The notes under the pieces were generated by a model that was not told where the DNA came from, ran no database searches, and saw only the letters and a list, made by a program, of their open reading frames with translations. From contig DASUNM010000005.1 of the NCBI GenBank assembly GCA_036277115.1, positions 1-64,000 on the forward strand: DNA of 64,000 bases, in the 5' to 3' direction. The position numbers and the translations under genes were made by a program. Within the stretch, counting starts at the first letter, position 1, and every line of letters begins with the position of its first letter. Of the stretch, positions 1 to 64,000 are shown piece after piece. This DNA comes from Pyrinomonadaceae bacterium (lineage in GTDB: Bacteria > Acidobacteriota > Blastocatellia > Pyrinomonadales > Pyrinomonadaceae).

Positions 1-24
1 CGAATCCCGAGGCTTCGGGATTCG
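1..24. terminator. Perfect short hairpin at window start
   Basis: Ten-base arms CGAATCCCGA and TCGGGATTCG flank the loop GGCT. It could be the terminator of a gene left of the window or a small REP-like palindrome. No clear T-run follows on the + strand, so the terminator role is uncertain. Confidence 0.45.
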
Positions 25-93
25 CTCCACTCTCGATTTGGGGGAGGGTGCAATCGCAAGCTATAAACATTCGGCGCCTACGGCGCGAAGTCC

Positions 94-1428
94 ATGTCAA
101 AGATTCTCCAGCTGAGACAAGCGGCACGCGCAATCTTTGACGAATCTTTGCGTGCAGTTGACCCAGGCGCTGCCGTACGCCGCGCTGTTCAATTCAAGGG
201 GACCACAGTTTCGATCGGGGACCTTGACCTTAGTAACCGATGCATTTACGCAATCGCCCTCGGTAAAGCTTCGCTAGCGATGGCCGGTGCCCTCGATACC
301 ATTCTGGGGAAATCCCTCACGGGTGGCCTGCTGATTGATCCTCGGCGCTTCACCCTCGATCAGGAAATTTCACTGCCGAAACCATGGTTCTGCTGCACTG
401 GCGGACATCCCTTACCAACCGACGGCAGCCTGTTCGCTGCGGAACAAGCGCTAAAACTGCTGGATCGCGCCAACACGGAGCGCGCGCTGGTGATCTTTCT
501 AGTCTCTGGCGGCGGCTCAGCAATGATTGAGTGGCCAATCAGTAGTGAGATCAATCTCGGCAACATCCGCATGGCAAACAGGACCCTGGTTGGCTGCGGC
601 GCTTCGATCACTGAGATTAACGCAGTGCGGCGAACATTTTCCTTCATAAAAGGAGGACGCCTGGCGGGCAAGGCGCCGAACTGCGACCAGATTACTTTGA
701 TAGTCTCAGATGTGCGCGCAGGCGAAGAGTGGAACGTCGCTTCCGGTCCCACACTTCGGCCGCCTAAGAACGCTCCGAAAGGGCAGGAGATTATCGAGCG
801 CTACCAACTAAGGCCTTTGCTGCCTGAGCCGATTCTTCGCGCTATTGATTCCGATGACGGAACGTTGCCTTTAGACAATTCAACGAATGTACGAAAGCAC
901 TTTGTGCTTCTCGACAACGACACCGCGCTGGAAGCGGCAGCCACTGCGGCGCGCAAGCGCGGGCTGACTGTCGAAATCGCGCGCGACATTTCCGACGAAC
1001 CGATAGAGGCTGGCGTTCAGAAGCTTCTGAAGCACCTCAGCGAACTAAAATCGAGTCACGCCGGAGATGTTTGCCTGGTTTCCGGTGGCGAGTTCTCCTG
1101 TCCCGTCCGCGGTGATGGTCTTGGTGGCCGAAATCTTGAGACAGCCCTACGTTTGGCTATTCTTGCCGAGGAACATCGGGATCAAATCGGCGAGTTCGTG
1201 GCGCTCTGCGCGGGAACCGACGGCATCGACGGTAACAGTCGAGCTGCAGGTGCAATCGTTGACAGCACCACGATTGAACGCGCACGCAGAATCGGATTAG
1301 ACCCGACCGATTTCGTGGAGCGCAGCGATGCGTATTCTTTTTTCGTAGCGCTTGGCGATGTGATTACGACGGGTCCGACGGGAACTAACGTTCGTGATCT
1401 GCGCATTCTGTTGGCTGGCCGGATGTGA
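94..1428 (+). CDS. Glycerate 2-kinase (DUF4147/MOFRL family)
   Basis: The 444-residue protein has the length and layout of the MOFRL-type glycerate kinase (GckA/TtuD) family, which phosphorylates D-glycerate in the cytoplasm to feed glycolysis or the serine/glyoxylate route. Visible markers are the glycine-rich LVSGGGSAMIE segment near residue 140, SGGEFSCPVRGDGLGGRN near residue 330, ALCAGTDGIDGNS near residue 370, and the C-terminal GPTGTNVRDLRI motif of the MOFRL domain. The ATG at 94 gives a full N-terminal Rossmann-like DUF4147 domain. It stands alone, with the next gene about 130 bases downstream on the same strand behind a repeat-rich gap. The family call is secure; 2-kinase rather than 3-kinase regiochemistry is taken from the family. 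Confidence 0.9.
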   Translation: MSKILQLRQAARAIFDESLRAVDPGAAVRRAVQFKGTTVSIGDLDLSNRCIYAIALGKASLAMAGALDTILGKSLTGGLLIDPRRFTLDQEISLPKPWFCCTGGHPLPTDGSLFAAEQALKLLDRANTERALVIFLVSGGGSAMIEWPISSEINLGNIRMANRTLVGCGASITEINAVRRTFSFIKGGRLAGKAPNCDQITLIVSDVRAGEEWNVASGPTLRPPKNAPKGQEIIERYQLRPLLPEPILRAIDSDDGTLPLDNSTNVRKHFVLLDNDTALEAAATAARKRGLTVEIARDISDEPIEAGVQKLLKHLSELKSSHAGDVCLVSGGEFSCPVRGDGLGGRNLETALRLAILAEEHRDQIGEFVALCAGTDGIDGNSRAAGAIVDSTTIERARRIGLDPTDFVERSDAYSFFVALGDVITTGPTGTNVRDLRILLAGRM

Positions 1429-1512
1429 GTTTCAAGTGAAGTTTCGAGTTTGAAGTTATGTCAGTTCGCAAATTAAAACTTGAAACTTGAGACCAGAAAC
1501 TTGAAACCGTTT
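1425..1512. repeat. Phrase-like degenerate repeat (AAACTTGAAACTTGA type)
   Basis: The spacer is built from variations of one short word: TTTCAAGTGAAGTTTCGAG, then GAAACTTGA and GAAACTTGAAACC. It resembles the other word-repeat spacers in this window, each with its own word. A TTG-initiated reading frame crosses part of it, which is why the downstream gene start was placed after it. Confidence 0.6.
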
Positions 1513-1554
1513 CACTTGACTCACTTTGACGCGGCGGCTATAAGACTACCTATC

Positions 1555-2121
1555 GTGCAAGCGATCGAAGCAACCGAACCGAAACCCGCGGATTCCGACT
1601 TTCGACTCACCTTCCAGGCTTTAGCTGAAGCGCTCAAATCAATGACCGCCGTCCCGGCGCTGGCCGACGTCTATCGTCTGGTTGAAGGCACGGACATGTC
1701 GCGGGAAGAAGTCGCGCCTTATCTCGGTTTCAAGGCCGGCAACTACTCGCGGCATCGCGTAATGAAAAATGATTTTGTCGAGATGCTGGTGCTGTGCTGG
1801 AAGCCCGGACAGCGGACGCCGATTCACGATCACAACGGCTCACACGGCGCGGTGTTTGTGCACAAAGGCATCATGTGGGAGACAATTTTTGAGTACGACA
1901 CCGAAAAGGGATTGCAGTACGCGTCGCATCGCGAGCTGCGCGCCGGCGGCCTCACCGGTTCAGAGATTCCCGACATCCATCAGCTCGGAAATCCCGACGT
2001 ATCGGGACGCGACCTCGTCACCATTCACATCTACGCGCCACCTTTGGGAGTTTTGAAGACTTATAAGCTGGGCAGCTCGACAATCGAATCCTACACACCT
2101 GCCGAGCCGGATTTTGTTTAG
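1555..2121 (+). CDS. Cysteine dioxygenase type I-like cupin protein
   Basis: The protein carries the cupin metal motif TPIHDHNGSHG (His-x-His), a later DIHQLGN histidine, and a C-terminal HIYAPPL stretch. These fit the cysteine dioxygenase type I/thiol dioxygenase family, which uses Fe(II) and O2 to oxidise cysteine or related thiols to sulfinates. The open frame extends upstream to a TTG at 1480, but that part (MKLETRNLKPF) is translated from a repeat-derived spacer. I therefore prefer the GTG at 1555, giving 188 residues. The exact substrate (cysteine or 3-mercaptopropionate) cannot be read from the sequence. The gene converges on comEC with only a few bases between stops. Confidence 0.82.
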   Translation: MQAIEATEPKPADSDFRLTFQALAEALKSMTAVPALADVYRLVEGTDMSREEVAPYLGFKAGNYSRHRVMKNDFVEMLVLCWKPGQRTPIHDHNGSHGAVFVHKGIMWETIFEYDTEKGLQYASHRELRAGGLTGSEIPDIHQLGNPDVSGRDLVTIHIYAPPLGVLKTYKLGSSTIESYTPAEPDFV

Positions 2122-2126
2122 GCGCA

Positions 2127-4844
2127 TCAGGGCACGAACGTGCCAACTGTCAGATTCACTCCATCGGTCACCACACTAATCGTTCCCTTCTCTCCCGTCG
2201 TCATGACCTGTGCGCCCCTCGCTCGCCAGCGTTCGACAACTTCCGGGCTGGGATGACCGAAGATTGAATGGCGCCCGACGGAAATGATCGCGAGAGTTGG
2301 TTGCGCGGTGGCGACGAACGGCTCAGTCGAAGAGGTCTTGCTCCCGTGATGCGGGACTTTAACGACATCCGCTTTCAGTCCCGCTCCGGTTTTGACGAGT
2401 GCGGCTTCAGCTTCCTTTTCAATGTCAGCAGTAAACAGAAAGGACTTCTCGCCAAAACGAACGCGCAGCACGAGAGAATCATTGTTACGCGAAGGCGAGC
2501 CGGCAGTCTGAATCGGTCGCGGCCACAGCACGTCTATCAAAACGTTTCCGGCGCGAATCACATCACCGGCGCCAACAATTTCCAGCGGAACCCGCGCGTG
2601 GCGCAACCCCTGCACAAACTTTGCGAACTCCGCATCATTCTCCGGCGCGCGCGCCACGATGGCGCCGCGGACTTTGAAATTGCGCACGATGTCGTTGAGG
2701 CCATCGATGTGATCTGCATCGGCATGGGTCGCGATGAGATAATCGACGCGATCCAAACCTCGCGACCACAAATACTGTGAAACCACCTGCTCCCCGATAC
2801 TGCGGGTGTCGCGTTCAATTGCTGGCTCTCCGTCTTCGCGGTCATTTTTTGCCCAGCTTAAGTTCGGCTGGCCACCGCCGTCGATCAGAATCGTAGTTCC
2901 GTCCGGCGCAGTGAGGAGCGCGCTATCGCCTTGTCCAACGTCAAGAAACTCAACGCGCAGTCGTCCATCAGGTGGCGTCGCGCTGAACGGGTGGACCACA
3001 ACAACCAACAAAGCGATTGCCAAGCCGATCGCCGCCGTCTTCACCGTTCGCCGGTTAACTCCAGTAGACGCGTGAGACCGCAACGGATTCCATTTCGACA
3101 AGGATCCGACTAAAGCCGCCAGCAAGATGAAGTACACGGCGTAAACGCCCGCCGCCAACCCGCTGTAATGCGGCAGCCGTATTGAACCAAGCCCCAAAAC
3201 CGAAAGCGGATCGATCGCATGAGTCATCAACCAGTTCGTTTTTTCGGCAAACAGGACCAACAGTCCGCCCAGCATCGTGCTGACTTGCGAGACGAGCACG
3301 GCAGCCAACGCGGTCAATGCCAGGACCACCATCAAGACGCCGACAAAGATGTTCAATAGAAGTGACGCTATTGATACGCGATGAAAGTACAAAATCATCA
3401 AGGGCAACAGAACAATTTGCACGCTCGCCGAAATAACGATGGCCGACAAGGCGTAGCGCAGGATCTTCTGAACCCGCCAGCGTTCCAACTTCGCGGCAAT
3501 CGGAGTCCTGAACAAACGATACTGGATGTTCGACGCGGCCATTTCAGCGCGCCATTCGCGTTCGCTCCAGAACAGCGCTTCGGATAATGTTTTCAACCAA
3601 GCCGAACACCGCGGCGGGTACGGAGTCACCATCGTCGGCCGCCACGTGCCAACGCGTCGCATGGTTTGCAGCAACGGCAGCGTTACACAGACGATGGCAA
3701 CCACCGATAGAAACGTTAATTGGAACGAAGGATTGAAGAGATCGAGGGGATTCAGCACGAGCAATACCAAACCAGCGCCCGCAACCGTGTTCAGCGAATT
3801 CGCGCGCCTAGATACGACCGGAGCGAAAGCGGCGAGCGTGAACATCAGCGCCGCCCGGGTAACTGAAGCTTCGGCGCCCACGGCGATCGCGTATGCCCAC
3901 AGAAACAGTGCGGCCAGCAGAAACTGAAGCAGCTTCTTTTGAGTTACCCGTCGAACGATCAGAATTGCCACACCCGCGATAAAAGCGATTTGTAGTCCGC
4001 TAATTACCAGGATGTGAAACGTGCCACCCGCGCGAAAGCGTTCCGCCGCCCCGGCTGAAATGTTGTGCGGGTTGCCAAGCAGTGCGGCATTAAGAACGCC
4101 GGCCGTCTCTGCCGAGAACCTTTGCTGAAATTCTGTCTGCAGGCGCGCGCGCCAGCTGTAAACCCAGGCGAGCGGCACGAACACTCGTTCGTCATCCATT
4201 CGTTCAACCAGCAGCGGACTCTTAATTATTCCGGTCGCATCGTAGCCTTTGCGCTCGAGGTATTCGGTGAATTGCGAGACTCCCGGATTACGAAAGTCAT
4301 CTTCGCGATCCAGCTTGGTCATGACTCGCAGGCGCGTGCCGTGATGCAAGGCGAGCGCGTCGTATTCCTGCTTACGCTTTTCAGTTGAAGTTGGAACAAG
4401 GAGGAAGACAGTGCCGGAGGCATCACTTTCGATGGCCTTGAACGCAACTCGCTCGACCCGCATCGTGAGATAGAAACTGTGCGGCGCCGGTTCAGGTTCG
4501 CCGATGACTACGCCCACGATTTCGACTGGGTCGCCCGGCCCGATGGCGCCCTGGTCGTACATCGTCGAAATACGATTCGCAGCCGGCGGAAGGTCGGTTG
4601 AACGCACCAGCACCATCCCGGTGCAGAAAAATGCGATCAGCAGTGCGAGCGTGGACGCAAACAGCTTCCCACCCTTGAGCGCTAGCAGACAGACGATCGA
4701 TGCGGCGACGGCGACGGGCAGCACAATCGCAAAAGATCGACTGTTGAGCTTTGCGTAGTGCTGAACGACTATCCCGCCGCACAGTGCAATCGCGGGGGAC
4801 AGGAGGGGAGCGGTAACAAATCGAGGTCGCGGGAGAATCAACAT
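2127..4844 (-). CDS. comEC: ComEC/Rec2 DNA-uptake channel protein
   Basis: ComEC forms the inner-membrane pore through which single-stranded DNA enters during natural transformation. The roughly 905-residue protein has N-terminal membrane helices and a DUF4131-like region, the Competence domain with FHILVISGLQIAFIAG near residue 280, many hydrophobic helices to about residue 610, and a C-terminal metallo-beta-lactamase domain with VEFLDVGQGDSALL, ATHADADHIDGL and KVPHHGSKTSS. This is the full three-part family architecture with no visible break. A TTG at 4856 overlaps the upstream stop by four bases; the ATG at 4844 is a more ordinary start. It follows the rRNA methyltransferase gene and is probably co-transcribed. 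Together with pilB/pilT/pilC it suggests transformability. Confidence 0.93.
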   Translation of the reverse strand: MLILPRPRFVTAPLLSPAIALCGGIVVQHYAKLNSRSFAIVLPVAVAASIVCLLALKGGKLFASTLALLIAFFCTGMVLVRSTDLPPAANRISTMYDQGAIGPGDPVEIVGVVIGEPEPAPHSFYLTMRVERVAFKAIESDASGTVFLLVPTSTEKRKQEYDALALHHGTRLRVMTKLDREDDFRNPGVSQFTEYLERKGYDATGIIKSPLLVERMDDERVFVPLAWVYSWRARLQTEFQQRFSAETAGVLNAALLGNPHNISAGAAERFRAGGTFHILVISGLQIAFIAGVAILIVRRVTQKKLLQFLLAALFLWAYAIAVGAEASVTRAALMFTLAAFAPVVSRRANSLNTVAGAGLVLLVLNPLDLFNPSFQLTFLSVVAIVCVTLPLLQTMRRVGTWRPTMVTPYPPRCSAWLKTLSEALFWSEREWRAEMAASNIQYRLFRTPIAAKLERWRVQKILRYALSAIVISASVQIVLLPLMILYFHRVSIASLLLNIFVGVLMVVLALTALAAVLVSQVSTMLGGLLVLFAEKTNWLMTHAIDPLSVLGLGSIRLPHYSGLAAGVYAVYFILLAALVGSLSKWNPLRSHASTGVNRRTVKTAAIGLAIALLVVVVHPFSATPPDGRLRVEFLDVGQGDSALLTAPDGTTILIDGGGQPNLSWAKNDREDGEPAIERDTRSIGEQVVSQYLWSRGLDRVDYLIATHADADHIDGLNDIVRNFKVRGAIVARAPENDAEFAKFVQGLRHARVPLEIVGAGDVIRAGNVLIDVLWPRPIQTAGSPSRNNDSLVLRVRFGEKSFLFTADIEKEAEAALVKTGAGLKADVVKVPHHGSKTSSTEPFVATAQPTLAIISVGRHSIFGHPSPEVVERWRARGAQVMTTGEKGTISVVTDGVNLTVGTFVP

Positions 4845-4852
4845 GGACGTCC

Positions 4853-6043
4853 TCAACCAGTGAGGTGAACAACCGTCTCAACGTGATGCGTCTGTGGAAA
4901 CATGTCGAAAGCCTGAATCGAACTAATCGAGTAGCCGCCGGCGATTAGCTTCTTCAAGTCGCGCGCGAGCGTGGCCGGATCGCAGGAGACGTAGCAGATC
5001 CGTTTTGGTTTCAAACGGACAATGCCCGAGATCACACGCGACTCAGCGCCGGTGCGGGGCGGATCGAGCAGAAGGAAGTCGACGTCGCCATCACAGCAAT
5101 CCAGCCAATCGCCGACGTCCTGATTTACAACGTCGGTATTGCTCAAACCTGCTTCCGCAAGGTTGCGGCGCGCAAAATCGCTCGCCGCGGCATCGTCTTC
5201 AACCGCGATCACATTCGCGAATCGGCGCGCGAGCGGCAGAGTGAACAATCCAACTCCCGAATAGAGTTCAATGGCCGTTTCGCCTCTCGCGTCACCCAAC
5301 GCAAAGTCGATCAGAGCCGGTACGAGATCGAGGTTCGTCTGAAAGAAACTGTTCGCGTTCAGGTGATAGCGCTCGTCACGAATGGTGCGGGTGATGCCGG
5401 CCACGCCGGCGCCCCGTCCGCTGACATCCGCTGCAACCGAAACTTCTTCGTCACCAACAACCGCGCGGAAGTAGCGCGCGTCGTCAGGCAAATCGCCTTG
5501 CGTCATCTGCGCGCGCAACGATTCGAGTTCGCTTTGAAGCTCAGGCACGAGCACGGCACACTCGGCAACGTCACACACGTCGCGCGAGTTAGCTTCAAAA
5601 TACCCAAGCCACCGGCGTACCGAAGCGTATTGCCATTGCGCACGCGCGCGATAGTGCCACTCGTTTGGCGCCGCAGTAATTTCAAATCCCGGGATGGCTT
5701 CGATACCACCGACACGCCGCAGACAATCACGAATGATTTCGATTTTCGCGGCGAGTTGTGCCGTGTAGCTTAACTGCTGGAAGTTGCAGCCGCCGCAGCG
5801 ACCGAAGTAAGGACATGGCGGCTCGACCCGAACAGGCGCGGGCTCGAGAACTTCGACGATTGAAGCAAAGCTGACGCTTCCCTTTACCCGATCGATGCGC
5901 ACCCGCAAGCGATCGCCGGGCGCGGCCAGCGCAACCATGACCGTCCGGCTGTTGGCATGGGCCAGGCCCAGTCCCCCCGGAAGCATTCTCTCGATGACAA
6001 CTTCGAGAGTTTCATCGGTCTGATCGTTTATCGGGAGGTTCAT
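4853..6043 (-). CDS. RlmD/RumA-type 23S rRNA (uracil-C5) methyltransferase
   Basis: This is a class I SAM-dependent RNA m5U methyltransferase of the TrmA/RlmCD family. Features in order are an N-terminal TRAM domain (EVVIERMLPGGLGLAH), an iron-sulfur cluster motif CPYFGRCGGC near residue 80, a SAM-binding motif ELYSGVGLFTLPLAR, the substrate motif LLLDPPRTG, and the catalytic cysteine in YVSCDPATLARDL. The open frame begins at a TTG at 6073, but the ATG at 6043 is preceded by AGGGAG and starts just before the TRAM domain, so I use it. It ends inside a four-base overlap region with comEC, implying one transcript. The precise target (U747 or U1939) cannot be assigned from the sequence alone. 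Confidence 0.9.
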   Translation of the reverse strand: MNLPINDQTDETLEVVIERMLPGGLGLAHANSRTVMVALAAPGDRLRVRIDRVKGSVSFASIVEVLEPAPVRVEPPCPYFGRCGGCNFQQLSYTAQLAAKIEIIRDCLRRVGGIEAIPGFEITAAPNEWHYRARAQWQYASVRRWLGYFEANSRDVCDVAECAVLVPELQSELESLRAQMTQGDLPDDARYFRAVVGDEEVSVAADVSGRGAGVAGITRTIRDERYHLNANSFFQTNLDLVPALIDFALGDARGETAIELYSGVGLFTLPLARRFANVIAVEDDAAASDFARRNLAEAGLSNTDVVNQDVGDWLDCCDGDVDFLLLDPPRTGAESRVISGIVRLKPKRICYVSCDPATLARDLKKLIAGGYSISSIQAFDMFPQTHHVETVVHLTG

Positions 6044-6168
6044 CTGGGAAAATGTCTCCCTATGGAAGTTCAACCGCAGCTAACCCAACTTCGCGGGGCT
6101 CGTACGATATACAGCGCGCGAACGATACTCCGTTTTCGGCCGGCACTCAAGAGTTCGCGTCGGGCGGA

Positions 6169-6882
6169 TCAGAGATAGAAGAGGCTCAGCCGAGGTACTC
6201 CAAAGTGATCGCGCAGACGTTTGCGCAGGAGATTGTCGCGCGTTTGTTCAAAGGTGGCCTTGTCCATGTGACGCTTGTAAGGCTTTATCTGCGAATCGAT
6301 CTCAGAAAGCATCGCCGCGAGTTCCGTTTCCTTTATGACCGCGCGAATGGAGTCATCGAGCAAACGATCGACCCCCGTTAAAGATTCTTCCAGCTTGCGC
6401 GTATTGGGGCTGGCGCTGCTCGAATAGTCGTCGCGAATCTCGGTCAACAACGAAAGCGTGCGAGCTAAGGCTTCGCTGAACGAGTCTTCCTGTTTTCGAT
6501 CTTGCGCGAGTTGCCGTATTTCATCGAGAGATCGGGCGAGGTGTTCGAGGATTGCGTCGCGCGAAAACGGGGAGGTGTCCGCTGCAGGCGAGGATGTCTC
6601 GTCCGCCGGCTCGTGGCTGCCTACTCTGGATTCAAGCCATTCCGCGTACTGCGCTTCGACCTCTTCCTGACAGTACAGAAGCGTCTTGACGGTGCGCTTG
6701 TGTTTCTTCGACTCGTACGAATCGAATGAGTGTTCGATGCCGCGCAGCGCGACGTGCAGCGGCACGCCACGCTCTTTCCAACTTTCGATCAAGGCCCAGT
6801 CGATTGGGCTCAGCATCAAGTGCTTGCCGCGGCGGCGAATGAAAGTGTCTTCGATTTCTGAGAAGTAGGAAAAGTAGTTCAA
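6169..6882 (-). CDS. Conserved hypothetical protein, 237 aa
   Basis: I do not recognise a named domain. The protein is soluble and charged. It has a compact N-terminal part (residues 1-80, including RRRGKHLMLSPIDWALI and GVPLHVALRGIEHSF), a low-complexity Ser/Thr/Pro linker near residue 100, and a helical C-terminal half rich in Glu, Arg and Leu. The N-terminal pattern matches, from memory, a recurring uncharacterised acidobacterial family. The start is a TTG at 6882, directly downstream of a word-repeat spacer; a later ATG would remove the conserved-looking N-terminus. It lies between coaX and the methyltransferase gene on the same strand, with an approximately 125-base gap before the methyltransferase ATG. 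Confidence 0.6.
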   Translation of the reverse strand: MNYFSYFSEIEDTFIRRRGKHLMLSPIDWALIESWKERGVPLHVALRGIEHSFDSYESKKHKRTVKTLLYCQEEVEAQYAEWLESRVGSHEPADETSSPAADTSPFSRDAILEHLARSLDEIRQLAQDRKQEDSFSEALARTLSLLTEIRDDYSSSASPNTRKLEESLTGVDRLLDDSIRAVIKETELAAMLSEIDSQIKPYKRHMDKATFEQTRDNLLRKRLRDHFGVPRLSLFYL

Positions 6883-6972
6883 AGTCTAATGTCCAATGTC
6901 CAACGTCTAATGTCGAAAGTGAAGCCGTTACTCTGCGGACTTTGGACTTTGGACTTTGGTTTTTGGACTTAT
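6883..6972. repeat. Phrase-like repeat (CTTTGGACTTTGGAC / GTCCAATGTCCAACG)
   Basis: The gap between coaX and the next gene consists of repeats of two related words, GTCTAATGTCCAATGTCC and GGACTTTGGACTTTGG. The same words return inside dnaE2 around 28.2-28.6 kb. The last codons of coaX (reading PKTKVQSPKSAE) are translated from this repeat. Confidence 0.7.
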
Positions 6973-7731
6973 TGTTCGCTCGTAAACCAACCTCAACCCT
7001 TCCAGCGTCAATGTCTCGTCGACTTCCTGGATGAACTTTGAGCCGCGCTCGATCAAAGGCGCGAGGCCGCCCGTCGCAATCACGCGCGGGGAACGGCCAA
7101 GTTCATCAATCATCTTCTTTAAAATTCCATCGACGAGGCCAACGTAGCCGTGGTACAGGCCGGATTGCATCGCTTCGACCGTGGCCGAACCGATTACTTT
7201 CTGCGGACGCTTGATTTCGACACGCGGCAATTTTGCGGCACGTTCAAACAAAGCGTCGGAAGAAATCGTGATGCCCGGCGTGATCACTCCGCCGAGGTAT
7301 TCGCCGTTTGCGTTGATCGCGTCGAAGGTGGTTGCGGTGCCGAAATCAACAACGATACAGGGCTTGCCGTATTTGTGAATTGCCGCGACGGCATCAACGA
7401 TTCGATCGGCGCCGACGTCTGACGCCGGTTCATAAAGAATCGGAACGCCGGTGTTGACCGTGTCGTCGATAAACATCGGTGTCAGATGAAAGTAAGTTTC
7501 GGCCATCCGCTTCAGGGTGAAATTTACCGGCGGCACGACTGAAGCAATTGCGATCCCGCTGATTGATTTGAAATCCAGATCGGCAAGCGCGAATAGGTTA
7601 CGTGCGTGTACACCCCACTCATCAACCGTGCGCGAACGCGCCGTCGTCAGACGCCAGTGTGTCAGCAGTTTCTCGCCGTCAAACACTCCGAGCGACGTGT
7701 TCGTGTTGCCAATGTCGATTACGAGTAGCAT
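6928..7731 (-). CDS. coaX: Type III pantothenate kinase
   Basis: CoaX phosphorylates pantothenate in the first step of coenzyme A synthesis. The protein begins LLVIDIGNTNTSLGVFDG, the phosphate-binding motif of the ASKHA fold, and contains DFGTATTFDAI near residue 130, GGVITPGI near residue 150 and ATGGLAPLIE near residue 225. All are typical of the type III family, as is the length of about 255 residues plus a short tail. The final dozen residues come from a repeat-derived sequence, so the stop codon lies in a word repeat. A coaBC gene starts at the right window edge, far from this one. Confidence 0.95.
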   Translation of the reverse strand: MLLVIDIGNTNTSLGVFDGEKLLTHWRLTTARSRTVDEWGVHARNLFALADLDFKSISGIAIASVVPPVNFTLKRMAETYFHLTPMFIDDTVNTGVPILYEPASDVGADRIVDAVAAIHKYGKPCIVVDFGTATTFDAINANGEYLGGVITPGITISSDALFERAAKLPRVEIKRPQKVIGSATVEAMQSGLYHGYVGLVDGILKKMIDELGRSPRVIATGGLAPLIERGSKFIQEVDETLTLEGLRLVYERTISPKTKVQSPKSAE

Positions 7732-7899
7732 GAATTTGTGATATTAGCAGGACGGGCAAGATAATGCGGAAGAAGGAGTATTATCAAGCCCAGTCCGGAT
7801 GTTGTTAGTCTCAGGTTGCTCAGCAATGTAACTGCAAAGGTCGCAGCGCCTGGTCAACTCTGACATTAGTTGTAAATTCTTTGAGGCATACGACAGTCG

Positions 7900-8301
7900 A
7901 TGGCGCCCAGCAAAGACATTCAGCCTGTCCGCGAACAAATAAACATGCTCGTCCGATTGTATGAGCATCATCTCGATCTGTTCTGGAGATGGATCACGCT
8001 ATATGTCACGATCGCCAGCGCGATCAGCGTTTACATTTTTAATAAAGAGATACCGACATCGACCCGGCGTTTATTTCCTATTCTGATTGGCGTAGCTTCA
8101 TTGGGAGTGACCTTCGGTTGCTTGATCATGTGGTCCTGGCTCCGAGAGTTTGAGAATGAAGTGAAACGGCTGACCTTTGAAATCGAGGCATCAAGCCGTC
8201 CCAGTTTCTTAGGACTCAGAATGACGTTAGCCGCCATGATCGTGTCGTTCCTCTTTGCGGTTTTCAGTTTCCTTTACGCAAAGTTTGGCTCGTTCATTTG
8301 A
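7900..8301 (+). CDS. Small membrane protein with three predicted helices
   Basis: Unrecognised 133-residue protein. After a short polar N-terminus (MAPSKDIQPVREQINML) come hydrophobic segments at about residues 28-45 (ITLYVTIASAISVYIF), 56-78 (LFPILIGVASLGVTFGCLIMW) and 108-128 (LAAMIVSFLFAVFSFLY), with charged loops between. It reads rightward, away from coaX, and begins a short row of small same-strand genes. Coding-like composition and clear hydropathy support it being real; function is unknown. Confidence 0.6.
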   Translation: MAPSKDIQPVREQINMLVRLYEHHLDLFWRWITLYVTIASAISVYIFNKEIPTSTRRLFPILIGVASLGVTFGCLIMWSWLREFENEVKRLTFEIEASSRPSFLGLRMTLAAMIVSFLFAVFSFLYAKFGSFI

Positions 8302-8349
8302 GTTTTAATCTTAAGCGCCTCGTCGGACGTCTTCACGAGAGGATGCGTT

Positions 8350-8688
8350 ATGTGGATTATGATCGCCGGCCCCTACCGGAGTGGCGCGAAGTCGGAAGCG
8401 GACCGAGAACAGAATCTGGCTAACCTCAACCGGGCCGCGTACGAATTGTTTCGAAAGGGCCACGTTCCCGTTGTGGGGGTCAACTGCGCGCTCCCCCTGA
8501 TAGCAGTAGCGGAATCCGACGCGTACGAGTCGATCATGATGCCGCTCTCTCTGGCACTGGCCGATCGCTGTGACGCCGTCCTGCGGCTTGATGGCTTCTG
8601 CCCCGGTGCCGATGAAGAGGTCAACAGGATACGCAGCCGGGGCGGCGTAGCGTACTACTCGGTCGCGGAGGTTCCCGACGCTAATTGA
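8350..8688 (+). CDS. DUF4406 / nucleoside deoxyribosyltransferase-like protein
   Basis: A 112-residue cytoplasmic protein beginning IMIAGPYRSG, the nucleotide-binding opening of the DUF4406 and nucleoside 2-deoxyribosyltransferase-like fold. It continues with a helix (NLANLNRAAYELFRKGHVPVVG) and ADRCDAVLRLDGFCPGADEEV, the typical pattern in which an ordinary desktop-sized domain ends with a glycine/asp turn and a helix carrying glutamate. The family may bind or cleave nucleosides or nucleotide-like ligands; no substrate can be assigned. It lies about 50 bases after the small membrane protein gene and 15 bases before another, so the three may share a transcript. Confidence 0.68.
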   Translation: MWIMIAGPYRSGAKSEADREQNLANLNRAAYELFRKGHVPVVGVNCALPLIAVAESDAYESIMMPLSLALADRCDAVLRLDGFCPGADEEVNRIRSRGGVAYYSVAEVPDAN

Positions 8689-8703
8689 TCGGTCGAACTC
8701 GCC

Positions 8704-9087
8704 ATGATGTCCTTTCTCATTCCTGATCGCTTGCCCAGTATCATCGTCCTGGTCGGGTTCTGGATTCCGCCCGCCATAGCTGGCTGGCTCGCGGGAGAGT
8801 TTCTTCAGCGAACCACCATGCGTTACCGAGCGGCTGTGACGTACGCAGTCCTGACGATTTTCGTCTTGGGCTACGCGGCAGCGTGGTTCTTTTTCAATCT
8901 CAATGCGATACCTCCGTACTTGCCCGGGGCCACCCAGGATCCAAAGTTCGCACCGCCAGAGGCCGTCAAGGGACTCGCCGTCGTAACGTGTGCACTCATA
9001 CTGCCTGGCAGCGCGATCGCCTGCCTGTTGGCGTTTCGCATCGCGCGCAGGCTCAGGCGCACTTTTGCTGCCCGAGTGTCCGCCTGA
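8704..9087 (+). CDS. Small membrane protein, 127 aa
   Basis: Unrecognised protein with three hydrophobic stretches: residues 8-27 (LPSIIVLVGFWIPPAIAGWL), 40-62 (AAVTYAVLTIFVLGYAAAWFFF) and 86-110 (VKGLAVVTCALILPGSAIACLLAF), followed by an Arg-rich tail (RIARRLRRTF) that should lie in the cytoplasm. The start is ATGATG at 8701-8706 with no strong ribosome site. It follows the DUF4406 gene closely. Function unknown. Confidence 0.55.
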   Translation: MMSFLIPDRLPSIIVLVGFWIPPAIAGWLAGEFLQRTTMRYRAAVTYAVLTIFVLGYAAAWFFFNLNAIPPYLPGATQDPKFAPPEAVKGLAVVTCALILPGSAIACLLAFRIARRLRRTFAARVSA

Positions 9088-9316
9088 CCAAGGAACATCA
9101 ACCGCTCTTGCTTCGTAATGCTCAACGTCACAAGAGCATGGGTGGTGTCCGAATCTACCTTTGCGTTACTTTGCGACTTGGAGTCTTTGCGTGAACCTGC
9201 ATCTTTTGCAAGGAGCAACTAAGCCCGCCAAGAGACTCGCGGAAAGACGCAATTAAGACACTCCATGATCGTAACGAATGCTCGAACGCGAGCCGCCGGA
9301 GGTCTTTGCAACTGAA
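9088..9316. repeat. Spacer with CTTTGCGT-type word repeats
   Basis: About 230 bases without a credible gene. It contains CTTTGCGTTACTTTGCGACT, GTCTTTGCGTG and a related reverse phrase around 9230-9250 (AGACTCGCGGAAAGACGC). These are another member of the window's word-repeat spacers. Confidence 0.5.
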
Positions 9317-10621
9317 ATGAAATCACGATTATTAGCCACCACTACAGCGCTTTCTTTATTCGTCCTGGCCGTCTGCTTCGCCACGGCTGCCAACATGTCG
9401 GCTTCAGCTTCCGACTGGCCTCAATGGCGAGGACCGGAACGGACTGGGGTCTCGTCAGAGACCGGCCTCCTTAAACAATGGCCGACCGGCGGCCCGAAAT
9501 TGCTTTGGCAGGTCAACGACATTGGGGACGGCTTTTCCGGCCCGTCCGTGGTCGGCACGCGAATCTATTTGGTGAGCAATCGCGGGATGGAGAATGAGTT
9601 TGTTCAGGCGCTCTCAACTGAGGATGGAAAAGTTATCTGGACCACCCGCATCGGCAACGTAGGCAATCCGGATCAGAACCCAAAATATCCGAAGGCCCGA
9701 TCCACTCCTACCGTTGACGGCAACTTCATCTACGCCCTCGGCTCGGATGGTGATTTCGCCTGCCTTGAAGCCAAGAGCGGCAAGATTCGCTGGCAGAAGA
9801 GCCTCAGGAAAGATTTCGGCGGCCAGCCGCACGAGTGGGCGTATGCAGAGTCTCCGCTGGTTGATGGTGACCTCGTGGTCGTAACGCCGGGTGGCGCGCA
9901 GGCGACGATGGTGGCGCTTAACAAAAAGACTGGCGCAGTCATTTGGAAATCTGCGATTCCCGGCGGCGACCCGGCGGGTTATGCATCGGCGATCGTCGTG
10001 CAAGGAGGCGGTCGCAAACAATACGTGAATTTCTTGAGCCAGGGCGTCGTGGGAGTTGATGCGAAGACGGGTGAATTCCTCTGGCGCTACAAGGAAGTTG
10101 TCAAAGGCCCAGCCCAGGTTTTCACCCCAGTCGTGCGTGGCGACTACGTGTACGCTGGGGCCCTTGGCATCGGAGGCGGGCTCGTCCGCTTGAAGCCCGA
10201 CGGCAAAGGAGTCGCGGCGGAACAGGTCTATCTGGAGCGCAGTCTCCCAAACGGTTTCGGCGGAGCGGTGCTAATCGGTGACTACCTTTATGGCACTGAA
10301 CCGGCGGGGCAGCAGATGGTCGCCGTTGAGTTTACGACGGGTAAGGTGATATGGAAGGCTGATGGTCTCGGCAGGGCTTCGGTCGCCTATGCCGATGGGC
10401 TCTTATATGTTCACGCCTGGAAGGGAGATGTCGGGTTGGTTGAGGCAACTCATGAAGGCTATCGCGAAAAGGGCCGCTTCACTCCTCCGGTTCAGCCGAA
10501 GTCTAACCAGGGGTCGCCGTATGGGGATACGGCGTATGCTCATCCGGTGATTGCTAATGGGCGACTTTACATTCGGGATTCCGGAACGCTGTGGGCCTAC
10601 GACATCAAGGCAAGCCGGTAG
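9317..10621 (+). CDS. Exported PQQ-like beta-propeller protein
   Basis: The protein starts with a signal peptide (MKSRLLATTTALSLFVLAVC, then an Ala-rich cleavage region) followed by DWPQWRGPERTGV, the standard opening of outer-wall PQQ-like propellers in Acidobacteriota and Planctomycetota. Propeller blades recur as GxxxWxxxxG patterns: DGKVIWTTRIG, SGKIRWQKSL, TGAVIWKSAI, TGEFLWRYK, TGKVIWKAD. An upstream ATG at 9278 extends the frame, but the ATG at 9317 directly precedes the signal peptide and is preferred. Such proteins share the fold of quinoprotein dehydrogenases, but I see no evidence for a catalytic quinone site, so a scaffold or binding role is equally possible. Confidence 0.85.
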   Translation: MKSRLLATTTALSLFVLAVCFATAANMSASASDWPQWRGPERTGVSSETGLLKQWPTGGPKLLWQVNDIGDGFSGPSVVGTRIYLVSNRGMENEFVQALSTEDGKVIWTTRIGNVGNPDQNPKYPKARSTPTVDGNFIYALGSDGDFACLEAKSGKIRWQKSLRKDFGGQPHEWAYAESPLVDGDLVVVTPGGAQATMVALNKKTGAVIWKSAIPGGDPAGYASAIVVQGGGRKQYVNFLSQGVVGVDAKTGEFLWRYKEVVKGPAQVFTPVVRGDYVYAGALGIGGGLVRLKPDGKGVAAEQVYLERSLPNGFGGAVLIGDYLYGTEPAGQQMVAVEFTTGKVIWKADGLGRASVAYADGLLYVHAWKGDVGLVEATHEGYREKGRFTPPVQPKSNQGSPYGDTAYAHPVIANGRLYIRDSGTLWAYDIKASR

Positions 10622-10681
10622 TCACTGGGAGCGTCCCCCGCATCCCGTAACCATAAACGCGGACATGCCGAGTCGCTTCTA

Positions 10682-11968
10682 CTATCCGCGTTGCGCAACT
10701 TTCTCAATTTCATCCGCCGCCACGCGTGTGCCGTCTTCCTGACTCACGGCTTCGCCGACCCTTTTCGCAGCTTCCGCATAACTCGGATTATCAAGTAGCT
10801 TTCGCAACTCGCGCGTCGCGGACTCGGCGTCGTAACGCGGACGCGGTAGAGAACGTCCGCAGCCTAGCCGCTCAACTCGCGCAGCGTTATCAAATTGATC
10901 GTGAGCGTGCGGCACAAGCAAAACCGGTTTGCCTGAGCGCATCGCCTGACCCGTTGTGCCGACGCCGCCCTGATGAACGACCGCGCACGCGCGCGGTAGG
11001 ACCTCACTGAAGGGTGCGTACTCGAACGCGGCGATGCCGGCAGGTAAAGAAGCCGGCAGGTTTGGCTCATGGCCAATCAAAAGCACTGCGCGCCGTCCCA
11101 GCGCTGCGGCCGCGGTGATTGAGTCGCGATAGAAATCTCGCGCGACCCAAAACGCTGAAGAGCCGAGCGTGAAGACAATCGGTGGCGCGCCGGCGTCAAG
11201 GAAGTCCGTCAGGCCCGCCGGCATCGCGGTTTCGCCAAAGTAGTCGCGACGATCGTAAAAAGGAAAACCCGTGATGACCGTATTGGCTGGCCAGTCGGGT
11301 TGCTGCGCTCCCAGCAGTTTCGAATACAGCGCTAAAACCTTCGTCGGCGAATGCTGCCCTTCGAACAAAGGCTGCCCGCCACGCGGCAATCCGAGATCGT
11401 TGCGCAGGTCATAAATTGGCTTCGCCAACTTATCCAGTTTGATTCTCGCGAGCGCCATCACGCCGCGACCCACCCACGGACTCAGGTTCATGAAATGGTA
11501 AAGCCAGGGCCACTGCGGCGGCACGATCGGATCGTAAACTGAAAGAAAAGAGGCCGGCGCGAGCACGCTCGAAACCCAGGGCAGACGCTTCTTCTCGGCG
11601 ACCATTGTGCCCACGAATGGGAGTGGATGGGTCAGCAATAAATCCGCGTCCTTCGTCGCCGCATCAAGATCGGAATAGATGTCGCGCAGGTGCGGAAGGA
11701 TTAAATCGCCGATAGCCGCCGGGCCCGTTTTCTGGTCCATCAATTTCTCGATCAGCGCTCGTATTTCCGGCGTGTCGTCGTAAGAAGGCACGTCAGGCCG
11801 CACGGGATGGAACTCGATTCCGGCCGTCTCCATCTTTTCGCGATACACCTCAGAGGTGGCAATCAGTGGACGATGTCCGCGCGCTTTCAGCTCAAGCGCA
11901 ATCGCAATGTAAGGATGAATGTCACCAAACGAGCCGAAGGTCGAGATAACGATGCGTTTGGTCTCCAT
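10682..11968 (-). CDS. UGT/MGT-type glycosyltransferase (GT1-like)
   Basis: A two-domain GT-B glycosyltransferase. The N-terminal domain opens RIVISTFGSFGDIHPYIAIA, the acceptor-side motif of GT1/GT28-like enzymes. The C-terminal donor-binding domain has IVFTLGSSAF near residue 250 and VVHQGGVGTTGQAMRSGKP near residue 335 followed by HDQFDNAARVE, the UGT signature that binds the nucleotide-sugar. The open frame reaches 12031, but the ATG at 11968 lies directly before the first beta strand. Likely role: glycosylation of a lipid or small natural product in the cytoplasm. It lies downstream of birA on the same strand. Confidence 0.87.
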   Translation of the reverse strand: METKRIVISTFGSFGDIHPYIAIALELKARGHRPLIATSEVYREKMETAGIEFHPVRPDVPSYDDTPEIRALIEKLMDQKTGPAAIGDLILPHLRDIYSDLDAATKDADLLLTHPLPFVGTMVAEKKRLPWVSSVLAPASFLSVYDPIVPPQWPWLYHFMNLSPWVGRGVMALARIKLDKLAKPIYDLRNDLGLPRGGQPLFEGQHSPTKVLALYSKLLGAQQPDWPANTVITGFPFYDRRDYFGETAMPAGLTDFLDAGAPPIVFTLGSSAFWVARDFYRDSITAAAALGRRAVLLIGHEPNLPASLPAGIAAFEYAPFSEVLPRACAVVHQGGVGTTGQAMRSGKPVLLVPHAHDQFDNAARVERLGCGRSLPRPRYDAESATRELRKLLDNPSYAEAAKRVGEAVSQEDGTRVAADEIEKVAQRG

Positions 11969-12034
11969 GGGGTTTTCGATCTTAGTCGCTTCGTCTTCGC
12001 GCGGCTCGTCCTTGAGCGACTTTTCGCGCAAGGC

Positions 12035-12883
12035 TTAGGCGCCGCTATGCGCCCGCAAGGCTGTGACATCACCAGCCCGAACAATCCTAATCTTGCCGTC
12101 AGCCGTTTCAATTCGCAGCGCGCCGTCGCTTTCAAGTCCACGCGTGATGCCGGCGAAATGTTCGTTACCCAGTGACACGCGAACCATTCGGCCAAATGCG
12201 TAGGACGAGTTTGCACACCACTCGCGGATGGTGTGTTCGCCGCCGCTATCACTGCTGAGCATTTCGTAGCGTTCACTTAGTGCCTTCAGAAGCCCGTTCA
12301 CCAGAATATCGCGATTGACATCACTCCCGGTCACAGATCGAATCGAAGTAGCTTGCGGTTTCAACTCAGCCGGAAAGTTTTCATCGTGGAGGTTTATTCC
12401 GATACCGACGATCGCGGCTAACCCACTTTCCGTTTCAACCGTCTCCGCGAGGATGCCGCACAACTTTCGATCACTCACGCAGATGTCGTTCGGCCATTTG
12501 ATGTCAACTTTCAAATCGCACGTTCTGAAAAGTGCGTCGTGAACCGCCAGCGCGGCCGCCAGGTTAATTAGCGGCCAGCGCGCCAAATCAAACTTCGGCC
12601 GGAGAACAATGCTGAGATAAAGACCGGCGTCTTTCGGCGAGTGCCAGCTTCGATCCAACCGGCCACGGCCGCGCGTCTGCTCGCGCGCGATAATGCACCG
12701 GCCTTCGCCGGCACCGGCTTTGGCCTGGCGCATCGCTTCGAGATTGGTCGAGTCGATCGAATCGAAATGAAGAATTTGGAAGGCGCCGATTTGGAGTACG
12801 CCGGCAGATTTAGAGTGCGCCGGCAAAGTTCCGACTTGTCGGGGCGACGACGGCGCTTTGGATGGTGGTTGCCTATCCGACAT
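12035..12883 (-). CDS. birA: Biotin--[acetyl-CoA-carboxylase] ligase
   Basis: BirA activates biotin with ATP and attaches it to the carboxyl carrier protein of acetyl-CoA carboxylase. The catalytic domain shows FDSIDSTNLEA, the biotin/AMP loop EQTRGRGRLDRSW near residue 68, DIKWPNDICV near residue 145 and GIGINLHDENFP near residue 175, then the C-terminal SH3-like cap. There is no N-terminal DNA-binding wing, so it is a monofunctional ligase. The first 30 residues are unusual: part (PAHSKSAGVL) is translated from a 19-bp tandem repeat, 12783-12822, that resembles the intergenic word repeats. The true start may be further inside, but no later ATG precedes the core domain. Confidence 0.93.
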   Translation of the reverse strand: MSDRQPPSKAPSSPRQVGTLPAHSKSAGVLQIGAFQILHFDSIDSTNLEAMRQAKAGAGEGRCIIAREQTRGRGRLDRSWHSPKDAGLYLSIVLRPKFDLARWPLINLAAALAVHDALFRTCDLKVDIKWPNDICVSDRKLCGILAETVETESGLAAIVGIGINLHDENFPAELKPQATSIRSVTGSDVNRDILVNGLLKALSERYEMLSSDSGGEHTIREWCANSSYAFGRMVRVSLGNEHFAGITRGLESDGALRIETADGKIRIVRAGDVTALRAHSGA

Positions 12884-12924
12884 TCACAAGACGAAAGCGC
12901 GCCGCCGACTTTCTCTCACTCCGT

Positions 12925-12985
12925 AGCGATTGAGTGCCAAATGAAATCCAAAGCGGCCTCGAAGCCACCGCACTCCAAATCAGCG
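12925..12985. repeat. REP-like palindrome (GATTTGGAGTGCGGTGGC type)
   Basis: The spacer between birA and the peptidase gene holds CCAAAGCGGC, then GCCACCGCACTCCAAATC. A related word (GATTTGGAGTACGCCGGCA, then GATTTAGAGTGCGCCGGCA) is embedded in the birA N-terminal coding sequence. It overlaps the last codons of the M28 peptidase gene. Confidence 0.5.
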
Positions 12986-14437
12986 CGGCAACTGCTGCGG
13001 CATCGACGCGAGCGTGTAGATCAGCGTAGCGACTACCGCGCAGTTCTCCTGAAGGTCGCGCGGATCGATCTTATCCAGAGTGTCGGCCGCCGTGTGATGG
13101 TAATGAAAGTACGTGCGCGTATCCTGGAGCGGCGCGAATGTCGGCACGCCGAACGGGGTGAGTACGCTTATGTCCGCGCCCGTGTCTTCTACCAGACGCG
13201 TCACACCCGCACCCTGCGTTTGCAGAATCGTCGCCAGCGGTTGCAGCAGCGCCAGAATCTCAGGTTTGCCCGCAGCATAGAAACCCATCGGCCGGCCGGC
13301 TCCGGCGTCGGCTTCGAGAGCGGCAAAATGGTTGGCCATCTCGTTCTTGTGATCGTTCGCGTAAGTGCGCGCGCCCATCAGACCATTTTCCTCGTTCATC
13401 CAAAGCACCACGCGAATTGTGCGCTTCGGCCGCAGCCGCAATTGCTTGAGCAACTGCACAGTTTGCATTGCCATCACGCAGCCCGCGCCGTCATCAATCG
13501 CACCCGTGCCCAGGTCCCATGAATCCAAATGGCCTGAGACGATCACGATCTGCTCAGGATGCTCGCTGCCTTTCATATCAGCGACAACATTGTAGCTAAC
13601 CGCGTCCGGAAGAGTTTGAGGCGTCAACAGCAAACGCATTCGCACGCGGCCCTGCGCGGCGAGGTCAGCCATCATGTCGGCATCTTCCGATGTGACTGAG
13701 GCGGCCGGAATTTTTGGAGCGTCGTCCGCATAACGCATCGCACCCGTGTGCGGCAGCCGGTAATCAGCGCCTCCGGACGAACGGTTTAGGGCTGCCACTG
13801 CGCCGAGCCGGGCCGCCGCGCTCGCGCCGGCTCCGCGATAAATCACCGATTGACCGTAAGCTGGACCCGAAAGGCCATTGTCCGCTAAACGCTGATCGAA
13901 CTTCGCATTAAACAGAACGATTTTGCCTTCGACACGCCGGCGGCCAAGCGCGGTCAATTCGTCAAAGTTGTTCACGACCACAACTTCAGCCATCAGCCCA
14001 TCCGCCGGAGTCGCGACGCTGCCGCCCAACGCCGTCAATACAACCTTCTGCGTGGTTCCGGGCGCCATGTGCGGATACTCAACCAGCGCTCCGGTCTCTT
14101 CGCCGCGCACCCAGTGCGGCACCATCACCTTTTCGAGTTTCACTTCGAGGCCCAGTTTGCGCAGCTCCGCCGCTGTGTATTCGACGGCTTTTTGCGCTTG
14201 TGGCGAGCCGCTCAGCCGCGCGCCAATGTTGTTCGACAGATGCGCAAGCTGCCGGTACGCGTAATCGCTCTCGAGCGCCGCTTTCTGAATCGCTTTGATT
14301 TCCGAGATCAGTTTTGGATCGTAAGTCGCGGATTCAGGTGGCTGCCGTCGCTGAGCAATGCTGGGCGCGAGCAGCGAACTGACAGCAAACAGGAAACACA
14401 ACGAATGGATCAGTATTCGGCGACGACGCGAGTTCAT
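12980..14437 (-). CDS. Exported M28 family metallopeptidase
   Basis: A secreted zinc aminopeptidase/carboxypeptidase of family M28. After an N-terminal signal peptide (RRRRILIHSLCFLFAVSSLL) comes a protease-associated insert, then the catalytic domain with VSGHLDSWDLGTGAIDDGAG near residue 305 (His-x-Asp and bridging Asp), the WMNEENGLMGA catalytic/ligand glutamates near residue 350, EADAGAG near residue 375 and FHYHHTAADTLDKIDP near residue 450. All five zinc-site motifs are visible. It resembles the plasma glutamate carboxypeptidase-like subgroup. Likely role: extracytoplasmic peptide scavenging. The gene stands upstream of birA on the same strand. Confidence 0.9.
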   Translation of the reverse strand: MNSRRRRILIHSLCFLFAVSSLLAPSIAQRRQPPESATYDPKLISEIKAIQKAALESDYAYRQLAHLSNNIGARLSGSPQAQKAVEYTAAELRKLGLEVKLEKVMVPHWVRGEETGALVEYPHMAPGTTQKVVLTALGGSVATPADGLMAEVVVVNNFDELTALGRRRVEGKIVLFNAKFDQRLADNGLSGPAYGQSVIYRGAGASAAARLGAVAALNRSSGGADYRLPHTGAMRYADDAPKIPAASVTSEDADMMADLAAQGRVRMRLLLTPQTLPDAVSYNVVADMKGSEHPEQIVIVSGHLDSWDLGTGAIDDGAGCVMAMQTVQLLKQLRLRPKRTIRVVLWMNEENGLMGARTYANDHKNEMANHFAALEADAGAGRPMGFYAAGKPEILALLQPLATILQTQGAGVTRLVEDTGADISVLTPFGVPTFAPLQDTRTYFHYHHTAADTLDKIDPRDLQENCAVVATLIYTLASMPQQLPR

Positions 14438-14746
14438 GGATTGGGCCTCGGTTGTTTAGTTGGAATCAGATCGTTCGCAGGATAAACCCAATCGAGCGAA
14501 CCGCGCCACTCAGCAACGAGAGAGTAGCGAACACGTGTGCAGATCAGCGCCAGTCTCCGCCGGGGCATTAGCCCGACCGTTAGGGAGGGCTCCACTCGCG
14601 ACTTAATGAGCCCTCCCTAACGGTCGGGCTAGTGCCCCGAACCAGCGCTATGCATCAGCAGCAAGCAAGAACCTTTGCACGTTAAAGTGTTCGTGTGAAT
14701 AATCTGCTCCGCAATAAGTTCGCACGACATCTATCGAGGATCCAAA
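14438..14746. other. Intergenic region with long inverted repeat, no gene
   Basis: A 309-base gap between divergent genes (the M28 peptidase reads left, the cyclase gene reads right). Its main content is the long palindrome annotated separately. I see no coding region, tRNA or obvious riboswitch in it. Confidence 0.5.
14561..14639. repeat. 31-bp inverted repeat with 17-bp loop
   Basis: Arms at 14561-14591 and 14609-14639 are complementary over 31 positions with one G-T pair. The left arm begins CGGGGCATTAGCCCGACCG and ends TTAGGGAGGGCT. It is too long for a simple terminator and sits between divergent promoters. A REP/BIME-type element or miniature transposon relic is more likely. Confidence 0.8.
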
Positions 14747-15553
14747 ATGCAGAAAGCTTACGCGCTCATCTTTGTCTGTTGTCTGCTCGCTGGTTGTACT
14801 CAGACCAAAACGGAGCCGGTTCAGACGTTTGATCTCTCCGGCGCAACGATTATCGATCTGTCCCATCCGTTCGATGCGCAAACAATTTACTGGCCGACGG
14901 AAGACGGATTTAAGTTTGAGAAGGGCTTCGACGGCCACACTCCGCAGGGTTTCTATTACGCCGCGAACAAGTTCGCCTCTCCGGAGCATGGCGGAACGCA
15001 CATCGATGCCCCGAAGCATTTCGCGATTAACTCGCACACCGTCGATCAAATTCCGTTGAAGCAGTTGATGGGCAACGCGATCGTCATTGACGTGACGAAG
15101 CAGTGTGAGGCGAATCGCGATTACCAGGTGACGGTGGCCGACTTTACCGCGTGGGAATCGCAGCACGGAGCGATTCCGAGGGACGCGATCATCCTGCTCC
15201 GCACGGGCTTCGCCAGGCACTGGCCCGATCGTGTGAAATACATGGGCACGGACGAACGAGGCGCCGGCGCGGTGGCGAAGCTTCACTTCCCCGGCCTGCA
15301 TCCTGATGCGGCGCGCTGGCTGACGCTCAACAAATCGATCAAAGCCATCGGTCTCGATACGCCCAGCATCGACTATGGCCAATCGACGCTGTTCGAAAGT
15401 CACCAGATTCTGTTCGCCAAGAACATCCCCGCGTTCGAAAACGTTGGCGACATGAGCGCGCTGCCGGCAAAAGACTTTCTCGTGATCGCACTGCCGATGA
15501 AGATTGGCGGCGGCAGCGGCGGGCCGCTGAGAATTGTCGCCGTTGTTAAGTAA
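14747..15553 (+). CDS. Cyclase-family lipoprotein (kynurenine formamidase-like)
   Basis: The protein begins with a lipoprotein signal peptide (MQKAYALIFVCCLLAGC; Cys 17 in the lipobox LAGC) and then the cyclase/KynB fold: IIDLSHPFDAQTIYWP near residue 37, the metal-binding HGGTHIDAPKHF near residue 84 (HxGTHxDxPxH) and ILLRTGF near residue 145. The family hydrolyses N-formylkynurenine or related amides and lactones using a divalent metal. Here it is membrane-anchored outside the cytoplasm, so the substrate is uncertain. It is separated from the next lipoprotein gene by a compound palindrome. Confidence 0.85.
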   Translation: MQKAYALIFVCCLLAGCTQTKTEPVQTFDLSGATIIDLSHPFDAQTIYWPTEDGFKFEKGFDGHTPQGFYYAANKFASPEHGGTHIDAPKHFAINSHTVDQIPLKQLMGNAIVIDVTKQCEANRDYQVTVADFTAWESQHGAIPRDAIILLRTGFARHWPDRVKYMGTDERGAGAVAKLHFPGLHPDAARWLTLNKSIKAIGLDTPSIDYGQSTLFESHQILFAKNIPAFENVGDMSALPAKDFLVIALPMKIGGGSGGPLRIVAVVK

Positions 15554-15584
15554 TCAGCCGCGGATTCACGCAAGTCTGTTTTGG

Positions 15585-15675
15585 CTCTCCTCTCCGCTCG
15601 CGGAGAGGGGTTGGGGGAGAGGTTGAACGCGCATAACCCCACCCCTAACCCCTCCCCGTTTACGGGGAGGGGGAA
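15585..15675. repeat. Compound palindrome: two hairpins within a larger inverted repeat
   Basis: Hairpin 1 has arms 15589-15597 and 15600-15608 (CCTCTCCGC / GCGGAGAGG). Hairpin 2 has arms 15649-15659 and 15662-15672 (CCCCTCCCCGT / ACGGGGAGGGG). The GGGGTTGGGGG segment between them is complementary to CCCCACCCCTAACCCC further right, so the whole unit can fold again. It is a REP-type unit and may also end the cyclase transcript. Confidence 0.75.
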
Positions 15676-15741
15676 AGTTGACGCCGAAAACCGGCTCTTG
15701 TATAAGCTGCCTCGTTTTTCAACGAACACAGAGGACCACAC

Positions 15742-16209
15742 ATGAACCGAACTATCGCCGTAGCGCTTCTGCTAATAACCTGCTTCGCCTGTACTAAGAA
15801 ATCGGCGAATCAACCAGCCACTGCGGGAAATCCTTCCAGCGGCACAATGACCAGCACCGACTCGAAGACCTCGAACGCCTCGACCGGGACAAGAGACTTG
15901 AGCGGCACATGGATCGCCAACGAAGGTCCCCGAGTGTGGGAGTTGGTGATCACCAAAGTCGATGACAACACCTGGAACGCCTCTCCGACACTGATCAGTA
16001 ATTCGGAGAAAGATGGCCTGATCGACTACGGCCCGCCGGGCAGCAAGGGAGATGAACTGGTTATCGTCAGCGATGGCCCAGGCAAGTTCCGCGTGCGCTA
16101 TGCGAAAGCGGAAAACTTTCACGGCGCGAGTTTCTGGAACGGCACGGGGACCTACGACGATAACAGTTTCAACTTCGCGGGGGTTTACACCGGCAAGCGG
16201 AAGAGCTGA
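15742..16209 (+). CDS. Small lipoprotein, 155 aa
   Basis: Unrecognised protein with a lipoprotein signal (MNRTIAVALLLITCFAC), a Ser/Thr/Asn-rich linker (residues 20-55), and a small beta-rich domain starting LSGTWIANEGPRVWELVITK. The repeated GTW/GTY edges (LSGTWIA, WNGTGTYDD) and the final FNFAGVYTGKR resemble lipocalin-like or DUF-type beta barrels seen in many secreted proteins. No enzyme motif is visible. It follows the cyclase-family lipoprotein on the same strand but behind a strong palindrome, so co-transcription is doubtful. Confidence 0.65.
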   Translation: MNRTIAVALLLITCFACTKKSANQPATAGNPSSGTMTSTDSKTSNASTGTRDLSGTWIANEGPRVWELVITKVDDNTWNASPTLISNSEKDGLIDYGPPGSKGDELVIVSDGPGKFRVRYAKAENFHGASFWNGTGTYDDNSFNFAGVYTGKRKS

Positions 16210-16405
16210 ACGCCGGCGCCATAAAAGCTGTCCCAGTTGCAACCGCGGGGCGCTTGATATGTGGGTGCCTTCCTCAAACCCCGCCGGCCAGCGCGGCGAC
16301 TGAAATGGATCCTGGATTTTGTCATAGATAGTAAGGCCTCTTGTGCTGGAAGACTGAGCTCGAAAGTATTGTTTTCTAAGCGCTCGATGAGCCTCAAAAC
16401 CGCAA

Positions 16406-16439
16406 CAAGAGCCCGCGGAAGGGATTCCACGGGCTCTTG
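16406..16439 (-). terminator. Probable intrinsic terminator of the DUF1501 gene
   Basis: Arms CAAGAGCCCG and CGGGCTCTTG flank a 14-base loop. It lies 30 bases past the DUF1501 stop codon. Read on the minus strand, the stem is followed by TTGTTGCGGTTTT, a moderately T-rich tract. The 16210-16405 stretch left of it shows no gene I can support. Confidence 0.6.
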
Positions 16440-16469
16440 ACTGTGCTTACGTTGATCTCAGGTTCAGGC

Positions 16470-17717
16470 TTAACCCAGCACGCCCCGAAACTTCGCTCCC
16501 GTATAACCCGGAAACACTGCTTTCAGGTCAGTCGCGCCGAGATGTTTCTGAGCGACTTCGCCAAAGACATCTCGAAAATCCGTCGTCAGCGCCAAGTCTC
16601 GACCTTCATATAACTGCGAAGACTTAAGCCCGGGCCAATCGCCGTACACTTTCCCGCCGCGAACCGAATTACCAAGGACGAACATTGCGTTCGCGTGGCC
16701 GTGATCGGTACCGCGGTTGCCGTTCTCGCGCGCGGTGCGGCCGAACTCAGACATCGAAAGGATCGCGACATCATCCATGCGCTGGCCAAGGTCAGCATTC
16801 AGCGCCGCAATTGCTGAACTGAAATTCCGCAGCAGGTTGCTCAACTGTCCCTGCTGGTTTCCCTGGTTCACGTGCGTGTCCCAGCCGCCGACTTCCGTGA
16901 AGGCGACCTCTAAACCGACGCCGGCCTTGATCAACTGCGCAGTCTGCCGCAGCGCGTTGCCGAATCCATTCGCCGGATAGTTCGCGCCATTTTCCGGTTT
17001 GTACTGTGCGGGATTCACCTGCTTCAGATAATTGATTGCTTCGAACGTCTCTTTGCCGGTGCCGCGCAAAGAGTCGTTGGCCGCTTGATCGTAGATTTCT
17101 TCAAAGCCACCTTGCACCGAGGCCGATGTCTGGCCGGCGCGAATACGAAACTCGGCGAGATTCGACATGGCGATCGCGGGCGCGCGCCCCTGCATCGCGC
17201 GCGGCATCTGCTGCGTCATCGCGACACCGCGGAACAGAGACTTCGAGTCGGTCTTACTTTGCAGGTAGCGATTCAGCCAGCCATCGCGCGTAGACTTCAC
17301 TCCCGGCGTAGCCGACTCCATGTAATCCTGCGCATCGAAATGCGAACGCGTGTTATCGGGCGAGCCCGACGCGTGCACGATCGCGAGCCGCTTTGAATCC
17401 CACAACGATTTGAACGACTGCATCGACGGATGGAGCCCAAAGAAACCGTCCAGGTTGATGGCCGCTTCCGCGCTGCCATTCGGTTTCGAGATCGCGATAT
17501 TCGGCCGCAGATCGTAGTAAGCGCTCTCGCCGAAGGGAACGACCATGTTCAGTCCATCAACCGCGCCACGCTGAAAGATCGCGATCAGCGTCTTGCGCCG
17601 TCCGGTTTTCTCGATCGCTTGCGCCAGCGCGCGTCGCAAGAATGAAGGCGTGACGGCCATCGCCCCGAATGACGCTAGCGCGATGCTGCCGGATTTAAGA
17701 AAGTATCTTCTATTCAT
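16470..17717 (-). CDS. DUF1501 family secreted protein (Tat signal)
   Basis: The N-terminus MNRRYFLKSGSIALASFG has a twin-arginine motif (RRYFLK) and hydrophobic core, so export is probably by Tat in folded form. The mature protein opens TLIAIFQRGAVDGLNMVVP and contains EFGRTARENG near residue 325 and TDHGHANAMFVLG, the metal-binding-like motifs of DUF1501, a sulfatase/alkaline-phosphatase-fold family. It is encoded directly downstream of a DUF1800 gene, the standard pairing in Acidobacteriota and Planctomycetota, with about 70 bases between. The pair's biochemical job is unknown. Confidence 0.9.
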   Translation of the reverse strand: MNRRYFLKSGSIALASFGAMAVTPSFLRRALAQAIEKTGRRKTLIAIFQRGAVDGLNMVVPFGESAYYDLRPNIAISKPNGSAEAAINLDGFFGLHPSMQSFKSLWDSKRLAIVHASGSPDNTRSHFDAQDYMESATPGVKSTRDGWLNRYLQSKTDSKSLFRGVAMTQQMPRAMQGRAPAIAMSNLAEFRIRAGQTSASVQGGFEEIYDQAANDSLRGTGKETFEAINYLKQVNPAQYKPENGANYPANGFGNALRQTAQLIKAGVGLEVAFTEVGGWDTHVNQGNQQGQLSNLLRNFSSAIAALNADLGQRMDDVAILSMSEFGRTARENGNRGTDHGHANAMFVLGNSVRGGKVYGDWPGLKSSQLYEGRDLALTTDFRDVFGEVAQKHLGATDLKAVFPGYTGAKFRGVLG

Positions 17718-17721
17718 AAAA

Positions 17722-17787
17722 ACCTCGTGAATCGTGAATCGTAAATCGTGAATAGACGAAATCTATTTCCGATTCACGATTTACTAT
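17722..17787. repeat. Phrase-like repeat (GTGAATCGTAAATCG)
   Basis: The DUF1800-DUF1501 spacer is written with one word in both orientations: GTGAATCGTGAATCGTAAAT on the left and GATTCACGATTTACTATT on the right. The same word appears at 22041-22155, 4.3 kb away. Confidence 0.65.
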
Positions 17788-19920
17788 TTACTGCCTTTGA
17801 AACTCGGGCGATCCAAGTAGCAACCCGGCAATTTTCACGACCGGATTATCAATGGCAGCCGCATTGGAGTTACCAGCTTGTTGCCGCTGCTGCTGATTAT
17901 TCTGTTGTCCACCGCCAGGGCCGGGGAAATTGCCGCGCTGGAATCCCTCTTCAAACGGGTTCTGTGGAATCTTCAATGATGCGGTCTGCACCACCGGCAT
18001 CGTCGGGACCGTGATTTGATCGTTAAGCTGCTTCAGCAGGCTTTCTCTGGTCTTAGCCGAAATCTCGCCGCCGGCAATCAACGTCACAAATCGATCAAGC
18101 AGCTTCTCTTTATCGATCGTTTTGTCTTTAGCCATGTCGCCAACGAAACGTGACAGGTCGACCCGCGTGCCGGGAATGCGATTGCTCGCCAGCGCCAGCG
18201 CAAAGTTCATCCGCTCGAGCAGCGCGCCCGTGTTCACCCAATCCTCGGCCACGTCTGAATAACCATTCGGAGTTTGAAATCCGTAGAGTGGCTGGCCCAT
18301 ACGCGCAATCCACTGATGAAATTGCGGGCCGCCATTCGTCTCGGCGCCCAGCGTGCGTACGGCGCTGATGGCCAGCTCAAACGGTCGCTTGATCTTCGCC
18401 CGATACGCCTCAGCTGAATTGAATTCCGGCGAGAGAAAGATCGTGCGCAGCATCTCGCGAATGTCACCGTCAGTTTTTGCATAAGTCTGCGCGACGCGAT
18501 CGACCAGCGACTTCGGTGGGTCGTCTGAAACAAACCGGCGCGCAAGCTTCGTCGCGATAAACTTCGCCGTCGAAGGATGTTTCGCCAGAATCTCAAGCAC
18601 CATTAATCCGTCTTTGACGCCACCGCCGGCCGGAATCTTGTGGCCGAGCACGATCTTTTCGCCATCATCGTGTGTGCGCGGATTGAAATAGAACTGGCCT
18701 GCCTCCTCGCGCAGTCTTTCAGCGCGGCGGCCGCCTGCATTCGTGAGTTGTGCTGCGGCCGCACCCGCTCCGCGCGGGGCGAAGATCGTCCACCCGGTAA
18801 AACACCGCGCGACTTCCTGCACATCTTTCTGCGTGTAGCCGCCGTCAACGCCCAGCGTGTGCAACTCCATCAGCTCGCGCGCGTAATTCTCGTTGATGCC
18901 GCGCCGCGGACGTTGAGTCTGCCGCGGCATTTGATCCTGTGGATTGTTCGACATCGTGAGCAGCCTTTGATCGATACGCCGTGCCTGGCCAGGCCGCTGC
19001 ATCTGGGCCGGTCGCTGTTGCTGTGGAGCATTCGGTGACACGCTTTGAAAATTGTCGAGATAGAAAAGCATTGCCGGGCTTTCAGCGGTGGCCCGCAGCA
19101 AGTTCTGGAACTTGCCCATTGTGTTCGGCCGAATGCTGTCGCGATCGTATGAAATCAATAACCAGCGATCGGCGCCCTTGTTCGCGAAAACGTTGAAGTG
19201 GTTTGTCCAAAAATCGACCATCACTTCCTGCAATTGCCGCTCGCTGTAGGTCGCGCGCAGGATGCGTGACATTTGCAGCTCGCCGGTGATGAACTGCGGT
19301 GGCCGCAAATTGTTCTCTTTAAAGTAAGCGTAAACCGCGCGACGATACTCGGCATTGTTCATCGGGTTTCCCGACGGGTCGGGATTGGGATTCGGAGGAT
19401 TACTCGGCGGTCCCTGCATCTCGCCTGACGTCGACTCACCCGTCTTCGGCTGATTCGAATTTTGATTGTTCGCGCCATTCTGTTGTCGATTATCGCGTGC
19501 CGCCGCTAAGTCCTGGGGCAACGCTCCACGCTGTTGCAGCGCGCGCAGCAACTGGCCCGGCTGCGGATACTTCTCGTATAACTCCGGCGTCGTCATGCGG
19601 AGTGCCGCCAGGTTTTGCAGCTTCGCTTCCGTCGCCGTGTCGTCAATCTTTTCGGGGTTCAGTTGTTGCTCAATGTACTTGTCGAGCCCGATTGATTTCA
19701 CCCGCTCCACATCGCCCGGCCGCGCGCCATATCCGAGGCGGTTCAGGACGTGCACGATGCGTTGGTCTTCGCTGAGCTTGCCCGCCTTCACCGTCGATTT
19801 TGGCTTCATGCTTTGGCCGCTGACAGCCGCAAAGCTTGTGATGAGCAGCGCCAGTGCTGACGTCAACGCAGTTACGCGTTTGAGAAGTGATGAGTGCGTA
19901 CCGGGCTTTTTCTGATTCAT
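17788..19920 (-). CDS. DUF1800 family secreted protein
   Basis: A 710-residue exported protein with an N-terminal signal (LTSALALLITSFAAVSG) and the DUF1800 landmarks VLNRLGYGARPGDVERV near residue 53, DFWTNHFNVFA near residue 240, NENYARELMELHTLGVDGGY near residue 345, the zinc/heme-like stretch DVQEVARCFTGWTIF near residue 370, and HPSTAKFIATKLARRFV near residue 450. Low-complexity Asn/Gln/Pro insertions occur near residues 145-190 and 660-690. The family is always found beside DUF1501, as here, and both are exported. Function is not established. Confidence 0.9.
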   Translation of the reverse strand: MNQKKPGTHSSLLKRVTALTSALALLITSFAAVSGQSMKPKSTVKAGKLSEDQRIVHVLNRLGYGARPGDVERVKSIGLDKYIEQQLNPEKIDDTATEAKLQNLAALRMTTPELYEKYPQPGQLLRALQQRGALPQDLAAARDNRQQNGANNQNSNQPKTGESTSGEMQGPPSNPPNPNPDPSGNPMNNAEYRRAVYAYFKENNLRPPQFITGELQMSRILRATYSERQLQEVMVDFWTNHFNVFANKGADRWLLISYDRDSIRPNTMGKFQNLLRATAESPAMLFYLDNFQSVSPNAPQQQRPAQMQRPGQARRIDQRLLTMSNNPQDQMPRQTQRPRRGINENYARELMELHTLGVDGGYTQKDVQEVARCFTGWTIFAPRGAGAAAAQLTNAGGRRAERLREEAGQFYFNPRTHDDGEKIVLGHKIPAGGGVKDGLMVLEILAKHPSTAKFIATKLARRFVSDDPPKSLVDRVAQTYAKTDGDIREMLRTIFLSPEFNSAEAYRAKIKRPFELAISAVRTLGAETNGGPQFHQWIARMGQPLYGFQTPNGYSDVAEDWVNTGALLERMNFALALASNRIPGTRVDLSRFVGDMAKDKTIDKEKLLDRFVTLIAGGEISAKTRESLLKQLNDQITVPTMPVVQTASLKIPQNPFEEGFQRGNFPGPGGGQQNNQQQRQQAGNSNAAAIDNPVVKIAGLLLGSPEFQRQ

Positions 19921-20019
19921 TTTGGTGACTTTCTGAATCCGTCGAGAATCGAACGTTATCGGTTACATGGTCTTAGACGCCGCAAAATCCGCTTTGGTTG
20001 AGTAAATCATGCATCCGGG

Positions 20020-21447
20020 CTACGGCAGAGCGGGGCGGGAAGTGGGTCGCGGCGTCGTCTGAGTGCGCGCCGCCGGGCGCGGATACGTCACCGGGCTGCG
20101 ATTTCCTGCCCGATCGAGCGCACGCACGCCAAAGAAGTAATTGTCTTTCGACATGCCCTTTAAGGTGTAGGTCATCACGTTCCCGACCGTTTGCGAGTTC
20201 GTCCAGGTCGCCGCCGTCGTGTCGCGCCAGACAACTTCATAGCCCACCACGTCCGGTTCTTTGTTGGCTTCCCACTTCAGTTCTGTATCATTCGAAAGAC
20301 CTGTCGTCATGGTCACGTTCTTTGGCCGGGCGGGGGCAGAGGCGAGAACCGCGAGCGACGCGGCATTCACCCGCGCGACGTTCGCTACGTAACCGAAATC
20401 GACGAACTGCGGCAGGTCGCCGTACTGAATCCCGTTCTCAATGCGGATGTTCTGATGTTGATGCCGATAGTCCTCGTTCGGTTCGGTGAAACGAACCGCG
20501 GCATAGCCGCGCTCGAGAAACGGCTGATGATCTCCGCCTCGCCCATATCGATCCCGGCGATAAATCATCATTACTTTCATAGCCGGCACGTAGCGTTCGG
20601 TGACTTCTTTGATGAACCGCGCAAGCTGGCGGGACTGTGAATCGTTTTCACCGCCGACGCTGCGACGGGTCGTTGCTTCTTGCGGAGTTTCATTCGACGG
20701 CACGCCTTCCGAGAAAACACGCAGCGTCCGACGATCGCGCACGCCATTGCCGCCAAGCGTGTTGCCGACGATGTCGTTCGTGAACATCGCTTCGATGTCC
20801 ATATTGTTTTTCTTCGCCTGTTCGGCAAAGTAGGTCGCCCCCAAAAGGCTCTGCTCTTCCCCGGCCACGGCCATGAAAACTATGGTCGCGTCGAACTTGT
20901 ATTTAGCCATCACGCGCGCCATCTCAAGCACGGCGGCGGTTCCCGATGCATCATCATTTGCCCCGGGCGCGTCGCACTTAGCGTCGGTCGGGCTGCTGCA
21001 CATCGAATCGTAGTGGCCGCTGACAACGTACACCCGAGCCGTCGATTCAGATTGCGTCCCTTTCAGCGTCGCCACGACGTTGGTGACGACTGTGGGTTGC
21101 GGAATTCGCGGCGCGCGCGGCTGTTCATAACTCTGCTTCTCGACGGTCATGCGCCCGCCCGATTCAGCCGCCGCCTTTTGAAACTCTGCGTATAGCCAGT
21201 CGCGCGCCGCCCCAATCCCACGATTCGGATCGTTCTGTTCAGAGAGCGTGTTCCGCGTGCCGAAACTCACGAGTTTGCGAATGCTCGCTTCGATTCGACG
21301 CGCACTCATTTCGGCAACGATTTTGGGAATGTCGGGATTGCCACGCACTGGCGCGGCCCGGCGCTGGCCGTACGCAGCGGTGCACACTATTCCAATGATC
21401 ATCGGGGCGAACAGAAAAAGCGCACGCTTCTCCACGGGCAGCCGCAT
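20020..21447 (-). CDS. Exported M28 peptidase with C-terminal Fn3-like domain
   Basis: Second M28 metallopeptidase in the window. The open frame extends to 21591, but the ATG at 21447, preceded by GAGG and followed by a signal peptide (LPVEKRALFLFAPMIIGIV), is the sensible start. Zinc-site motifs are VVSGHYDSM and PGANDDASGTAAVLE, then AVAGEEQSLLGA, FTNDIVGN and the His in GGDHQPFLERGY. A fibronectin type III-like domain follows (RPKNVTMTTGLSNDTELKW to the C-terminus, residues 385-465), and the tail is Arg/Pro-rich. Likely periplasmic or extracellular peptide hydrolysis. Confidence 0.88.
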   Translation of the reverse strand: MRLPVEKRALFLFAPMIIGIVCTAAYGQRRAAPVRGNPDIPKIVAEMSARRIEASIRKLVSFGTRNTLSEQNDPNRGIGAARDWLYAEFQKAAAESGGRMTVEKQSYEQPRAPRIPQPTVVTNVVATLKGTQSESTARVYVVSGHYDSMCSSPTDAKCDAPGANDDASGTAAVLEMARVMAKYKFDATIVFMAVAGEEQSLLGATYFAEQAKKNNMDIEAMFTNDIVGNTLGGNGVRDRRTLRVFSEGVPSNETPQEATTRRSVGGENDSQSRQLARFIKEVTERYVPAMKVMMIYRRDRYGRGGDHQPFLERGYAAVRFTEPNEDYRHQHQNIRIENGIQYGDLPQFVDFGYVANVARVNAASLAVLASAPARPKNVTMTTGLSNDTELKWEANKEPDVVGYEVVWRDTTAATWTNSQTVGNVMTYTLKGMSKDNYFFGVRALDRAGNRSPVTYPRPAARTQTTPRPTSRPALP

Positions 21448-21538
21448 ACCTTTGCACCTCAAGTTTTTAGAGTTCAGGCTGAGAACGCGACGAACTCTAT
21501 CAATGACGATTGGCGGTCGCAACCGTTCGCGCGAGCAA

Positions 21539-22036
21539 CTAGGTCTTTTGTTTTTCGGCCGGCTGTGGTTCGACGGGCGCGCGATAGTCACCCTCGAGAA
21601 AACGAGTCGTGTTTTCGGTGACGCTCGCGGCGGGAAGAAAGGGCGCGGTGTTTACACGTGAGAACTGCGGCGCAGGTTCAGGCGCGATGGATTGTTGTGA
21701 TCTACCCTGATCGGGCTTCAAGGCGGCAGTAACTATTTTCGAGAGCTGCCGAATCAGAAGAATATCGGCCACTAGAATGGTAACGAGGCCCATGAAGATC
21801 AGGGCAATCAGCGGATCCACTGCCCGCGTCACAGTTGCCAACATGCCCGCGCCTATCACCAGCAGAGCGAAGCCGCCCAAGGTCACGACCGCGAGAATGA
21901 TCCCAATAATTAAGGCGGGCTTGGTCAGATTAACCTGGACGATTTCCGTCGGCGCACTCAGCGAGCCGAGGTTCGCGCCGCAACGGTTGCAGTATTTAAG
22001 GCCGGTGCTTTCAGTTCCGCAGGAAGGGCAAAACAT
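21539..22036 (-). CDS. Zinc-ribbon membrane protein
   Basis: A 165-residue protein beginning MFCPSCGTESTGLKYCNRCG, a double CxxC zinc ribbon of the zinc-ribbon-domain family. Two hydrophobic helices follow, at about residues 40-65 (LIIGIILAVVTLGGFALLVIG) and 72-95 (LIALIFMGLVTILVADILLI), and then a disordered polar tail. Such proteins are common in Acidobacteriota and have no assigned function. The gene precedes the M28 peptidase gene on the same strand, and word-repeat spacers flank its 5' side. Confidence 0.75.
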   Translation of the reverse strand: MFCPSCGTESTGLKYCNRCGANLGSLSAPTEIVQVNLTKPALIIGIILAVVTLGGFALLVIGAGMLATVTRAVDPLIALIFMGLVTILVADILLIRQLSKIVTAALKPDQGRSQQSIAPEPAPQFSRVNTAPFLPAASVTENTTRFLEGDYRAPVEPQPAEKQKT

Positions 22037-22155
22037 GCGCGTGAATAGTAAATCGTGAATCGTAAATAGAAAAGCTTCAGCAACTGCTTCGCGAATAGGT
22101 ACGACAGCGGCCCGCGAACAGTTCAGGTCTATTTACGATTCCCGATTAACTATTT
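22037..22155. repeat. Phrase-like repeat (GTGAATCGTAAATAG)
   Basis: Repeat of the word seen at 17.7 kb: GTGAATAGTAAATCGTGAAT at the left end and the complementary CTATTTACGATTCCCGATT at the right end, with about 50 unrelated bases between, so the unit could form a long stem. Confidence 0.6.
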
Positions 22156-23359
22156 ACCGTATTCGGTAGGCCTTGCCCTTCCAAACCACGACGATTTCGC
22201 CGCTGAGCTGTTTGGCGATCGAACGCAGGCCGGAATCGAGCTTGTCGAACTCTTCCGAACCGCGACCGATAGTTCGGACCGACATTGAGGACTTTAGTTT
22301 GGAATCGACCCACGCGTTTCCCTGGCGCTTGAACTTGCGGCCGCCGACCGCACGCGTCTGGTCTGCTTCTTCAGTACTGGAGCTGGGCGCTGCAGACTTA
22401 CGCGCTTCGGCTCGCGATTCTCCGAGCCTCCCGCGACTTGAATCGGCAACGTCTGACGTTGGCTGCGCGCTCTTTGAATCTTCCTGCTTAGTCGCAGTTG
22501 CCGGTCTATTGGCCGCGGCCCGATTGCTCTCTTCATCACGAGCCTTAGCAAAGTCTCCCTCAGCCTTCTTGTACTTGTCGTACGATTCGTTGCGGCGCGG
22601 TCCGCCCGGAATGGCGCCGGGTGTCTGTTGCGCTCGCTCACGGTCCGAGCGATACGTCTCCACCGGCGCGGGCGCGTACGACGGAGATGACTGCGCGCGC
22701 GGCGCGTCGTCCGCACGAGCCGCGCCGCCCACGACGGGCGCATCTTTCGCGGCAAGCGCTTCCCCGGGTTTCGGAGGCGGCGGCGGACTTAATGTCGTCA
22801 ATCCGGATTTGCTCTGATCGGGCGCGGACAAAACAGTCGGCTGCGCGATCGCGGTGTTAGTGTTCCGCTGGGCTCCTTCGCGCGGCGCATCAGGTTCTAA
22901 ACTCGTCACCGGCTTGATTGCTTCCACCGGACTAGTCTGCGGTTGGTGCTGCGCGACCATTGCATCATTTCGCTGCGTGGGTTGGCGCCAAGCGAGAAAA
23001 GCGATTCCACCGACTGCCAACAATACGACGGCGAACGCGGCATAACGCAACGTCGGGATCGCGAACACTGTGCCGAGTTTTTTCCACCATGGTTCAGCCA
23101 CGGGCTGAGAAGCGGGAATCCGGGCTTCCACGCCGGCTCCAGTCGTCACCGCCAACTGGCTCACCAGTTTTCGACAGTCATCGCAGTCGGCGAAATGCGA
23201 CAAATAACCCTGCCGGGCTGCCGGTGGTAGCGCACCCTCCGCGAAGGCATTTAACTCATCTGCGTCAGGATGTTCGACAGGGGTGCCCTTCGCCGCGCCT
23301 TTCGCGTAGCGTCCAATCAGCACATCCATGTCTTTATCGCTCAGCATTCTCAAAAACAT
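22154..23359 (-). CDS. Putative anti-sigma factor with zinc-finger and TM helix
   Basis: The protein starts with a short region (FLRMLSDKDMDVLIGRYAK), then a zf-HC2-like anti-sigma zinc finger (HPDADELNAFAEGALPPA, then HFADCDDCRKLV; His-x3-Cys-x2-Cys), one transmembrane helix (YAAFAVVLLAVGGIAFLAW), and a long disordered Pro/Ser/Arg-rich extracytoplasmic part ending in a short folded tail. It lies directly after the sigma factor gene, separated by about 70 bases, the usual sigma/anti-sigma order. The open frame extends upstream over the sigma stop; I place the start at the ATG at 23359 (another is at 23347). Confidence 0.75.
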   Translation of the reverse strand: MFLRMLSDKDMDVLIGRYAKGAAKGTPVEHPDADELNAFAEGALPPAARQGYLSHFADCDDCRKLVSQLAVTTGAGVEARIPASQPVAEPWWKKLGTVFAIPTLRYAAFAVVLLAVGGIAFLAWRQPTQRNDAMVAQHQPQTSPVEAIKPVTSLEPDAPREGAQRNTNTAIAQPTVLSAPDQSKSGLTTLSPPPPPKPGEALAAKDAPVVGGAARADDAPRAQSSPSYAPAPVETYRSDRERAQQTPGAIPGGPRRNESYDKYKKAEGDFAKARDEESNRAAANRPATATKQEDSKSAQPTSDVADSSRGRLGESRAEARKSAAPSSSTEEADQTRAVGGRKFKRQGNAWVDSKLKSSMSVRTIGRGSEEFDKLDSGLRSIAKQLSGEIVVVWKGKAYRIR

Positions 23360-23429
23360 GGCGACGTGGCCGTCGCTGATTTCCCTAAATCGTTGAACGC
23401 TCGACTTAGCCGGATCTTGCGGTCTGGTA

Positions 23430-24431
23430 CTAAACAGCGACCGAGTCGCTTCCCGTCTCAGAAGATTCAACCATGGTTGCAGCCGGTGCGGCGAGCAGCG
23501 GCTCAACGTCCATTTGCAGCGTGGCAGCAATTTGCGAGAGCGAACGCGCCGCCTCAGTCTGTGTCCAGCCATGTTCGTTCATCAAGAGCGTCTCGACACG
23601 CTTGCGCACATCCGCATGAATTCGCGTCAATCTGCGACTCGCGGTGGCTTCGTGCACGCCCAGCACCGCGCCGGCTTCACGCAGGCGCAGTCCATCAAAA
23701 TAGTAGAGCTTCACAAGCAAACGATCCTCATCTTCCAACTCAACCAACGCGCGTGCGAACGCCTTCTCAACCGCGGCGGACGCAAGGTTCGTCGCCAGTT
23801 CGTCTTCCGGTGTCGTCATCGAATGGAAGACCCGGCCATCCGGAGATTCCTTTTCACTCTCGCGTGAAAGCCGATCCAAATCGGCATCTTCTTCCGTGTG
23901 GACCAGGCGCGCTTCGCGTCGATGGCGATCGATTGCAAGTTGTCCGACTACCGCGCGCAGCCACCCGCCAAGCGAGCCGGCACCCGAGTAGTACGCCAAC
24001 TTGCCTGCCGGTTGCCCGTCATCACGAACTTTAAGGCCGTGCAATTCAGCCCAGATGGACTGGGCCAGATCCTCAGCCATTTCGGCGTTCGGACTGGCCC
24101 CGCGCGCGGCCGATTTCACCGTCGCGCCGTAGCCTTCGACCAGTTCACTCCACGCGGATTGATCCCCTCGCTGGCAGGCAATGACCAAACACAGATCGTC
24201 CGCATGTAAGCCGTCGATGAAGGAAGCGATCTGTTCGGCCGAAGCCTGGGGCTCGTGTTTGAGAACGTATTTCTCGACCGTGGCGCGCACACGCTGGATC
24301 AGCGCAGACGCGTCGAGCCGTCGCGGGTTGTCCGCACGTTCAACCAGCCGCTGCGCGCCGGCGCCAATTACTTCATCAATTCGGCTCTTACTGTTGCTCA
24401 AAATCGCGTGTTCTTCGGAGGCCCGGGTCAT
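23430..24431 (-). CDS. Sigma-70 family (ECF-like) RNA polymerase sigma factor
   Basis: The protein has an N-terminal extension of about 90 residues rich in Arg, then sigma region 2 (LCLVIACQRGDQSAWSELVE to EDLAQSIWAELHGL) and region 4 (LEDEDRLLVKLYYFDGLRLR, EAGAVLGVHEATASRRLTRI). It probably directs transcription of its own operon and of envelope genes, controlled by the zinc-finger protein encoded downstream. The open frame runs to 24800, but the ATG at 24431 removes a region overlapping queE on the other strand. It is transcribed divergently from queE. The long N-terminal part is atypical for minimal ECF sigma factors. Confidence 0.85.
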   Translation of the reverse strand: MTRASEEHAILSNSKSRIDEVIGAGAQRLVERADNPRRLDASALIQRVRATVEKYVLKHEPQASAEQIASFIDGLHADDLCLVIACQRGDQSAWSELVEGYGATVKSAARGASPNAEMAEDLAQSIWAELHGLKVRDDGQPAGKLAYYSGAGSLGGWLRAVVGQLAIDRHRREARLVHTEEDADLDRLSRESEKESPDGRVFHSMTTPEDELATNLASAAVEKAFARALVELEDEDRLLVKLYYFDGLRLREAGAVLGVHEATASRRLTRIHADVRKRVETLLMNEHGWTQTEAARSLSQIAATLQMDVEPLLAAPAATMVESSETGSDSVAV

Positions 24432-24552
24432 GCTATCACGATCTTTAGACGCGTCCGGACGATTCGTTTGCCCCCATTTTGATGAAGCCAGGCGGCTGCA
24501 GTTGGCCGCCATGAAATCGACAATCACAAATCTAATATCTAATATCTGGAAA

Positions 24553-25197
24553 ATGCTCAGAGTTACCGAGATTTTCCACTCGATCCAGGGCGAGTCAACG
24601 CACGCCGGCCGCCCCTGTACTTTCGTGCGGCTGACCGGCTGCCCCATGCGCTGCACATGGTGCGACAGCGAATACACATTCACCGGTGGCGACCATTTCA
24701 CGATTGAACAGATCATGCATAAGGTGCGCGACTTCGGTTGCCGCCTGGTGGAAGTCACCGGGGGTGAGCCGCTTGGGCAGCGCGAGGCGTTCGAGCTCAT
24801 TCAGCAGCTCTGCGAGGAAGAATACGAAGTCTTGATTGAAACCGGCGGCTACGTTTCGACTGCCGGTCTTGATGAACGGGCGCAGGTCATCCTTGATATA
24901 AAGTGTCCGGGTTCAGGCGAAGCTGAACGGAACGATTGGTCAAATCTGGGACGCTTGCGCGCGAAGCAAGACGAAGTCAAATTCGTGATCGCGGACGCGC
25001 CGGATTGGGAGTTCGCCAAGAAGACCATCGCACAATACGAGCTGGAAACTCGCGCGAAGGCAATTCTGATTTCTCCAGCATGGGGGCTGGTGAATTTACA
25101 GGACCTGGCGAACTGGATTACCGAAAGCGGCTTGAACGTGCGCATGCAACTCCAGCTTCATAAGTACATTTGGGGACCGGATGTCCGGGGAGTGTGA
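24553..25197 (+). CDS. queE: 7-carboxy-7-deazaguanine synthase (radical SAM)
   Basis: QueE converts carboxytetrahydropterin to 7-carboxy-7-deazaguanine in queuosine synthesis. The 214-residue protein begins LRVTEIFHSIQGEST and has the radical-SAM cluster motif CPMRCTWCDSEYTF (here CxxxCxxC), VEVTGGEPLGQ, and IETGG. The start is the ATG at 24553; the open frame upstream of it overlaps the sigma factor gene and is not coding. It precedes queC by 140 bases of repeat-rich spacer, forming the deazaguanine pair. QueD and QueF are not in the window. Confidence 0.95.
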   Translation: MLRVTEIFHSIQGESTHAGRPCTFVRLTGCPMRCTWCDSEYTFTGGDHFTIEQIMHKVRDFGCRLVEVTGGEPLGQREAFELIQQLCEEEYEVLIETGGYVSTAGLDERAQVILDIKCPGSGEAERNDWSNLGRLRAKQDEVKFVIADAPDWEFAKKTIAQYELETRAKAILISPAWGLVNLQDLANWITESGLNVRMQLQLHKYIWGPDVRGV

Positions 25198-25338
25198 AAG
25201 AGCATTTTCCATTTATCATTTTCCATTTTCCATTTGTCATTTCTCACGGGCGTCCGAGACTTAATGGAGAACCACAAATCGCGGCTGAAAATGGCGAGTG
25301 ATAGATGTCGAATGACAAATGGAAAATGATTTGTAAGC
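25198..25338. repeat. Phrase-like repeat (CCATTTTCCATTTGTCATT)
   Basis: The queE-queC spacer is largely composed of one word, TTTTCCATTTATCATTTTCC and CATTTGTCATTTC, with the opposite-strand version (GACAAATGGAAAATGATTTG) at 25311-25332. The two ends can pair. Confidence 0.65.
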
Positions 25339-26070
25339 ATGGGTGGTAGCAGCGAGACAATTCAAACGATCGAAGAAGAGGCTCCATCCTTCCTCCTTCC
25401 GCCTTCATCCCTGGCTGTCTGCCTCGTCTCAGGCGGCATGGATTCGTGTGTTACGGCTGCGATCGCCAACGGAGATAACGACGAACTCGCGTTCCTGCAC
25501 GTCTCGTATGGTCAGCCCACTGAGGCCCGTGAGCGCCAGGCTTTCGAAGCCCTGGCTGACAGCTACCACGTAACGAAACGGCTGGCCGTCTCGATCGAAT
25601 ATCTGAAGTCTATCGGCGGCTCTTCACTGACCGATGAAAACATCCCGGTGAGCGAAGCAAATCTTACTTCGCGCGAAATCCCAACCAGCTATGTCCCGTT
25701 TCGCAATTCACATTTGTTGTCGATTGCCACAAGTTGGGCTGAAGTTATCGGCGCGCAACGGATCTACATCGGCGCCGTAGCTGAAGATTCGTCAGGTTAT
25801 CCGGACTGTCGTCCCGAGTATTACGAAGCTTTTCAGCGCGCCATCGACGCTGGAACAAAGCCCGAGACCCACGTAGCGATCGTGACGCCGGTCATCCACC
25901 TGCGGAAATCCGACATAGTAAAACGAGGGATGGAATTGAATGCGCCGCTGCACCTTACCTGGTCCTGCTATCGCGCTGAAGACCGTGCCTGCGGCCGTTG
26001 CGATTCGTGTGCTTTGCGACTGCGCGCTTTTCGCGAAGCAGACGTGACGGATCCGATTCCGTATGCTTGA
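25339..26070 (+). CDS. queC: 7-cyano-7-deazaguanine synthase
   Basis: QueC turns 7-carboxy-7-deazaguanine into preQ0 using ATP and ammonia. Markers are the PP-loop VSGGMDSCVTAA near residue 30, HVSYGQPTEARERQA, SYVPFRNSHLLSIA near residue 115, and the zinc site CYRAEDRACGRCDSCALR near the C-terminus. The first 27 residues are an unusual extension, part of which (APSFLLPPSSLAV) is translated from a word-repeat-like tract (25380-25410). The ATG at 25339 is the only in-frame ATG before the core. Sits downstream of queE. Confidence 0.94.
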   Translation: MGGSSETIQTIEEEAPSFLLPPSSLAVCLVSGGMDSCVTAAIANGDNDELAFLHVSYGQPTEARERQAFEALADSYHVTKRLAVSIEYLKSIGGSSLTDENIPVSEANLTSREIPTSYVPFRNSHLLSIATSWAEVIGAQRIYIGAVAEDSSGYPDCRPEYYEAFQRAIDAGTKPETHVAIVTPVIHLRKSDIVKRGMELNAPLHLTWSCYRAEDRACGRCDSCALRLRAFREADVTDPIPYA

Positions 26071-26186
26071 CAGCACGCGTGCAGCTAATTAACGTTAGGG
26101 CGGGTTTCCGCTACAACTTGTTGCAAATCAAAGGCATCTTAACGTCGGCTGTTCACACCAGCAGCAGATTTTTTGGAGGAACTTAC

Positions 26187-27509
26187 ATGCGTAGTTATTT
26201 TTACTCGATTATCGCTTCCGCGGTTTTGCTTCTGGCAGCCGTTGGCGCGTCAGCTCAGGTTGGCCAACTTCGGGGCCATGTGTTTATCCAACAGGCCGAC
26301 GGCACGAAGGTCCCAGCTGCCGGCGCGCAGGTCGACGTTTACCGGACTGACCTGCCTGGCAAATTCCCGAGTAAGGCTAATAAGAACGGAGAGTTTGTTT
26401 ACGCCGGTTTGCCGTACATCGGCACGTACGTCATCGCGGTGAGTGCGCCGAATGCGGCACCCGCCGTCCGTGGCGGCGTGAAGGTCGGCCGCGACATCGA
26501 CTTCGAGCTTGTCATGACGCCGGGCAATGGCCAGCGCCTCACCGAAGAGCAAGCGAAGGCCGGTGGTGGCGGTGGATCGGAAACCCCAGCGTCCGGTGGC
26601 AGCGGCGAAAGCGCAGCCGACCGGGCGAAGCGCGAAGAAATGGAGAAAAAGAACGCCGCCGTCATCGAGGAGAACAAGAAGATTGAGAACGCAAATCAAG
26701 TGATTGGCGATGCCTTCCGCGGAGGAAATACGGCGCTGACTGCGAAGAATTACGATGAAGCGGTTCGGCAATACGACACGGGCATCGCCGCCGATGCGGC
26801 ACACCCGGGCATACCGTCGTTGTTGACGAATAAGTCCGTCGCGCTGCGGTTGCGCGGCGTCGATCGGTTCAATGCGGCAGTGCAGTCCAAAGATGAAGCC
26901 GCCAAGACTTCCGGCATGGAAGCGGCAAAGGCAGATTTCAAGGCTTCCGCCGACGCCGCCAGTCAGGCCGTGGATACGCTCAAGAAACTCCCGACGCCTA
27001 CGGATCCAGCCGAGTTGAAGCAGTTTGAAACTAATAAGTATTTCGCGTTGACCGCGCGCGCCGAGTCGATGCGTCTGTTCACGACGAAAGTTGATCCGAC
27101 GAAAGCTGACGCTGCGGTTGTCGCTTATCAGGAATACATTGCGGCCGAACCGGACGCCGTCAAGAAGGGCAAAGCCCAAAAGGATTTTGCGCAGATGCTT
27201 TTCGAGACTGCCACTGATACTGCATCGTACGAACGCGTAGTCGCCGAGTATCAAAAACATCTCGAAGGGAATCCCGACGATGCGGTCGCCCTCCTGCGAA
27301 TCGGACAGGCGATGTTTAATATCGGGGCCTTGAATAACAACGACAAGGCGAAGTATCAGGAGGCCGCGAACTATTTGCAGCGGTACGTCGATAAAGCACC
27401 GGATACGGATCCCATGAAGGCTGAAGCCAAGGATTTGATCGGGGCTTTGAAGGCGCAAGCGAATGTCACGCCTGAAAGGACCACCAGGCCACCGCGACGG
27501 CGTCCATAA
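26187..27509 (+). CDS. Exported carboxypeptidase-regulatory-domain/TPR protein
   Basis: Signal peptide (MRSYFYSIIASAVLLLAAVG), then a transthyretin-like CarboxypepD_reg domain (QLRGHVFIQQADGTKVPAAG to about residue 110), a Gly/Ser-rich linker with a charged helix (KREEMEKKNAAVIEENKK), and a TPR-like helical repeat region to the end (AKNYDEAVRQYDTGIAADA, then two further helical hairpins). The ATG at 26187 has GGAGG eight bases upstream, so the longer frame from 25998 (overlapping queC) is rejected. A domain combination of this kind is typical of Acidobacteriota. It resembles, at the level of architecture only, the four paralogs of the 46-58 kb cargo. Ends before a strong terminator. Confidence 0.8.
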   Translation: MRSYFYSIIASAVLLLAAVGASAQVGQLRGHVFIQQADGTKVPAAGAQVDVYRTDLPGKFPSKANKNGEFVYAGLPYIGTYVIAVSAPNAAPAVRGGVKVGRDIDFELVMTPGNGQRLTEEQAKAGGGGGSETPASGGSGESAADRAKREEMEKKNAAVIEENKKIENANQVIGDAFRGGNTALTAKNYDEAVRQYDTGIAADAAHPGIPSLLTNKSVALRLRGVDRFNAAVQSKDEAAKTSGMEAAKADFKASADAASQAVDTLKKLPTPTDPAELKQFETNKYFALTARAESMRLFTTKVDPTKADAAVVAYQEYIAAEPDAVKKGKAQKDFAQMLFETATDTASYERVVAEYQKHLEGNPDDAVALLRIGQAMFNIGALNNNDKAKYQEAANYLQRYVDKAPDTDPMKAEAKDLIGALKAQANVTPERTTRPPRRRP

Positions 27510-27557
27510 CCCTGGGAGCGCGGGCATCCTGCCCGCAGTTGTTCGATTCGTTTTATC

Positions 27558-27588
27558 AAAGAGGCGGGCATTGCTCGCCTCTTTTTTT
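27558..27588 (+). terminator. Intrinsic terminator
   Basis: Stem AAAGAGGCG / CGCCTCTTT with a 9-base loop, followed directly by a T-run (27582-27588). It ends the rightward transcript of the TPR protein gene 50 bases after its stop. Confidence 0.85.
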
Positions 27589-27605
27589 CTGAGAACCGCG
27601 GGTCC

Positions 27606-27658
27606 GCACGCCTCTGGCGTGCTTTTAGTTTGCCGTAAGGAGCACGCCAGAGGTGTGC
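27606..27658. repeat. 18-bp inverted repeat (GCACGCCTCTGGCGTGCT)
   Basis: Arms 27606-27623 and 27641-27658 pair over 18 bases with one G-T pair and a 17-base loop. A shortened cousin with the same core (GGTACGCACGCCTCCGGCG) lies at 34226-34259 after the uracil-DNA glycosylase gene. REP-like element. Confidence 0.7.
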
Positions 27659-27662
27659 GTAC

Positions 27663-30600
27663 CTAATGAAAGTCGTGCGATGCCGGACTCTCGATTTTCA
27701 TCTGCAAAGGCTCGATGCGTCTCGCCTTCACCGAGATAACATTGTCCTGATGCTGCAAAATCCCCTCAATCAATAGAAACGGATATTCCACGAGGGCGAG
27801 ACGGTTCCCATCAAAGAGTTGCGGGGTCACGATGATGTTTGCGATTCCCGTTTCATCTTCCAGGCTTAGAAATACGAATCCTTTCGCCGTCCCCGGACGC
27901 TGACGCACAATTACCCAACCGGCCACCTTCACTCGATTGCCGTTGCGCATGGTCCGTAACTGGGCCGCGGTAGTGACCTGCATCGTGTCGAGCCAGGCGC
28001 GTTGATGCGCCATCGGATGCCGGCCAATCGTGATGCCCGTGCCGCGCAAGTCAGCATTCAATCTTTCATTCAACGTCATCGCTTGCAGCGGTGACCCGCC
28101 GGTCTCTTCCAACTTTTTATAGAGCGGCCCCGGTTCGCGCGCTACACGCTCGACCTGCCAAAGCGCATCGCGACGATTTGGGAACGGGTCCAACGTCCAA
28201 TGTCCAACGTCTAATGTCTGTGCGGTGGCGTCTTGATGATTTCTGCTGTCTGACATCTGACACCTGACATCTGATTTCTGAATTCTGACTTTGGACGTGG
28301 GACTTTGGACGTTGGACTTTAGACGGACTTTGGACTTTGGACTCTGAATGAAATTCAAAGCCCCCACCGCCGCCAGCTTGCGCAACTCGTCCTTTCTTAG
28401 TTCCGGAACGCGCAGATGCAAATCATCGATGCTGGTGAAAGGCCGCGCAGCGCGGGCCCGCACAATCGCGCGACCGGCTCCTTCGCGCAAACCTTTCACG
28501 CAAAGCAGGCCGAGACGAAGACTTGGGTGTGGGGTGGTTTCGTCCAAAGTCCAAGGTCCAAGGTCCAATGTCTGGTTTTCACTTTGGACTTTGGACTTTA
28601 GAGATTGGACTTCTCCCTGACCTCTGACCTCCTGCTCACTGCCCACTGCCCACTGCTCACTGCTTTCCAGCGTGCATTCCCAATTCGACTTCGTCACATC
28701 TACCGGCAAAACCTTCAACCCATGCCGCTGTGCGTCCTTGATGATCGTAAACGGTTGATAGAACCCCATCGGTTGATTGTTGAGCGTCGCTGCGGTGAAC
28801 GCCGCCAGGTAGTGACATTTGAGATAGGCGCTGGCATAAGCAATCAAAGCAAAGCTGGCGGCGTGCGATTCCGGAAATCCGTACAGCGCGAATGACGCGA
28901 TCTGTTCGATGATCTCCGCTTGGACTTTTTCGCTGATTCCCTTCCTCGTCATTCCGCGCCGCAGCTTGGTTTCAATGTCTTTCATACGTTGCTCTGATCT
29001 CTTGAAGCCCATCGCGCGTCGCAAGTCTTCAGCTTCGCCGCCCGTAAAATCTGCGCAAATCATCGCCATGCGCAGCAGCTGCTCCTGAAACAGAGGCACA
29101 CCCAACGTGCGTTTCAGCACCGGTTCCAGGTCAGGATGTGCGTACCGGACTGGGGCACGACCGAGCCTTCGCTCGAGGAACGGATTGACCATGTTGCCGA
29201 CAATTGGCCCGGGCCGAATAATCGCAACCTGCACCACGATGTCGTAAAACTTCTGGGGCCGAAGTCTCGGCAAACAAGACATCTGCGCGCGACTTTCAAC
29301 CTGAAACATGCCAATCGTGTCGGCTTGTTGCAGCGCTGTGTAAACGGCCGTGTCGTCCTGTGGTAAGTGCGCGAGATCGACTTCTTCTTTGTAATCGTCG
29401 CGGATCAGTTGAATCGTCTCTTCCAGCACCGCCATCATGCCGAGGCCGAGCAGATCGACCTTGATAATGCCGAGGTCTGCGCAGTCTTCTTTGTCCCATT
29501 GCACTACGACGCGGCCCGGCATCGCCGCCGGCTCGAGCGGCACCACCGAATCCAGCTGTCCCTGACAAATCACCATGCCGCCGGAATGCTGGCCCAGATG
29601 TCGCGGCAAATCCTGCACCGCCAGGTAAAGTTGAAAAAATTTCCTGATGCGCTTATCGCTCAAATCCAGCCCGGCGTCTTTGAACTGCCGCTCAGTCGTG
29701 TCCTTCGGATCTTTCCATTCCCATGTGTGCACCAGGCCGGACAGGCGGCCGAGCGTCTCATCATCGAATCCGAGCACTTTGCCGACTTCGCGCGCCGCCG
29801 AGCGCCCGCGATAAGTGATCACGTTCGCGGTCATCGCCGCGCCACGTTGCCCGTAGCGCTCGTAAACGTATTGAATCGCGCGTTCGCGCTGATCGCCGCT
29901 CGGCAGATCGAGGTCGATGTCCGGCCACTCGCCACGCTCTTCTGAAAGAAATCGCTCGAACAGAAGCTCCATGCCGACCGGATCGACGGCTGTGATTCCC
30001 AGGCTATAACAAACTGCGCTGTTCGCCGCCGACCCGCGGCCCTGAATGAGAATTCCCTGACGCTTGCAAAACTCAACGACGTCCCAAACGATCAGGAAAT
30101 AACCTTCAAGCTTCAGCTTCTCTATTAGTTTTAATTCGTGCTCAATCTGTTTTTGTGCACGTGTGAATTCGCCGTTTCGGCCGTATCGCAAGTGCGCGCC
30201 TTCGTAAGTCCGCTGGCGCAGAAATGAAGTCATCGTCTCGTCCGGCGGCACTGGATACTTCGGAAATTCGTAGCCGAGATCTTTTAGCGTGAACTCAAGA
30301 CGCGAAGACAACTCCACCGTGTTAGCGATTGCTTCCGGCAAATCCGCAAACAGCCCGGCCATTTCCTTTGGCGATTTCACGAACCGTTCTGAATTGATCG
30401 AAAGCAGGCGCCCGGCCGTTTCCAGCCGCACGTGATTGCGAATGCAGGTGAAAACGTCGGCAACCTGTCTTTGCGCGCGCGTCGCGTAACCGATGCCATT
30501 CGTCGCCAACAGTGGCAGTTTCAACTTGCGCGCTATTTCAATCACCGCATGATTCCGCGCTTCTTCGGCGCGATTGAAGTGGCGTTGTAGCTCGGCATAA

Positions 30601-31190
30601 ACATTTTCACGACCAAAGATTTCGATAAGCATGTTTAGAGGCGGGCGTTGTCCGCCTCTCGCGCGGGCGACGCCTGCGCCTAAACCATTTATAGAGAGCG
30701 GCCCATCTTCCACGCCCGTCAAACAAACCAATCCATCCGCATACGCGGCCAACTCGTCCAGGCTGACCGCGCATTCACCCGGCTTGGCATGTTTCGGCAC
30801 ACGCATTTTCATCAAGGTGATTAAGCGACAGAGATTTTGATAGCCGGTGCGATTGCGAATCAGGAGCGGGAGCGTGAAGACCGAATTTGGAATTTCGAAT
30901 TGCGAATTTCGAATTTGAAATCTGGGATTTCGCGCCGTGCTTTCGGGTTTTGAATCTGAAACCCGAAACCCGAAACCCAAAACCTGAATTTCCGCCCCAA
31001 TGTGGGCTTTAATCCCAACCTTCTGCGCCGCCAAATGAAATCGCGCCGCCCCGTAAACGCCATCGTTATCCAACAGCGCCATCGCCGGCATGTTCAATTC
31101 TGCACACGCAGCGATTAATTCTTCAGGCGTCGCAGCGCCGCGAAGAAAACTGAACGCCGACCGCGCGTGAAGTTCAACATAGCTAGTCAT
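27663..31190 (-). CDS. dnaE2: Error-prone DNA polymerase III alpha-type subunit DnaE2 (ImuC)
   Basis: DnaE2/ImuC is the damage-tolerance polymerase that works with ImuA and ImuB. The N-terminal PHP domain opens YVELHARSAFSFLRGAATP; the polymerase core has the catalytic PDIDLDLPSGDQRERAI near residue 430 and QGRGSAANSAVCYSLG before it; the OB/tail domain has GWVIVRQRPGTAKGF and LEDETGIANIIV. The gene is longer than usual because of four in-frame insertions made of intergenic-type repeats (near residues 72-112, 168-185, 843-887 and 952-1005 counted from 31205). None interrupts the frame or the catalytic residues. The start (ATG 31190) overlaps the imuB stop. Confidence 0.94.
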   Translation of the reverse strand: MTSYVELHARSAFSFLRGAATPEELIAACAELNMPAMALLDNDGVYGAARFHLAAQKVGIKAHIGAEIQVLGFGFRVSDSKPESTARNPRFQIRNSQFEIPNSVFTLPLLIRNRTGYQNLCRLITLMKMRVPKHAKPGECAVSLDELAAYADGLVCLTGVEDGPLSINGLGAGVARARGGQRPPLNMLIEIFGRENVYAELQRHFNRAEEARNHAVIEIARKLKLPLLATNGIGYATRAQRQVADVFTCIRNHVRLETAGRLLSINSERFVKSPKEMAGLFADLPEAIANTVELSSRLEFTLKDLGYEFPKYPVPPDETMTSFLRQRTYEGAHLRYGRNGEFTRAQKQIEHELKLIEKLKLEGYFLIVWDVVEFCKRQGILIQGRGSAANSAVCYSLGITAVDPVGMELLFERFLSEERGEWPDIDLDLPSGDQRERAIQYVYERYGQRGAAMTANVITYRGRSAAREVGKVLGFDDETLGRLSGLVHTWEWKDPKDTTERQFKDAGLDLSDKRIRKFFQLYLAVQDLPRHLGQHSGGMVICQGQLDSVVPLEPAAMPGRVVVQWDKEDCADLGIIKVDLLGLGMMAVLEETIQLIRDDYKEEVDLAHLPQDDTAVYTALQQADTIGMFQVESRAQMSCLPRLRPQKFYDIVVQVAIIRPGPIVGNMVNPFLERRLGRAPVRYAHPDLEPVLKRTLGVPLFQEQLLRMAMICADFTGGEAEDLRRAMGFKRSEQRMKDIETKLRRGMTRKGISEKVQAEIIEQIASFALYGFPESHAASFALIAYASAYLKCHYLAAFTAATLNNQPMGFYQPFTIIKDAQRHGLKVLPVDVTKSNWECTLESSEQWAVGSEQEVRGQGEVQSLKSKVQSENQTLDLGPWTLDETTPHPSLRLGLLCVKGLREGAGRAIVRARAARPFTSIDDLHLRVPELRKDELRKLAAVGALNFIQSPKSKVRLKSNVQSPTSKVRIQKSDVRCQMSDSRNHQDATAQTLDVGHWTLDPFPNRRDALWQVERVAREPGPLYKKLEETGGSPLQAMTLNERLNADLRGTGITIGRHPMAHQRAWLDTMQVTTAAQLRTMRNGNRVKVAGWVIVRQRPGTAKGFVFLSLEDETGIANIIVTPQLFDGNRLALVEYPFLLIEGILQHQDNVISVKARRIEPLQMKIESPASHDFH
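28190..28350. repeat. In-gene phrase repeat in dnaE2 (insertion 4)
   Basis: Words GTCCAATGTCCAACGTC, CTGACATCTGACACCTGAC and GGACTTTGGACGTTGGAC fill this stretch of dnaE2. Translated it reads as SKVQSP-type residues with no counterpart in the polymerase family, between ALNF and RRDALWQVERV, which are normally adjacent. Confidence 0.8.
28540..28675. repeat. In-gene phrase repeat in dnaE2 (insertion 3)
   Basis: Words GTCCAAAGTCCAAGGTCC, CTCACTGCCCACTGCCCAC and GACCTCTGACCTCC lie between the codons for NWECTLE and LRLGLLCVKGL of the polymerase. Confidence 0.8.
30650..30702. repeat. In-gene REP-like palindrome in dnaE2 (insertion 2)
   Basis: GAGGCGGGCGTTGTCCGCC followed by TCTCGCGCGGGCGACGCC is a REP-type unit. 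It encodes ARARGGQRPPL between VEDGPL and IEIFGREN of DnaE2. Confidence 0.7.
30868..30990. repeat. In-gene phrase repeat in dnaE2 (insertion 1)
   Basis: AATTTGGAATTTCGAATTGC, GAATTTCGAATTTGAAATC and GAAACCCGAAACCCGAAACC make up the sequence; translated (RNPRFQIRNSQFEIPNS) it separates AHIGAEI from LPLLIRNRTGYQNL in the PHP domain. Confidence 0.8.
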
Positions 31191-32670
31191 AAATTCCAGC
31201 AACAAACCACTGCTCGCTCGCTAAGTCTCGATAGACGCGACACAGGATCTCGCTTTCAGGTGCAGCCGGATCGATGACGGCCACGTCCCATTCATCTCTG
31301 GCCCAAACGTCTTGACGCCACCAATCTCCCGACGTGCGCCAGGGGCCACCGGCGCAGATCACCACACCTCGAACTTTTCCGGCTGATTGTTCGCTGCTCG
31401 CATTGAGGCGTGTCGGTTTTCCAAATTCTGTTTGCACCTCTGCACGCCACGCCGGTCGAAACATTCTGAAGCCCATAAAAGATTGCGAATTGCGACTTGC
31501 GGATTGCGGATTTGCACGGCTCTTGCGCGTGAGGGGTAAGCTGAACTTGTTTATGCGAAATGCATCAGGTCGATGCGTATCCAAAACCTCAGGCGACCCA
31601 ACATTGTCGAGGCCCACCAGCTTCGCCAGTCGCGCTAAAGTGATTTCCAGTTTCTCCGGTTCCGGCGCCAGCGGAATAAACAATCCGGTTTGCGCCGCCC
31701 GCGGTTTTACGGGTTCCGCGGTGATGGTCACCATGACGACGGGGGCTTGCGGCGGTCGAGCTTCAATATCAAACAACAACAGACGCAGGAGTGTCTTTGG
31801 ATTCCGCATCGGCACGGGCAAAGTGATCGTTCGGCTAACAGCGTTGAGAGTACCAACTTCAGTTGGGTTTTTATTCGTGTCGCTACTGCCCGACTGAAGT
31901 CGGTACTCTGAACCCGGCTCTGTAACAAGCCGCAAATTCAATTCATTCGTCGCTAGCGCATACTCGTGCAGGTTCGCGCAAAGCTGATTCAGGAGCCGCG
32001 AGAGAATGAAAGACAGCGGTTCCAACTCAGAGACCGGATGTTCCAATTCGAGGGATTGCGCGAAACCGATTGGCGGTCGCACCAGATTCAGACGACGATC
32101 CGTTCTCCCTTGCGCCAGCTTTTGCAGTTGCACGCCATCTTGCCCCAGACGTTCGGCAATTCCCGGGAATGGCAAGCGTGCCAAATCACCAAACGTGCGA
32201 ATCCCCCACAGCGTGAACGTTTCCTGAATTTCGTGCGCCCGCTTCGCGTCGACTTCAACCAACGTAAAATCGATGGTTTTGATCGAGAGGCCTTCGAGTT
32301 GTGAAAGTTCAGTGCCGTTCGGAATAACGCTTACGCCTCTGAAGGATCGCGCGGCGTGAATGGCCACATCAGGGTTCGCAGCTACTGCCACACTGATTTT
32401 CAGATTGCGTGCCAAGGCGCGCCGGGCGATCGCGTTCGCCAGATTGCGCGCGGCTTCAATCTCTTCGGTTGCTGCCTCCTCGGCTTTTGAAGCGCCGAAC
32501 AAAAGGCCCTGCCCGGCGATATCCAGCAGTACTGTGTTCGCCGACGTTTGTTCGACTAAAGGCGAAAATTCAAAGGCCAAACCAACCAGGACAGAGGTTG
32601 TCTGGTCCGCCTCGGCAGATGCCGAAGCTTCGAATTTAGAGACACTTGGGCCATAAATGCAGGCAAACAT
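31183..32670 (-). CDS. imuB: ImuB-type DNA polymerase Y-family protein
   Basis: ImuB is a catalytically inactive Y-family polymerase homologue that links the beta clamp to DnaE2. The protein opens MFACIYGPSVSKFEAS where active family members have catalytic acidic residues. It has the FLTLWGIRTFGDLARL helix-hairpin-helix-like stretch near residue 155, and a little-finger region with LEHPVSELEPLSFILSRLLN. A GTG six bases upstream is also possible. Two repeat insertions are present: a palindrome at 31845-31911 and a word repeat near 31478-31545. A CGAATAT triple repeat lies 34 bases upstream. The genes dnaE2-imuB-imuA all read leftward. Confidence 0.85.
   Translation of the reverse strand: MFACIYGPSVSKFEASASAEADQTTSVLVGLAFEFSPLVEQTSANTVLLDIAGQGLLFGASKAEEAATEEIEAARNLANAIARRALARNLKISVAVAANPDVAIHAARSFRGVSVIPNGTELSQLEGLSIKTIDFTLVEVDAKRAHEIQETFTLWGIRTFGDLARLPFPGIAERLGQDGVQLQKLAQGRTDRRLNLVRPPIGFAQSLELEHPVSELEPLSFILSRLLNQLCANLHEYALATNELNLRLVTEPGSEYRLQSGSSDTNKNPTEVGTLNAVSRTITLPVPMRNPKTLLRLLLFDIEARPPQAPVVMVTITAEPVKPRAAQTGLFIPLAPEPEKLEITLARLAKLVGLDNVGSPEVLDTHRPDAFRINKFSLPLTRKSRANPQSASRNSQSFMGFRMFRPAWRAEVQTEFGKPTRLNASSEQSAGKVRGVVICAGGPWRTSGDWWRQDVWARDEWDVAVIDPAAPESEILCRVYRDLASEQWFVAGIYD
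31845..31911. repeat. In-gene inverted repeat in imuB
   Basis: Arms 31845-31867 and 31889-31911 pair at 20 of 23 positions around a 21-base loop; the core reads AGTACCGACTTCAGTCGGG. It keeps the frame of imuB and adds about 22 residues (YRLQSGSSDTNKNPTEVGT). Confidence 0.75.
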
Positions 32671-32709
32671 GACCACATTCTTTTCACATGGAATAAATTC
32701 AGGCTGAAG

Positions 32710-32736
32710 CGAATATTAGCGAATATCACCGAATAT
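32710..32736 (-). promoter_or_regulatory. Triple CGAATAT direct repeat, probable LexA operator for imuB-dnaE2
   Basis: Three copies of CGAATAT start at 32710, 32720 and 32730 (10-bp period), overlapping the imuA stop and 34 bases upstream of imuB. The same arrangement lies upstream of lexA (34915-34941). By position and sharing with lexA, it is the likely SOS operator. Confidence 0.65.
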
Positions 32737-33538
32737 CGCAAGTCTGAGTAGTGGGCTCAAATTGGATGATTCCCGAACGGCAATCCAGCGGCCGTTCGCG
32801 ATTGACGCGAATCCGCATGGCTTGCAGAAAATGAGAATGCGTTGGCGGGCCGTTAACTTTCAGTGCATCCAAGGGGCGCACTAAGGAAAGATGGCGTCCC
32901 TGTGCCGAAATGACTGAGAAACCGCGGTTGGAACTTTCCGAGCCTAACACCGCGCTGGGCCACACTGCTCTTTCCTTCTTCAGCTCTAAAGCTAAAGACG
33001 CACATGACCGGACCGCCGCGACCGGTGTTAGAACCAGCAGCACCGTGGGAGTATTTTCAATCACGCGCCGAAACCGAAACCACCAGGACGAAACAATCCG
33101 GCGCACGGCTTTCGCCGGCACATCGCACAGATTGAGGACGACAAAGCCAAACCCTCCGGCATGAGATACCAGATCCGCAGCTTTAAATGCACGCTCAAGA
33201 TTATTTTGACAACGGACCCAAAGCAACCGTTTGAAATCGATGCCGGCCTTTGCCGCAGATAAAAGATCGAAGGTGCCGTGGCAATCAATCAACGCGCAGG
33301 TTTCTTCGCGCGCAGTTGCTGCCGCCAGCACCGAAAGCAACAGGCTGGTCCGGCCAGACGACGGCGCCCCGTGAATCTCTGTGATTGCTCCGCGCGGGAA
33401 TCCGCCTAATGCATTGTCGATTTCGGCAACATCGGTCGGCAGTGTCTCTGGACGCACTCGTTCGTGACGTTCAAAAACATCTCCGAAACGATCGTGCAGC
33501 GCCGACTCAATCTCTTTCCTGGTAACCGCGACTTTCAT
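32726..33538 (-). CDS. imuA: ImuA-type RecA-like protein
   Basis: ImuA (also called SulA/RecA-like in mutasome cassettes) is the non-catalytic RecA-fold partner of ImuB and DnaE2. The sequence opens with a short helix region, then LPTDVAEIDNALGGFPRGAI, the RecA-type lead-in, and a Walker A-like GAPSSGRTSLLL near residue 55. Later parts (ALIDCHGTFDL, LLWVRCQNNLERA, FVVLNLCDVP) follow the RecA fold. The start ATG at 33538 is 39 bases from the divergent uracil-DNA glycosylase start. The stop lies within the triple repeat that precedes imuB. No repeat array is visible upstream of this gene. Confidence 0.82.
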   Translation of the reverse strand: MKVAVTRKEIESALHDRFGDVFERHERVRPETLPTDVAEIDNALGGFPRGAITEIHGAPSSGRTSLLLSVLAAATAREETCALIDCHGTFDLLSAAKAGIDFKRLLWVRCQNNLERAFKAADLVSHAGGFGFVVLNLCDVPAKAVRRIVSSWWFRFRRVIENTPTVLLVLTPVAAVRSCASLALELKKERAVWPSAVLGSESSNRGFSVISAQGRHLSLVRPLDALKVNGPPTHSHFLQAMRIRVNRERPLDCRSGIIQFEPTTQTCDIR

Positions 33539-33577
33539 GTTTGCACCGACTGTAACTGCGTCGCAAAATAAACTTTC

Positions 33578-34222
33578 ATGGCCAGGGACAAATCCGGAAC
33601 TTCAGCCGCAGACTTTTTTCCGGAGCGGAAGAGCTTGAAAGCTTTCCGCGAAGCCGCTGCCGACTGCAAAGGCTGTGACCTCTGGGAACGCGGCACGCAA
33701 ACCGTTTTCGGCGAAGGCGCGCGCCACGGCGAAGTCATGTTCATCGGCGAACAACCTGGAAACGAGGAAGACCTCACCGGTCATCCGTTTGTCGGACCCG
33801 CTGGCCGCTTGCTCAACGACGCGTTAGAGGAAGCCGAAATCGATCGCCGCCAAACTTACGTCACGAACGTCGTCAAACATTTCAAATGGGAACCCCGCGG
33901 CAAGCGCCGCATTCACAAAAAACCGAATGCGAGCGAGATCTCTGCGTGCCGCCCATGGCTCGAAGCCGAAATCAATCTGGTGAAACCCAACGTTATCGTT
34001 TGTCTCGGCGCGACCGCAGCTCAGGCACTGCTCGGAGCGAAGTTTAAAGTCAGCAAGCAACGCGGCAAATTCATTGAATCAACACTGGCGCCTTACATCA
34101 TGGCGACAGTACATCCCTCTTCGATTCTCCGCGCGCCTGACGAGGAAACCCGCCACGTTGAGAAGCGGCGATTCATTGACGATCTCAAACGCGTCGCCGG
34201 CGTTCTCTCAAAGATCAAGTAA
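33578..34222 (+). CDS. UdgX-type uracil-DNA glycosylase (family 4-like)
   Basis: An iron-sulfur uracil-DNA glycosylase of the UdgX group. Markers are the 4Fe-4S cysteines (CKGC at residues 30-33, ISACRP, IVCLGAT), motif A GEQPGNEEDLTGHPFVGPAG at residue 58, motif B TVHPSSILRA at residue 178, and the extra KRRIH motif at residues 109-113. In characterised UdgX (Mycobacterium smegmatis) the histidine of KRRIH forms an irreversible covalent link with the abasic site after uracil removal; that is family knowledge. The histidine here is His113. The gene is divergent from imuA and convergent with lexA, so it sits inside the SOS block. Confidence 0.9.
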   Translation: MARDKSGTSAADFFPERKSLKAFREAAADCKGCDLWERGTQTVFGEGARHGEVMFIGEQPGNEEDLTGHPFVGPAGRLLNDALEEAEIDRRQTYVTNVVKHFKWEPRGKRRIHKKPNASEISACRPWLEAEINLVKPNVIVCLGATAAQALLGAKFKVSKQRGKFIESTLAPYIMATVHPSSILRAPDEETRHVEKRRFIDDLKRVAGVLSKIK

Positions 34223-34225
34223 CTT

Positions 34226-34263
34226 GGTACGCACGCCTCCGGCGTACAGCACGGGGCGTACCG
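34226..34263. repeat. GGTACGC palindrome cousin
   Basis: GGTACGCACGCCTCCGGCG with a complementary GGCGTACC end lies between the convergent udgX and lexA stops and shares its core with the palindrome at 27606-27658. It may also terminate both transcripts. Confidence 0.5.
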
Positions 34264-34275
34264 CACATTACGGTT

Positions 34276-34887
34276 TTATTGCTGATATTTTCGAATCACG
34301 CCTACCACGATTCCTTGAATCTGAAGTCGCTCAGGCGGTCGAACGATAATTGGTTTGTAGCGCGGATTTGCAGCTTCAAGCCGCACGTGATTCTTCCCAC
34401 TATAAAATCGTTTGACGGTTGCGTCGCTGCCATCAATCAAAGCCACCACAGTCTGGCCGTTGTCAGCGGTTTGTTGCGACTGCAGGATAATGAAATCGTC
34501 TTCGCGAATCTGTTCATCAATCATCGAATCACCGCGCACCCGCAAGGCGAACATACGGCCCTTTTTCATCATGTCGCGTGGAATGCAAACCGTTTCCTGA
34601 TTTAGAACTGCTTCTATCGGTGCGCCGGCTGCGACGACGCCCAGCAAAGGAATCTCGAAATTACTTTCGTCGGTTTCCTGCTTCACCAGTTCGATTCCGC
34701 GACTCACGTTTGGAATTCGGCGAATGAAGCCTTCGCGCTCGAGAATCGACAAGACGTTATGGACGCTCGCCAACGAGGTCATCCCGAATTGCCGTCCGAT
34801 TTCGACCATTGTGGGTGGTTCCTGGTTCGCTTCAAAGTAGTTCGAGATGTAATCGAGTATTCGTCGCTGGCGTGCTGTGATCGGCAT
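34276..34887 (-). CDS. lexA: SOS repressor LexA
   Basis: LexA represses SOS genes until RecA-stimulated self-cleavage. The ATG at 34887 is preceded by AGGAGGTG and gives 203 residues. The N-terminal winged helix is ARQRRILDYISNYFEA to NVLSILEREGFIRRI; the cleavage site is Ala87-Gly88 in VVAAGAP; the catalytic dyad is Ser121 (GDSM) and Lys159 (ATVKRF). All key residues are present. It reads towards udgX and sits beside the imuA-imuB-dnaE2 cassette. Three CGAAYAT boxes lie 28 bases upstream, consistent with autoregulation. Confidence 0.96.
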   Translation of the reverse strand: MPITARQRRILDYISNYFEANQEPPTMVEIGRQFGMTSLASVHNVLSILEREGFIRRIPNVSRGIELVKQETDESNFEIPLLGVVAAGAPIEAVLNQETVCIPRDMMKKGRMFALRVRGDSMIDEQIREDDFIILQSQQTADNGQTVVALIDGSDATVKRFYSGKNHVRLEAANPRYKPIIVRPPERLQIQGIVVGVIRKYQQ

Positions 34888-34914
34888 CGTGCACCTCCTG
34901 TCGCTGAATGAACG

Positions 34915-34941
34915 CGAACATTGTCGAATATCGACGAACAT
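34915..34941 (-). promoter_or_regulatory. Triple CGAAYAT direct repeat, probable LexA operator of lexA
   Basis: CGAACAT at 34915, CGAATAT at 34925 and CGAACAT at 34935, exactly 10 bp apart. Read on the coding strand the boxes are ATRTTCG. The same triple repeat occurs in front of imuB at 32710. No clear palindrome of the Bacillus type (GAAC-N4-GTTC) is seen. Confidence 0.7.
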
Positions 34942-35155
34942 TTGTCCAGCTATTCCGTGTGAACGGATTTACGACTCGTACGGAGCCCTTCAGAAACTCG
35001 TTGACAGCCCCACTGTTGAACGCTAAGATTGCCATTGCCAACGGTGTTTAGCATCGGAGGCATGGCATCTCTGCCCTAACCTGCGCCCTTCTCGGGTTCG
35101 GAAACTCACCTATTTTCAACCAGTTAGTTAGCAGCACCCAGTCAAAAGCACCAAA

Positions 35156-36934
35156 ATGTCAGCCAAACTCGGCGAAATTCTCGTCCGTGAGAATCTGATC
35201 AGTCCCCAGCACCTACGGCAGGCTCTCGATTACCAGCGAGAGCATGGCGGGCGGCTGGGCTTCAATCTTGTGAAGTTGGGGCTGGTTTCAGACGACACCA
35301 TCACGGCCATTCTGTCCCGGCAATACGGTATTCCGTCGGTAAATCTCGAATTGTTCGACATTGACGATTCGGTCCTCCGGCTGATTCCGCAGGAAGTCGC
35401 GCAAAAGTATTCTGTGCTGCCTTTGTCCCGCGTGGGCGCCACCCTCACCCTGGCCATGGTCGATCCGACCAATGTCTTCGCGATGGACGACATCAAGTTC
35501 ATGACCGGGTTGAATGTTGAGCCGGTCGTGGTCGCTGAAGCTAGTGTGCAGCAGGCAATCTCGAAGTATTACAGCACGACGCGTGAAATCGAGCTGGCCT
35601 CAGTCACGGCCGAAGTCTTGCCGAACGGAAATGGCTTCTCAGATTCCGACCTGGTTTCTCTCGATACTCTCGATTTCGATCACAGTTCGGTGGCGGAAGA
35701 AGTTGAGGTCTTCGAAGATAACGAAGAGATCGATATTTCAAGTCTCGCCCGGATGAGCGAGGACGCGCCGGTCGTTCGGCTCGTGAACGTCCTGCTCGTC
35801 GATGCCCTGCGCCGCGGCGCCTCTGACATTCACGTTGAGCCATACGAAAAAGAACTTCGCATTCGCTTCCGCATCGACGGTGTGCTGTACGACGTAATGC
35901 ATCCGCCGTTGAAGATGCGTGACGCCCTCATCTCGCGTATCAAGATCATGTCCAAGCTGGACATCTCGGAAAAGCGACTGCCGCAGGATGGCCGCATCAA
36001 GATTCGCGTAAAAGTAGAGTCGCGTTCGCGCGAACTCGATTTTCGCGTTTCGACACTGCCTACACTGTTCGGTGAAAAGGTCGTGCTTCGCTTACTCGAC
36101 AAAGAGAAGCTGATGCTCGACATGACGAATCTCGGTTTTGAGCCGGAATCGCTCGTCAAATTCCAGCGCAATATTTCCAAGCCATACGGCATGGTGCTGG
36201 TGACAGGACCAACCGGAAGCGGAAAAACAAACACTCTGTATTCGGCCCTGCAATCGCTGAACAAGACCGATACGAACATCATGACGGCGGAAGATCCCGT
36301 CGAGTTCAATCTGCCCGGCATTAACCAGGTGCAAATGAAAGAGCAGATCGGGCTTAACTTCGCGGCCGCGCTTCGTTCGTTTCTGCGGCAGGATCCAAAC
36401 ATCATCCTCGTCGGCGAAATCCGTGACTTTGAAACGGCCGAAATCGCCATCAAGGCCGCGCTCACCGGCCACTTGGTGCTCTCAACCCTCCACACCAACG
36501 ATGCTCCCTCGACTATCTCCCGCCTAATGAATATGGGTATCGAACCCTTCCTCGTCGCGACCAGCGTCAACCTTATCCAGGCGCAGCGACTGATTCGCAG
36601 AATCTGCAAAGACTGCAAGAAAGAACAGCCCACCCCCGTTGAAGCGCTCGTAGAAATCGGATTCTCGCCCGAAGAAGCCAAGACGGTAAAAACATTCAAA
36701 GGCCGCGGTTGCCCGACTTGTAACGATACCGGTTACAAAGGCCGCATTGGTCTGTATGAAGTAATGGAGATTACCGACGAAATCAGAGAGCTGATTTTGA
36801 TCGGTGCTTCGGCGCTTGAATTGCGCAAGAAATCGATTGAAGACGGAATGATTACGCTTCGCGAATCCGGCCTTCAAAAGATCAAGAGTGGCGTTACCAC
36901 GGTTGAAGAGGTTGTACGCGAGACCGTGGCTTGA
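35156..36934 (+). CDS. pilB: Type IV pilus assembly ATPase PilB
   Basis: PilB is the hexameric cytoplasmic ATPase that powers pilus extension. The N-terminal MshEN/GSPII_E domain opens LGEILVRENLISPQHLRQA; the ATPase core has Walker A VTGPTGSGKTN near residue 346, Walker B ILVGEIRDFETAEIA near residue 420, the HLVLSTLHTNDA stretch, and a zinc tetracysteine CKDCKKE ... CPTCNDTG near residue 490. Full length (592 residues) with no defect. First gene of a rightward operon: an exported Arg-rich protein, pilT and pilC follow with short gaps. The upstream 220 bases include no obvious riboswitch I can name. Confidence 0.95.
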   Translation: MSAKLGEILVRENLISPQHLRQALDYQREHGGRLGFNLVKLGLVSDDTITAILSRQYGIPSVNLELFDIDDSVLRLIPQEVAQKYSVLPLSRVGATLTLAMVDPTNVFAMDDIKFMTGLNVEPVVVAEASVQQAISKYYSTTREIELASVTAEVLPNGNGFSDSDLVSLDTLDFDHSSVAEEVEVFEDNEEIDISSLARMSEDAPVVRLVNVLLVDALRRGASDIHVEPYEKELRIRFRIDGVLYDVMHPPLKMRDALISRIKIMSKLDISEKRLPQDGRIKIRVKVESRSRELDFRVSTLPTLFGEKVVLRLLDKEKLMLDMTNLGFEPESLVKFQRNISKPYGMVLVTGPTGSGKTNTLYSALQSLNKTDTNIMTAEDPVEFNLPGINQVQMKEQIGLNFAAALRSFLRQDPNIILVGEIRDFETAEIAIKAALTGHLVLSTLHTNDAPSTISRLMNMGIEPFLVATSVNLIQAQRLIRRICKDCKKEQPTPVEALVEIGFSPEEAKTVKTFKGRGCPTCNDTGYKGRIGLYEVMEITDEIRELILIGASALELRKKSIEDGMITLRESGLQKIKSGVTTVEEVVRETVA

Positions 36935-36947
36935 AAGGAGTAGGCAC

Positions 36948-37730
36948 ATGTTACGTCGTATAGCAATTGGTTTGTGTCTGTTGGCAACGCTGGTTGTGAC
37001 GATCCCTTTGGTCAGCTCAACCGCACATAATCTTCGCGCCCAGTTTTCTTCTGCGTCGAGTCGACGACGTCATTCACGTGCGTGGTGGCGCCGGCATCGA
37101 GCAATGCTGCGGCGTCGTCAGGCAATGCTGGCTCGGCGTCGGGCGATGCGCGCGGTGATGTTGGCCCGCCGAAATGGGGCTGCGCCAACCGAGCCGAAAG
37201 TCGTCGGAAACCACGCGACTCTTCCGACAACCGTGACGCTGCCCACCGCTCCAGCGATGACCAGCAACGCGGCGCTGCCGAATGGATGGGCGCCGGTGGC
37301 TTCGACAGGCGCGGGCTCGAATTTTCGCATCGCACCCGCGGCTGGGCCTGAAGCGAGCGCAACATTAACCCTGGTGGCTCCGACAACGGGCAGTCAGCCC
37401 TTTGGCCGCGAGCAAAAGAAAATGGTTGGCGGGGCGTCGCACACCGAACTCAGACGAAGCGTCATCGACCGCATGGTCAGTGCCGGCGGTTGGGTCGTGA
37501 ACGATCGTCAACGCGAGATTTCGGGGCGTCGCGTGTTTGAAGTAATCGCGCAAACACCGTCGTCCAACGGAAAACCCGACCAGGTTTGGAATTTTTACTT
37601 TGCAGAAATTGACGGCAAAGTTTACGCGTTAACGACGCGCACAGCCGGCAACCACGACAAGGTGGCCGCGGATGCTGAAAAGTTCATCAGCGCGTTCTCG
37701 CCGGCCGGACTTCAGGCCAAGCAAAAGTAG
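36948..37730 (+). CDS. Exported Arg-rich protein in the pil operon
   Basis: Unrecognised 260-residue protein placed between pilB and pilT, 13 bases after the pilB stop. The ATG at 36948 (AAAGGAG upstream) is followed by a signal peptide (MLRRIAIGLCLLATLVVTIP). Residues 30-75 are extremely Arg/Ala-rich (RRHSRAWWRRHRAMLRRRQA), then a Thr/Pro/Ala linker, then a C-terminal alpha/beta domain of about 110 residues (RRSVIDRMVSAGGWVVNDRQ to the end). It may be a periplasmic pilus or surface-associated factor, but that rests on position only. A longer frame starting inside pilB is rejected. Confidence 0.65.
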   Translation: MLRRIAIGLCLLATLVVTIPLVSSTAHNLRAQFSSASSRRRHSRAWWRRHRAMLRRRQAMLARRRAMRAVMLARRNGAAPTEPKVVGNHATLPTTVTLPTAPAMTSNAALPNGWAPVASTGAGSNFRIAPAAGPEASATLTLVAPTTGSQPFGREQKKMVGGASHTELRRSVIDRMVSAGGWVVNDRQREISGRRVFEVIAQTPSSNGKPDQVWNFYFAEIDGKVYALTTRTAGNHDKVAADAEKFISAFSPAGLQAKQK

Positions 37731-37760
37731 GCGAAATCTTCAAGAAGGAAGACAAACCCC

Positions 37761-38924
37761 ATGGAAAATCCTCCGCAAATCTCACTCTCTGAGCTGTTGC
37801 GCAAACTGTCTGAACTGGGCGGTTCGGACTTGCACGTCACCACTGGCACGCCGCCATTGGTGCGCGTTCACGGAACCATCCGCCCCCTGGACGGCTACCG
37901 TCCGCTGACGTCGTCCGAGACGAAGCAGCTCGCCTACTCGGTGCTGACCGATGCGCAGAAGCACCGGTTCGAAGAGAACCTCGAGCTGGACTTCAGCTTT
38001 GGCGTCAAAGGTCTCTCGCGTTTCCGCGCGAATCTCTTCAATCAGCGTGGCGCCGTGGGCGCTGTCTTCCGCGCCATTCCCTACGAGATCAAATCGTTTG
38101 AGGACCTCGGGCTACCGCAGGTCGTCCAGGAGCTTTGCAAGAAGCCGCGCGGTTTGATACTGGTGACCGGGCCAACCGGCTCCGGCAAGTCGACGACGCT
38201 CGCGGCAATGATCGACAAGATCAATCGCGAACGTCACGAACACATTCTCACCATCGAAGACCCGATCGAGTTTCTTCACAATCACAAGGGTTGCATCGTC
38301 AACCAGCGTGAAGTTAACGCCGACACAAAGGGTTTTCCGGAAGCGCTACGGACCGCGTTGCGTCAGGATCCTGATGTGGTGCTGGTCGGAGAAATGCGCG
38401 ATCTCGAGACGATTGAATCAGCACTGCGAATCGCGGAAACGGGTCACTTAACATTTGCGACCCTGCATACAAATTCCGCCGCTTCGACGATCAATCGCAT
38501 CATCGACGTGTTTCCGGCAATGCAGCAGGCGCAGGTTCGCGCTCAGCTTTCGCTGACGCTCGAAGGCATCCTCTGTCAGTCGCTGCTGCCGCGGGCCGAT
38601 GCTACCGGCCGCGCGATGGCGATGGAAATTCTGATTCCCAACTCGGCAATCAGAAACCTGATTCGCGAAGACAAGGTCCACCAGATTTATTCGATGATGC
38701 AGACCGGTCAGGACATTCACGGGATGCAGACCTTCAATCAAAGCCTGGCCACTCTGTTTCACAAACGCGCCATTTCGAAAGACATGGCTTTCCAGGCCTC
38801 GTCGAACTCAAACGAGCTTCGCGACCTGATCGACCGCGGTGCGGGACTGAACACTGGCAATGGCTCAATGAGGCCACCTGTCCCCGCGGGCTACAACGCC
38901 CAGCGTCCCATCCAACGGCGATAA
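37761..38924 (+). CDS. pilT: Type IV pilus retraction ATPase PilT
   Basis: PilT drives pilus retraction and twitching. The 387-residue protein has SELLRKLSELGGSDLHVTTG at the start, Walker A VTGPTGSGKST near residue 135, the ILTIEDPIEFLH Asp box, Walker B VVLVGEMRDLETIE near residue 205 and the HLTFATLHTNSA His box. The C-terminus has a Gly/Pro-rich tail not found in many family members. It follows the Arg-rich protein gene by 30 bases and precedes pilC by 33 bases, so one transcript is likely. Together with comEC this fits DNA uptake as well as motility. Confidence 0.96.
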   Translation: MENPPQISLSELLRKLSELGGSDLHVTTGTPPLVRVHGTIRPLDGYRPLTSSETKQLAYSVLTDAQKHRFEENLELDFSFGVKGLSRFRANLFNQRGAVGAVFRAIPYEIKSFEDLGLPQVVQELCKKPRGLILVTGPTGSGKSTTLAAMIDKINRERHEHILTIEDPIEFLHNHKGCIVNQREVNADTKGFPEALRTALRQDPDVVLVGEMRDLETIESALRIAETGHLTFATLHTNSAASTINRIIDVFPAMQQAQVRAQLSLTLEGILCQSLLPRADATGRAMAMEILIPNSAIRNLIREDKVHQIYSMMQTGQDIHGMQTFNQSLATLFHKRAISKDMAFQASSNSNELRDLIDRGAGLNTGNGSMRPPVPAGYNAQRPIQRR

Positions 38925-38957
38925 CGAACACGACCACTCAGAACGGAGCATTAGGAA

Positions 38958-40187
38958 ATGCCAACTTACGTTTTTAAAGGCCAAAACCGGCTGAACGAGA
39001 TTGTTTCTGGCGAGCGCGTGGCCGACAACCGCGAGGCGCTGCGCCAGGCGCTGCGACGCGAGCAAATCACGCTCATGTCCGTGAAGGAAAAGGGCCGCGA
39101 GATCGGCATTCCGAAATTGGCCGGCAAGAAGAAAGTGAAGGCGAAAGACCTCGCGATCTTCACCCGCCAATTCTCCGTGATGATCGACGCGGGTCTGCCG
39201 CTCGTGCAGTGTCTCGATATTCTGTCTCAACAGCAACAGAACAAGTTCTTTCAGCAGGTGTTGGCCCAGGTGCGCCAGGACGTCGAGGAAGGTTCGACAT
39301 TGTCTGCCGCCATGACTCGTCATCCAAAAGTGTTCGATCAGCTTTACACAAACATGGTCGAAGCGGGCGAGACGGGCGGTATTCTGGATCTAATTCTGCA
39401 GCGCCTTTCGACCTTCATCGAAAAGATCGTGAAGTTGAAACGCGACGTCGTTTCGGCCCTTATCTATCCCGTGGCTGTGATTGTGCTGGCCATCGTCGCC
39501 ATCGCCATCATCATGGTCGTCGTGATTCCGCAATTCCAAAATATCTTTCTCGGCCTGTTAGGACCGGGAGAACCGCTGCCGCTTCCCACGAGAATTGTGG
39601 TTGGCCTCAGTAACTTTCTCGCTGGCTGGGGCGGGCTCGTCATCCTGGCTGTGATAATCGCGACGGCGGTCGGGCTGAGGTTCTACTACAAAACGCCGGG
39701 TGGGCGAAAAATCATCGACACCGTCTGCTTGAAAGTCCCCATTCTGGGATCAATTTTTCTAAAGATTGCGATAGCTCGCTTTTCACGGACGCTGTCGACT
39801 CTGCTTTCTTCCGGTGTTCCGATTTTGCAATCGCTCGACATTACCGCCCGCACGGCGGGGAACGTCATCGTTGAAAACGCGATCGTTCAGATCCGCGACG
39901 GCGTAGAACAGGGCAAGAGCTTTGTTGAGCCGTTGCGTGCGTCGGAGCTATTTCCGCATATGGTTGCGCAGATGGTAGGGATCGGCGAACAAACCGGCGC
40001 GCTGGATTCGATGCTTGGGAAGATTGCTGATTTCTACGAACAGGAAGTGGATGCTGCGATTGCGAACCTGTTGACCTTGATGGAACCGGCGTTGATTGGC
40101 TTCCTGGGTGTGACCATCGGAGGGATTGTCATCGCGATGTACATGCCGATGTTCACGCTGATTGGCAAGCTGTCCTCGGGCCACTAA
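38958..40187 (+). CDS. pilC: Type IV pilus inner-membrane platform protein PilC
   Basis: PilC (GspF family) is the inner-membrane protein contacted by PilB and PilT. It has two T2SSF domains: the first with LAIFTRQFSVMIDAGLPLVQ near residue 70, the second with ARFSRTLSTLLSSGVPILQS near residue 270, and three hydrophobic segments (around residues 170-195, 220-242 and 375-400). The length of 409 residues is normal. The stop is at 40185-40187, just 17 bases left of the proposed Tn7-like element end, and normal pil operon continuation is absent on the right because the element follows. Confidence 0.95.
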   Translation: MPTYVFKGQNRLNEIVSGERVADNREALRQALRREQITLMSVKEKGREIGIPKLAGKKKVKAKDLAIFTRQFSVMIDAGLPLVQCLDILSQQQQNKFFQQVLAQVRQDVEEGSTLSAAMTRHPKVFDQLYTNMVEAGETGGILDLILQRLSTFIEKIVKLKRDVVSALIYPVAVIVLAIVAIAIIMVVVIPQFQNIFLGLLGPGEPLPLPTRIVVGLSNFLAGWGGLVILAVIIATAVGLRFYYKTPGGRKIIDTVCLKVPILGSIFLKIAIARFSRTLSTLLSSGVPILQSLDITARTAGNVIVENAIVQIRDGVEQGKSFVEPLRASELFPHMVAQMVGIGEQTGALDSMLGKIADFYEQEVDAAIANLLTLMEPALIGFLGVTIGGIVIAMYMPMFTLIGKLSSGH

Positions 40188-40204
40188 ACGTGAGCAGTGG
40201 CGGC

Positions 40205-40275
40205 TGATCGCGCCTAATAAAGTCGTTACGTAACGAATAAAGACCTTACTGAAACAATAAAGTTCTTACCGACGA
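40205..40275 (+). repeat. Left element end: TGATCGC terminus and three TnsB-like boxes
   Basis: TGATCGCGC at 40205, then boxes AATAAAGTCGTTAC (40216), AATAAAGACCTTAC (40236) and AATAAAGTTCTTAC (40256), each exactly 20 bp apart. The nine-base spacing between the terminal TG and the first box equals that of Tn7 from memory. Confidence 0.8.
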
Positions 40276-40332
40276 ATCCAACAAGCCCGCGGTACTTCTG
40301 GTGTCGAGGTGTCACTCGAGCGAGTTCCGTAA

Positions 40333-41097
40333 GTGGATTTCTTTCTAGGTTTTCCTTCGGACGATCCAGCACGACACCAATCGCATTCACGGGAGGGCTT
40401 GGCCTTTTCTATTTTCTCCCTCGTTCTTCTCGCCTATACTGCGACGGTGAACTGGAGCTACATAATCATCGGCGGCGCGGGACTCCAAATCGCACTGCTA
40501 ACACTGGTGTACACCCTCACTGCGAGACGAAGCGATGGGGCAATCAAAGCACTAGAGGCCCATAATAAATGGTTGAAGGAACAACTCGACCAAGCAAACA
40601 ATAATGCGCCTGACGTCTTGGTGGAACGACAAAAGAAACGAATCGAACAATACAAGGAAGAATTAGAGCAACTATCGAATGATTACGAAGCGAATAAGGC
40701 TCTAATCGAGGTGAAAGTAGCGGAACTTGAACGAGCTGAAGAACTACTCGGAGAACTTGAATATTATAAAGACCAATTTGCTTGCCCTACCTGTGGTGCT
40801 GAACTGACTACGCTAGCCGGTGAAGAGGAAGAAGTGAGGGCTTATGCCTGTGGTAGCACTAGTAGCCCAAATGGAGAATACCCCTGCCCTTACGACCCTG
40901 AATTCCCAAGGCTAGAAGACTACAACCGAGAAGTACGACAACTAGCCTCCGGCAAGTTCTTCTGTAACCCCAAAGCTAAAAACAAAAATGCGTACAAACT
41001 GACTCTACAGCCTCAGGGTGGCGAAACAGAAGAAGAAGCTAAACAGAAAATCGCAAACAATTATCAACGCCTTCTTCCTAAGAATCTTAGAGGGTGA
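40333..41097 (+). CDS. Membrane protein with coiled coil and zinc ribbon, hypothetical
   Basis: Not recognised. The 254-residue protein has two close hydrophobic helices (residues 25-40 FSIFSLVLLAYTAT and 43-62 YIIIGGAGLQIALLTLVYTL), a long charged coiled coil (residues 70-145, rich in Glu/Lys/Asn) and a four-cysteine zinc-ribbon-like part (CPTCG near residue 153, CGSTSS and CPYD near 176-187). It is the first gene inside the dense element end, where Tn7 would have tnsA, but nothing like a TnsA endonuclease is visible. The start is GTG at 40333. The codon use is A+T-rich compared with the host. Confidence 0.62.
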   Translation: MDFFLGFPSDDPARHQSHSREGLAFSIFSLVLLAYTATVNWSYIIIGGAGLQIALLTLVYTLTARRSDGAIKALEAHNKWLKEQLDQANNNAPDVLVERQKKRIEQYKEELEQLSNDYEANKALIEVKVAELERAEELLGELEYYKDQFACPTCGAELTTLAGEEEEVRAYACGSTSSPNGEYPCPYDPEFPRLEDYNREVRQLASGKFFCNPKAKNKNAYKLTLQPQGGETEEEAKQKIANNYQRLLPKNLRG

Positions 41098-41411
41098 AAC
41101 AAAACGTCTCACGGACGTGCACTACACGGAGATAACACGTGGAACACCCCTTCACTCTCCTCCCTGCCCGTCGCTACGAAGTCTGGCAAAGAAACAAATC
41201 CTCAAAACCAATAAAAAACGCCAGCGAAGGTGTAGGTATGAAGTTTGGAAGGTTGACCGCCCTTTGTCTTTCGACAAGCCGTCACTGGCACACCGAATTA
41301 TTCATTCGCGACTGATGATTCTATTGGCTTCATTACTTGGGCTCGCGCCTCTGTCCTATAGAAGCTCCGCTAGGAAACGGAAACGCAACGTCCGAACCGT
41401 CACTGCTCCAA
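41098..41411. other. Spacer with no supported gene
   Basis: The gap between two genes that converge. A 161-residue + frame overlaps both neighbours here, but its composition is not protein-like and I do not call it. Confidence 0.4.
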
Positions 41412-42365
41412 TCATTTTTGCAATTCTATTTGCTTTACCATGGAATGAAGCATGTCAAGAAGCAAAAAGAGTCGTGTCGAAAGCTCAACTGTTCCATAGT
41501 TGAGCGACAGTCCGTGAGCGACCGCATGTCTCCGTAACCGTTCAGATTTGTGATGTGATGAGGGATCATAAGCATCATAGAGTTCGTCGAGTTTTTTCAA
41601 GTTGTGGTAATTCACAATCGCATTAACTTCTTCCACAGTGGCTGTGTTCTCGGTAAGCAATTCCGTTAAGACTTTGAATCGACTACTGAAGACACCCCGA
41701 ACCCGATAAAAACTGCGGTGCGTAAAAGCATATTTGGTTGCCACAAAATCGCGGATGAGACCTTCAACCTGGCCAATCAAAACCGAGACGCTTAAGTTAA
41801 ATCTTGCATTTTGATGAGCCCACAACGCTTCATCAAAGAATTGCTCTCTGAGAGTGAATGGAGCAGCGTTCCACGACTCAACGATTTGACCTAGTTTTTT
41901 CGCCTTTTCGTGGTTAAAGAACTTAACAATTATCTTAGTAATCTCTTCGGCCGTTACAGAATCCTGTTTCTGTACGATATGTTCGTAAAAAGTTATCGGT
42001 AGCCCAGCCACGAGCCACCAATCGTTCTTGTCCATTATGGGCGAGACTCTGGCTAGGCAAAGTGCAATCTGATCTAGTCGTTCAAGACGTTCTATAGCGG
42101 AAGCTACGAGTGAAGTGCTCAACCCTAGTGTGAATGTGTGGAGTTGTAGGTTCGTTATAGAAATATCCCAAGAAAGCTTGTCCAAGTCATAACTGAGTTT
42201 CTGCACGTTACGTTTGTATTGCTCCTCCCACTTGGCAAGATCAGCGTCTGACGTAGCAAGTCTCTCAACCAGTGATTCTCTAAAAACCCGGTTGCGGTAC
42301 CGTTTGCTGAAACGCGCAAGGAAACTCAGATACTTCTTTCGTGCCAGCTTCAAAACGCTTTTCAT
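41412..42365 (-). CDS. HEPN-motif protein, candidate RNase
   Basis: Unrecognised family, but the C-terminus has a HEPN-type catalytic motif R-x4-H: HKSERLRRHAVAHGLSLN, with R-HAVA-H, after a helical region (FDEALWAHQNARFNLSVSVL, IGQVEGLIRDFVATKYAFTH). HEPN proteins of this shape are usually RNA-cleaving toxins or defence effectors; that is family knowledge, and the role here is inferred. The N-terminal 150 residues are helical and basic with no name. The open frame starts at TTG 42398; I use the ATG at 42365. No obvious antitoxin partner is encoded beside it. The codon use is A+T-rich. It lies in the left part of the proposed element, where defence cargo is common. Confidence 0.55.
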   Translation of the reverse strand: MKSVLKLARKKYLSFLARFSKRYRNRVFRESLVERLATSDADLAKWEEQYKRNVQKLSYDLDKLSWDISITNLQLHTFTLGLSTSLVASAIERLERLDQIALCLARVSPIMDKNDWWLVAGLPITFYEHIVQKQDSVTAEEITKIIVKFFNHEKAKKLGQIVESWNAAPFTLREQFFDEALWAHQNARFNLSVSVLIGQVEGLIRDFVATKYAFTHRSFYRVRGVFSSRFKVLTELLTENTATVEEVNAIVNYHNLKKLDELYDAYDPSSHHKSERLRRHAVAHGLSLNYGTVELSTRLFLLLDMLHSMVKQIELQK

Positions 42366-42398
42366 TGCAATTAGATCGTCAATACCGTCTCCTGCCAA

Positions 42399-43041
42399 AA
42401 GTAGGCTCTGGCTTCTTTGTTCAATTCGGTACGTCGTAAATCAAAGCAATCCAACTAAGCCGACCGTCGCTGTGTTCCAAAGATATACCACCCCTCCCCG
42501 TGATCATCGCTAAATACCGTCGCATCTTCACGTCACCGAAGGGACTGCTTACCTTCAATTCTTAGATCAGGCCACTCGACCATAATCAAACCGTATTTGG
42601 TTCTAGGCGCCGAGTACAGGTGCGAGTAAGGAACAGCAGGGCTGCGGGTAAAGGATACTTTGAGTTTGTTGGCAACCTACTCCGTTTGTTTTTAGGGCAG
42701 AAATTTAAGAGAAAACGCGGCACGGAGCATGCCTAGTGATCATCCACCGTCATCACTGGGCGGCGACCAGCCGGTCTTTATGTCCGATCCAAGCGCTGGC
42801 TCCAGGAGAGTCCACTCCTTTATTCCGACGTGTTAAACGGATCCGAATCAGGCGGCCTCAGCTTGTTAGAGATGCAGTGTCGGCAAAAGGGCGTTATCAT
42901 TATTGGCGTTAGCTGCTGTTATTTAATGCGCTGAATCTGCTCCTCCGTGTTGGGACCTCCTCTTTCAGAGCGCGTTCCGGCAAGGTCATGACTCACTGAG
43001 GCTATGTAGCCGAGATAATCTATCTTGGAGTCGTAGATGAA
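42399..43041. other. 643-base gap without a supported gene
   Basis: No ORF here is convincing on either strand. The sequence is mixed in composition, with scattered short palindromes only. I see no tRNA, CRISPR or recognisable riboswitch. Confidence 0.5.
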
Positions 43042-44247
43042 TCACCTGCACTCAGGGTCCTGATGGTCAATGCCGATCTCAACCATCCGCTTCATCTTGT
43101 CGTCTTGTTCGTTCTTGTCTGAGTTGACGCCGCCCGTAGCATAGCTAAATGAGACGTGATCGCTGCCCAGCCGTTTTATTAGGTAAACCACGGCAACATA
43201 GGCTCTGACAGCACCCAATTCGCAGTTGTCATCGACCCGCGGCCAGACTCTTGTCCCCCCTTCCCGTGAAGTGAAGTCCAAGTAAACCGGCTGGGTCCCG
43301 CTGAGCCTGTCGTTGCGGCATCCGCGATAACGAACCTGTTCCAGAGAGAGCCCGGGTGCGTCCCTGTCTCCGATGCCGGTTTGATCCGCCCGCAAGGCTA
43401 TCCCCTTCACCTTATAATCATCGGTACGGCCGAGGACTTCCACCCGCAGGTCGAATCGCTTCTTTCCGCGACGCAAATCCAGCAGCGCTTTCGCAACCTC
43501 CCCCAGCAGGCCCTGCAAGCCCTCATTGACCTTATACTCCCCTCGCTCGAACCCGGCAGCCTTCTCGCGCTTGAGCCATTTATAAAGTTCGAAAGTTTCA
43601 AAGCATGGGTCGGCCTTCTTCGTCTGGTCAAGCTCTTTTATGTATGGTTCGATCCGGTCATGCATCAACAAGTCGAACGCTTCATCGAGGCTTATCCGTT
43701 TCTCGGTCGTTCCTTGAGTCTCGGCCTGTTTCTGAATAACTAGATTAAGCTCTCTGTAGATAAGACGCGTAACTTCATCGCACGTAGACATACGAATAGG
43801 AATGTAGACGGTCTTAGAGTAGCGTTGCTCAGACCCGAGGCCGGGCCTTCTTCTCCAATGCCCGTCCTGCTCGTCCCTTAAAGAAACGGTCAACCGATCT
43901 GTGTCCTGTTCATTGAGCGTCTTGAGGAATACCGGGAGGTACTCCGGACTTTTGAGGGATAGGACTATTTCGTGCTTCGCGTAGAAATACTTCAGCCCGG
44001 TCGGATTTGTGAATTCTATATCCTGGAAGTGAGACATCACGCTTTCGTGGCCCGCACGAATATCCACCACCTTCATCCGTGCCCGCTCGTTCAGGCGGAC
44101 CCCAAGTTTCAACTGTTCTGGGGTAACCGGGTCGGTGGTCGTCGATGGAGCAGGCGCACAACCCGCCACCGAGATCACAAGAGTAATGAGGATGAAGGTG
44201 CGGGCGGCTGAGGTTTTATGAAGGATGACCTTAGAGTCTAACGGCAT
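43042..44247 (-). CDS. Lipoprotein with OmpA-like C-terminal domain
   Basis: The N-terminus has a lipoprotein signal with lipobox VAGC (Cys 29) after ARTFILITLVIS. The middle is a charged helical region of about 200 residues. The C-terminal part looks like a divergent OmpA/MotB peptidoglycan-binding domain: DLRVEVLGRTDDYKV near residue 270, then NCELGAVRAYVAVVYLIKRL near residue 340 and DDKMKRMVEIGIDHQ at the end, matching the usual N-xxLS-xxRA-x-V and NRRVEI positions. If correct, it ties an outer-membrane lipid anchor to the cell wall. Last gene of the leftward cargo run. Confidence in the OmpA-like part is moderate. Confidence 0.6.
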   Translation of the reverse strand: MPLDSKVILHKTSAARTFILITLVISVAGCAPAPSTTTDPVTPEQLKLGVRLNERARMKVVDIRAGHESVMSHFQDIEFTNPTGLKYFYAKHEIVLSLKSPEYLPVFLKTLNEQDTDRLTVSLRDEQDGHWRRRPGLGSEQRYSKTVYIPIRMSTCDEVTRLIYRELNLVIQKQAETQGTTEKRISLDEAFDLLMHDRIEPYIKELDQTKKADPCFETFELYKWLKREKAAGFERGEYKVNEGLQGLLGEVAKALLDLRRGKKRFDLRVEVLGRTDDYKVKGIALRADQTGIGDRDAPGLSLEQVRYRGCRNDRLSGTQPVYLDFTSREGGTRVWPRVDDNCELGAVRAYVAVVYLIKRLGSDHVSFSYATGGVNSDKNEQDDKMKRMVEIGIDHQDPECR

Positions 44248-44271
44248 TGCTTTATGTCCGCGTGTCTTCGG

Positions 44272-44511
44272 TTAAGGGTAGAAGAACAAATACAGCATGA
44301 GATAGATTAAGGCGTAACCCATGACCCCGACAACGGTGAGGCCACCCAAGAAGGCTAATGCCTTTAAGCCCGAAGTAATGGACCAGAGTCGAGCTGCCGG
44401 GGTGTCAACCTCTGATTCCATTGCTCTGGTGGGTTCGGGTTCCGAAGATCTTGCCGCGCTCCGTAGCGGCACTCGGCCGCGACTTCTCGGTGCCGGAGCC
44501 GGTTGTGACAT
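44272..44511 (-). CDS. Small membrane ORF, 79 aa
   Basis: A Pro/Arg-rich N-terminus followed by a strongly hydrophobic C-terminus (ALAFLGGLTVVGVMGYALIY, LMLYLFFYP). It overlaps the next ORF in another frame by about 105 bases. The pair could be two overlapping genes or one gene with a frameshift. The start is ATG at 44511 with AGGA too close to be a normal ribosome site. Not recognised. Confidence 0.35.
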   Translation of the reverse strand: MSQPAPAPRSRGRVPLRSAARSSEPEPTRAMESEVDTPAARLWSITSGLKALAFLGGLTVVGVMGYALIYLMLYLFFYP

Positions 44512-44665
44512 TCCTCGAGGTGTTCATGTCCTCCCGCGCGTTGCGATCTACTTCCAATTGGCGCTCTACCTTCTTCACCTCCTTCATGTATGGCAGTAAT
44601 AATGTGAAGAAACCAGTGATTAAGATTGCTTCAATGGCGCTAAGAGAGAAAAATGCTGCGGCCAC
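44405..44665 (-). CDS. Small membrane ORF, continuing an interrupted frame
   Basis: Begins with a GTG at 44665 and a hydrophobic helix (FFSLSAIEAILITGFFTLLL) followed by a charged segment. The same frame is open for 27 further codons upstream, back to the TAG stop of the 72-residue ORF at 44747, encoding another hydrophobic stretch (LRSFIPHLIGVAAITVAAA). The two may be one gene split by a TAG. Not recognised. Confidence 0.35.
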   Translation of the reverse strand: MAAAFFSLSAIEAILITGFFTLLLPYMKEVKKVERQLEVDRNAREDMNTSRNVTTGSGTEKSRPSAATERGKIFGTRTHQSNGIRG

Positions 44666-44746
44666 AGTGATGGCAGCAACACCAATAAGGTGAGGGATGA
44701 AACTCCGAAGTGCCAGAATATATTTCTTGATCAGTATCGACTCTAC

Positions 44747-44965
44747 CTAGTAAGGGCTTTTAATCGTGCCGATCATCGTCAGCAACTGATTGTTGAAAGA
44801 CAAATAATTAGCGTCGTCGCTAGAAAAACTAGCGCCCGCGAGTAGAACCCGGGCAGCCTTGGCCGTCTGGTCTAGTTTGTGTGCGGTGACGATAACCTCG
44901 TCCCGGAGCGAGAAAAGCGATGTCGGTTTGCCGTCCCAAACACAGATGTCGTTGCACAGCGACAT
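44747..44965 (-). CDS. Small soluble ORF ending in a TAG in frame with the next ORF
   Basis: A 72-residue ORF (ATG at 44965) with a soluble composition and no known family (LRDEVIVTAHKLDQTAKAAR). Its TAG stop is in frame with the 44405-44665 ORF, whose open region starts immediately after it. It may be the N-terminal part of a broken gene. Confidence 0.35.
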   Translation of the reverse strand: MSLCNDICVWDGKPTSLFSLRDEVIVTAHKLDQTAKAARVLLAGASFSSDDANYLSFNNQLLTMIGTIKSPY

Positions 44966-45027
44966 TTGTCTCCGTCGCGCGACGAAGACTTGAGTCGTCA
45001 GATCCTAGTCAGCGCCGCGGGTCTGAT

Positions 45028-45966
45028 CTAGAAGGGTTTCCATATCCGCACTTTCACGACAAGCGCCTTATCCTTTGCCTTGAAATACATTGGCGGTGCG
45101 CAACCCATGTATTGATACGCTTGCATGTAACCGCTGAACGCAAGTTCCTTCTCGTTTGAACACTGAACCATATATATCGCCTTGCTATTAGAACTGGTTT
45201 CAAAGAACCCATTCCCATATTTCGCTGGGTCATCTACTCCCCCTGTCCAGCACTCCTTGCGCAAGTTAATTGATACCCACTTGTTGGGCTGCGTAAGCAA
45301 AATTGGCTGACTATTTCCGCACGAGACTCTTTCTGGTAATTTAGGTTTTGGATCTCTTTTGAATGATAGTACTACAGCGGGTTGGCGGGTTTCCGGTGTA
45401 CTTTCCTTGATTGATTTATCAAGTTTAATAGCACCCAATACTACCAGTCCTCCAATTGCCACTATTAAGATCATTTTAACTACCAGAGAAGATAAAGGGT
45501 GGACTCCAGCGCTTGTCTTTGACGGTACGGTAGAGTACTCATCCTTTGATGATGAGTCCCTCGAATACACTCTAGGTTCCGATTTATGATGGGTGCCACT
45601 GTGTACCTTGCGTGTGTTACCAAGCCAGTCTTCTTCCCTCCGTGTGTCGCCAACTTTGTTGTCTGAAGTATCGTAATGACTCTGTACTTGATTACCTAAC
45701 CAATCGGCTTCATTCTTGCTATACCCTACCCTTTCTTCATCACTCCCATAATGTACAGCCCTTTCCCTGCCAAGCCAGTCAGAGCCCTTTCTTGTCTCAC
45801 CTTTTTTCTCACCAGCGGAATCGTAGTGTTCCTGCTTTGAGCGTCCACGCCAATCTTCTGTGAACTTGGTTTCTCCAGCCTTCTCTCCATTAGCATCATA
45901 ATGAACCTCTTTTTCCCGACCGAGCCAATCGGTTTCTTTTTTTGTGTAGCCCGACTTGTCACTCAT
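45028..45966 (-). CDS. Membrane protein with five DWLG/HYD repeats
   Basis: Unrecognised 312-residue protein. The first 125 residues are five tandem copies of a 25-residue unit with consensus G-x-T-K-x-x-x-DWLGR-x-x-x-x-HYD-x-x-G-x-K, for example ETDWLGREKEVHYDANGEKA and EADWLGNQVQSHYDTSDNKV. Then come a polar linker (EPRVYSRDSSSKDEYS), one transmembrane helix (VVKMILIVAIGGLVVLGAI) and a C-terminal domain with four cysteines (residues 220-312, CGNS, CWTGG, CSNE, CAPPM). The repeats would be cytoplasmic and the Cys domain outside. Similar Trp-Leu-Gly/His-Tyr-Asp repeats occur in bacterial small-repeat proteins, but I cannot name a family. The gene is A+T-rich. Confidence 0.68.
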   Translation of the reverse strand: MSDKSGYTKKETDWLGREKEVHYDANGEKAGETKFTEDWRGRSKQEHYDSAGEKKGETRKGSDWLGRERAVHYGSDEERVGYSKNEADWLGNQVQSHYDTSDNKVGDTRREEDWLGNTRKVHSGTHHKSEPRVYSRDSSSKDEYSTVPSKTSAGVHPLSSLVVKMILIVAIGGLVVLGAIKLDKSIKESTPETRQPAVVLSFKRDPKPKLPERVSCGNSQPILLTQPNKWVSINLRKECWTGGVDDPAKYGNGFFETSSNSKAIYMVQCSNEKELAFSGYMQAYQYMGCAPPMYFKAKDKALVVKVRIWKPF

Positions 45967-46035
45967 GACGATCCTTCAACAAGGGAAACCAATGGATTGT
46001 TCGCAGCTTACCCGTCAGCAAAGTACCCCTCTGGT

Positions 46036-46359
46036 CTAAGCCTTCAAAGACCAAGTAATAAATGCATGGTCGCTATTTTTATTAGGCCCCAATGCGCCTC
46101 CCAGATTGACTTGCGCCAACGCCCAATCCTGCGGCAGTTCGTTACGCTTGCAGACTTCCAGGGCTTGGCGATAGTCAATTACCGACTGTGATAGCAAATT
46201 CTGGCTTTCCTCTCCTCCGACCCTGATTTGCAGTCGCTGTCGTGTATCGTTAAACACTTGCCCTGCAACTTGGCTTGGCTTCTCCATATTTCTAAGGGAT
46301 AGGTAAAAACACCAACGGGATAGTTTTGGGTTTTGATCGAGATACTGTCTTCGTTCCAT
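46036..46359 (-). pseudogene. Internally deleted relic of a TPR paralog
   Basis: The 107-codon frame contains the start of a transthyretin-type domain (VAGQVFNDTRQR) fused directly to one 50-residue repeat (GGEESQNLLSQSVIDYRQAL, then RNELPQDWALAQVNLGGALG). Between them the coiled coil and all other repeats are missing. It is the remnant of a further paralog of the adjacent genes, left by a deletion. Confidence 0.6.
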
Positions 46360-46408
46360 CTAGACAATGGCTAGGCGGTCTTCAGCTGTTCAACCGAAAT
46401 GAAGTTGT

Positions 46409-48730
46409 CTATCCTTGCTCTTTAAAGTTCGCTCGCACATTTTGTAATGCCTTCAACAGCAGTTCTCGGTCTTCAATTGCCAAAGCACCGAATAGTTGAG
46501 CCAACCAAACCCGATAAGGCGACAGTTTTTCGTTCTGATTAATGAAGTGTTGCGTGCCAGCAAAGCTCCACTCCACTTTGAAGCCGGGAGGCTGCCGCGC
46601 TACTTCTGCAATTAGTTCATCAACCTTGGGTCCAATTTGGCCGGCTTTGCTTTCGGCTAGCAGACTGGCAATCTCGATTGCCCGTAGTGCTGTTTTGGTT
46701 CTTACAGGAAGGTCAGGATGAGCAAGCAAGGCATTAATGCGATCTCTACAATCAGCAAAACGTCCGATGCTGAAATGCGCTTCTGCAAAGTCTGCTTGAA
46801 CCAGGATGTCCAATGGATGATTTGCCAGCCAATTCTGGTTTAAAAGGAAAGCCTTATCGAAGTCGAAGAGTACCTCGTGATAGAGCCGGGACGCTTCGCC
46901 AAAAACCGCTTTATTGCCTGTATCAACCGTTAGTACATTCGCGAATGCCTCCGCAGCAGCAGACGCCTCACCCAGGAGAAGATGCGCCAACCCAAGATTA
47001 ATCAGCACCGCCGCCCACTGATGAGGATCCTCTCGTGTAATTACTTTAAGCGCGGTGTGATAAGCCGTTAACGCTTCGTTCAGATACTTGATCCTCTCCT
47101 CCCCGATTGCCCGCTGTCCCAATCTCATCAATCCAATTCCCAGATTGGTCTGCAACACAGTCCACTGCAGCGGTAACTGCGCCCGCGTGGTGATTTCGAG
47201 CGCACCGCGATAAGCCGCGACGGCTTCGTTCAGATAGCTTGTGCTCTCCAACCCGATGGCTCCCTCGCCCAATCTCGATAACGCGTTACCCATATTGAGT
47301 TGCGTTTCAGCCCAATCCTGCGGTGCCTGCGCGCGGGTTCTAATCTCCAGCGAAGCTCGGAACGCTGCAATCGCTTCGCCCAGATACGTGCCGCGTTCTG
47401 CCTCGTTTACTCGAACAGCTAACATCGCCAACGCACTACCCAAATTGTTCTGCACTGTTGCCCACACTTGCGGCGACGCTTCGCGCCTGATCACTTCAAG
47501 CGCGGCACGATAAGCCGCAATCGCTTCCGTCAGATGCGTAATGCTTGCTGACCCGCTCGCCCGCTCCCCCAATCTTAAGAACGCAACGCCCAGATCGTTC
47601 TGCGTTACGGCCCAGTCCTGCGCTAGCTGTTTGCGGGTTCTAATCTCAAGCGACGCTCTAAGAACTGCAACTGCTTCATCAAGGTACTTGATGCTCTCCA
47701 CCCCGCTTACCCGCTCCCCTAATCTCACCAACGCGCTGCCAAGATTGTTTTGCGACGTAGCCCAATCCTGAGGTAACTGCTCGCGCGTATGGAATGTCGC
47801 GCTCTGCCGGAATTCAGCCACGGCCTCCACCAGAAATCTTCGACCCTCTTCGCCGCCTACTCTTTGCCCTAATTCTACTTTTGCGTTCCCAATCAGAAAT
47901 CTTGTTGCGGCCCATTCCGCTTTGAGCTCTTCTTTGGGCAGCTCCTTTGCCTCGAAGCGTTGCGCGAGTTCATTGTACGTAATCAATGCCTCTCTGAATT
48001 TGTATTGTGCGTAGTAGGAATTTCCTGCGAGCTGAGATCGCCGGATGACTTTAAGGCTGACTTCAAGCGTCTTTTTTTTTGCTTGTGCCAACTCTGCCAG
48101 AGCGGTCTTGTATGATTCGGTAGCCAGGAGCGCTGCTTCTTCATAGTTCTTTTGCCAATACTGCTTAAGAGCCCGCTCCTCTTTATCATCTGAGTCTTTG
48201 ATTGTGCCCCATTGTTCGGCGGCGTCACGGAACTGTTCCAACGTGAAGCCATACTCTTTTGCGTAGTCCCGCAGGAATGCGTATTCATCAATATTCCTCC
48301 TGAGGTTTCCTACTTCCGTGCGCAGTTTGACTCTTTCAGCCGTCCATTGATCTATCACTTGGCTGAGTCGCCTTGGCGATAAAGCGAGGGGAGAACCTTT
48401 CGGAACGATGACGACTCGCAATGGTTCAAAGTTGCGCTCAGTGCTTTGCGTAATGCAGTTACCGAGCATCGGCTGAAAGATTACCCAATTCGATTTGACA
48501 ACTTTGATGCGTGTAGCCTGCCCTGGCTGTGCTGCTGATGGGAAACCAATCTTGAAATGTCCTTTGCTATCCGTTACTGCTGCCTGTCCTCCAGCCGCAA
48601 CAATCCTCACTCCGACGACAGCTCTATCTTTATCATCAAAGACTTGTCCCTCCAGTTTGGCTTGCTGACCAAGCGCCGTCGCTGAAAGGCAGGAGGTGAA
48701 GAGTACAACGAGGAAGGTTTGGAACTTCAT
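46409..48730 (-). CDS. Exported transthyretin/TPR paralog A (5 repeats)
   Basis: First of four tandem paralogs. Signal peptide (MKFQTFLVVLFTSCLSATAL), a CarboxypepD_reg-like domain to about residue 110 (KLEGQVFDDKDRAVVGVRIV; TDSKGHFKIGFP), a coiled-coil and helix region to about 240, five full TPR-like repeats of 50 residues with a diagnostic TRxQxPxxWAxxQNNLG core, a terminal half repeat, and a C-terminal helical domain with INALLAHPDLPVRTKTALRA and WSFAGTQHFINQNEKLSPYR. Starts at ATG 48730 behind GAGGTCAAAA. The C-terminus stops earlier than paralog B because of base changes. No enzyme motif is visible; a secreted or periplasmic protein-binding role is inferred. Confidence 0.85.
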   Translation of the reverse strand: MKFQTFLVVLFTSCLSATALGQQAKLEGQVFDDKDRAVVGVRIVAAGGQAAVTDSKGHFKIGFPSAAQPGQATRIKVVKSNWVIFQPMLGNCITQSTERNFEPLRVVIVPKGSPLALSPRRLSQVIDQWTAERVKLRTEVGNLRRNIDEYAFLRDYAKEYGFTLEQFRDAAEQWGTIKDSDDKEERALKQYWQKNYEEAALLATESYKTALAELAQAKKKTLEVSLKVIRRSQLAGNSYYAQYKFREALITYNELAQRFEAKELPKEELKAEWAATRFLIGNAKVELGQRVGGEEGRRFLVEAVAEFRQSATFHTREQLPQDWATSQNNLGSALVRLGERVSGVESIKYLDEAVAVLRASLEIRTRKQLAQDWAVTQNDLGVAFLRLGERASGSASITHLTEAIAAYRAALEVIRREASPQVWATVQNNLGSALAMLAVRVNEAERGTYLGEAIAAFRASLEIRTRAQAPQDWAETQLNMGNALSRLGEGAIGLESTSYLNEAVAAYRGALEITTRAQLPLQWTVLQTNLGIGLMRLGQRAIGEERIKYLNEALTAYHTALKVITREDPHQWAAVLINLGLAHLLLGEASAAAEAFANVLTVDTGNKAVFGEASRLYHEVLFDFDKAFLLNQNWLANHPLDILVQADFAEAHFSIGRFADCRDRINALLAHPDLPVRTKTALRAIEIASLLAESKAGQIGPKVDELIAEVARQPPGFKVEWSFAGTQHFINQNEKLSPYRVWLAQLFGALAIEDRELLLKALQNVRANFKEQG

Positions 48731-48844
48731 TTTTGACCTCGTGAGACTGAGTATAACGATCGATCCTCTTCATCACGCCTAGCGCATCACCGTTCGGTAC
48801 CTAAACTGCTAGTTGGAGGATTGGTTAAACATTTGACGCCTTCG

Positions 48845-51694
48845 CTACGAGCCGGGGTTCCTCTGGATGGTGATAATACTAGGCGACGGCCAAGCGCTCT
48901 TCAACCGAAACGAAGTTGTCGATCTTTGCTCTTTATAATTCGCTCGCACATTCTGTAGCGCCTTCAACATCGTATCGCGGTCTTTACTTGCTAAAGCGAC
49001 GAACAATCGTCCTAACCAAGCACGATAGGATGACAACTTCTCGTTTTGATCGATAAAGTGCCTTGTGCCATCAAAGACCCATTCGACCTTAAATGCCGCA
49101 GGCTGACCAGCCACCTCCGCGATCAGTGCATCAAGATTGACCGGAACTTGGCTGGCTTTGCCATCGGCTAAGAGGCTAGCAATCTTAGTTGCTCGTAATG
49201 CTGTCTTAGTGCTGACAGGAACTCGTGGATTGGTCAATAGGGCGTTGACACGTTGTTCACATTCGGCGAAACGCCCGACTGAGAAATGTGCTTCCGCATA
49301 GTTGATTTGAGCCGAAATATCTTCTGTGTGCTGTGCTAGCCACTGTTGATGCAGGTCGAAAGCCTTATCAAATTTGAAGAGTATGTCATGGTAAATCGAA
49401 GCCGCTTTGTCGTAGGCCTCTCTTTGGCCCCGGTCAAGCGACAGGACATTCGTGTACGCTTCCGCAGCAGCCGGCCAGTCATGAAGTTGAACATAATCTC
49501 TTGCTAAGTTGTTCTGCGTTATAGCCCACTGTTGCGGGAAGTCCTCTCGCCTGAATACTTCAAGCGCAGCGCGGTGAGCTATAGTTGCATCCTTCAGATG
49601 TCTGATGGCGGCCTCACGCTCTACTCGCTCACCTAAGCCCCGCAGCGTATTGCCCAAGTTGTTTTGCGTTGTAGCCCACTGCGGTGGGAGGCGCTCGCGG
49701 GTTCTCACTTCAAGAGCTGATTGATGAGCTTCCACCGCCTCCTTCAGATACTTGATGCCCTCCGCATCGCTCACGCGCTCAGCTAAATATTGTAGCGCGC
49801 TGCCAAGATTGGCCTGTCTTGAGGCCCATTGCTGTGGGAGCTGCTCGCGGGTGACTACTTCAAGCGCAGCGCGATGTGCCGCAGCTGCGTCTTTCAGGTA
49901 GTTGATGCCCTCCTCCCCACTTATACGTAAACCTAAATTCAGCAGGGCACCGCCCATATTGCTCTGAGTGATCGCCCAATCCTGTGGAAGATGTTCTCGG
50001 GTTCTTACTTCAAGCGCCGCGCGGAAAGCCCCGACAGCGTCTTTCAGTTGCTTGATGCTCGCTGCCCCGCTTAAACGTTCACCGGTACTCGCTAGCACAA
50101 TGCCCACATTGTTCTGCGTTGCCGCCCAATCTTGGGGCAGCTTCTCGCGGGATCTGACTTCTAGTGCGGTGCGATGAAGTGCAAGCGCGTCCTTCAGATA
50201 GTTAATGCCTTCTTCCACACTTACACGTAAACCTAATGCCCATAACGCGTTGCCCAAATTAGTCTGCGATGCCGCCCACTCCTGTGGCAACTTTTCGCGA
50301 GTCCTCACTTCGAGCGCCGCACGAAAAGCCTTAATAGCGTCTTTCAGATATCTGACGCCCTCCGCCCCTCCTACCCTCACACCTAAGCTCTGTAATGTAT
50401 TACCTAGATTGGTCTGCGTTGCGGCCCACTCTTCAGGCAATTGCTCTCGGGTTCTCACCTCTAGCGCGGCGCGGAAAGCGGTAATTGCGTTGTTCAGATG
50501 CTTAACGCCCTCTTCCGCACTCGCCCGCTCACCCAAACTCCTTAACATAATACCTAAGTTATTCTGTGTTTTAGCCCACTCATGTGGCAACTTCTCGCGC
50601 GTGGCTACTTCGAGTGCTGTACGGTAAGCCGCTTCAGAGTCGTTCAAATACTTAACACTCTCCGCGCCCCTCGCTCGCACCCCCAGGCTCAATAGAACAT
50701 TACCAACACTGTTCTGCGTCGCAGCCCACTCTTTGGGTAATTGATCACGGGTATAAATAGTAAAGCTTTGCTGATAGTTGGCTAACGCCTCTTTTAACAA
50801 TTGTGAGTTCTCGTCTCCTGCAACTCTTACCCCTAATGCCACTTTCGCATTCCCAATCAAGAAATTCATTTCAGCCCATTCCGCTATAAAGATTTCCTTT
50901 GAAAGTTCTTTGGCATCAAAGCGTTTCTCAATCTTATTGTAAGCGTCCAGGGCTTCTCTGAAGTTGTACTGTGCATAGTAAGCGTTCCCCGCGAGCTTGT
51001 ATCGACGAATGACTTTAAGGCTCGCCTCATTTGTCTTATTATTGGCTTGCTTCAACTCTTCGCCGGCCACTTGTGCGGATTCTAGGGCTAGTTGTGCGGC
51101 CTTTCCGTAATTTTTCTGCCAGTATTCTTTGAGTGCGCGCTCTTCTTTGTCATCCGATTCTTTGATTTGTGCCCACCGCTCGGCAGCATCACGAAACTGC
51201 TCCAACGTGAAACCGTATTCTTTTGCGTATTGCTGGAGGAAGGCGTATTCATCAAGTTCCTGCTGGAGATTACCTACTTCAACGCGCAGCTTGGCTCTTT
51301 CAGCCGTCCACTGCGCTATGACTTGGCTCAGTCTTTTCGGTGATAAGGCGAGCGGCGAGCCTTTAGGAACGATGACGACTCGTAGCGGTTCATAGTTGCG
51401 CTCTGCGCTTTGCGTCACGCAGTTGCCGAGCATCGGCTGAAAGACTACCCAATTCGATTTGACAACTTGGATGCGTGTGGCCTGCCCTGGCTGAGCAGAG
51501 ATTGGGAAACCAATCTTGAAATGTCCTTTCCTATCCGTTACTGCCGACTGTCCACCGGCCGCGACAATCCTCACTCCGACGACAGCTCTGTTCTTATCAT
51601 CAAAGACTTGTCCTTCCAGTTTGGCTTGCTGACCTAGCGCAGTCGCTGAAAAACAGGAGATAAAGAGTACAAACAGGGAGTTTCTGAACTTCAT
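48845..51694 (-). CDS. Exported transthyretin/TPR paralog B (8 repeats)
   Basis: Same architecture as its neighbours: signal peptide (MKFRNSLFVLFISCFSATAL), transthyretin-like domain, coiled coil, then eight full 50-residue repeats and a terminal half repeat (repeat unit for example TREKLPQEWAASQTNLGNAL). The conserved C-terminal module contains FKVEWVFDGTRHFIDQNEKL. The C-terminus runs 23 residues beyond that of paralog A. DNA around 48880-48950 is nearly the same as at 46360-46430, so the duplication took flanking sequence along. Starts behind GAGGTCACA. Likely co-transcribed with paralogs C and D. Confidence 0.87.
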   Translation of the reverse strand: MKFRNSLFVLFISCFSATALGQQAKLEGQVFDDKNRAVVGVRIVAAGGQSAVTDRKGHFKIGFPISAQPGQATRIQVVKSNWVVFQPMLGNCVTQSAERNYEPLRVVIVPKGSPLALSPKRLSQVIAQWTAERAKLRVEVGNLQQELDEYAFLQQYAKEYGFTLEQFRDAAERWAQIKESDDKEERALKEYWQKNYGKAAQLALESAQVAGEELKQANNKTNEASLKVIRRYKLAGNAYYAQYNFREALDAYNKIEKRFDAKELSKEIFIAEWAEMNFLIGNAKVALGVRVAGDENSQLLKEALANYQQSFTIYTRDQLPKEWAATQNSVGNVLLSLGVRARGAESVKYLNDSEAAYRTALEVATREKLPHEWAKTQNNLGIMLRSLGERASAEEGVKHLNNAITAFRAALEVRTREQLPEEWAATQTNLGNTLQSLGVRVGGAEGVRYLKDAIKAFRAALEVRTREKLPQEWAASQTNLGNALWALGLRVSVEEGINYLKDALALHRTALEVRSREKLPQDWAATQNNVGIVLASTGERLSGAASIKQLKDAVGAFRAALEVRTREHLPQDWAITQSNMGGALLNLGLRISGEEGINYLKDAAAAHRAALEVVTREQLPQQWASRQANLGSALQYLAERVSDAEGIKYLKEAVEAHQSALEVRTRERLPPQWATTQNNLGNTLRGLGERVEREAAIRHLKDATIAHRAALEVFRREDFPQQWAITQNNLARDYVQLHDWPAAAEAYTNVLSLDRGQREAYDKAASIYHDILFKFDKAFDLHQQWLAQHTEDISAQINYAEAHFSVGRFAECEQRVNALLTNPRVPVSTKTALRATKIASLLADGKASQVPVNLDALIAEVAGQPAAFKVEWVFDGTRHFIDQNEKLSSYRAWLGRLFVALASKDRDTMLKALQNVRANYKEQRSTTSFRLKSAWPSPSIITIQRNPGS

Positions 51695-51761
51695 TGTGAC
51701 CTCGCGAGGAAAGTATGAGCGATCGATCTCTTTCGGTCATTAAATGCTACTGCAGTTGGCG

Positions 51762-54617
51762 CTAAGAGCCAACGGGCGATTTTGAACCATGCATTCCCAC
51801 CGTCTGTCTATGACTATTCTCAATGAAGGCGATTTTCATTTTCGCTCTTACACTCTGCAAGTCTCTAAGCATTACGTCGCGTGGTTTGTTGTCGAGAGCA
51901 TCAAACAATTGTTTCAACCAAAACCGATAAGGAGCCAGCTTCTCGTTTTGATCGATAAAGTGTCTTGTGCCTTCAAAGTTCCATGTGACTTGGAACTCAG
52001 GCGGTTGACGGGCGACCTCCGCGATGAGCGTGTCAAGTTTGGTTGACACCTGATTAGTTCGTTGAAGGGCTAGAATGCTGGCAATCTCAAATGCGCGCAG
52101 AGCTGTCGCGATGCTGGCAGGGACTTCCGGCCGCGCCAAGAGAGCATTTATGCGTTGCTCGGCTTCGATGAAACGTCCGGTGGTAAAGCATCCCTCGGCA
52201 AAATTCGCCTGAGAGTCAATGTCGTTCTTTCGTTTTACCCGCCACTGTTTCGAAGTAAACGCCCGCTCGAAATCGAATAGCTTATCGTGGTAGACCGCGC
52301 CGCCGAGGCGATGCATCTCTTCGTCATCCGGGAACACCTGCAAGACCTCCGCGATTGATTCACCCGCGCTGCGCCAGTCTTCCAGCAAAACGTATATTGA
52401 CACTAGATGATTCTGCACCTCCGCCCACTTCTCCGGTAAATGCGTTCGAGTAAAAATACCGAGCGCAGCGCGAAGCGTTACTATGGCTTCGTTCCAATAT
52501 TTCGTCCTCTCTGCCCCTTCCGCACGTTCGCCCAAAACGCCGAGCAACAGTCCCAGAGATGCCTGTTTGTAAGCCCAATTCTGCGGCGACTCTGCACGCG
52601 TCAGGACCTCCAGAGCGGCGCGATACTTCGAGGCCGCTCCGTTTAGGAACGCCACTCCCGCCGCCCCTTCCGTTTTCAAACCCAGGAAAAACAACAGATC
52701 TGCTAGGTTAGCTTGCGCCGTAGCCCAGTCCTTTGGAAACTCTGCGCGGGTGTGTACCTCCAGCGCTGCTCGATGCGCTGCTGCCGCCTCGTCCAGATAC
52801 TTAAGTCCCTCCGGCCCTTCAGTCTTCTTGGCTAACCCGCCCAATGTAACCCCTAAGGCGTTTTGGGTCATGGCCCATTGCCGCGGCGAGTGGGCACGGG
52901 TTCTTACTTCCAGCGTGGCACGCAACCCCGCCGCTGATTCGTTCAAATACTCAAACCCCTTCGGACCGTCCGTCAACTTGCCCATTTCGAACAGCACATC
53001 GCTTAGGTTGTACTGCGTTTGCGCCCAGTCCTGGGGCCACTGCTCGCGGGTTCTGACTGCCAACGCTCCACGGTATGCCACCACTGCCTCGTTCAGAAAC
53101 TTCAGCCGCTCCGCACCTTCCTTCTGGTCGCCCAATCGATTCAGCACAGTACCAAGATTGTTCTGCGCCGCAGACCATTCTTGCGGCGACTCGACGCGCG
53201 TGAAAATCTTCAGCGCGGCGTGTAACGCGGCGACGGCTTCATCTAAATACTTGACACTCTCGGCGCCTGCTACCCGTTCGCTCAAGTCAACCAACGTATT
53301 GGCGAGATTGCCCTGCGCGCCGGCCCATTCCTGTGGCGCCCGTGCGCGGATATCACCATCCAGGAGGGCGCGATGTCTGTCGGCGGACTCAGTTAAATAC
53401 TTGATGCTCTCGGCCCCTTCGATCTGTCTGCCTAATAGGCGCAACACCGCACCCAAACTATTCTGCGTTGCTGCCCACTCCAGCGGCCAACGCGCGCGCG
53501 TGTAAATCTCCAGCGTTTCGCGAAACACGGCGGCGGCGTCCTTCAGGTGCGCGGCCCCGTCCACGCCGTCGAATCGTCGGCCCAACGCTATCAACGTATG
53601 CCCACGGTTGTTCTGCATCAAGGCCCAGTGCGGAGGCGATTGTGCGCGCGTGTAGTAGGTCTCGGCCTCTTTGAAGGCGGCCAGAGACTCTAACAGCAGT
53701 CGAGGCCCTGCGTCGCCGGCGACTATTTCGCTCAATGCGCTTTTGGTTCTTCCAATCGCCAGCTTTAGATCGGCCCAGTCGTTCGAAAACTCTTCCTTAC
53801 GGATGTCTTTAGTCGAGAAAAGCGCATCGAGCCTAGAGAACGACTCCATTGCCATGCCAAAGTTGGACTGCTCATAGAAAGCATTACCTTCGAGAGTGTA
53901 AACGCCGATGACTGTGCGGGCACGCTCATCCTGTTCTTTGTTAGCAGCCTTCAACTGCTCGATGGAAGGAGAACCAATCTTCGCGGTCAGTTCCGTTACT
54001 TTCTCTAAGTTTCCCAACCAGTATTCCTTACGAGCAAGTTCCAGCGTGTCGTCAGACTCTTTGGATTGTGCCCATCGATCCAATGCAGCCTTCAGCCTGC
54101 CGTTGGAAAGACCATATTCCTCTGCGTATTCTCGTAGGAAGGCGTATTTCTCGCGCTCAATTCTCGCTTTAAGCAACTCGTCTTTTGTTTCTTTTATTAT
54201 CGTATCCCGCTTCGCAACCTGCTTTTGCATTTCGTTTACGAATTCACTCAACCTTTTGGGCCCGTAAGAGAGCGGCGAATTCTTTGGAACGATGATCACG
54301 TCGAGCGGCTCAGAATTGAGTGTCACGCTTTTCGTATCACAGTGACCGAACATGGGGTTGAAGACCACCCAGCCTGCCCTCGCGACCCTGATGCGCGCGG
54401 CCTGTCCGGGACGAATGTTGTCGGGCAGATGAATGATGAAGTGGCCTTTGCTATCGGTCCTACCAGCCTGCCCGCCAGGTGTCACGACGATTCGCACGGA
54501 CGGAACTCGCCTTTCCTTTTGGTTATGAACATGTCCTTCGATCTTGGCTTGTTGCCCGAGGGCAGACACGGCTAGGCTAAAGACAAAAAGCGTAAGCATG
54601 CTTAGGTGTAGTTTCAT
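51762..54617 (-). CDS. Exported transthyretin/TPR paralog C (8 repeats)
   Basis: Signal peptide (MKLHLSMLTLFVFSLAVSAL), transthyretin-like domain with GHVHNQKERRVPSVRIVV, coiled coil (VAKRDTIIKETKDELLKARI), eight full repeats with more sequence drift than in B (TRAEFPKDWATAQANLADLL), terminal repeat and the shared C-terminal module (FEGTRHFIDQNEKLAPYRFW). The C-terminal tail differs (FIENSHRQTVGMHGSKSP) and reappears, degenerate, at the relic 57960-58121. Start ATG at 54617. It resembles paralog D more closely than A or B at the N-terminus. Confidence 0.86.
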   Translation of the reverse strand: MKLHLSMLTLFVFSLAVSALGQQAKIEGHVHNQKERRVPSVRIVVTPGGQAGRTDSKGHFIIHLPDNIRPGQAARIRVARAGWVVFNPMFGHCDTKSVTLNSEPLDVIIVPKNSPLSYGPKRLSEFVNEMQKQVAKRDTIIKETKDELLKARIEREKYAFLREYAEEYGLSNGRLKAALDRWAQSKESDDTLELARKEYWLGNLEKVTELTAKIGSPSIEQLKAANKEQDERARTVIGVYTLEGNAFYEQSNFGMAMESFSRLDALFSTKDIRKEEFSNDWADLKLAIGRTKSALSEIVAGDAGPRLLLESLAAFKEAETYYTRAQSPPHWALMQNNRGHTLIALGRRFDGVDGAAHLKDAAAVFRETLEIYTRARWPLEWAATQNSLGAVLRLLGRQIEGAESIKYLTESADRHRALLDGDIRARAPQEWAGAQGNLANTLVDLSERVAGAESVKYLDEAVAALHAALKIFTRVESPQEWSAAQNNLGTVLNRLGDQKEGAERLKFLNEAVVAYRGALAVRTREQWPQDWAQTQYNLSDVLFEMGKLTDGPKGFEYLNESAAGLRATLEVRTRAHSPRQWAMTQNALGVTLGGLAKKTEGPEGLKYLDEAAAAHRAALEVHTRAEFPKDWATAQANLADLLFFLGLKTEGAAGVAFLNGAASKYRAALEVLTRAESPQNWAYKQASLGLLLGVLGERAEGAERTKYWNEAIVTLRAALGIFTRTHLPEKWAEVQNHLVSIYVLLEDWRSAGESIAEVLQVFPDDEEMHRLGGAVYHDKLFDFERAFTSKQWRVKRKNDIDSQANFAEGCFTTGRFIEAEQRINALLARPEVPASIATALRAFEIASILALQRTNQVSTKLDTLIAEVARQPPEFQVTWNFEGTRHFIDQNEKLAPYRFWLKQLFDALDNKPRDVMLRDLQSVRAKMKIAFIENSHRQTVGMHGSKSPVGS

Positions 54618-54648
54618 CGCTTCATTTTCGCCGACCTAGCCGGTGGCC

Positions 54649-57600
54649 TCACCGTTTGAACCTGGTTCGCACTTCCTTAAGTGCGTTCAGCATTCTGTCG
54701 CGGTCTTCGCTTCCCATGGCATCGAGTAGCCCTCCAAGCCAGTCGCGATGAGGTTTCAGCTGCTCGCTGTGGTCTATGAAGTGTCTTGTGCCCTTGAAAC
54801 TCCATTCGACCTTGAAAGTGGTGGGTTGCCGTGAGACTTCGGCGATCAGCACCTCGAGTTTGCTTGGAACCTGCCTTGCTCGATTGACGGCTGCCAGATT
54901 GGCAATTTCTAGTGCACGCAATGCTGCCCTGGTACCAGCAGAAAGGGTTGAATTAGTCAGGAGGGCCGTAATGCGTAACAGGCTTTCCTCAAACTGGGCC
55001 GTTGTGAAATGCGTTTCGGCAAAATCTGCTTGGGCCGAAATATCATCCTGATGCCTTGCCAGCCAAGATTGATTCAAGGCGAACGCTTCTCGAAAGTTAA
55101 ACAGCATCTCGTGCTGGAGCGTGGCAGCTCTTTGATAAGCCTCCACATCATCGGGGTATATCTTTAGTACATTGGTATAAGCTTGGCTCGCGCGCGTCCA
55201 GTCCTTTAGCAAAAGATAAGTTGCGGCCAAGTTGTTCTGGGTCATCGCCCAATCCTGTTGCAGGTACGCCTGCGAGTAGGTCTCCAGCGCGGCGCGATAA
55301 GCGATTTCCGCACCCTTAAGATACTGAATACTCTCCGCGCCTTCCGACCGCGCGCCTAACTCGCGCAACACATTACCAAGGTTGTTCTGCGTCCCCGCCC
55401 ACCGCTGCGGCAATTGCTCACGCGTGAAGACCTCGAGCGCGCCGCGATAGGCGACTTCCGCATTCTTCAAGTGTGCGACCCCCTTGGAACCTTCCACCCG
55501 TTCGCCCAAGTCGCTCAACACTACGCCAAGGTTGTTCTGCACCATCGCCCAGTCCTGTGGCACCTGCGCGCGTGTCCTGACTTCCAGCGCGGCGCGAAAT
55601 GCCTGCGTGGCCTCATCCAGATATTTAAGGCTCTCCGCGCCTGCCGATCTCACCCCTAACTCACGCAACACAGCGCCTAAGCCGTTCTGCGTATCCGCCC
55701 AATCCTGTGGCACCTGCGAATGCTTATAGACCTCGAGCGCGGCACGATAGGCGATTTCCGAATTCTTCAAGTAGGTAATGCCCTCCACGCCTGTCGACCG
55801 CATGCCTAACCCCCTCAACGTAGTGCCCAGGTTGTGCTGCGCAATCGCCCACCGCTGTGGCACTTGCTCACGCGTGTAGACCTCCAACGCGGCGCGATAA
55901 GCGGCCTCCGCTTCGTGTAGATACCTAAGGCTCTCCTCAGCCCCCACTCGCTCACCCAAGTCACGCAGTACAATTCCCAGGTTGTTCTGCGTCATCGCCC
56001 AGTCCTGTGGCAACTGCGCGCGATTGTAGACTTCTAGCGCAGCACGGTTTGCGGCTTCCGCTCCTTTCAAGTATCTGATGCTCTCGACACCCTCCACTCT
56101 CACGCCTAACTGATTCAGCACAGTCCCTAGGTTGTTCTGCGTCGCCGCCCATTTCTGTGGCAATTCCTTCCGCGTGGAGACCTCCAATACGGCGCGAAAA
56201 ATAACTTCCGCCTCCCTCAGGTATTGGATGCCTTCCGCACTCTCCACCCGCACGCCTAACTTACGTAGTACATTGCCCAAGTTGCTCTGCGTCGCCGCCC
56301 AAATCTGTGGCGATTGCTCACGCGTGAACACCTCCAGCGCGGCGCGATAGATGACTTCCGCCTCCCTCAGGTATTGGATGCCTTCCGCACTCTCCACTCG
56401 CTCACCGAAGACGCTCAACGCACTGCCTAGGTTGTTCTGTGTCGTCGCCCAATCTTGTGGCGATTGCTCGCGTGTAAAGACCTCCAGCGCGGCGCGAAAT
56501 GCGAGCACCGTCTCGCGCAAATGGTTTACGCCTTCCGCCCGCAGGCCCAAATCACTCAGCACAATTCCCAGGTTGTTCTGCGTTATTGCCCAATCTTGTG
56601 GCGAGTGCGCGCGTGTCCTGACCTCCAACGCAGCGCGGTGGGCGATTTCCGCCTCCCTCAAGTACCGAATGCTCTCGACGCCCTCGGTTCGCCCAGCTAA
56701 ATCACGCAGCACAATCCCCAGGTTGTTCTGCGTCGCCGCCCAATCCTTAGGCGATTGCGGCCGCGTGAAGATCTTTAACGCACCGCGGTAAGCTGCTTCC
56801 GCCTCCCTCAAGTACCCAATGGCTTCCGCACCCTCTGCTCGCTCACCTAGTTCAATCAGCGCGTTCCCCAAGCTGATTTGCGTAGTCGCCCAACCATGCG
56901 GTGAACGTTCACGATTGTAGAATGTCTCTGCTTGCCGATAAGCAGCCAAAGCCTCCAGCAACAACCGTGGGCCCTCCGCACCTTTTACTCTGGCGCCTAA
57001 TTCACGCTTAGCAGTCCCGATAGACAGATTTAATAATGTCCATTCCTGTGTAAAATCCTCTTTGGAGAGTTGTCTGTTTTCGAAAAGCTGTTCGATTTTC
57101 ATGAGGGACGCGAGTGCTTCTCGGAATTTGAACTGCTCATAGAAAGCACGTCCTTCAAGCGCATATATGCTTATGACGGTGCGACCACTTTCAAGCCGTT
57201 GCCTGTTTTTTTGTTTCAAGACTTCGACGGCAAAAGGCGCGGCTTCCCGGGTAAGTTCAGTCACCCTTTCGAGATTTCCCAGCCAATATTCTTTGCGTGC
57301 TCTCTCTAGTTTGTCATCAGACTCTCGGGTTTGCGCCCATATATCCAAGGCAGCTTTTAACTTGTCGGACGGAATGCCATACTCTTTTGTATATTCTTGT
57401 AGGAAGGCGTACTTCTCCCGCTCACGCGTGGCTTTATCTGCACTATCTCTCAGCGTGTTTATTGTTTTCCCTTGATTAGTAATTTGCTTTTGTAGTTCAT
57501 CTACAAATTCACTCAACCTTCTTGGCCCATAAGAGAGCGGTGATCCCTTGGGAACGATGACCACCCGTAGGGCCTCGAAATTACGCCCCGCACTTTTCGT

Positions 57601-57882
57601 CTCGCACTTGCCGAACATCGGGTTGAAAATGACCCAGTTCGACTTTGCAACTCTGATTTGTGCTGCCTGTCCGGGCTGAACGTTGTCAGGCAGGCTGATA
57701 CTAAAATGGCCTTTACTGTCAGTCGTATCAGCCTGCCCGCCGGGCGTGACGACGATTCGCACAGACGCTAGTCGCCGGTCCCTGTGGTCATAAACATGTC
57801 CTTCAATCTTGGCTTGTTGCCCGAATGCGGTTACTGCCAGGCTGAGAATGAAAAGGGGAAGTATGGTGAGGCGTGGTTTCAT
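54649..57882 (-). CDS. Exported transthyretin/TPR paralog D (11 repeats)
   Basis: The longest copy (1077 residues). Signal peptide (MKPRLTILPLFILSLAVTAF), transthyretin-like domain with TDSKGHFSISLPDNVQPGQA, coiled coil, eleven full repeats and a terminal one. One repeat (number 3) is three residues short. Adjacent repeats such as FTREQSPQDWATTQNNLGSA and FTREQSPQIWAATQSNLGNV are nearly identical, so repeat number is probably changing by slippage or recombination. The C-terminal module ends KEVRTRFKR. The upstream gene in this orientation is the anchored transthyretin protein, past the relic. Confidence 0.87.
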   Translation of the reverse strand: MKPRLTILPLFILSLAVTAFGQQAKIEGHVYDHRDRRLASVRIVVTPGGQADTTDSKGHFSISLPDNVQPGQAAQIRVAKSNWVIFNPMFGKCETKSAGRNFEALRVVIVPKGSPLSYGPRRLSEFVDELQKQITNQGKTINTLRDSADKATREREKYAFLQEYTKEYGIPSDKLKAALDIWAQTRESDDKLERARKEYWLGNLERVTELTREAAPFAVEVLKQKNRQRLESGRTVISIYALEGRAFYEQFKFREALASLMKIEQLFENRQLSKEDFTQEWTLLNLSIGTAKRELGARVKGAEGPRLLLEALAAYRQAETFYNRERSPHGWATTQISLGNALIELGERAEGAEAIGYLREAEAAYRGALKIFTRPQSPKDWAATQNNLGIVLRDLAGRTEGVESIRYLREAEIAHRAALEVRTRAHSPQDWAITQNNLGIVLSDLGLRAEGVNHLRETVLAFRAALEVFTREQSPQDWATTQNNLGSALSVFGERVESAEGIQYLREAEVIYRAALEVFTREQSPQIWAATQSNLGNVLRKLGVRVESAEGIQYLREAEVIFRAVLEVSTRKELPQKWAATQNNLGTVLNQLGVRVEGVESIRYLKGAEAANRAALEVYNRAQLPQDWAMTQNNLGIVLRDLGERVGAEESLRYLHEAEAAYRAALEVYTREQVPQRWAIAQHNLGTTLRGLGMRSTGVEGITYLKNSEIAYRAALEVYKHSQVPQDWADTQNGLGAVLRELGVRSAGAESLKYLDEATQAFRAALEVRTRAQVPQDWAMVQNNLGVVLSDLGERVEGSKGVAHLKNAEVAYRGALEVFTREQLPQRWAGTQNNLGNVLRELGARSEGAESIQYLKGAEIAYRAALETYSQAYLQQDWAMTQNNLAATYLLLKDWTRASQAYTNVLKIYPDDVEAYQRAATLQHEMLFNFREAFALNQSWLARHQDDISAQADFAETHFTTAQFEESLLRITALLTNSTLSAGTRAALRALEIANLAAVNRARQVPSKLEVLIAEVSRQPTTFKVEWSFKGTRHFIDHSEQLKPHRDWLGGLLDAMGSEDRDRMLNALKEVRTRFKR

Positions 57883-57959
57883 GTCTTATCCTCGTGAGCT
57901 TGCAAAGCAGGGATTTATCAGGATGTCATTGTCGCCGAACCAGCCGGGCGGCATCAGTG

Positions 57960-58121
57960 TATTGAGCGATCAATCTCATTCGGTCATTAAATGGATACTG
58001 CAGCTGTAGGAGCCACGTGGGATTTTGAGCCATGCCATTCACCGTCAGTCGATAACTATTCTCAATGACGGTCGCTGATAAGAAAAGAATGAGGCGCAAT
58101 GAGGGAGGTGGTGAACTTCAT
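57960..58121 (-). pseudogene. Relic joining a signal-peptide start to a paralog C tail
   Basis: The ATG at 58121 overlaps the stop of the upstream gene (ATGA). It opens MKFTTSLIAPHSF, like the start of paralogs A and B, and after about 20 codons meets DNA that matches the 3' end and downstream spacer of paralog C (51717-51838). In another frame this reads VIENSYRLTVNGM, matching the C tail IENSHRQTVGM. Everything between is deleted. Confidence 0.55.
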
Positions 58122-58759
58122 TTTTTTCGCAGCTTGATTATCGGAGGTGCCTTACCTAGTACTACATCTTCCGTGTAAGGGTTAGGCTGATAGCCGACTA
58201 GGACTACCCGGACGCGTACTCCTTCTCCATACTTCTTGGGAATCTCGCTTAGATTGAAGACTCCATCGGTGGAAGTGTGAACGGGCGCCATTCCAGGAAA
58301 GTCATCGAGCGTGACCAGCGCGCCCTGAAGCGGCTGGTCGTGGCTGTCCAGCACTGTGCCCGACAGATTCGCTTTGGTGTCTGATACGGGACTTAGCCGA
58401 ATATCCTCGATTTCTCTTTTTGCAGACACTCGCAGTCGCCTGTCAAAAGGCACATATCCGTCTGCTTCAACTACAATCTTGATCTCATCAAGTTCCTGAG
58501 ACAGATCAAATTTGAATACGCCCTCTGAATCAGTGTAAAGAACCGGAGGCAGCCCCTTTCCCTCCAGACTTACTTTGGCGCCCCGAATTCGCGTTGTACC
58601 CTTAGTATCGGAAACCTTTCCGATAAATGATTCATTCTTGTTCCCTTGATTAAACGTGAGTGGTATGAGCTTAACGCCCGCTACTACCAGTCCGCCTAAC
58701 ACCGGTATGAGAGCAACGATAACGGGAGTCCTCTTATACCAAGGAGTCGATAATCTCAT
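58118..58759 (-). CDS. Membrane-anchored protein with two transthyretin-like domains
   Basis: The ATG at 58759 follows GGAGGTCAAAA, close to the leader of paralog A. The 213-residue protein has an N-terminal membrane anchor (VIVALIPVLGGLVVAGVKLI) and two CarboxypepD_reg-like domains: residues 45-115 (FIGKVSDTKGTTRIRGAKVS, LYTDSEGVFKFDL) and 125-210 (LSGTVLDSHDQPLQGALVTL, HTSTDGVFNLSEI). These beta-sandwich domains often mediate cell-envelope binding. First gene of the leftward cargo operon; its stop overlaps the relic start. Function unknown. Confidence 0.7.
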   Translation of the reverse strand: MRLSTPWYKRTPVIVALIPVLGGLVVAGVKLIPLTFNQGNKNESFIGKVSDTKGTTRIRGAKVSLEGKGLPPVLYTDSEGVFKFDLSQELDEIKIVVEADGYVPFDRRLRVSAKREIEDIRLSPVSDTKANLSGTVLDSHDQPLQGALVTLDDFPGMAPVHTSTDGVFNLSEIPKKYGEGVRVRVVLVGYQPNPYTEDVVLGKAPPIIKLRKK

Positions 58760-59466
58760 TTTTGACCTCCGAATTAGATTCTTACAGTCATAGAGAGGCG
58801 CCTGTTGGCGCCAAGTCGTCGTGCGAACGCATTGCGCAGCCGCAGCTGGATTTAGAGCATGTATGAGCATCCTCCGATAACCGTCTGAAGTTGCTACCTA
58901 TCGGCGCCCGGCTACCAATTTGCTCGCGGACGGATTGGGTCTAATCCGAGAAAACTGGGCCGCTGCGAGGTTGCGGGGAAAGCTAATTCTACACCCAGCA
59001 GGGGAAGTATGGGAATAGTGTCTTACTCCTCGAGAAAGCCTCCATATGCGAAGGACGTCGCTTAACCAAGAGAGTCCGTACAACGCAGTTTGCTTCGTCT
59101 TTTTGTTTCTGATTAAAAGATCGCATGCTCATGTTATCGCGTTGTTTACAACCAGTCTTGCGGCTCGTGCATTGCGAATCAACCGGCGGTTTCGCGCAAC
59201 GGTCGGCAGCGTATTTCCAAGCTTAGAGGAGACTAATCAATAATCACGCATCAATACGTGTGAAATGTTGGTTCAGATTCGATAACGAAATGTCTATGGC
59301 ATCCTGCACTCCGTGACCTCCCTTACGATGAAAGAGACTTCGTTTGCTATTCCTGAACAAAGCGGAGGCCCGCCCTTCGCCTTTTTTCACGGCCGCGCAT
59401 GTTTGTCGTCGCTTTAGACCGCGGCGAAGAACCGGATTATGGCCGATTTCGAATTAGGTAAGAAAG
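58760..59466. other. Right flank of cargo, no supported gene
   Basis: About 700 bases between the first cargo gene and the right element end. Several short ORFs exist on both strands, but none has a start signal, domain or compositional support. Possible promoter region for the leftward cargo operon. Confidence 0.45.
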
Positions 59467-59613
59467 GTAAGGACTTTAACGGTTCGTCGCGGCTGACTCG
59501 GGCTCTTAAATGGGTACCGAAGTAACGACTTTATTACTTTCTAAACCCAGACAACTCATCCCCATCGTAAGTATTTCTTGATTGGCTCGTAAGGACTATA
59601 TTTGTGGCGATCA
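59467..59613 (-). repeat. Right element end: TGATCGC terminus and spread TnsB-like boxes
   Basis: Read inward on the minus strand: TGATCGCCA then CAAATATAGTCCTTAC (ends 59589), then TAATAAAGTCGTTAC (59536-59522, identical over 15 bases to the left-end box), then GTTAAAGTCCTTAC (59480-59467). Spacings are 67 and 55 bases. The end is open-spaced, unlike the abutting boxes of the left end. Confidence 0.8.
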
Positions 59614-59625
59614 GTGGCGACGGCG

Positions 59626-60579
59626 TTATTGACCACCGCTTTTCTGCCACCAATCAAACGTCAGGCGCAGACCTTCTTCGAGTCCGACCTTCGGCTCATA
59701 TCCGAGCAATGCGCGCGCGAGCGAGATGTCCGCGAGACTGTGTCGCACATCTCCGACGCGGACTGGTTCATAGCGGGCCGCCGCGGCCGACTTGCCGGTG
59801 ACACTCTTCATTATCTCAAGCAGTTCGTTTAGCGTTACCTGCCGGCCGTTAGCGACATTCATCACCTTACCGACGGCGTCGGGCGATTCAGCCGCGCGCA
59901 AATTCGCATCGACCACGTTCGATACAAAGGTGAAGTCGCGTGACTGTCCCCCGTCGCCATAAATCACCGGCTGCTCTCCGTTCTCCAGCGCATTCATGAA
60001 ACGCGAAATGACGCCGGAATACTGTGAGCCGGGATCCTGACGCGGTCCAAAGACATTGAAGTACCGCAGCGAAACGGTTTCGAGACCGTAGACGTTGGTG
60101 AAGACCTGGGCGTAATACTCGCCTACCAGTTTTCCGACCGCGTAGGGCGAAAGCGGCGCGGGCCTCATTTCTTCGTGTTTCGGAAGCTCAGGTTGATCGC
60201 CGTAAGCCGAGCTGGAAGCCGCGTACACTAACCGCCGAACTTTCTGGTCGCGGGCTGCCAGCAACAGTGCGAACGTGGCATTGACCGAGGCATCATGAGA
60301 TTCAACCGGCCGATCCACGGACCGTGGCACGGAGGGGATAGCAGCCTCGTGAAAAACCAACTCTACATCGCTTAGCGCGCGCCCCAATGTGGCCGCGTCG
60401 CCAACGCTTCCCTCGATAAAATCAATTTTGGATTCAATGTGCCGAAGGTTCTTGAGGTAACCCGTCGACAGGTCGTCGACAACGCGAACGCGAGCGCCAG
60501 CGTCAACGAGCGCCGTGGCGATGTGTGAGCCCACGAAGCCCGCGCCGCCAGTGACTAGAGCAATTCCGGAGAGCGCCAT
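59626..60579 (-). CDS. NAD-dependent nucleotide-sugar 4-epimerase
   Basis: A short-chain dehydrogenase of the extended SDR family. The NAD motif is VTGGAGFVGSHIATAL; the catalytic Ser is in ASSSAYGD near residue 125 and the YxxxK dyad in YAVGKLVGEYY near residue 145. The LRYFNVFGPRQDPGSQYSGV segment resembles WbpP/UDP-N-acetylglucosamine or UDP-glucuronate 4-epimerases. It is directly preceded by UDP-glucose dehydrogenase (one base between stop and start), so UDP-sugar conversion for surface polysaccharide is likely. Its stop lies 12 bases right of the proposed element end. Confidence 0.88.
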   Translation of the reverse strand: MALSGIALVTGGAGFVGSHIATALVDAGARVRVVDDLSTGYLKNLRHIESKIDFIEGSVGDAATLGRALSDVELVFHEAAIPSVPRSVDRPVESHDASVNATFALLLAARDQKVRRLVYAASSSAYGDQPELPKHEEMRPAPLSPYAVGKLVGEYYAQVFTNVYGLETVSLRYFNVFGPRQDPGSQYSGVISRFMNALENGEQPVIYGDGGQSRDFTFVSNVVDANLRAAESPDAVGKVMNVANGRQVTLNELLEIMKSVTGKSAAAARYEPVRVGDVRHSLADISLARALLGYEPKVGLEEGLRLTFDWWQKSGGQ

Positions 60580-61878
60580 TTAGCGTCCAACTCCTGCGTA
60601 TTTGAATCCGAGCGCGCGCAGATCGGCAGGCTCATAAATATTTCGAAGATCGGCGATGTTGGCGGTCCTCATCAGGCCGTGAATACGCTCCATGTCCAGC
60701 GCGCGAAATTGGTTCCATTCGGTGAGAAACACGAGAGCGTCAGCGCCCGTAGCAGCGGCGTACTCATCATTCGCGTACTCAATATCCGGCAGCAGTTTTT
60801 CTGCCTCGTGTTGGGCGACCGGGTCGTACGCTACTACTGTTGCCCCGGCTTCCACCAAAGCGCGGATGATATCAACCGAGGGAGCGTCACGCATGTCGTC
60901 AGTCTCCGGCTTGAAGCTCAGGCCCAGGACAACAATTCGCTTACCCTTCACACCGCCAACCAGCTTTTCGATCTTCGGAAACATGGCTTGCCGCTGTCGC
61001 TCGTTGACTTCTACCACCGTCTCGACGATTCGCGTAGGCGAGTCGTATTCCCTTCCGATTACCGACAACGCACGCGTGTCTTTCGGAAAACAAGAGCCAC
61101 CGAAGCCTGGACCGGGGTGCAAGAACTTGCTGCCAATACGCCGATCCATACCAATAGCGCGGGCCACGTCGTGAACGTCACAACCCACTTTCTCGCACAG
61201 GTTGGCGATTTCATTTATGAACGAAATCTTCGTAGCAAGAAAGGCATTCGCAGCGTACTTAGTTAGCTCAGCGCCTTCGACAGAGGTGATCACGAACGGC
61301 GTTTCGATTAAATAGAGCGGCCGGTAGAGTTCCCGCATCACCTCGGTCGCTTGCGCGTCGCCGCTCCCGATCACTACTCGATCGGGGCGCATAAAGTCGC
61401 TGATCGCGGCGCCTTCTCGCAAGAACTCTGGATTGGAAACGACGCTGAAGGGTACCGGCGCCGGCAGATTTTTCTTAATTAGTTCCGTCAGTCGCTTGCC
61501 AGTCCCCACCGGGACAGTGGATTTCATCACAACCACTTTGTAGCTGCCAATGTTTCGGGCGACGTCGATGGCGGCAGTATTGACGAAGCTGAGATCCGCC
61601 GAGCCATCGGCCTGTGGTGGCGTGCCGACCGCAAGAAAGACAACGGAAGCAGGCTCGACGGCTGAATGAAGGTCTGTGGTGAATCTTAGCCGTCCCGCCT
61701 GAAGATTTTTTTGGATTAGTTGCTCGAGGCCTGGTTCGTAGATGGGGGCTTCGCCGCGATTTAGCCGGGCGACTTTGTCGGCATCTATGTCAACGCACGC
61801 GACGTCAACGCCAAATTCTGCGAAACACGCTCCGGTTACAAGCCCTACGTAACCAGAGCCAATTACAGCGATGTGCAT
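60580..61878 (-). CDS. ugd: UDP-glucose 6-dehydrogenase
   Basis: Oxidises UDP-glucose to UDP-glucuronate with two NAD. The N-terminal Rossmann motif is MHIAVIGSGYVGLVTGACFA; the catalytic cysteine lies in GPGFGGSCFPKDTRAL near residue 260, and SFKPETDDMRDAP is present near residue 325. Length 432 is normal. It forms an operon with the downstream epimerase, together supplying nucleotide sugars for envelope glycans. A hairpin with T-rich flank separates it from the FecR-like gene upstream. Confidence 0.95.
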   Translation of the reverse strand: MHIAVIGSGYVGLVTGACFAEFGVDVACVDIDADKVARLNRGEAPIYEPGLEQLIQKNLQAGRLRFTTDLHSAVEPASVVFLAVGTPPQADGSADLSFVNTAAIDVARNIGSYKVVVMKSTVPVGTGKRLTELIKKNLPAPVPFSVVSNPEFLREGAAISDFMRPDRVVIGSGDAQATEVMRELYRPLYLIETPFVITSVEGAELTKYAANAFLATKISFINEIANLCEKVGCDVHDVARAIGMDRRIGSKFLHPGPGFGGSCFPKDTRALSVIGREYDSPTRIVETVVEVNERQRQAMFPKIEKLVGGVKGKRIVVLGLSFKPETDDMRDAPSVDIIRALVEAGATVVAYDPVAQHEAEKLLPDIEYANDEYAAATGADALVFLTEWNQFRALDMERIHGLMRTANIADLRNIYEPADLRALGFKYAGVGR

Positions 61879-61904
61879 TCGGAAATATGTCTGATCAAAA
61901 GATA

Positions 61905-61933
61905 CGGGTCACGCGCATTTAGCGCGTGACCCG
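61905..61933 (-). terminator. Intrinsic terminator of the FecR-like gene
   Basis: A perfect 12-base stem (CGGGTCACGCGC / GCGCGTGACCCG) with a 5-base loop. Read on the minus strand it is followed by TATCTTTTGAT. It lies 60 bases past the stop of the FecR-like gene. Confidence 0.75.
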
Positions 61934-61992
61934 CAAGTTACACTCAAGTGCCGCGCACTCGGGCACGCCACCAGCAGGATTGTTCGCGTCCT

Positions 61993-62706
61993 CTATCTCG
62001 TCGGACTGATTACGGTAACGTCTCCGCCAAAGTTCAGATCATTGTTCTCTGAACTTCCGGCCAGAATCGCCGCCGCAATCGCACCACCAGCAGCCAGTAA
62101 CAAGGCTGCCAAGGCGCCGCCACCAATGCCAGGCATGCCGGGCCGTGCTAGACGGGTGCAGCGTGTGCCGGGCTGAGGTGTTCCCGCAGTTTCAGTCGTT
62201 CCAGCAGCGACAGCTGTCGTCTTGCCAGCGGCTCGCAGTTCAACCAAGCCTGCCTGAGCAGCGACTCTCATGTCGCCACATTCGACATCGACCATAAAGC
62301 TTGACGCTTGGCTCGCATCGGCAACAGCCGCGCCGTCTTTGGTCGTGATGATGGCGGACGTACCTGCCAACGTCGAAGCCTGCAGACGACCGGCGTCGAG
62401 ATTTCCTGAAATGCTGGCGTCGGTAAAGCTGAGTTTAACGCTCGTGTTCGGCAACAACTCTACGCGACCAAGTTTGCCGAGGCTCACAACCGCGCTGCTG
62501 TTAGCCGCAGTTGTAATGACGCTGTCGGAAAATACTGTCGCACCCGAAATCGCCGCTTGACCGTTAACGGTGACTTGGCCGGAAACCGAAAGTTCTCCGG
62601 AGTTCTTCTGGCCGGGTTTCGCCAACGCTACCATCGAGTAGACGCTGAGGACGGCTACTGTGACCGCAAATGCAATCGACTTGCGGCTCCAATTTCTGCT
62701 AATCAT
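61993..62706 (-). CDS. Exported FecR-like protein
   Basis: A signal peptide (WSRKSIAFAVTVAVLSVYSM) is followed by a beta-rich domain with the FecR-type order: VSGQVTVNGQAAISGATVF, ANSSAVVSLGKLGRVELLPN and later VECGDMRVAAQAGLVELRA. A hydrophobic Gly/Ala segment (ALLLAAGGAIAAAILA) lies near the C-terminus, so it may be membrane-anchored there. The ATG at 62706 is six bases after GGAGG; an ATG three bases upstream (62709) is also possible. Function is unknown; FecR domains often sense or scaffold in the periplasm. Confidence 0.65.
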   Translation of the reverse strand: MISRNWSRKSIAFAVTVAVLSVYSMVALAKPGQKNSGELSVSGQVTVNGQAAISGATVFSDSVITTAANSSAVVSLGKLGRVELLPNTSVKLSFTDASISGNLDAGRLQASTLAGTSAIITTKDGAAVADASQASSFMVDVECGDMRVAAQAGLVELRAAGKTTAVAAGTTETAGTPQPGTRCTRLARPGMPGIGGGALAALLLAAGGAIAAAILAGSSENNDLNFGGDVTVISPTR

Positions 62707-63045
62707 CATTTCCTCCCGTACAAGTGACAAGATACCTTAGAAAACGCGCTGCTGACTCTTTCACATTTCGAGTCGCTATCGCTTGAGTTCTGTTGAAGAA
62801 AGCTTTTTCGTGGTGTAGTGAAACCACTGAATCAGTGGCTTTTGTACACGAAATCCAGCCCCCCTGTCAACAGGCAATTGATTGAAAACTCTAAAACTTA
62901 GCCCAGAATTACTAGGTTCGGCGCACGATATCACGGCCTATAGGTGCTGTAAAGGGGTTTTTGGCCTGGCGGTGTCAAGATTGTGTGTCCTCGTCCCTCC
63001 GGTCAACGGCGAGGCCAAAAATCAGAAAATCGGAGGTCAGACGGG
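62707..63045. other. 339-base gap, hairpin only
   Basis: No gene supported. A small stem CCACTGAATCAGTGG (62824-62838) lies in the middle and could weakly end the leftward transcript of the upstream gene. A TTTTCGTGGTGTAGTG region upstream of the FecR-like gene could hold its promoter, but I cannot assign it. Confidence 0.4.
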
Positions 63046-63612
63046 TCAGCGCGGACTACTCCGACGGGGACGCGTCGCGCTGTCGCCGACGCGTTGGCCC
63101 TTGGCGGCTGAAGAGTCCGGGGTTGTCGAACTCATCGGCCCGTCGACGCCGTTCCCGGATTCTATTAACGCGGCCTGCTCGTAAGGGTCAAGGCGCGCGA
63201 AGACATAAAAGACCTCTCCTGAAGTCACCGGGCCCAGGTAACGAAACGTATTCTTTACAATTTGACTGACGCGGAGGGTTCGGGGGCTTGGAGGCTCCTC
63301 AAACAGAATTCGCATCTCATCCGCCGCGACTGCTTCGAGCTCCGGCACATAGTCGTTGTCGGACTTCGTCACTAAACGGATGGCCATCTGCCGCAACGCG
63401 CGAATCCGATTCGAATTACGCCGGTAATAGTCTCCGGAAATCTCGTGCCGACTCGCCCGGTCATCAACGACTTCCTGTTCATTACGCAGGTAGCCAAGGT
63501 ACGCTTGCATGACGGGCCCGAACTGGGACTGCTCCGCGCGTTGTGCGTGCACAACTCCACCCGCCATTGCCAGCGCGAGAACCAACAACACGATTCGCTT
63601 TAAGTTACCCAT
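63046..63612 (-). CDS. Exported hypothetical protein, 188 aa
   Basis: Signal peptide (LKRIVLLVLALAMAGGVVHA) followed by a helical charged domain (QAYLGYLRNEQEVVDDRASR, RRNSNRIRALRQMAIRLV) and a disordered tail rich in Ser, Thr, Pro and Arg. No known family. The start ATG at 63612 has no obvious Shine-Dalgarno, but the signal peptide supports it. It lies between the FecR-like gene and divergent coaBC. Confidence 0.6.
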   Translation of the reverse strand: MGNLKRIVLLVLALAMAGGVVHAQRAEQSQFGPVMQAYLGYLRNEQEVVDDRASRHEISGDYYRRNSNRIRALRQMAIRLVTKSDNDYVPELEAVAADEMRILFEEPPSPRTLRVSQIVKNTFRYLGPVTSGEVFYVFARLDPYEQAALIESGNGVDGPMSSTTPDSSAAKGQRVGDSATRPRRSSPR

Positions 63613-63774
63613 TGAAGTCCACCTCTACTGATCGAGCCTGCTGACTGACGCGTATGCGTTACTTTAGCTCAGGGAACTTTGGTAAGCCAGTTTCGATTGT
63701 GCGGCGATTATACGCCCGCTCAAAATCCAGCAATATTGCACCCATAATTTGGCGGTGTTACATTTCGATTTCAC

Positions 63775-64000
63775 ATGGATAGCGATCCGATTGACGGCAA
63801 GTACCGCGTGGCGCTCGGCGTAACTGGCGGAATAGCCGCTTACAAGGCGATTGAGGTCCTCCGGGGCCTTCAACGCGCCGGTTGCGAGGTACGGGTGGCC
63901 ATGACCAGGCACGCTTGCGAGTTCATTCAGCCTCTCACCTTTCGTTCGCTTTCCGGTGCTTACGTCCTGGTTGACGACTATGCGCCGGATAATCCGGATC
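63775..64000 (+). CDS. coaBC: CoaBC flavoprotein, N-terminal part (cut by window edge)
   Basis: The visible 75 codons start at ATG 63775 and read YRVALGVTGGIAAYKAIEVL, then RVAMTRHACEFIQPLTF, the phosphopantothenoylcysteine decarboxylase (CoaC) flavin domain of the bifunctional Dfp/CoaBC protein. The C-terminal synthetase domain would lie beyond the window. CoaBC makes 4'-phosphopantetheine from 4'-phosphopantothenate and cysteine, the step after CoaX (6928-7731). The frame is open to the edge. Confidence 0.93.
   Translation, partial: MDSDPIDGKYRVALGVTGGIAAYKAIEVLRGLQRAGCEVRVAMTRHACEFIQPLTFRSLSGAYVLVDDYAPDNPD

What the first reader, a model, noticed from the sequence alone, without database searches (positions are those of the whole stretch)
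40205..59613. A 19.4-kb element with Tn7-like ends but no transposase genes
The two ends are inverted repeats with the plan of a Tn7-type transposon: 5'-TGATCGC, nine bases to the first box, then boxes of AATAAAG-NCNTTAC. The left end has three abutting boxes with an exact 20-bp period (40216, 40236, 40256). The right end has three spaced boxes (59589-59602, 59522-59536, 59467-59480) in the opposite orientation. One box is identical over 15 bases at both ends (TAATAAAGTCGTTAC), and the outer 26 bases match at 21 positions. From memory this matches Tn7 ends (TGTGGGCGG then ACAATAAAGTC). Nothing inside resembles tnsA, tnsB, tnsC, tnsD or tnsE, so this would be a cargo-only element mobilised in trans, or one that lost its transposition genes.
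Basis: partly seen in the sequence, partly recalled or inferred. Interest (0 to 1): 0.92.

Follow-up and report, generated by a model that had tools for sequence, protein, structure and literature searches.

The report
Transposase-less Tn7-like islands beside pilC
A 19.4-kb block of DNA in a Blastocatellia bacterium has the end sequences of a Tn7-type jumping element and sits just after the pilC gene, where related species carry other such elements, but no transposase gene was detected in it, so it is likely moved by another element's enzymes.

Summary
In detail: the window has six boxes of the Tn7 transposase-site type (12 of 14 matches or more), all at the two ends, three abutting at one end and three spaced at the other. 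The genome belongs to Blastocatellia (Acidobacteriota). Relatives settle what it is. Of seven genomes of the genus, four have the pilC-epimerase junction empty; three have Tn7-like elements exactly there: the window (19.4 kb), a 7.3-kb element with the same ends but unrelated cargo (short Argonaute/SIR2 and TIR genes), and a 43.7-kb element with tnsA-tnsB-tnsC-tnsD. Their box positions agree within one base (11/31/51 and 11/78/132-133). The last two have perfect 5-bp target duplications; the window's matches at 4 of 5. Three more genera have Tn7-like ends 13-18 bp after pilC; one is a 1.6-kb element with a perfect duplication and no detectable tns gene. So the 3' end of pilC is a Tn7-like attachment site that transposase-less elements use repeatedly. 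Searches of the window's genome found no TnsA, TnsB, TnsC or TnsD. Movement in trans by another element's TnsABCD is the best-supported mechanism but is inferred; loss of tns genes in place is the main rival. New variant of a known kind.

The parts
38958..40187 (+). pilC (T2SSF family), host gene whose 3' end marks the attachment site
   Evidence: Pfam T2SSF E 1.9e-66; a match in 119 of 119 family genomes, some of them only a distant paralogue
40200..40204 (+). left candidate target-site copy GCGGC; 12 bp lie between the pilC stop and it
   Evidence: sequence; matches the right copy at 4 of 5
40205..40270 (+). pilC-proximal end (Tn7-R-like): TGATCGC terminus and three abutting boxes at 20-bp period (40216, 40236, 40256)
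   Evidence: first 78 bp 90% identical to the element in G117
40333..41097 (+). cargo ORF, 254 aa: hydrophobic stretch, coiled coil, CPTCG motif (by eye); function unknown
41412..42398 (-). cargo ORF, 328 aa, likely HEPN-type protein (R290-x4-H295 invariant in 12 of 12 aligned)
43042..44247 (-). cargo ORF, 401 aa, lipoprotein-like by eye, no family
45028..45966 (-). cargo ORF, 312 aa, repeats and a hydrophobic stretch by eye, no family
46409..57882 (-). four paralogous cargo genes (773, 949, 951, 1077 aa): signal-peptide-like start and TPR arrays
   Evidence: TPR hits; 42-63% identity to each other; N termini read
58118..58870 (-). cargo ORF, 250 aa, carboxypeptidase regulatory-like domains
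   Evidence: Pfam PF13620, PF13715
59467..59613 (-). distal end (Tn7-L-like): TGATCGC terminus and spaced boxes at 59589, 59522, 59467 (67 and 55 apart)
59614..59618 (+). right candidate target-site copy GTGGC
59626..60579 (-). NAD-dependent epimerase, host gene on the other side of the junction
   Evidence: adjacent to pilC in four empty relatives

Best explanation
The 19.4-kb segment has Tn7-type ends and no detectable transposase gene, lies 17 bp after the stop codon of pilC at a spot where several related species carry Tn7-like elements, and was likely put there by TnsA, TnsB, TnsC and TnsD proteins supplied in trans by a helper element. Shown by calls: the ends and their box geometry, the empty site in relatives, the shared site, the failure to detect tns genes in this element and this genome, and a tnsABCD element with the same geometry at the same site in a sister species. 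Inferred: that TnsB binds the boxes; that TnsD reads the 3' end of pilC and places the insertion just after the stop codon with the abutting-box end towards the gene, as Tn7 does at glmS (recalled); that a TnsB specific for the TTAC-type box moved this copy; and that cargo is exchanged between elements by this route. The helper with TTAC-type boxes was not found.
For: Box positions agree within one base in three genus members: 11/31/51 at the pilC end, 11/78/132-133 at the other. Same junction empty in 4 of 7 genus genomes, G114, G115, G116, G118, with 39-74 bp between the pilC and epimerase matches. G117: 7,336-bp element, same ends, duplication CATAA/CATAA, no tns homology, cargo short Argonaute with SIR2 partner plus three TIR-type genes; in blastn its DNA matches the window's element only over the first 78 bp. 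G113: 43,723-bp element, duplication TCATC/TCATC, with TnsA, TnsB, TnsC and TnsD by Pfam. G101, another genus: 1,589-bp element at the same spot, TCCTG/TCCTG, one 242-aa ORF of unknown nature, no tns homology. 6 of 96 family genomes with pilC-downstream DNA carry such an array 13-21 bp after the stop, against a background of 8 in 5,552 stretches of 200 bp once 8 hits that are Tn7-like ends are taken out. In G030 a TnsD homologue lies beside the pilC-side end. G000 has no hit to TniQ (16 of 119 family genomes do), TnsA_N (20 of 119 do), G113 TnsB or G113 TnsD; its two TniB-family hits lie in 795- and 895-aa frames and resemble the hits found in 13 of 14 control genomes. Elements of different size and cargo with intact duplications and no tns argue for movement without genes of their own.
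Against: No helper with TTAC-type boxes was found: the abutting array (up to 3 mismatches) occurs in 4 of 162 class genomes and none of the four was seen with tns genes of that box type. The window's target duplication matches at only 4 of 5 (chance about 1.6%, by hand), so this copy may be old and immobile. Its termini are TGA...TCA, where G113, G101, G042 and G030 have TGT. All transposase-less copies could have lost tns after arriving. The Mu-transpos_C search of the own genome rang in no control genome and proves nothing. G117 has one TniQ hit elsewhere in its genome, under the cut-off (25.5 bits), not followed up.
Confidence: 0.62

Rival explanations
1. Decayed autonomous element: a complete Tn7-like transposon inserted after pilC and later lost tnsABCD by deletion, leaving ends and cargo.
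For: A full tnsABCD element occupies this site in G113 and a tnsD lies beside the pilC-side end in G030. The window's target duplication is imperfect, so the insertion looks old.
Against: No tns fragment with E under 0.02 in the element. Two other elements at the site, G117 and G101, also lack tns yet keep perfect duplications, so separate clean losses would be needed.
Confidence: 0.28
2. Cargo swap: homologous recombination through the conserved ends or flanking genes replaced the contents of an element already at the site, so the 19.4 kb never transposed as a unit.
For: Window and G117 share only about 78 bp at one end in blastn; G113 carries, about 1 kb inside its own end, a relic TTAC-type end followed by the Argonaute/SIR2 genes of G117 (72.6% identical over 4.2 kb).
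Against: Both ends of the window match each other in box type, as expected of a unit.
Confidence: 0.08
3. Chance repeats around an ordinary genomic island, not a Tn7-like element.
For: None of weight.
Against: Six boxes against 0.63 expected, the same geometry in three genomes and perfect 5-bp duplications in relatives, tnsABCD with matching ends at the same site.
Confidence: 0.02

Closest known systems
Tn7 and Tn7-like transposons (TnsABC plus TnsD/TniQ)
   Same: Inverted arrays of about 20-bp boxes, abutting at one end and spaced at the other; outermost box 10-11 bp from the terminus (Benler et al. report a median 12-bp offset, PMC8649781, passages); 5-bp duplication in relatives (5 bp is characteristic, PMC11406308, passages); insertion just after a conserved gene.
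   Different: No tns genes detected; TGA terminus; attachment gene pilC instead of glmS, tRNA, parE, comM, yciA, IMPDH or SRP-RNA, the sites named in the passages I read.
The tnsABCD element of G113 at the same pilC site
   Same: Same gene junction, same 17-bp distance from the stop, same box positions at both ends.
   Different: Box second half GGAAAA instead of TTAC; TGT termini; carries tnsABCD; 43.7 kb.
   Same: Same box type and site, no tns genes detected.
   Different: Cargo is short Argonaute/SIR2 and TIR genes, 7.3 kb; perfect duplication.
Prokaryotic MITEs and other non-autonomous transposons
   Same: Ends without transposase, moved in trans if at all (recalled).
   Different: 19.4 kb of genes; multi-box ends; site-specific.

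Membership tests
Tn7-like transposon | Inverted arrays of about 20-bp transposase boxes at both ends, outermost near the terminus | tested here: met
   11/31/51 and 11/78/133
Tn7-like transposon | tnsB (with tnsC, usually tnsD) inside the element | tested here: not met
   so not filed as a complete Tn7-like transposon, only as a transposase-less derivative with such ends
Tn7-like transposon | 5-bp target-site duplication | tested here: inconclusive
   GCGGC/GTGGC, 4 of 5, in the window; perfect in G117, G113, G101
Tn7-like transposon | Insertion at a near-fixed distance after a conserved gene | tested here: met
   17 bp after pilC; 13-21 bp in the 6 of 96 genomes with an array
Tn7 sensu stricto | TGT...ACA termini | tested here: not met
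   TGATCGC at both ends
Tn7 sensu stricto | attTn7 after glmS | tested here: not met
   Flanking gene is pilC
Tn7-like ends | TnsB binds the boxes | not testable with these tools
   Needs gel shift or footprint
MITE | Short (hundreds of bp), no genes, terminal inverted repeats | tested here: not met
   19,409 bp with genes
HEPN superfamily (328-aa cargo protein) | HEPN fold with R-x4-6-H motif (motif recalled) | tested here: inconclusive

The most novel reading that the evidence does not exclude
Blastocatellia carry a lineage of Tn7 satellites: gene islands with TnsB-type ends and no transposase that borrow TnsABCD from helper elements sharing the pilC docking site, and so shuttle interchangeable cargo, including Argonaute, TIR and HEPN-type defence genes, through one chromosomal port. 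Such islands are invisible to surveys that start from tnsB.
Probability: 0.4. Interest if true: 0.75.

Novelty: new variant of a known kind. Interest (0 to 1): 0.62.

Why it matters
A large survey of Tn7-like cargo began with tnsB and scanned outwards (PMC8649781, passages), so transposase-less elements are missed by design. Three such elements at one site, with different cargo and size, suggest that a share of bacterial defence and accessory islands may be Tn7 passengers. The finding also names an attachment gene that I did not find in the papers searched (3' end of pilC), with a tnsABCD element there, which makes both TnsD targeting and trans-mobilisation directly testable.

Tried and rejected
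Only one match was used: L099, whose contig length and position are those of the G117 contig and which gave the name Blastocatellia UBA11740; the other 117 were not examined. The terminal pattern found three single sites with 2 mismatches in G041, G088 and G107; G088's was scanned for boxes and not pursued. No exact match to the terminal pattern in viral contigs and none to the left end in plasmids. No distal end was found for G042's pilC-side array within about 58 kb, and G030's contig ends inside its element; both count only as pilC-side arrays. The AAAGT-period scan found no abutting array at the tns loci of G107:C5, G042:C7 (two), G109:C29 or G113:C10. Chance boxes were rejected by simulation. 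Confinement to one genus was rejected (G101, G042, G030). In the fold search the HEPN rows stand only a little above unrelated helical proteins, and the motif region of the model is under pLDDT 55, so the HEPN reading leans on the invariant motif.

Survey drops: of 119 family genomes, 96 entered the pilC-downstream count, two of them with under 150 bases; 23 were left out because only a distant pilC-like gene was found, the contig ended in or near the gene, or I did not fetch the stretch. The order search returned the same 119 genomes as the family search. PADLOC was not run on the window ORFs 40333-41097 and 41018-41503.

Literature, listings only unless said: 20 of 24 listed; 15 of 72 listed; pilC in none of the 15; 2; 15 of 18; 15 of 229; 9 of 10; 8 of 40. 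Passages read: PMC10293859, PMC8649781, PMC6360697, PMC11406308. I recall an earlier report of multiple Tn7 insertions forming islands at attTn7 (Parks and Peters) but did not see it.

Full report
WHAT IS THERE. The ends at 40205 and 59613 are real and Tn7-like. All six boxes of at least 12 of 14 matches in the 64-kb window lie at the two ends, in inverted orientation; simulations give 0.63 on average, at most 3 in 60 runs. Measured from each terminus, boxes (with one flanking base) begin at 11, 31, 51 at the pilC side and 11, 78, 133 at the other. In the ORFs between them nothing like tnsABCD was recognised.

WHERE IT IS. The window starts contig C5 of a 4.85-Mb genome. A genome of the same genus, G117, has a contig of the length of DNNE01000085.1, titled Blastocatellia bacterium UBA11740 in the genome collection, with the same array at the matching place. 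The host is therefore taken as Blastocatellia. The element lies between pilC (T2SSF) and an epimerase gene.

EMPTY AND FILLED SITES. In the genus 7 genomes are held. G114, G115, G116 and G118 have pilC and the epimerase side by side, 39-74 bp between matches. G000 (window), G117 and G113 have insertions of 19,409, 7,336 and 43,723 bp there. G117 has the same box type (its distal terminus reads TGATCGT) and a perfect CATAA duplication. G113 has a different box second half (GGAAAA), TGT termini, a perfect TCATC duplication, and genes identified by Pfam as TnsA (PF08722, PF08721), TnsB (Mu-transpos_C on the 624 aa tested, 23.2 bits, cut-off 21.7), TnsC (AAA_22, TniB) and TnsD (PF15978, TniQ). The window's candidate duplication is GCGGC/GTGGC. 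The box positions are the same in all three within one base, which ties the transposase-less elements to the tnsABCD element.

A SHARED DOCKING SITE. I looked downstream of pilC in 96 of 119 family genomes (two with under 150 bases): 6 carry a 20-bp-period array whose terminus lies 13-21 bp after the stop codon: G113 17, G000 17, G117 21, G101 18, G042 13, G030 14; G041 has a single box (distances counted by hand). Background in the same detector was 16 hits in 5,552 stretches, of which 8 are Tn7-like ends. The box second halves differ between genera, so several TnsB lineages probably use the same site. G101's element is 1,589 bp with TCCTG/TCCTG and no tns homology. In G030 a TnsD homologue lies beside the pilC-side end.

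IS THERE A HELPER IN THIS GENOME? None found: TniQ 0, TnsA_N 0, G113 TnsB 0, G113 TnsD 0. TniB gives two hits in long frames (795 and 895 aa), of the kind that also ring in 13 of 14 control genomes. TTAC-type abutting arrays occur in 4 of 162 class genomes: G000, G117, a relic in G113, and G107; none was seen with tns genes of that box type in the stretches read.

HISTORY AT THE SITE. Within G113's element, about 1 kb from its pilC-side end, sits a decayed TTAC-type array followed by the Argonaute/SIR2 genes of G117 (72.6% identical DNA over 4.2 kb). An earlier TTAC-type passenger was therefore probably absorbed into a later element at the same port; this is inference from the order of parts.

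HOW IT WORKS. By analogy with Tn7 (established knowledge), TnsD would bind the end of pilC and recruit TnsC, and TnsA/TnsB bound to the box arrays would cut and join the element just after the stop codon, abutting-box end towards pilC. The window's element would supply only ends and cargo. That step, movement in trans, is inferred. The chief rival is loss of tns after insertion.

NOVELTY. The ends and chemistry are of a known kind. Not met in the papers searched: pilC as attachment gene, and transposase-less elements sharing end geometry and site with a tnsABCD element.

Noticed in passing
L131:8965-17666 (G107:C100): Another transposase-less candidate, 8,702 bp, TTAC-type array 12 bp after the stop of a different ORF (7807-8952); the distal end shows one box; flanks share only CCGG, no clean 5-bp duplication.
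   Followed up: partly
L130:8520-8690 (G041:C48): An L-type end (boxes 67 bp apart, TGTTCGC terminus) directly followed by an R-type array at 21-bp period: looks like two elements in tandem; a TnsD C-terminal fragment lies about 9 kb away.
   Followed up: partly
L178:1-7000 (G043:C135): Compact element of about 7 kb holding little but tnsD-C-B-A between Tn7-like ends; L-type boxes 68 and 56 bp apart.
   Followed up: partly
L173:3480-8490 (G113:C14): Relic TTAC-type end plus Argonaute/SIR2 genes inside the tnsABCD element.
   Followed up: partly
L309:1290-1370 (G042:C7): pilC-side Tn7-like array with no matching distal end found in about 58 kb.
   Followed up: partly
G113:C10:180859-182699: A second TniQ-bearing locus (two TniQ genes) in the sister genome, ends not identified.
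   Followed up: no
window 46409-57882: Four tandem paralogues of TPR proteins with signal-peptide-like starts, 42-63% identical to each other; function unknown.
   Followed up: partly
L201, L207, L208 downstream of pilC: Other repeated short motifs just after pilC in G028, G040, G039, not of the AAAG-box type; may be ends of other mobile elements.
   Followed up: no
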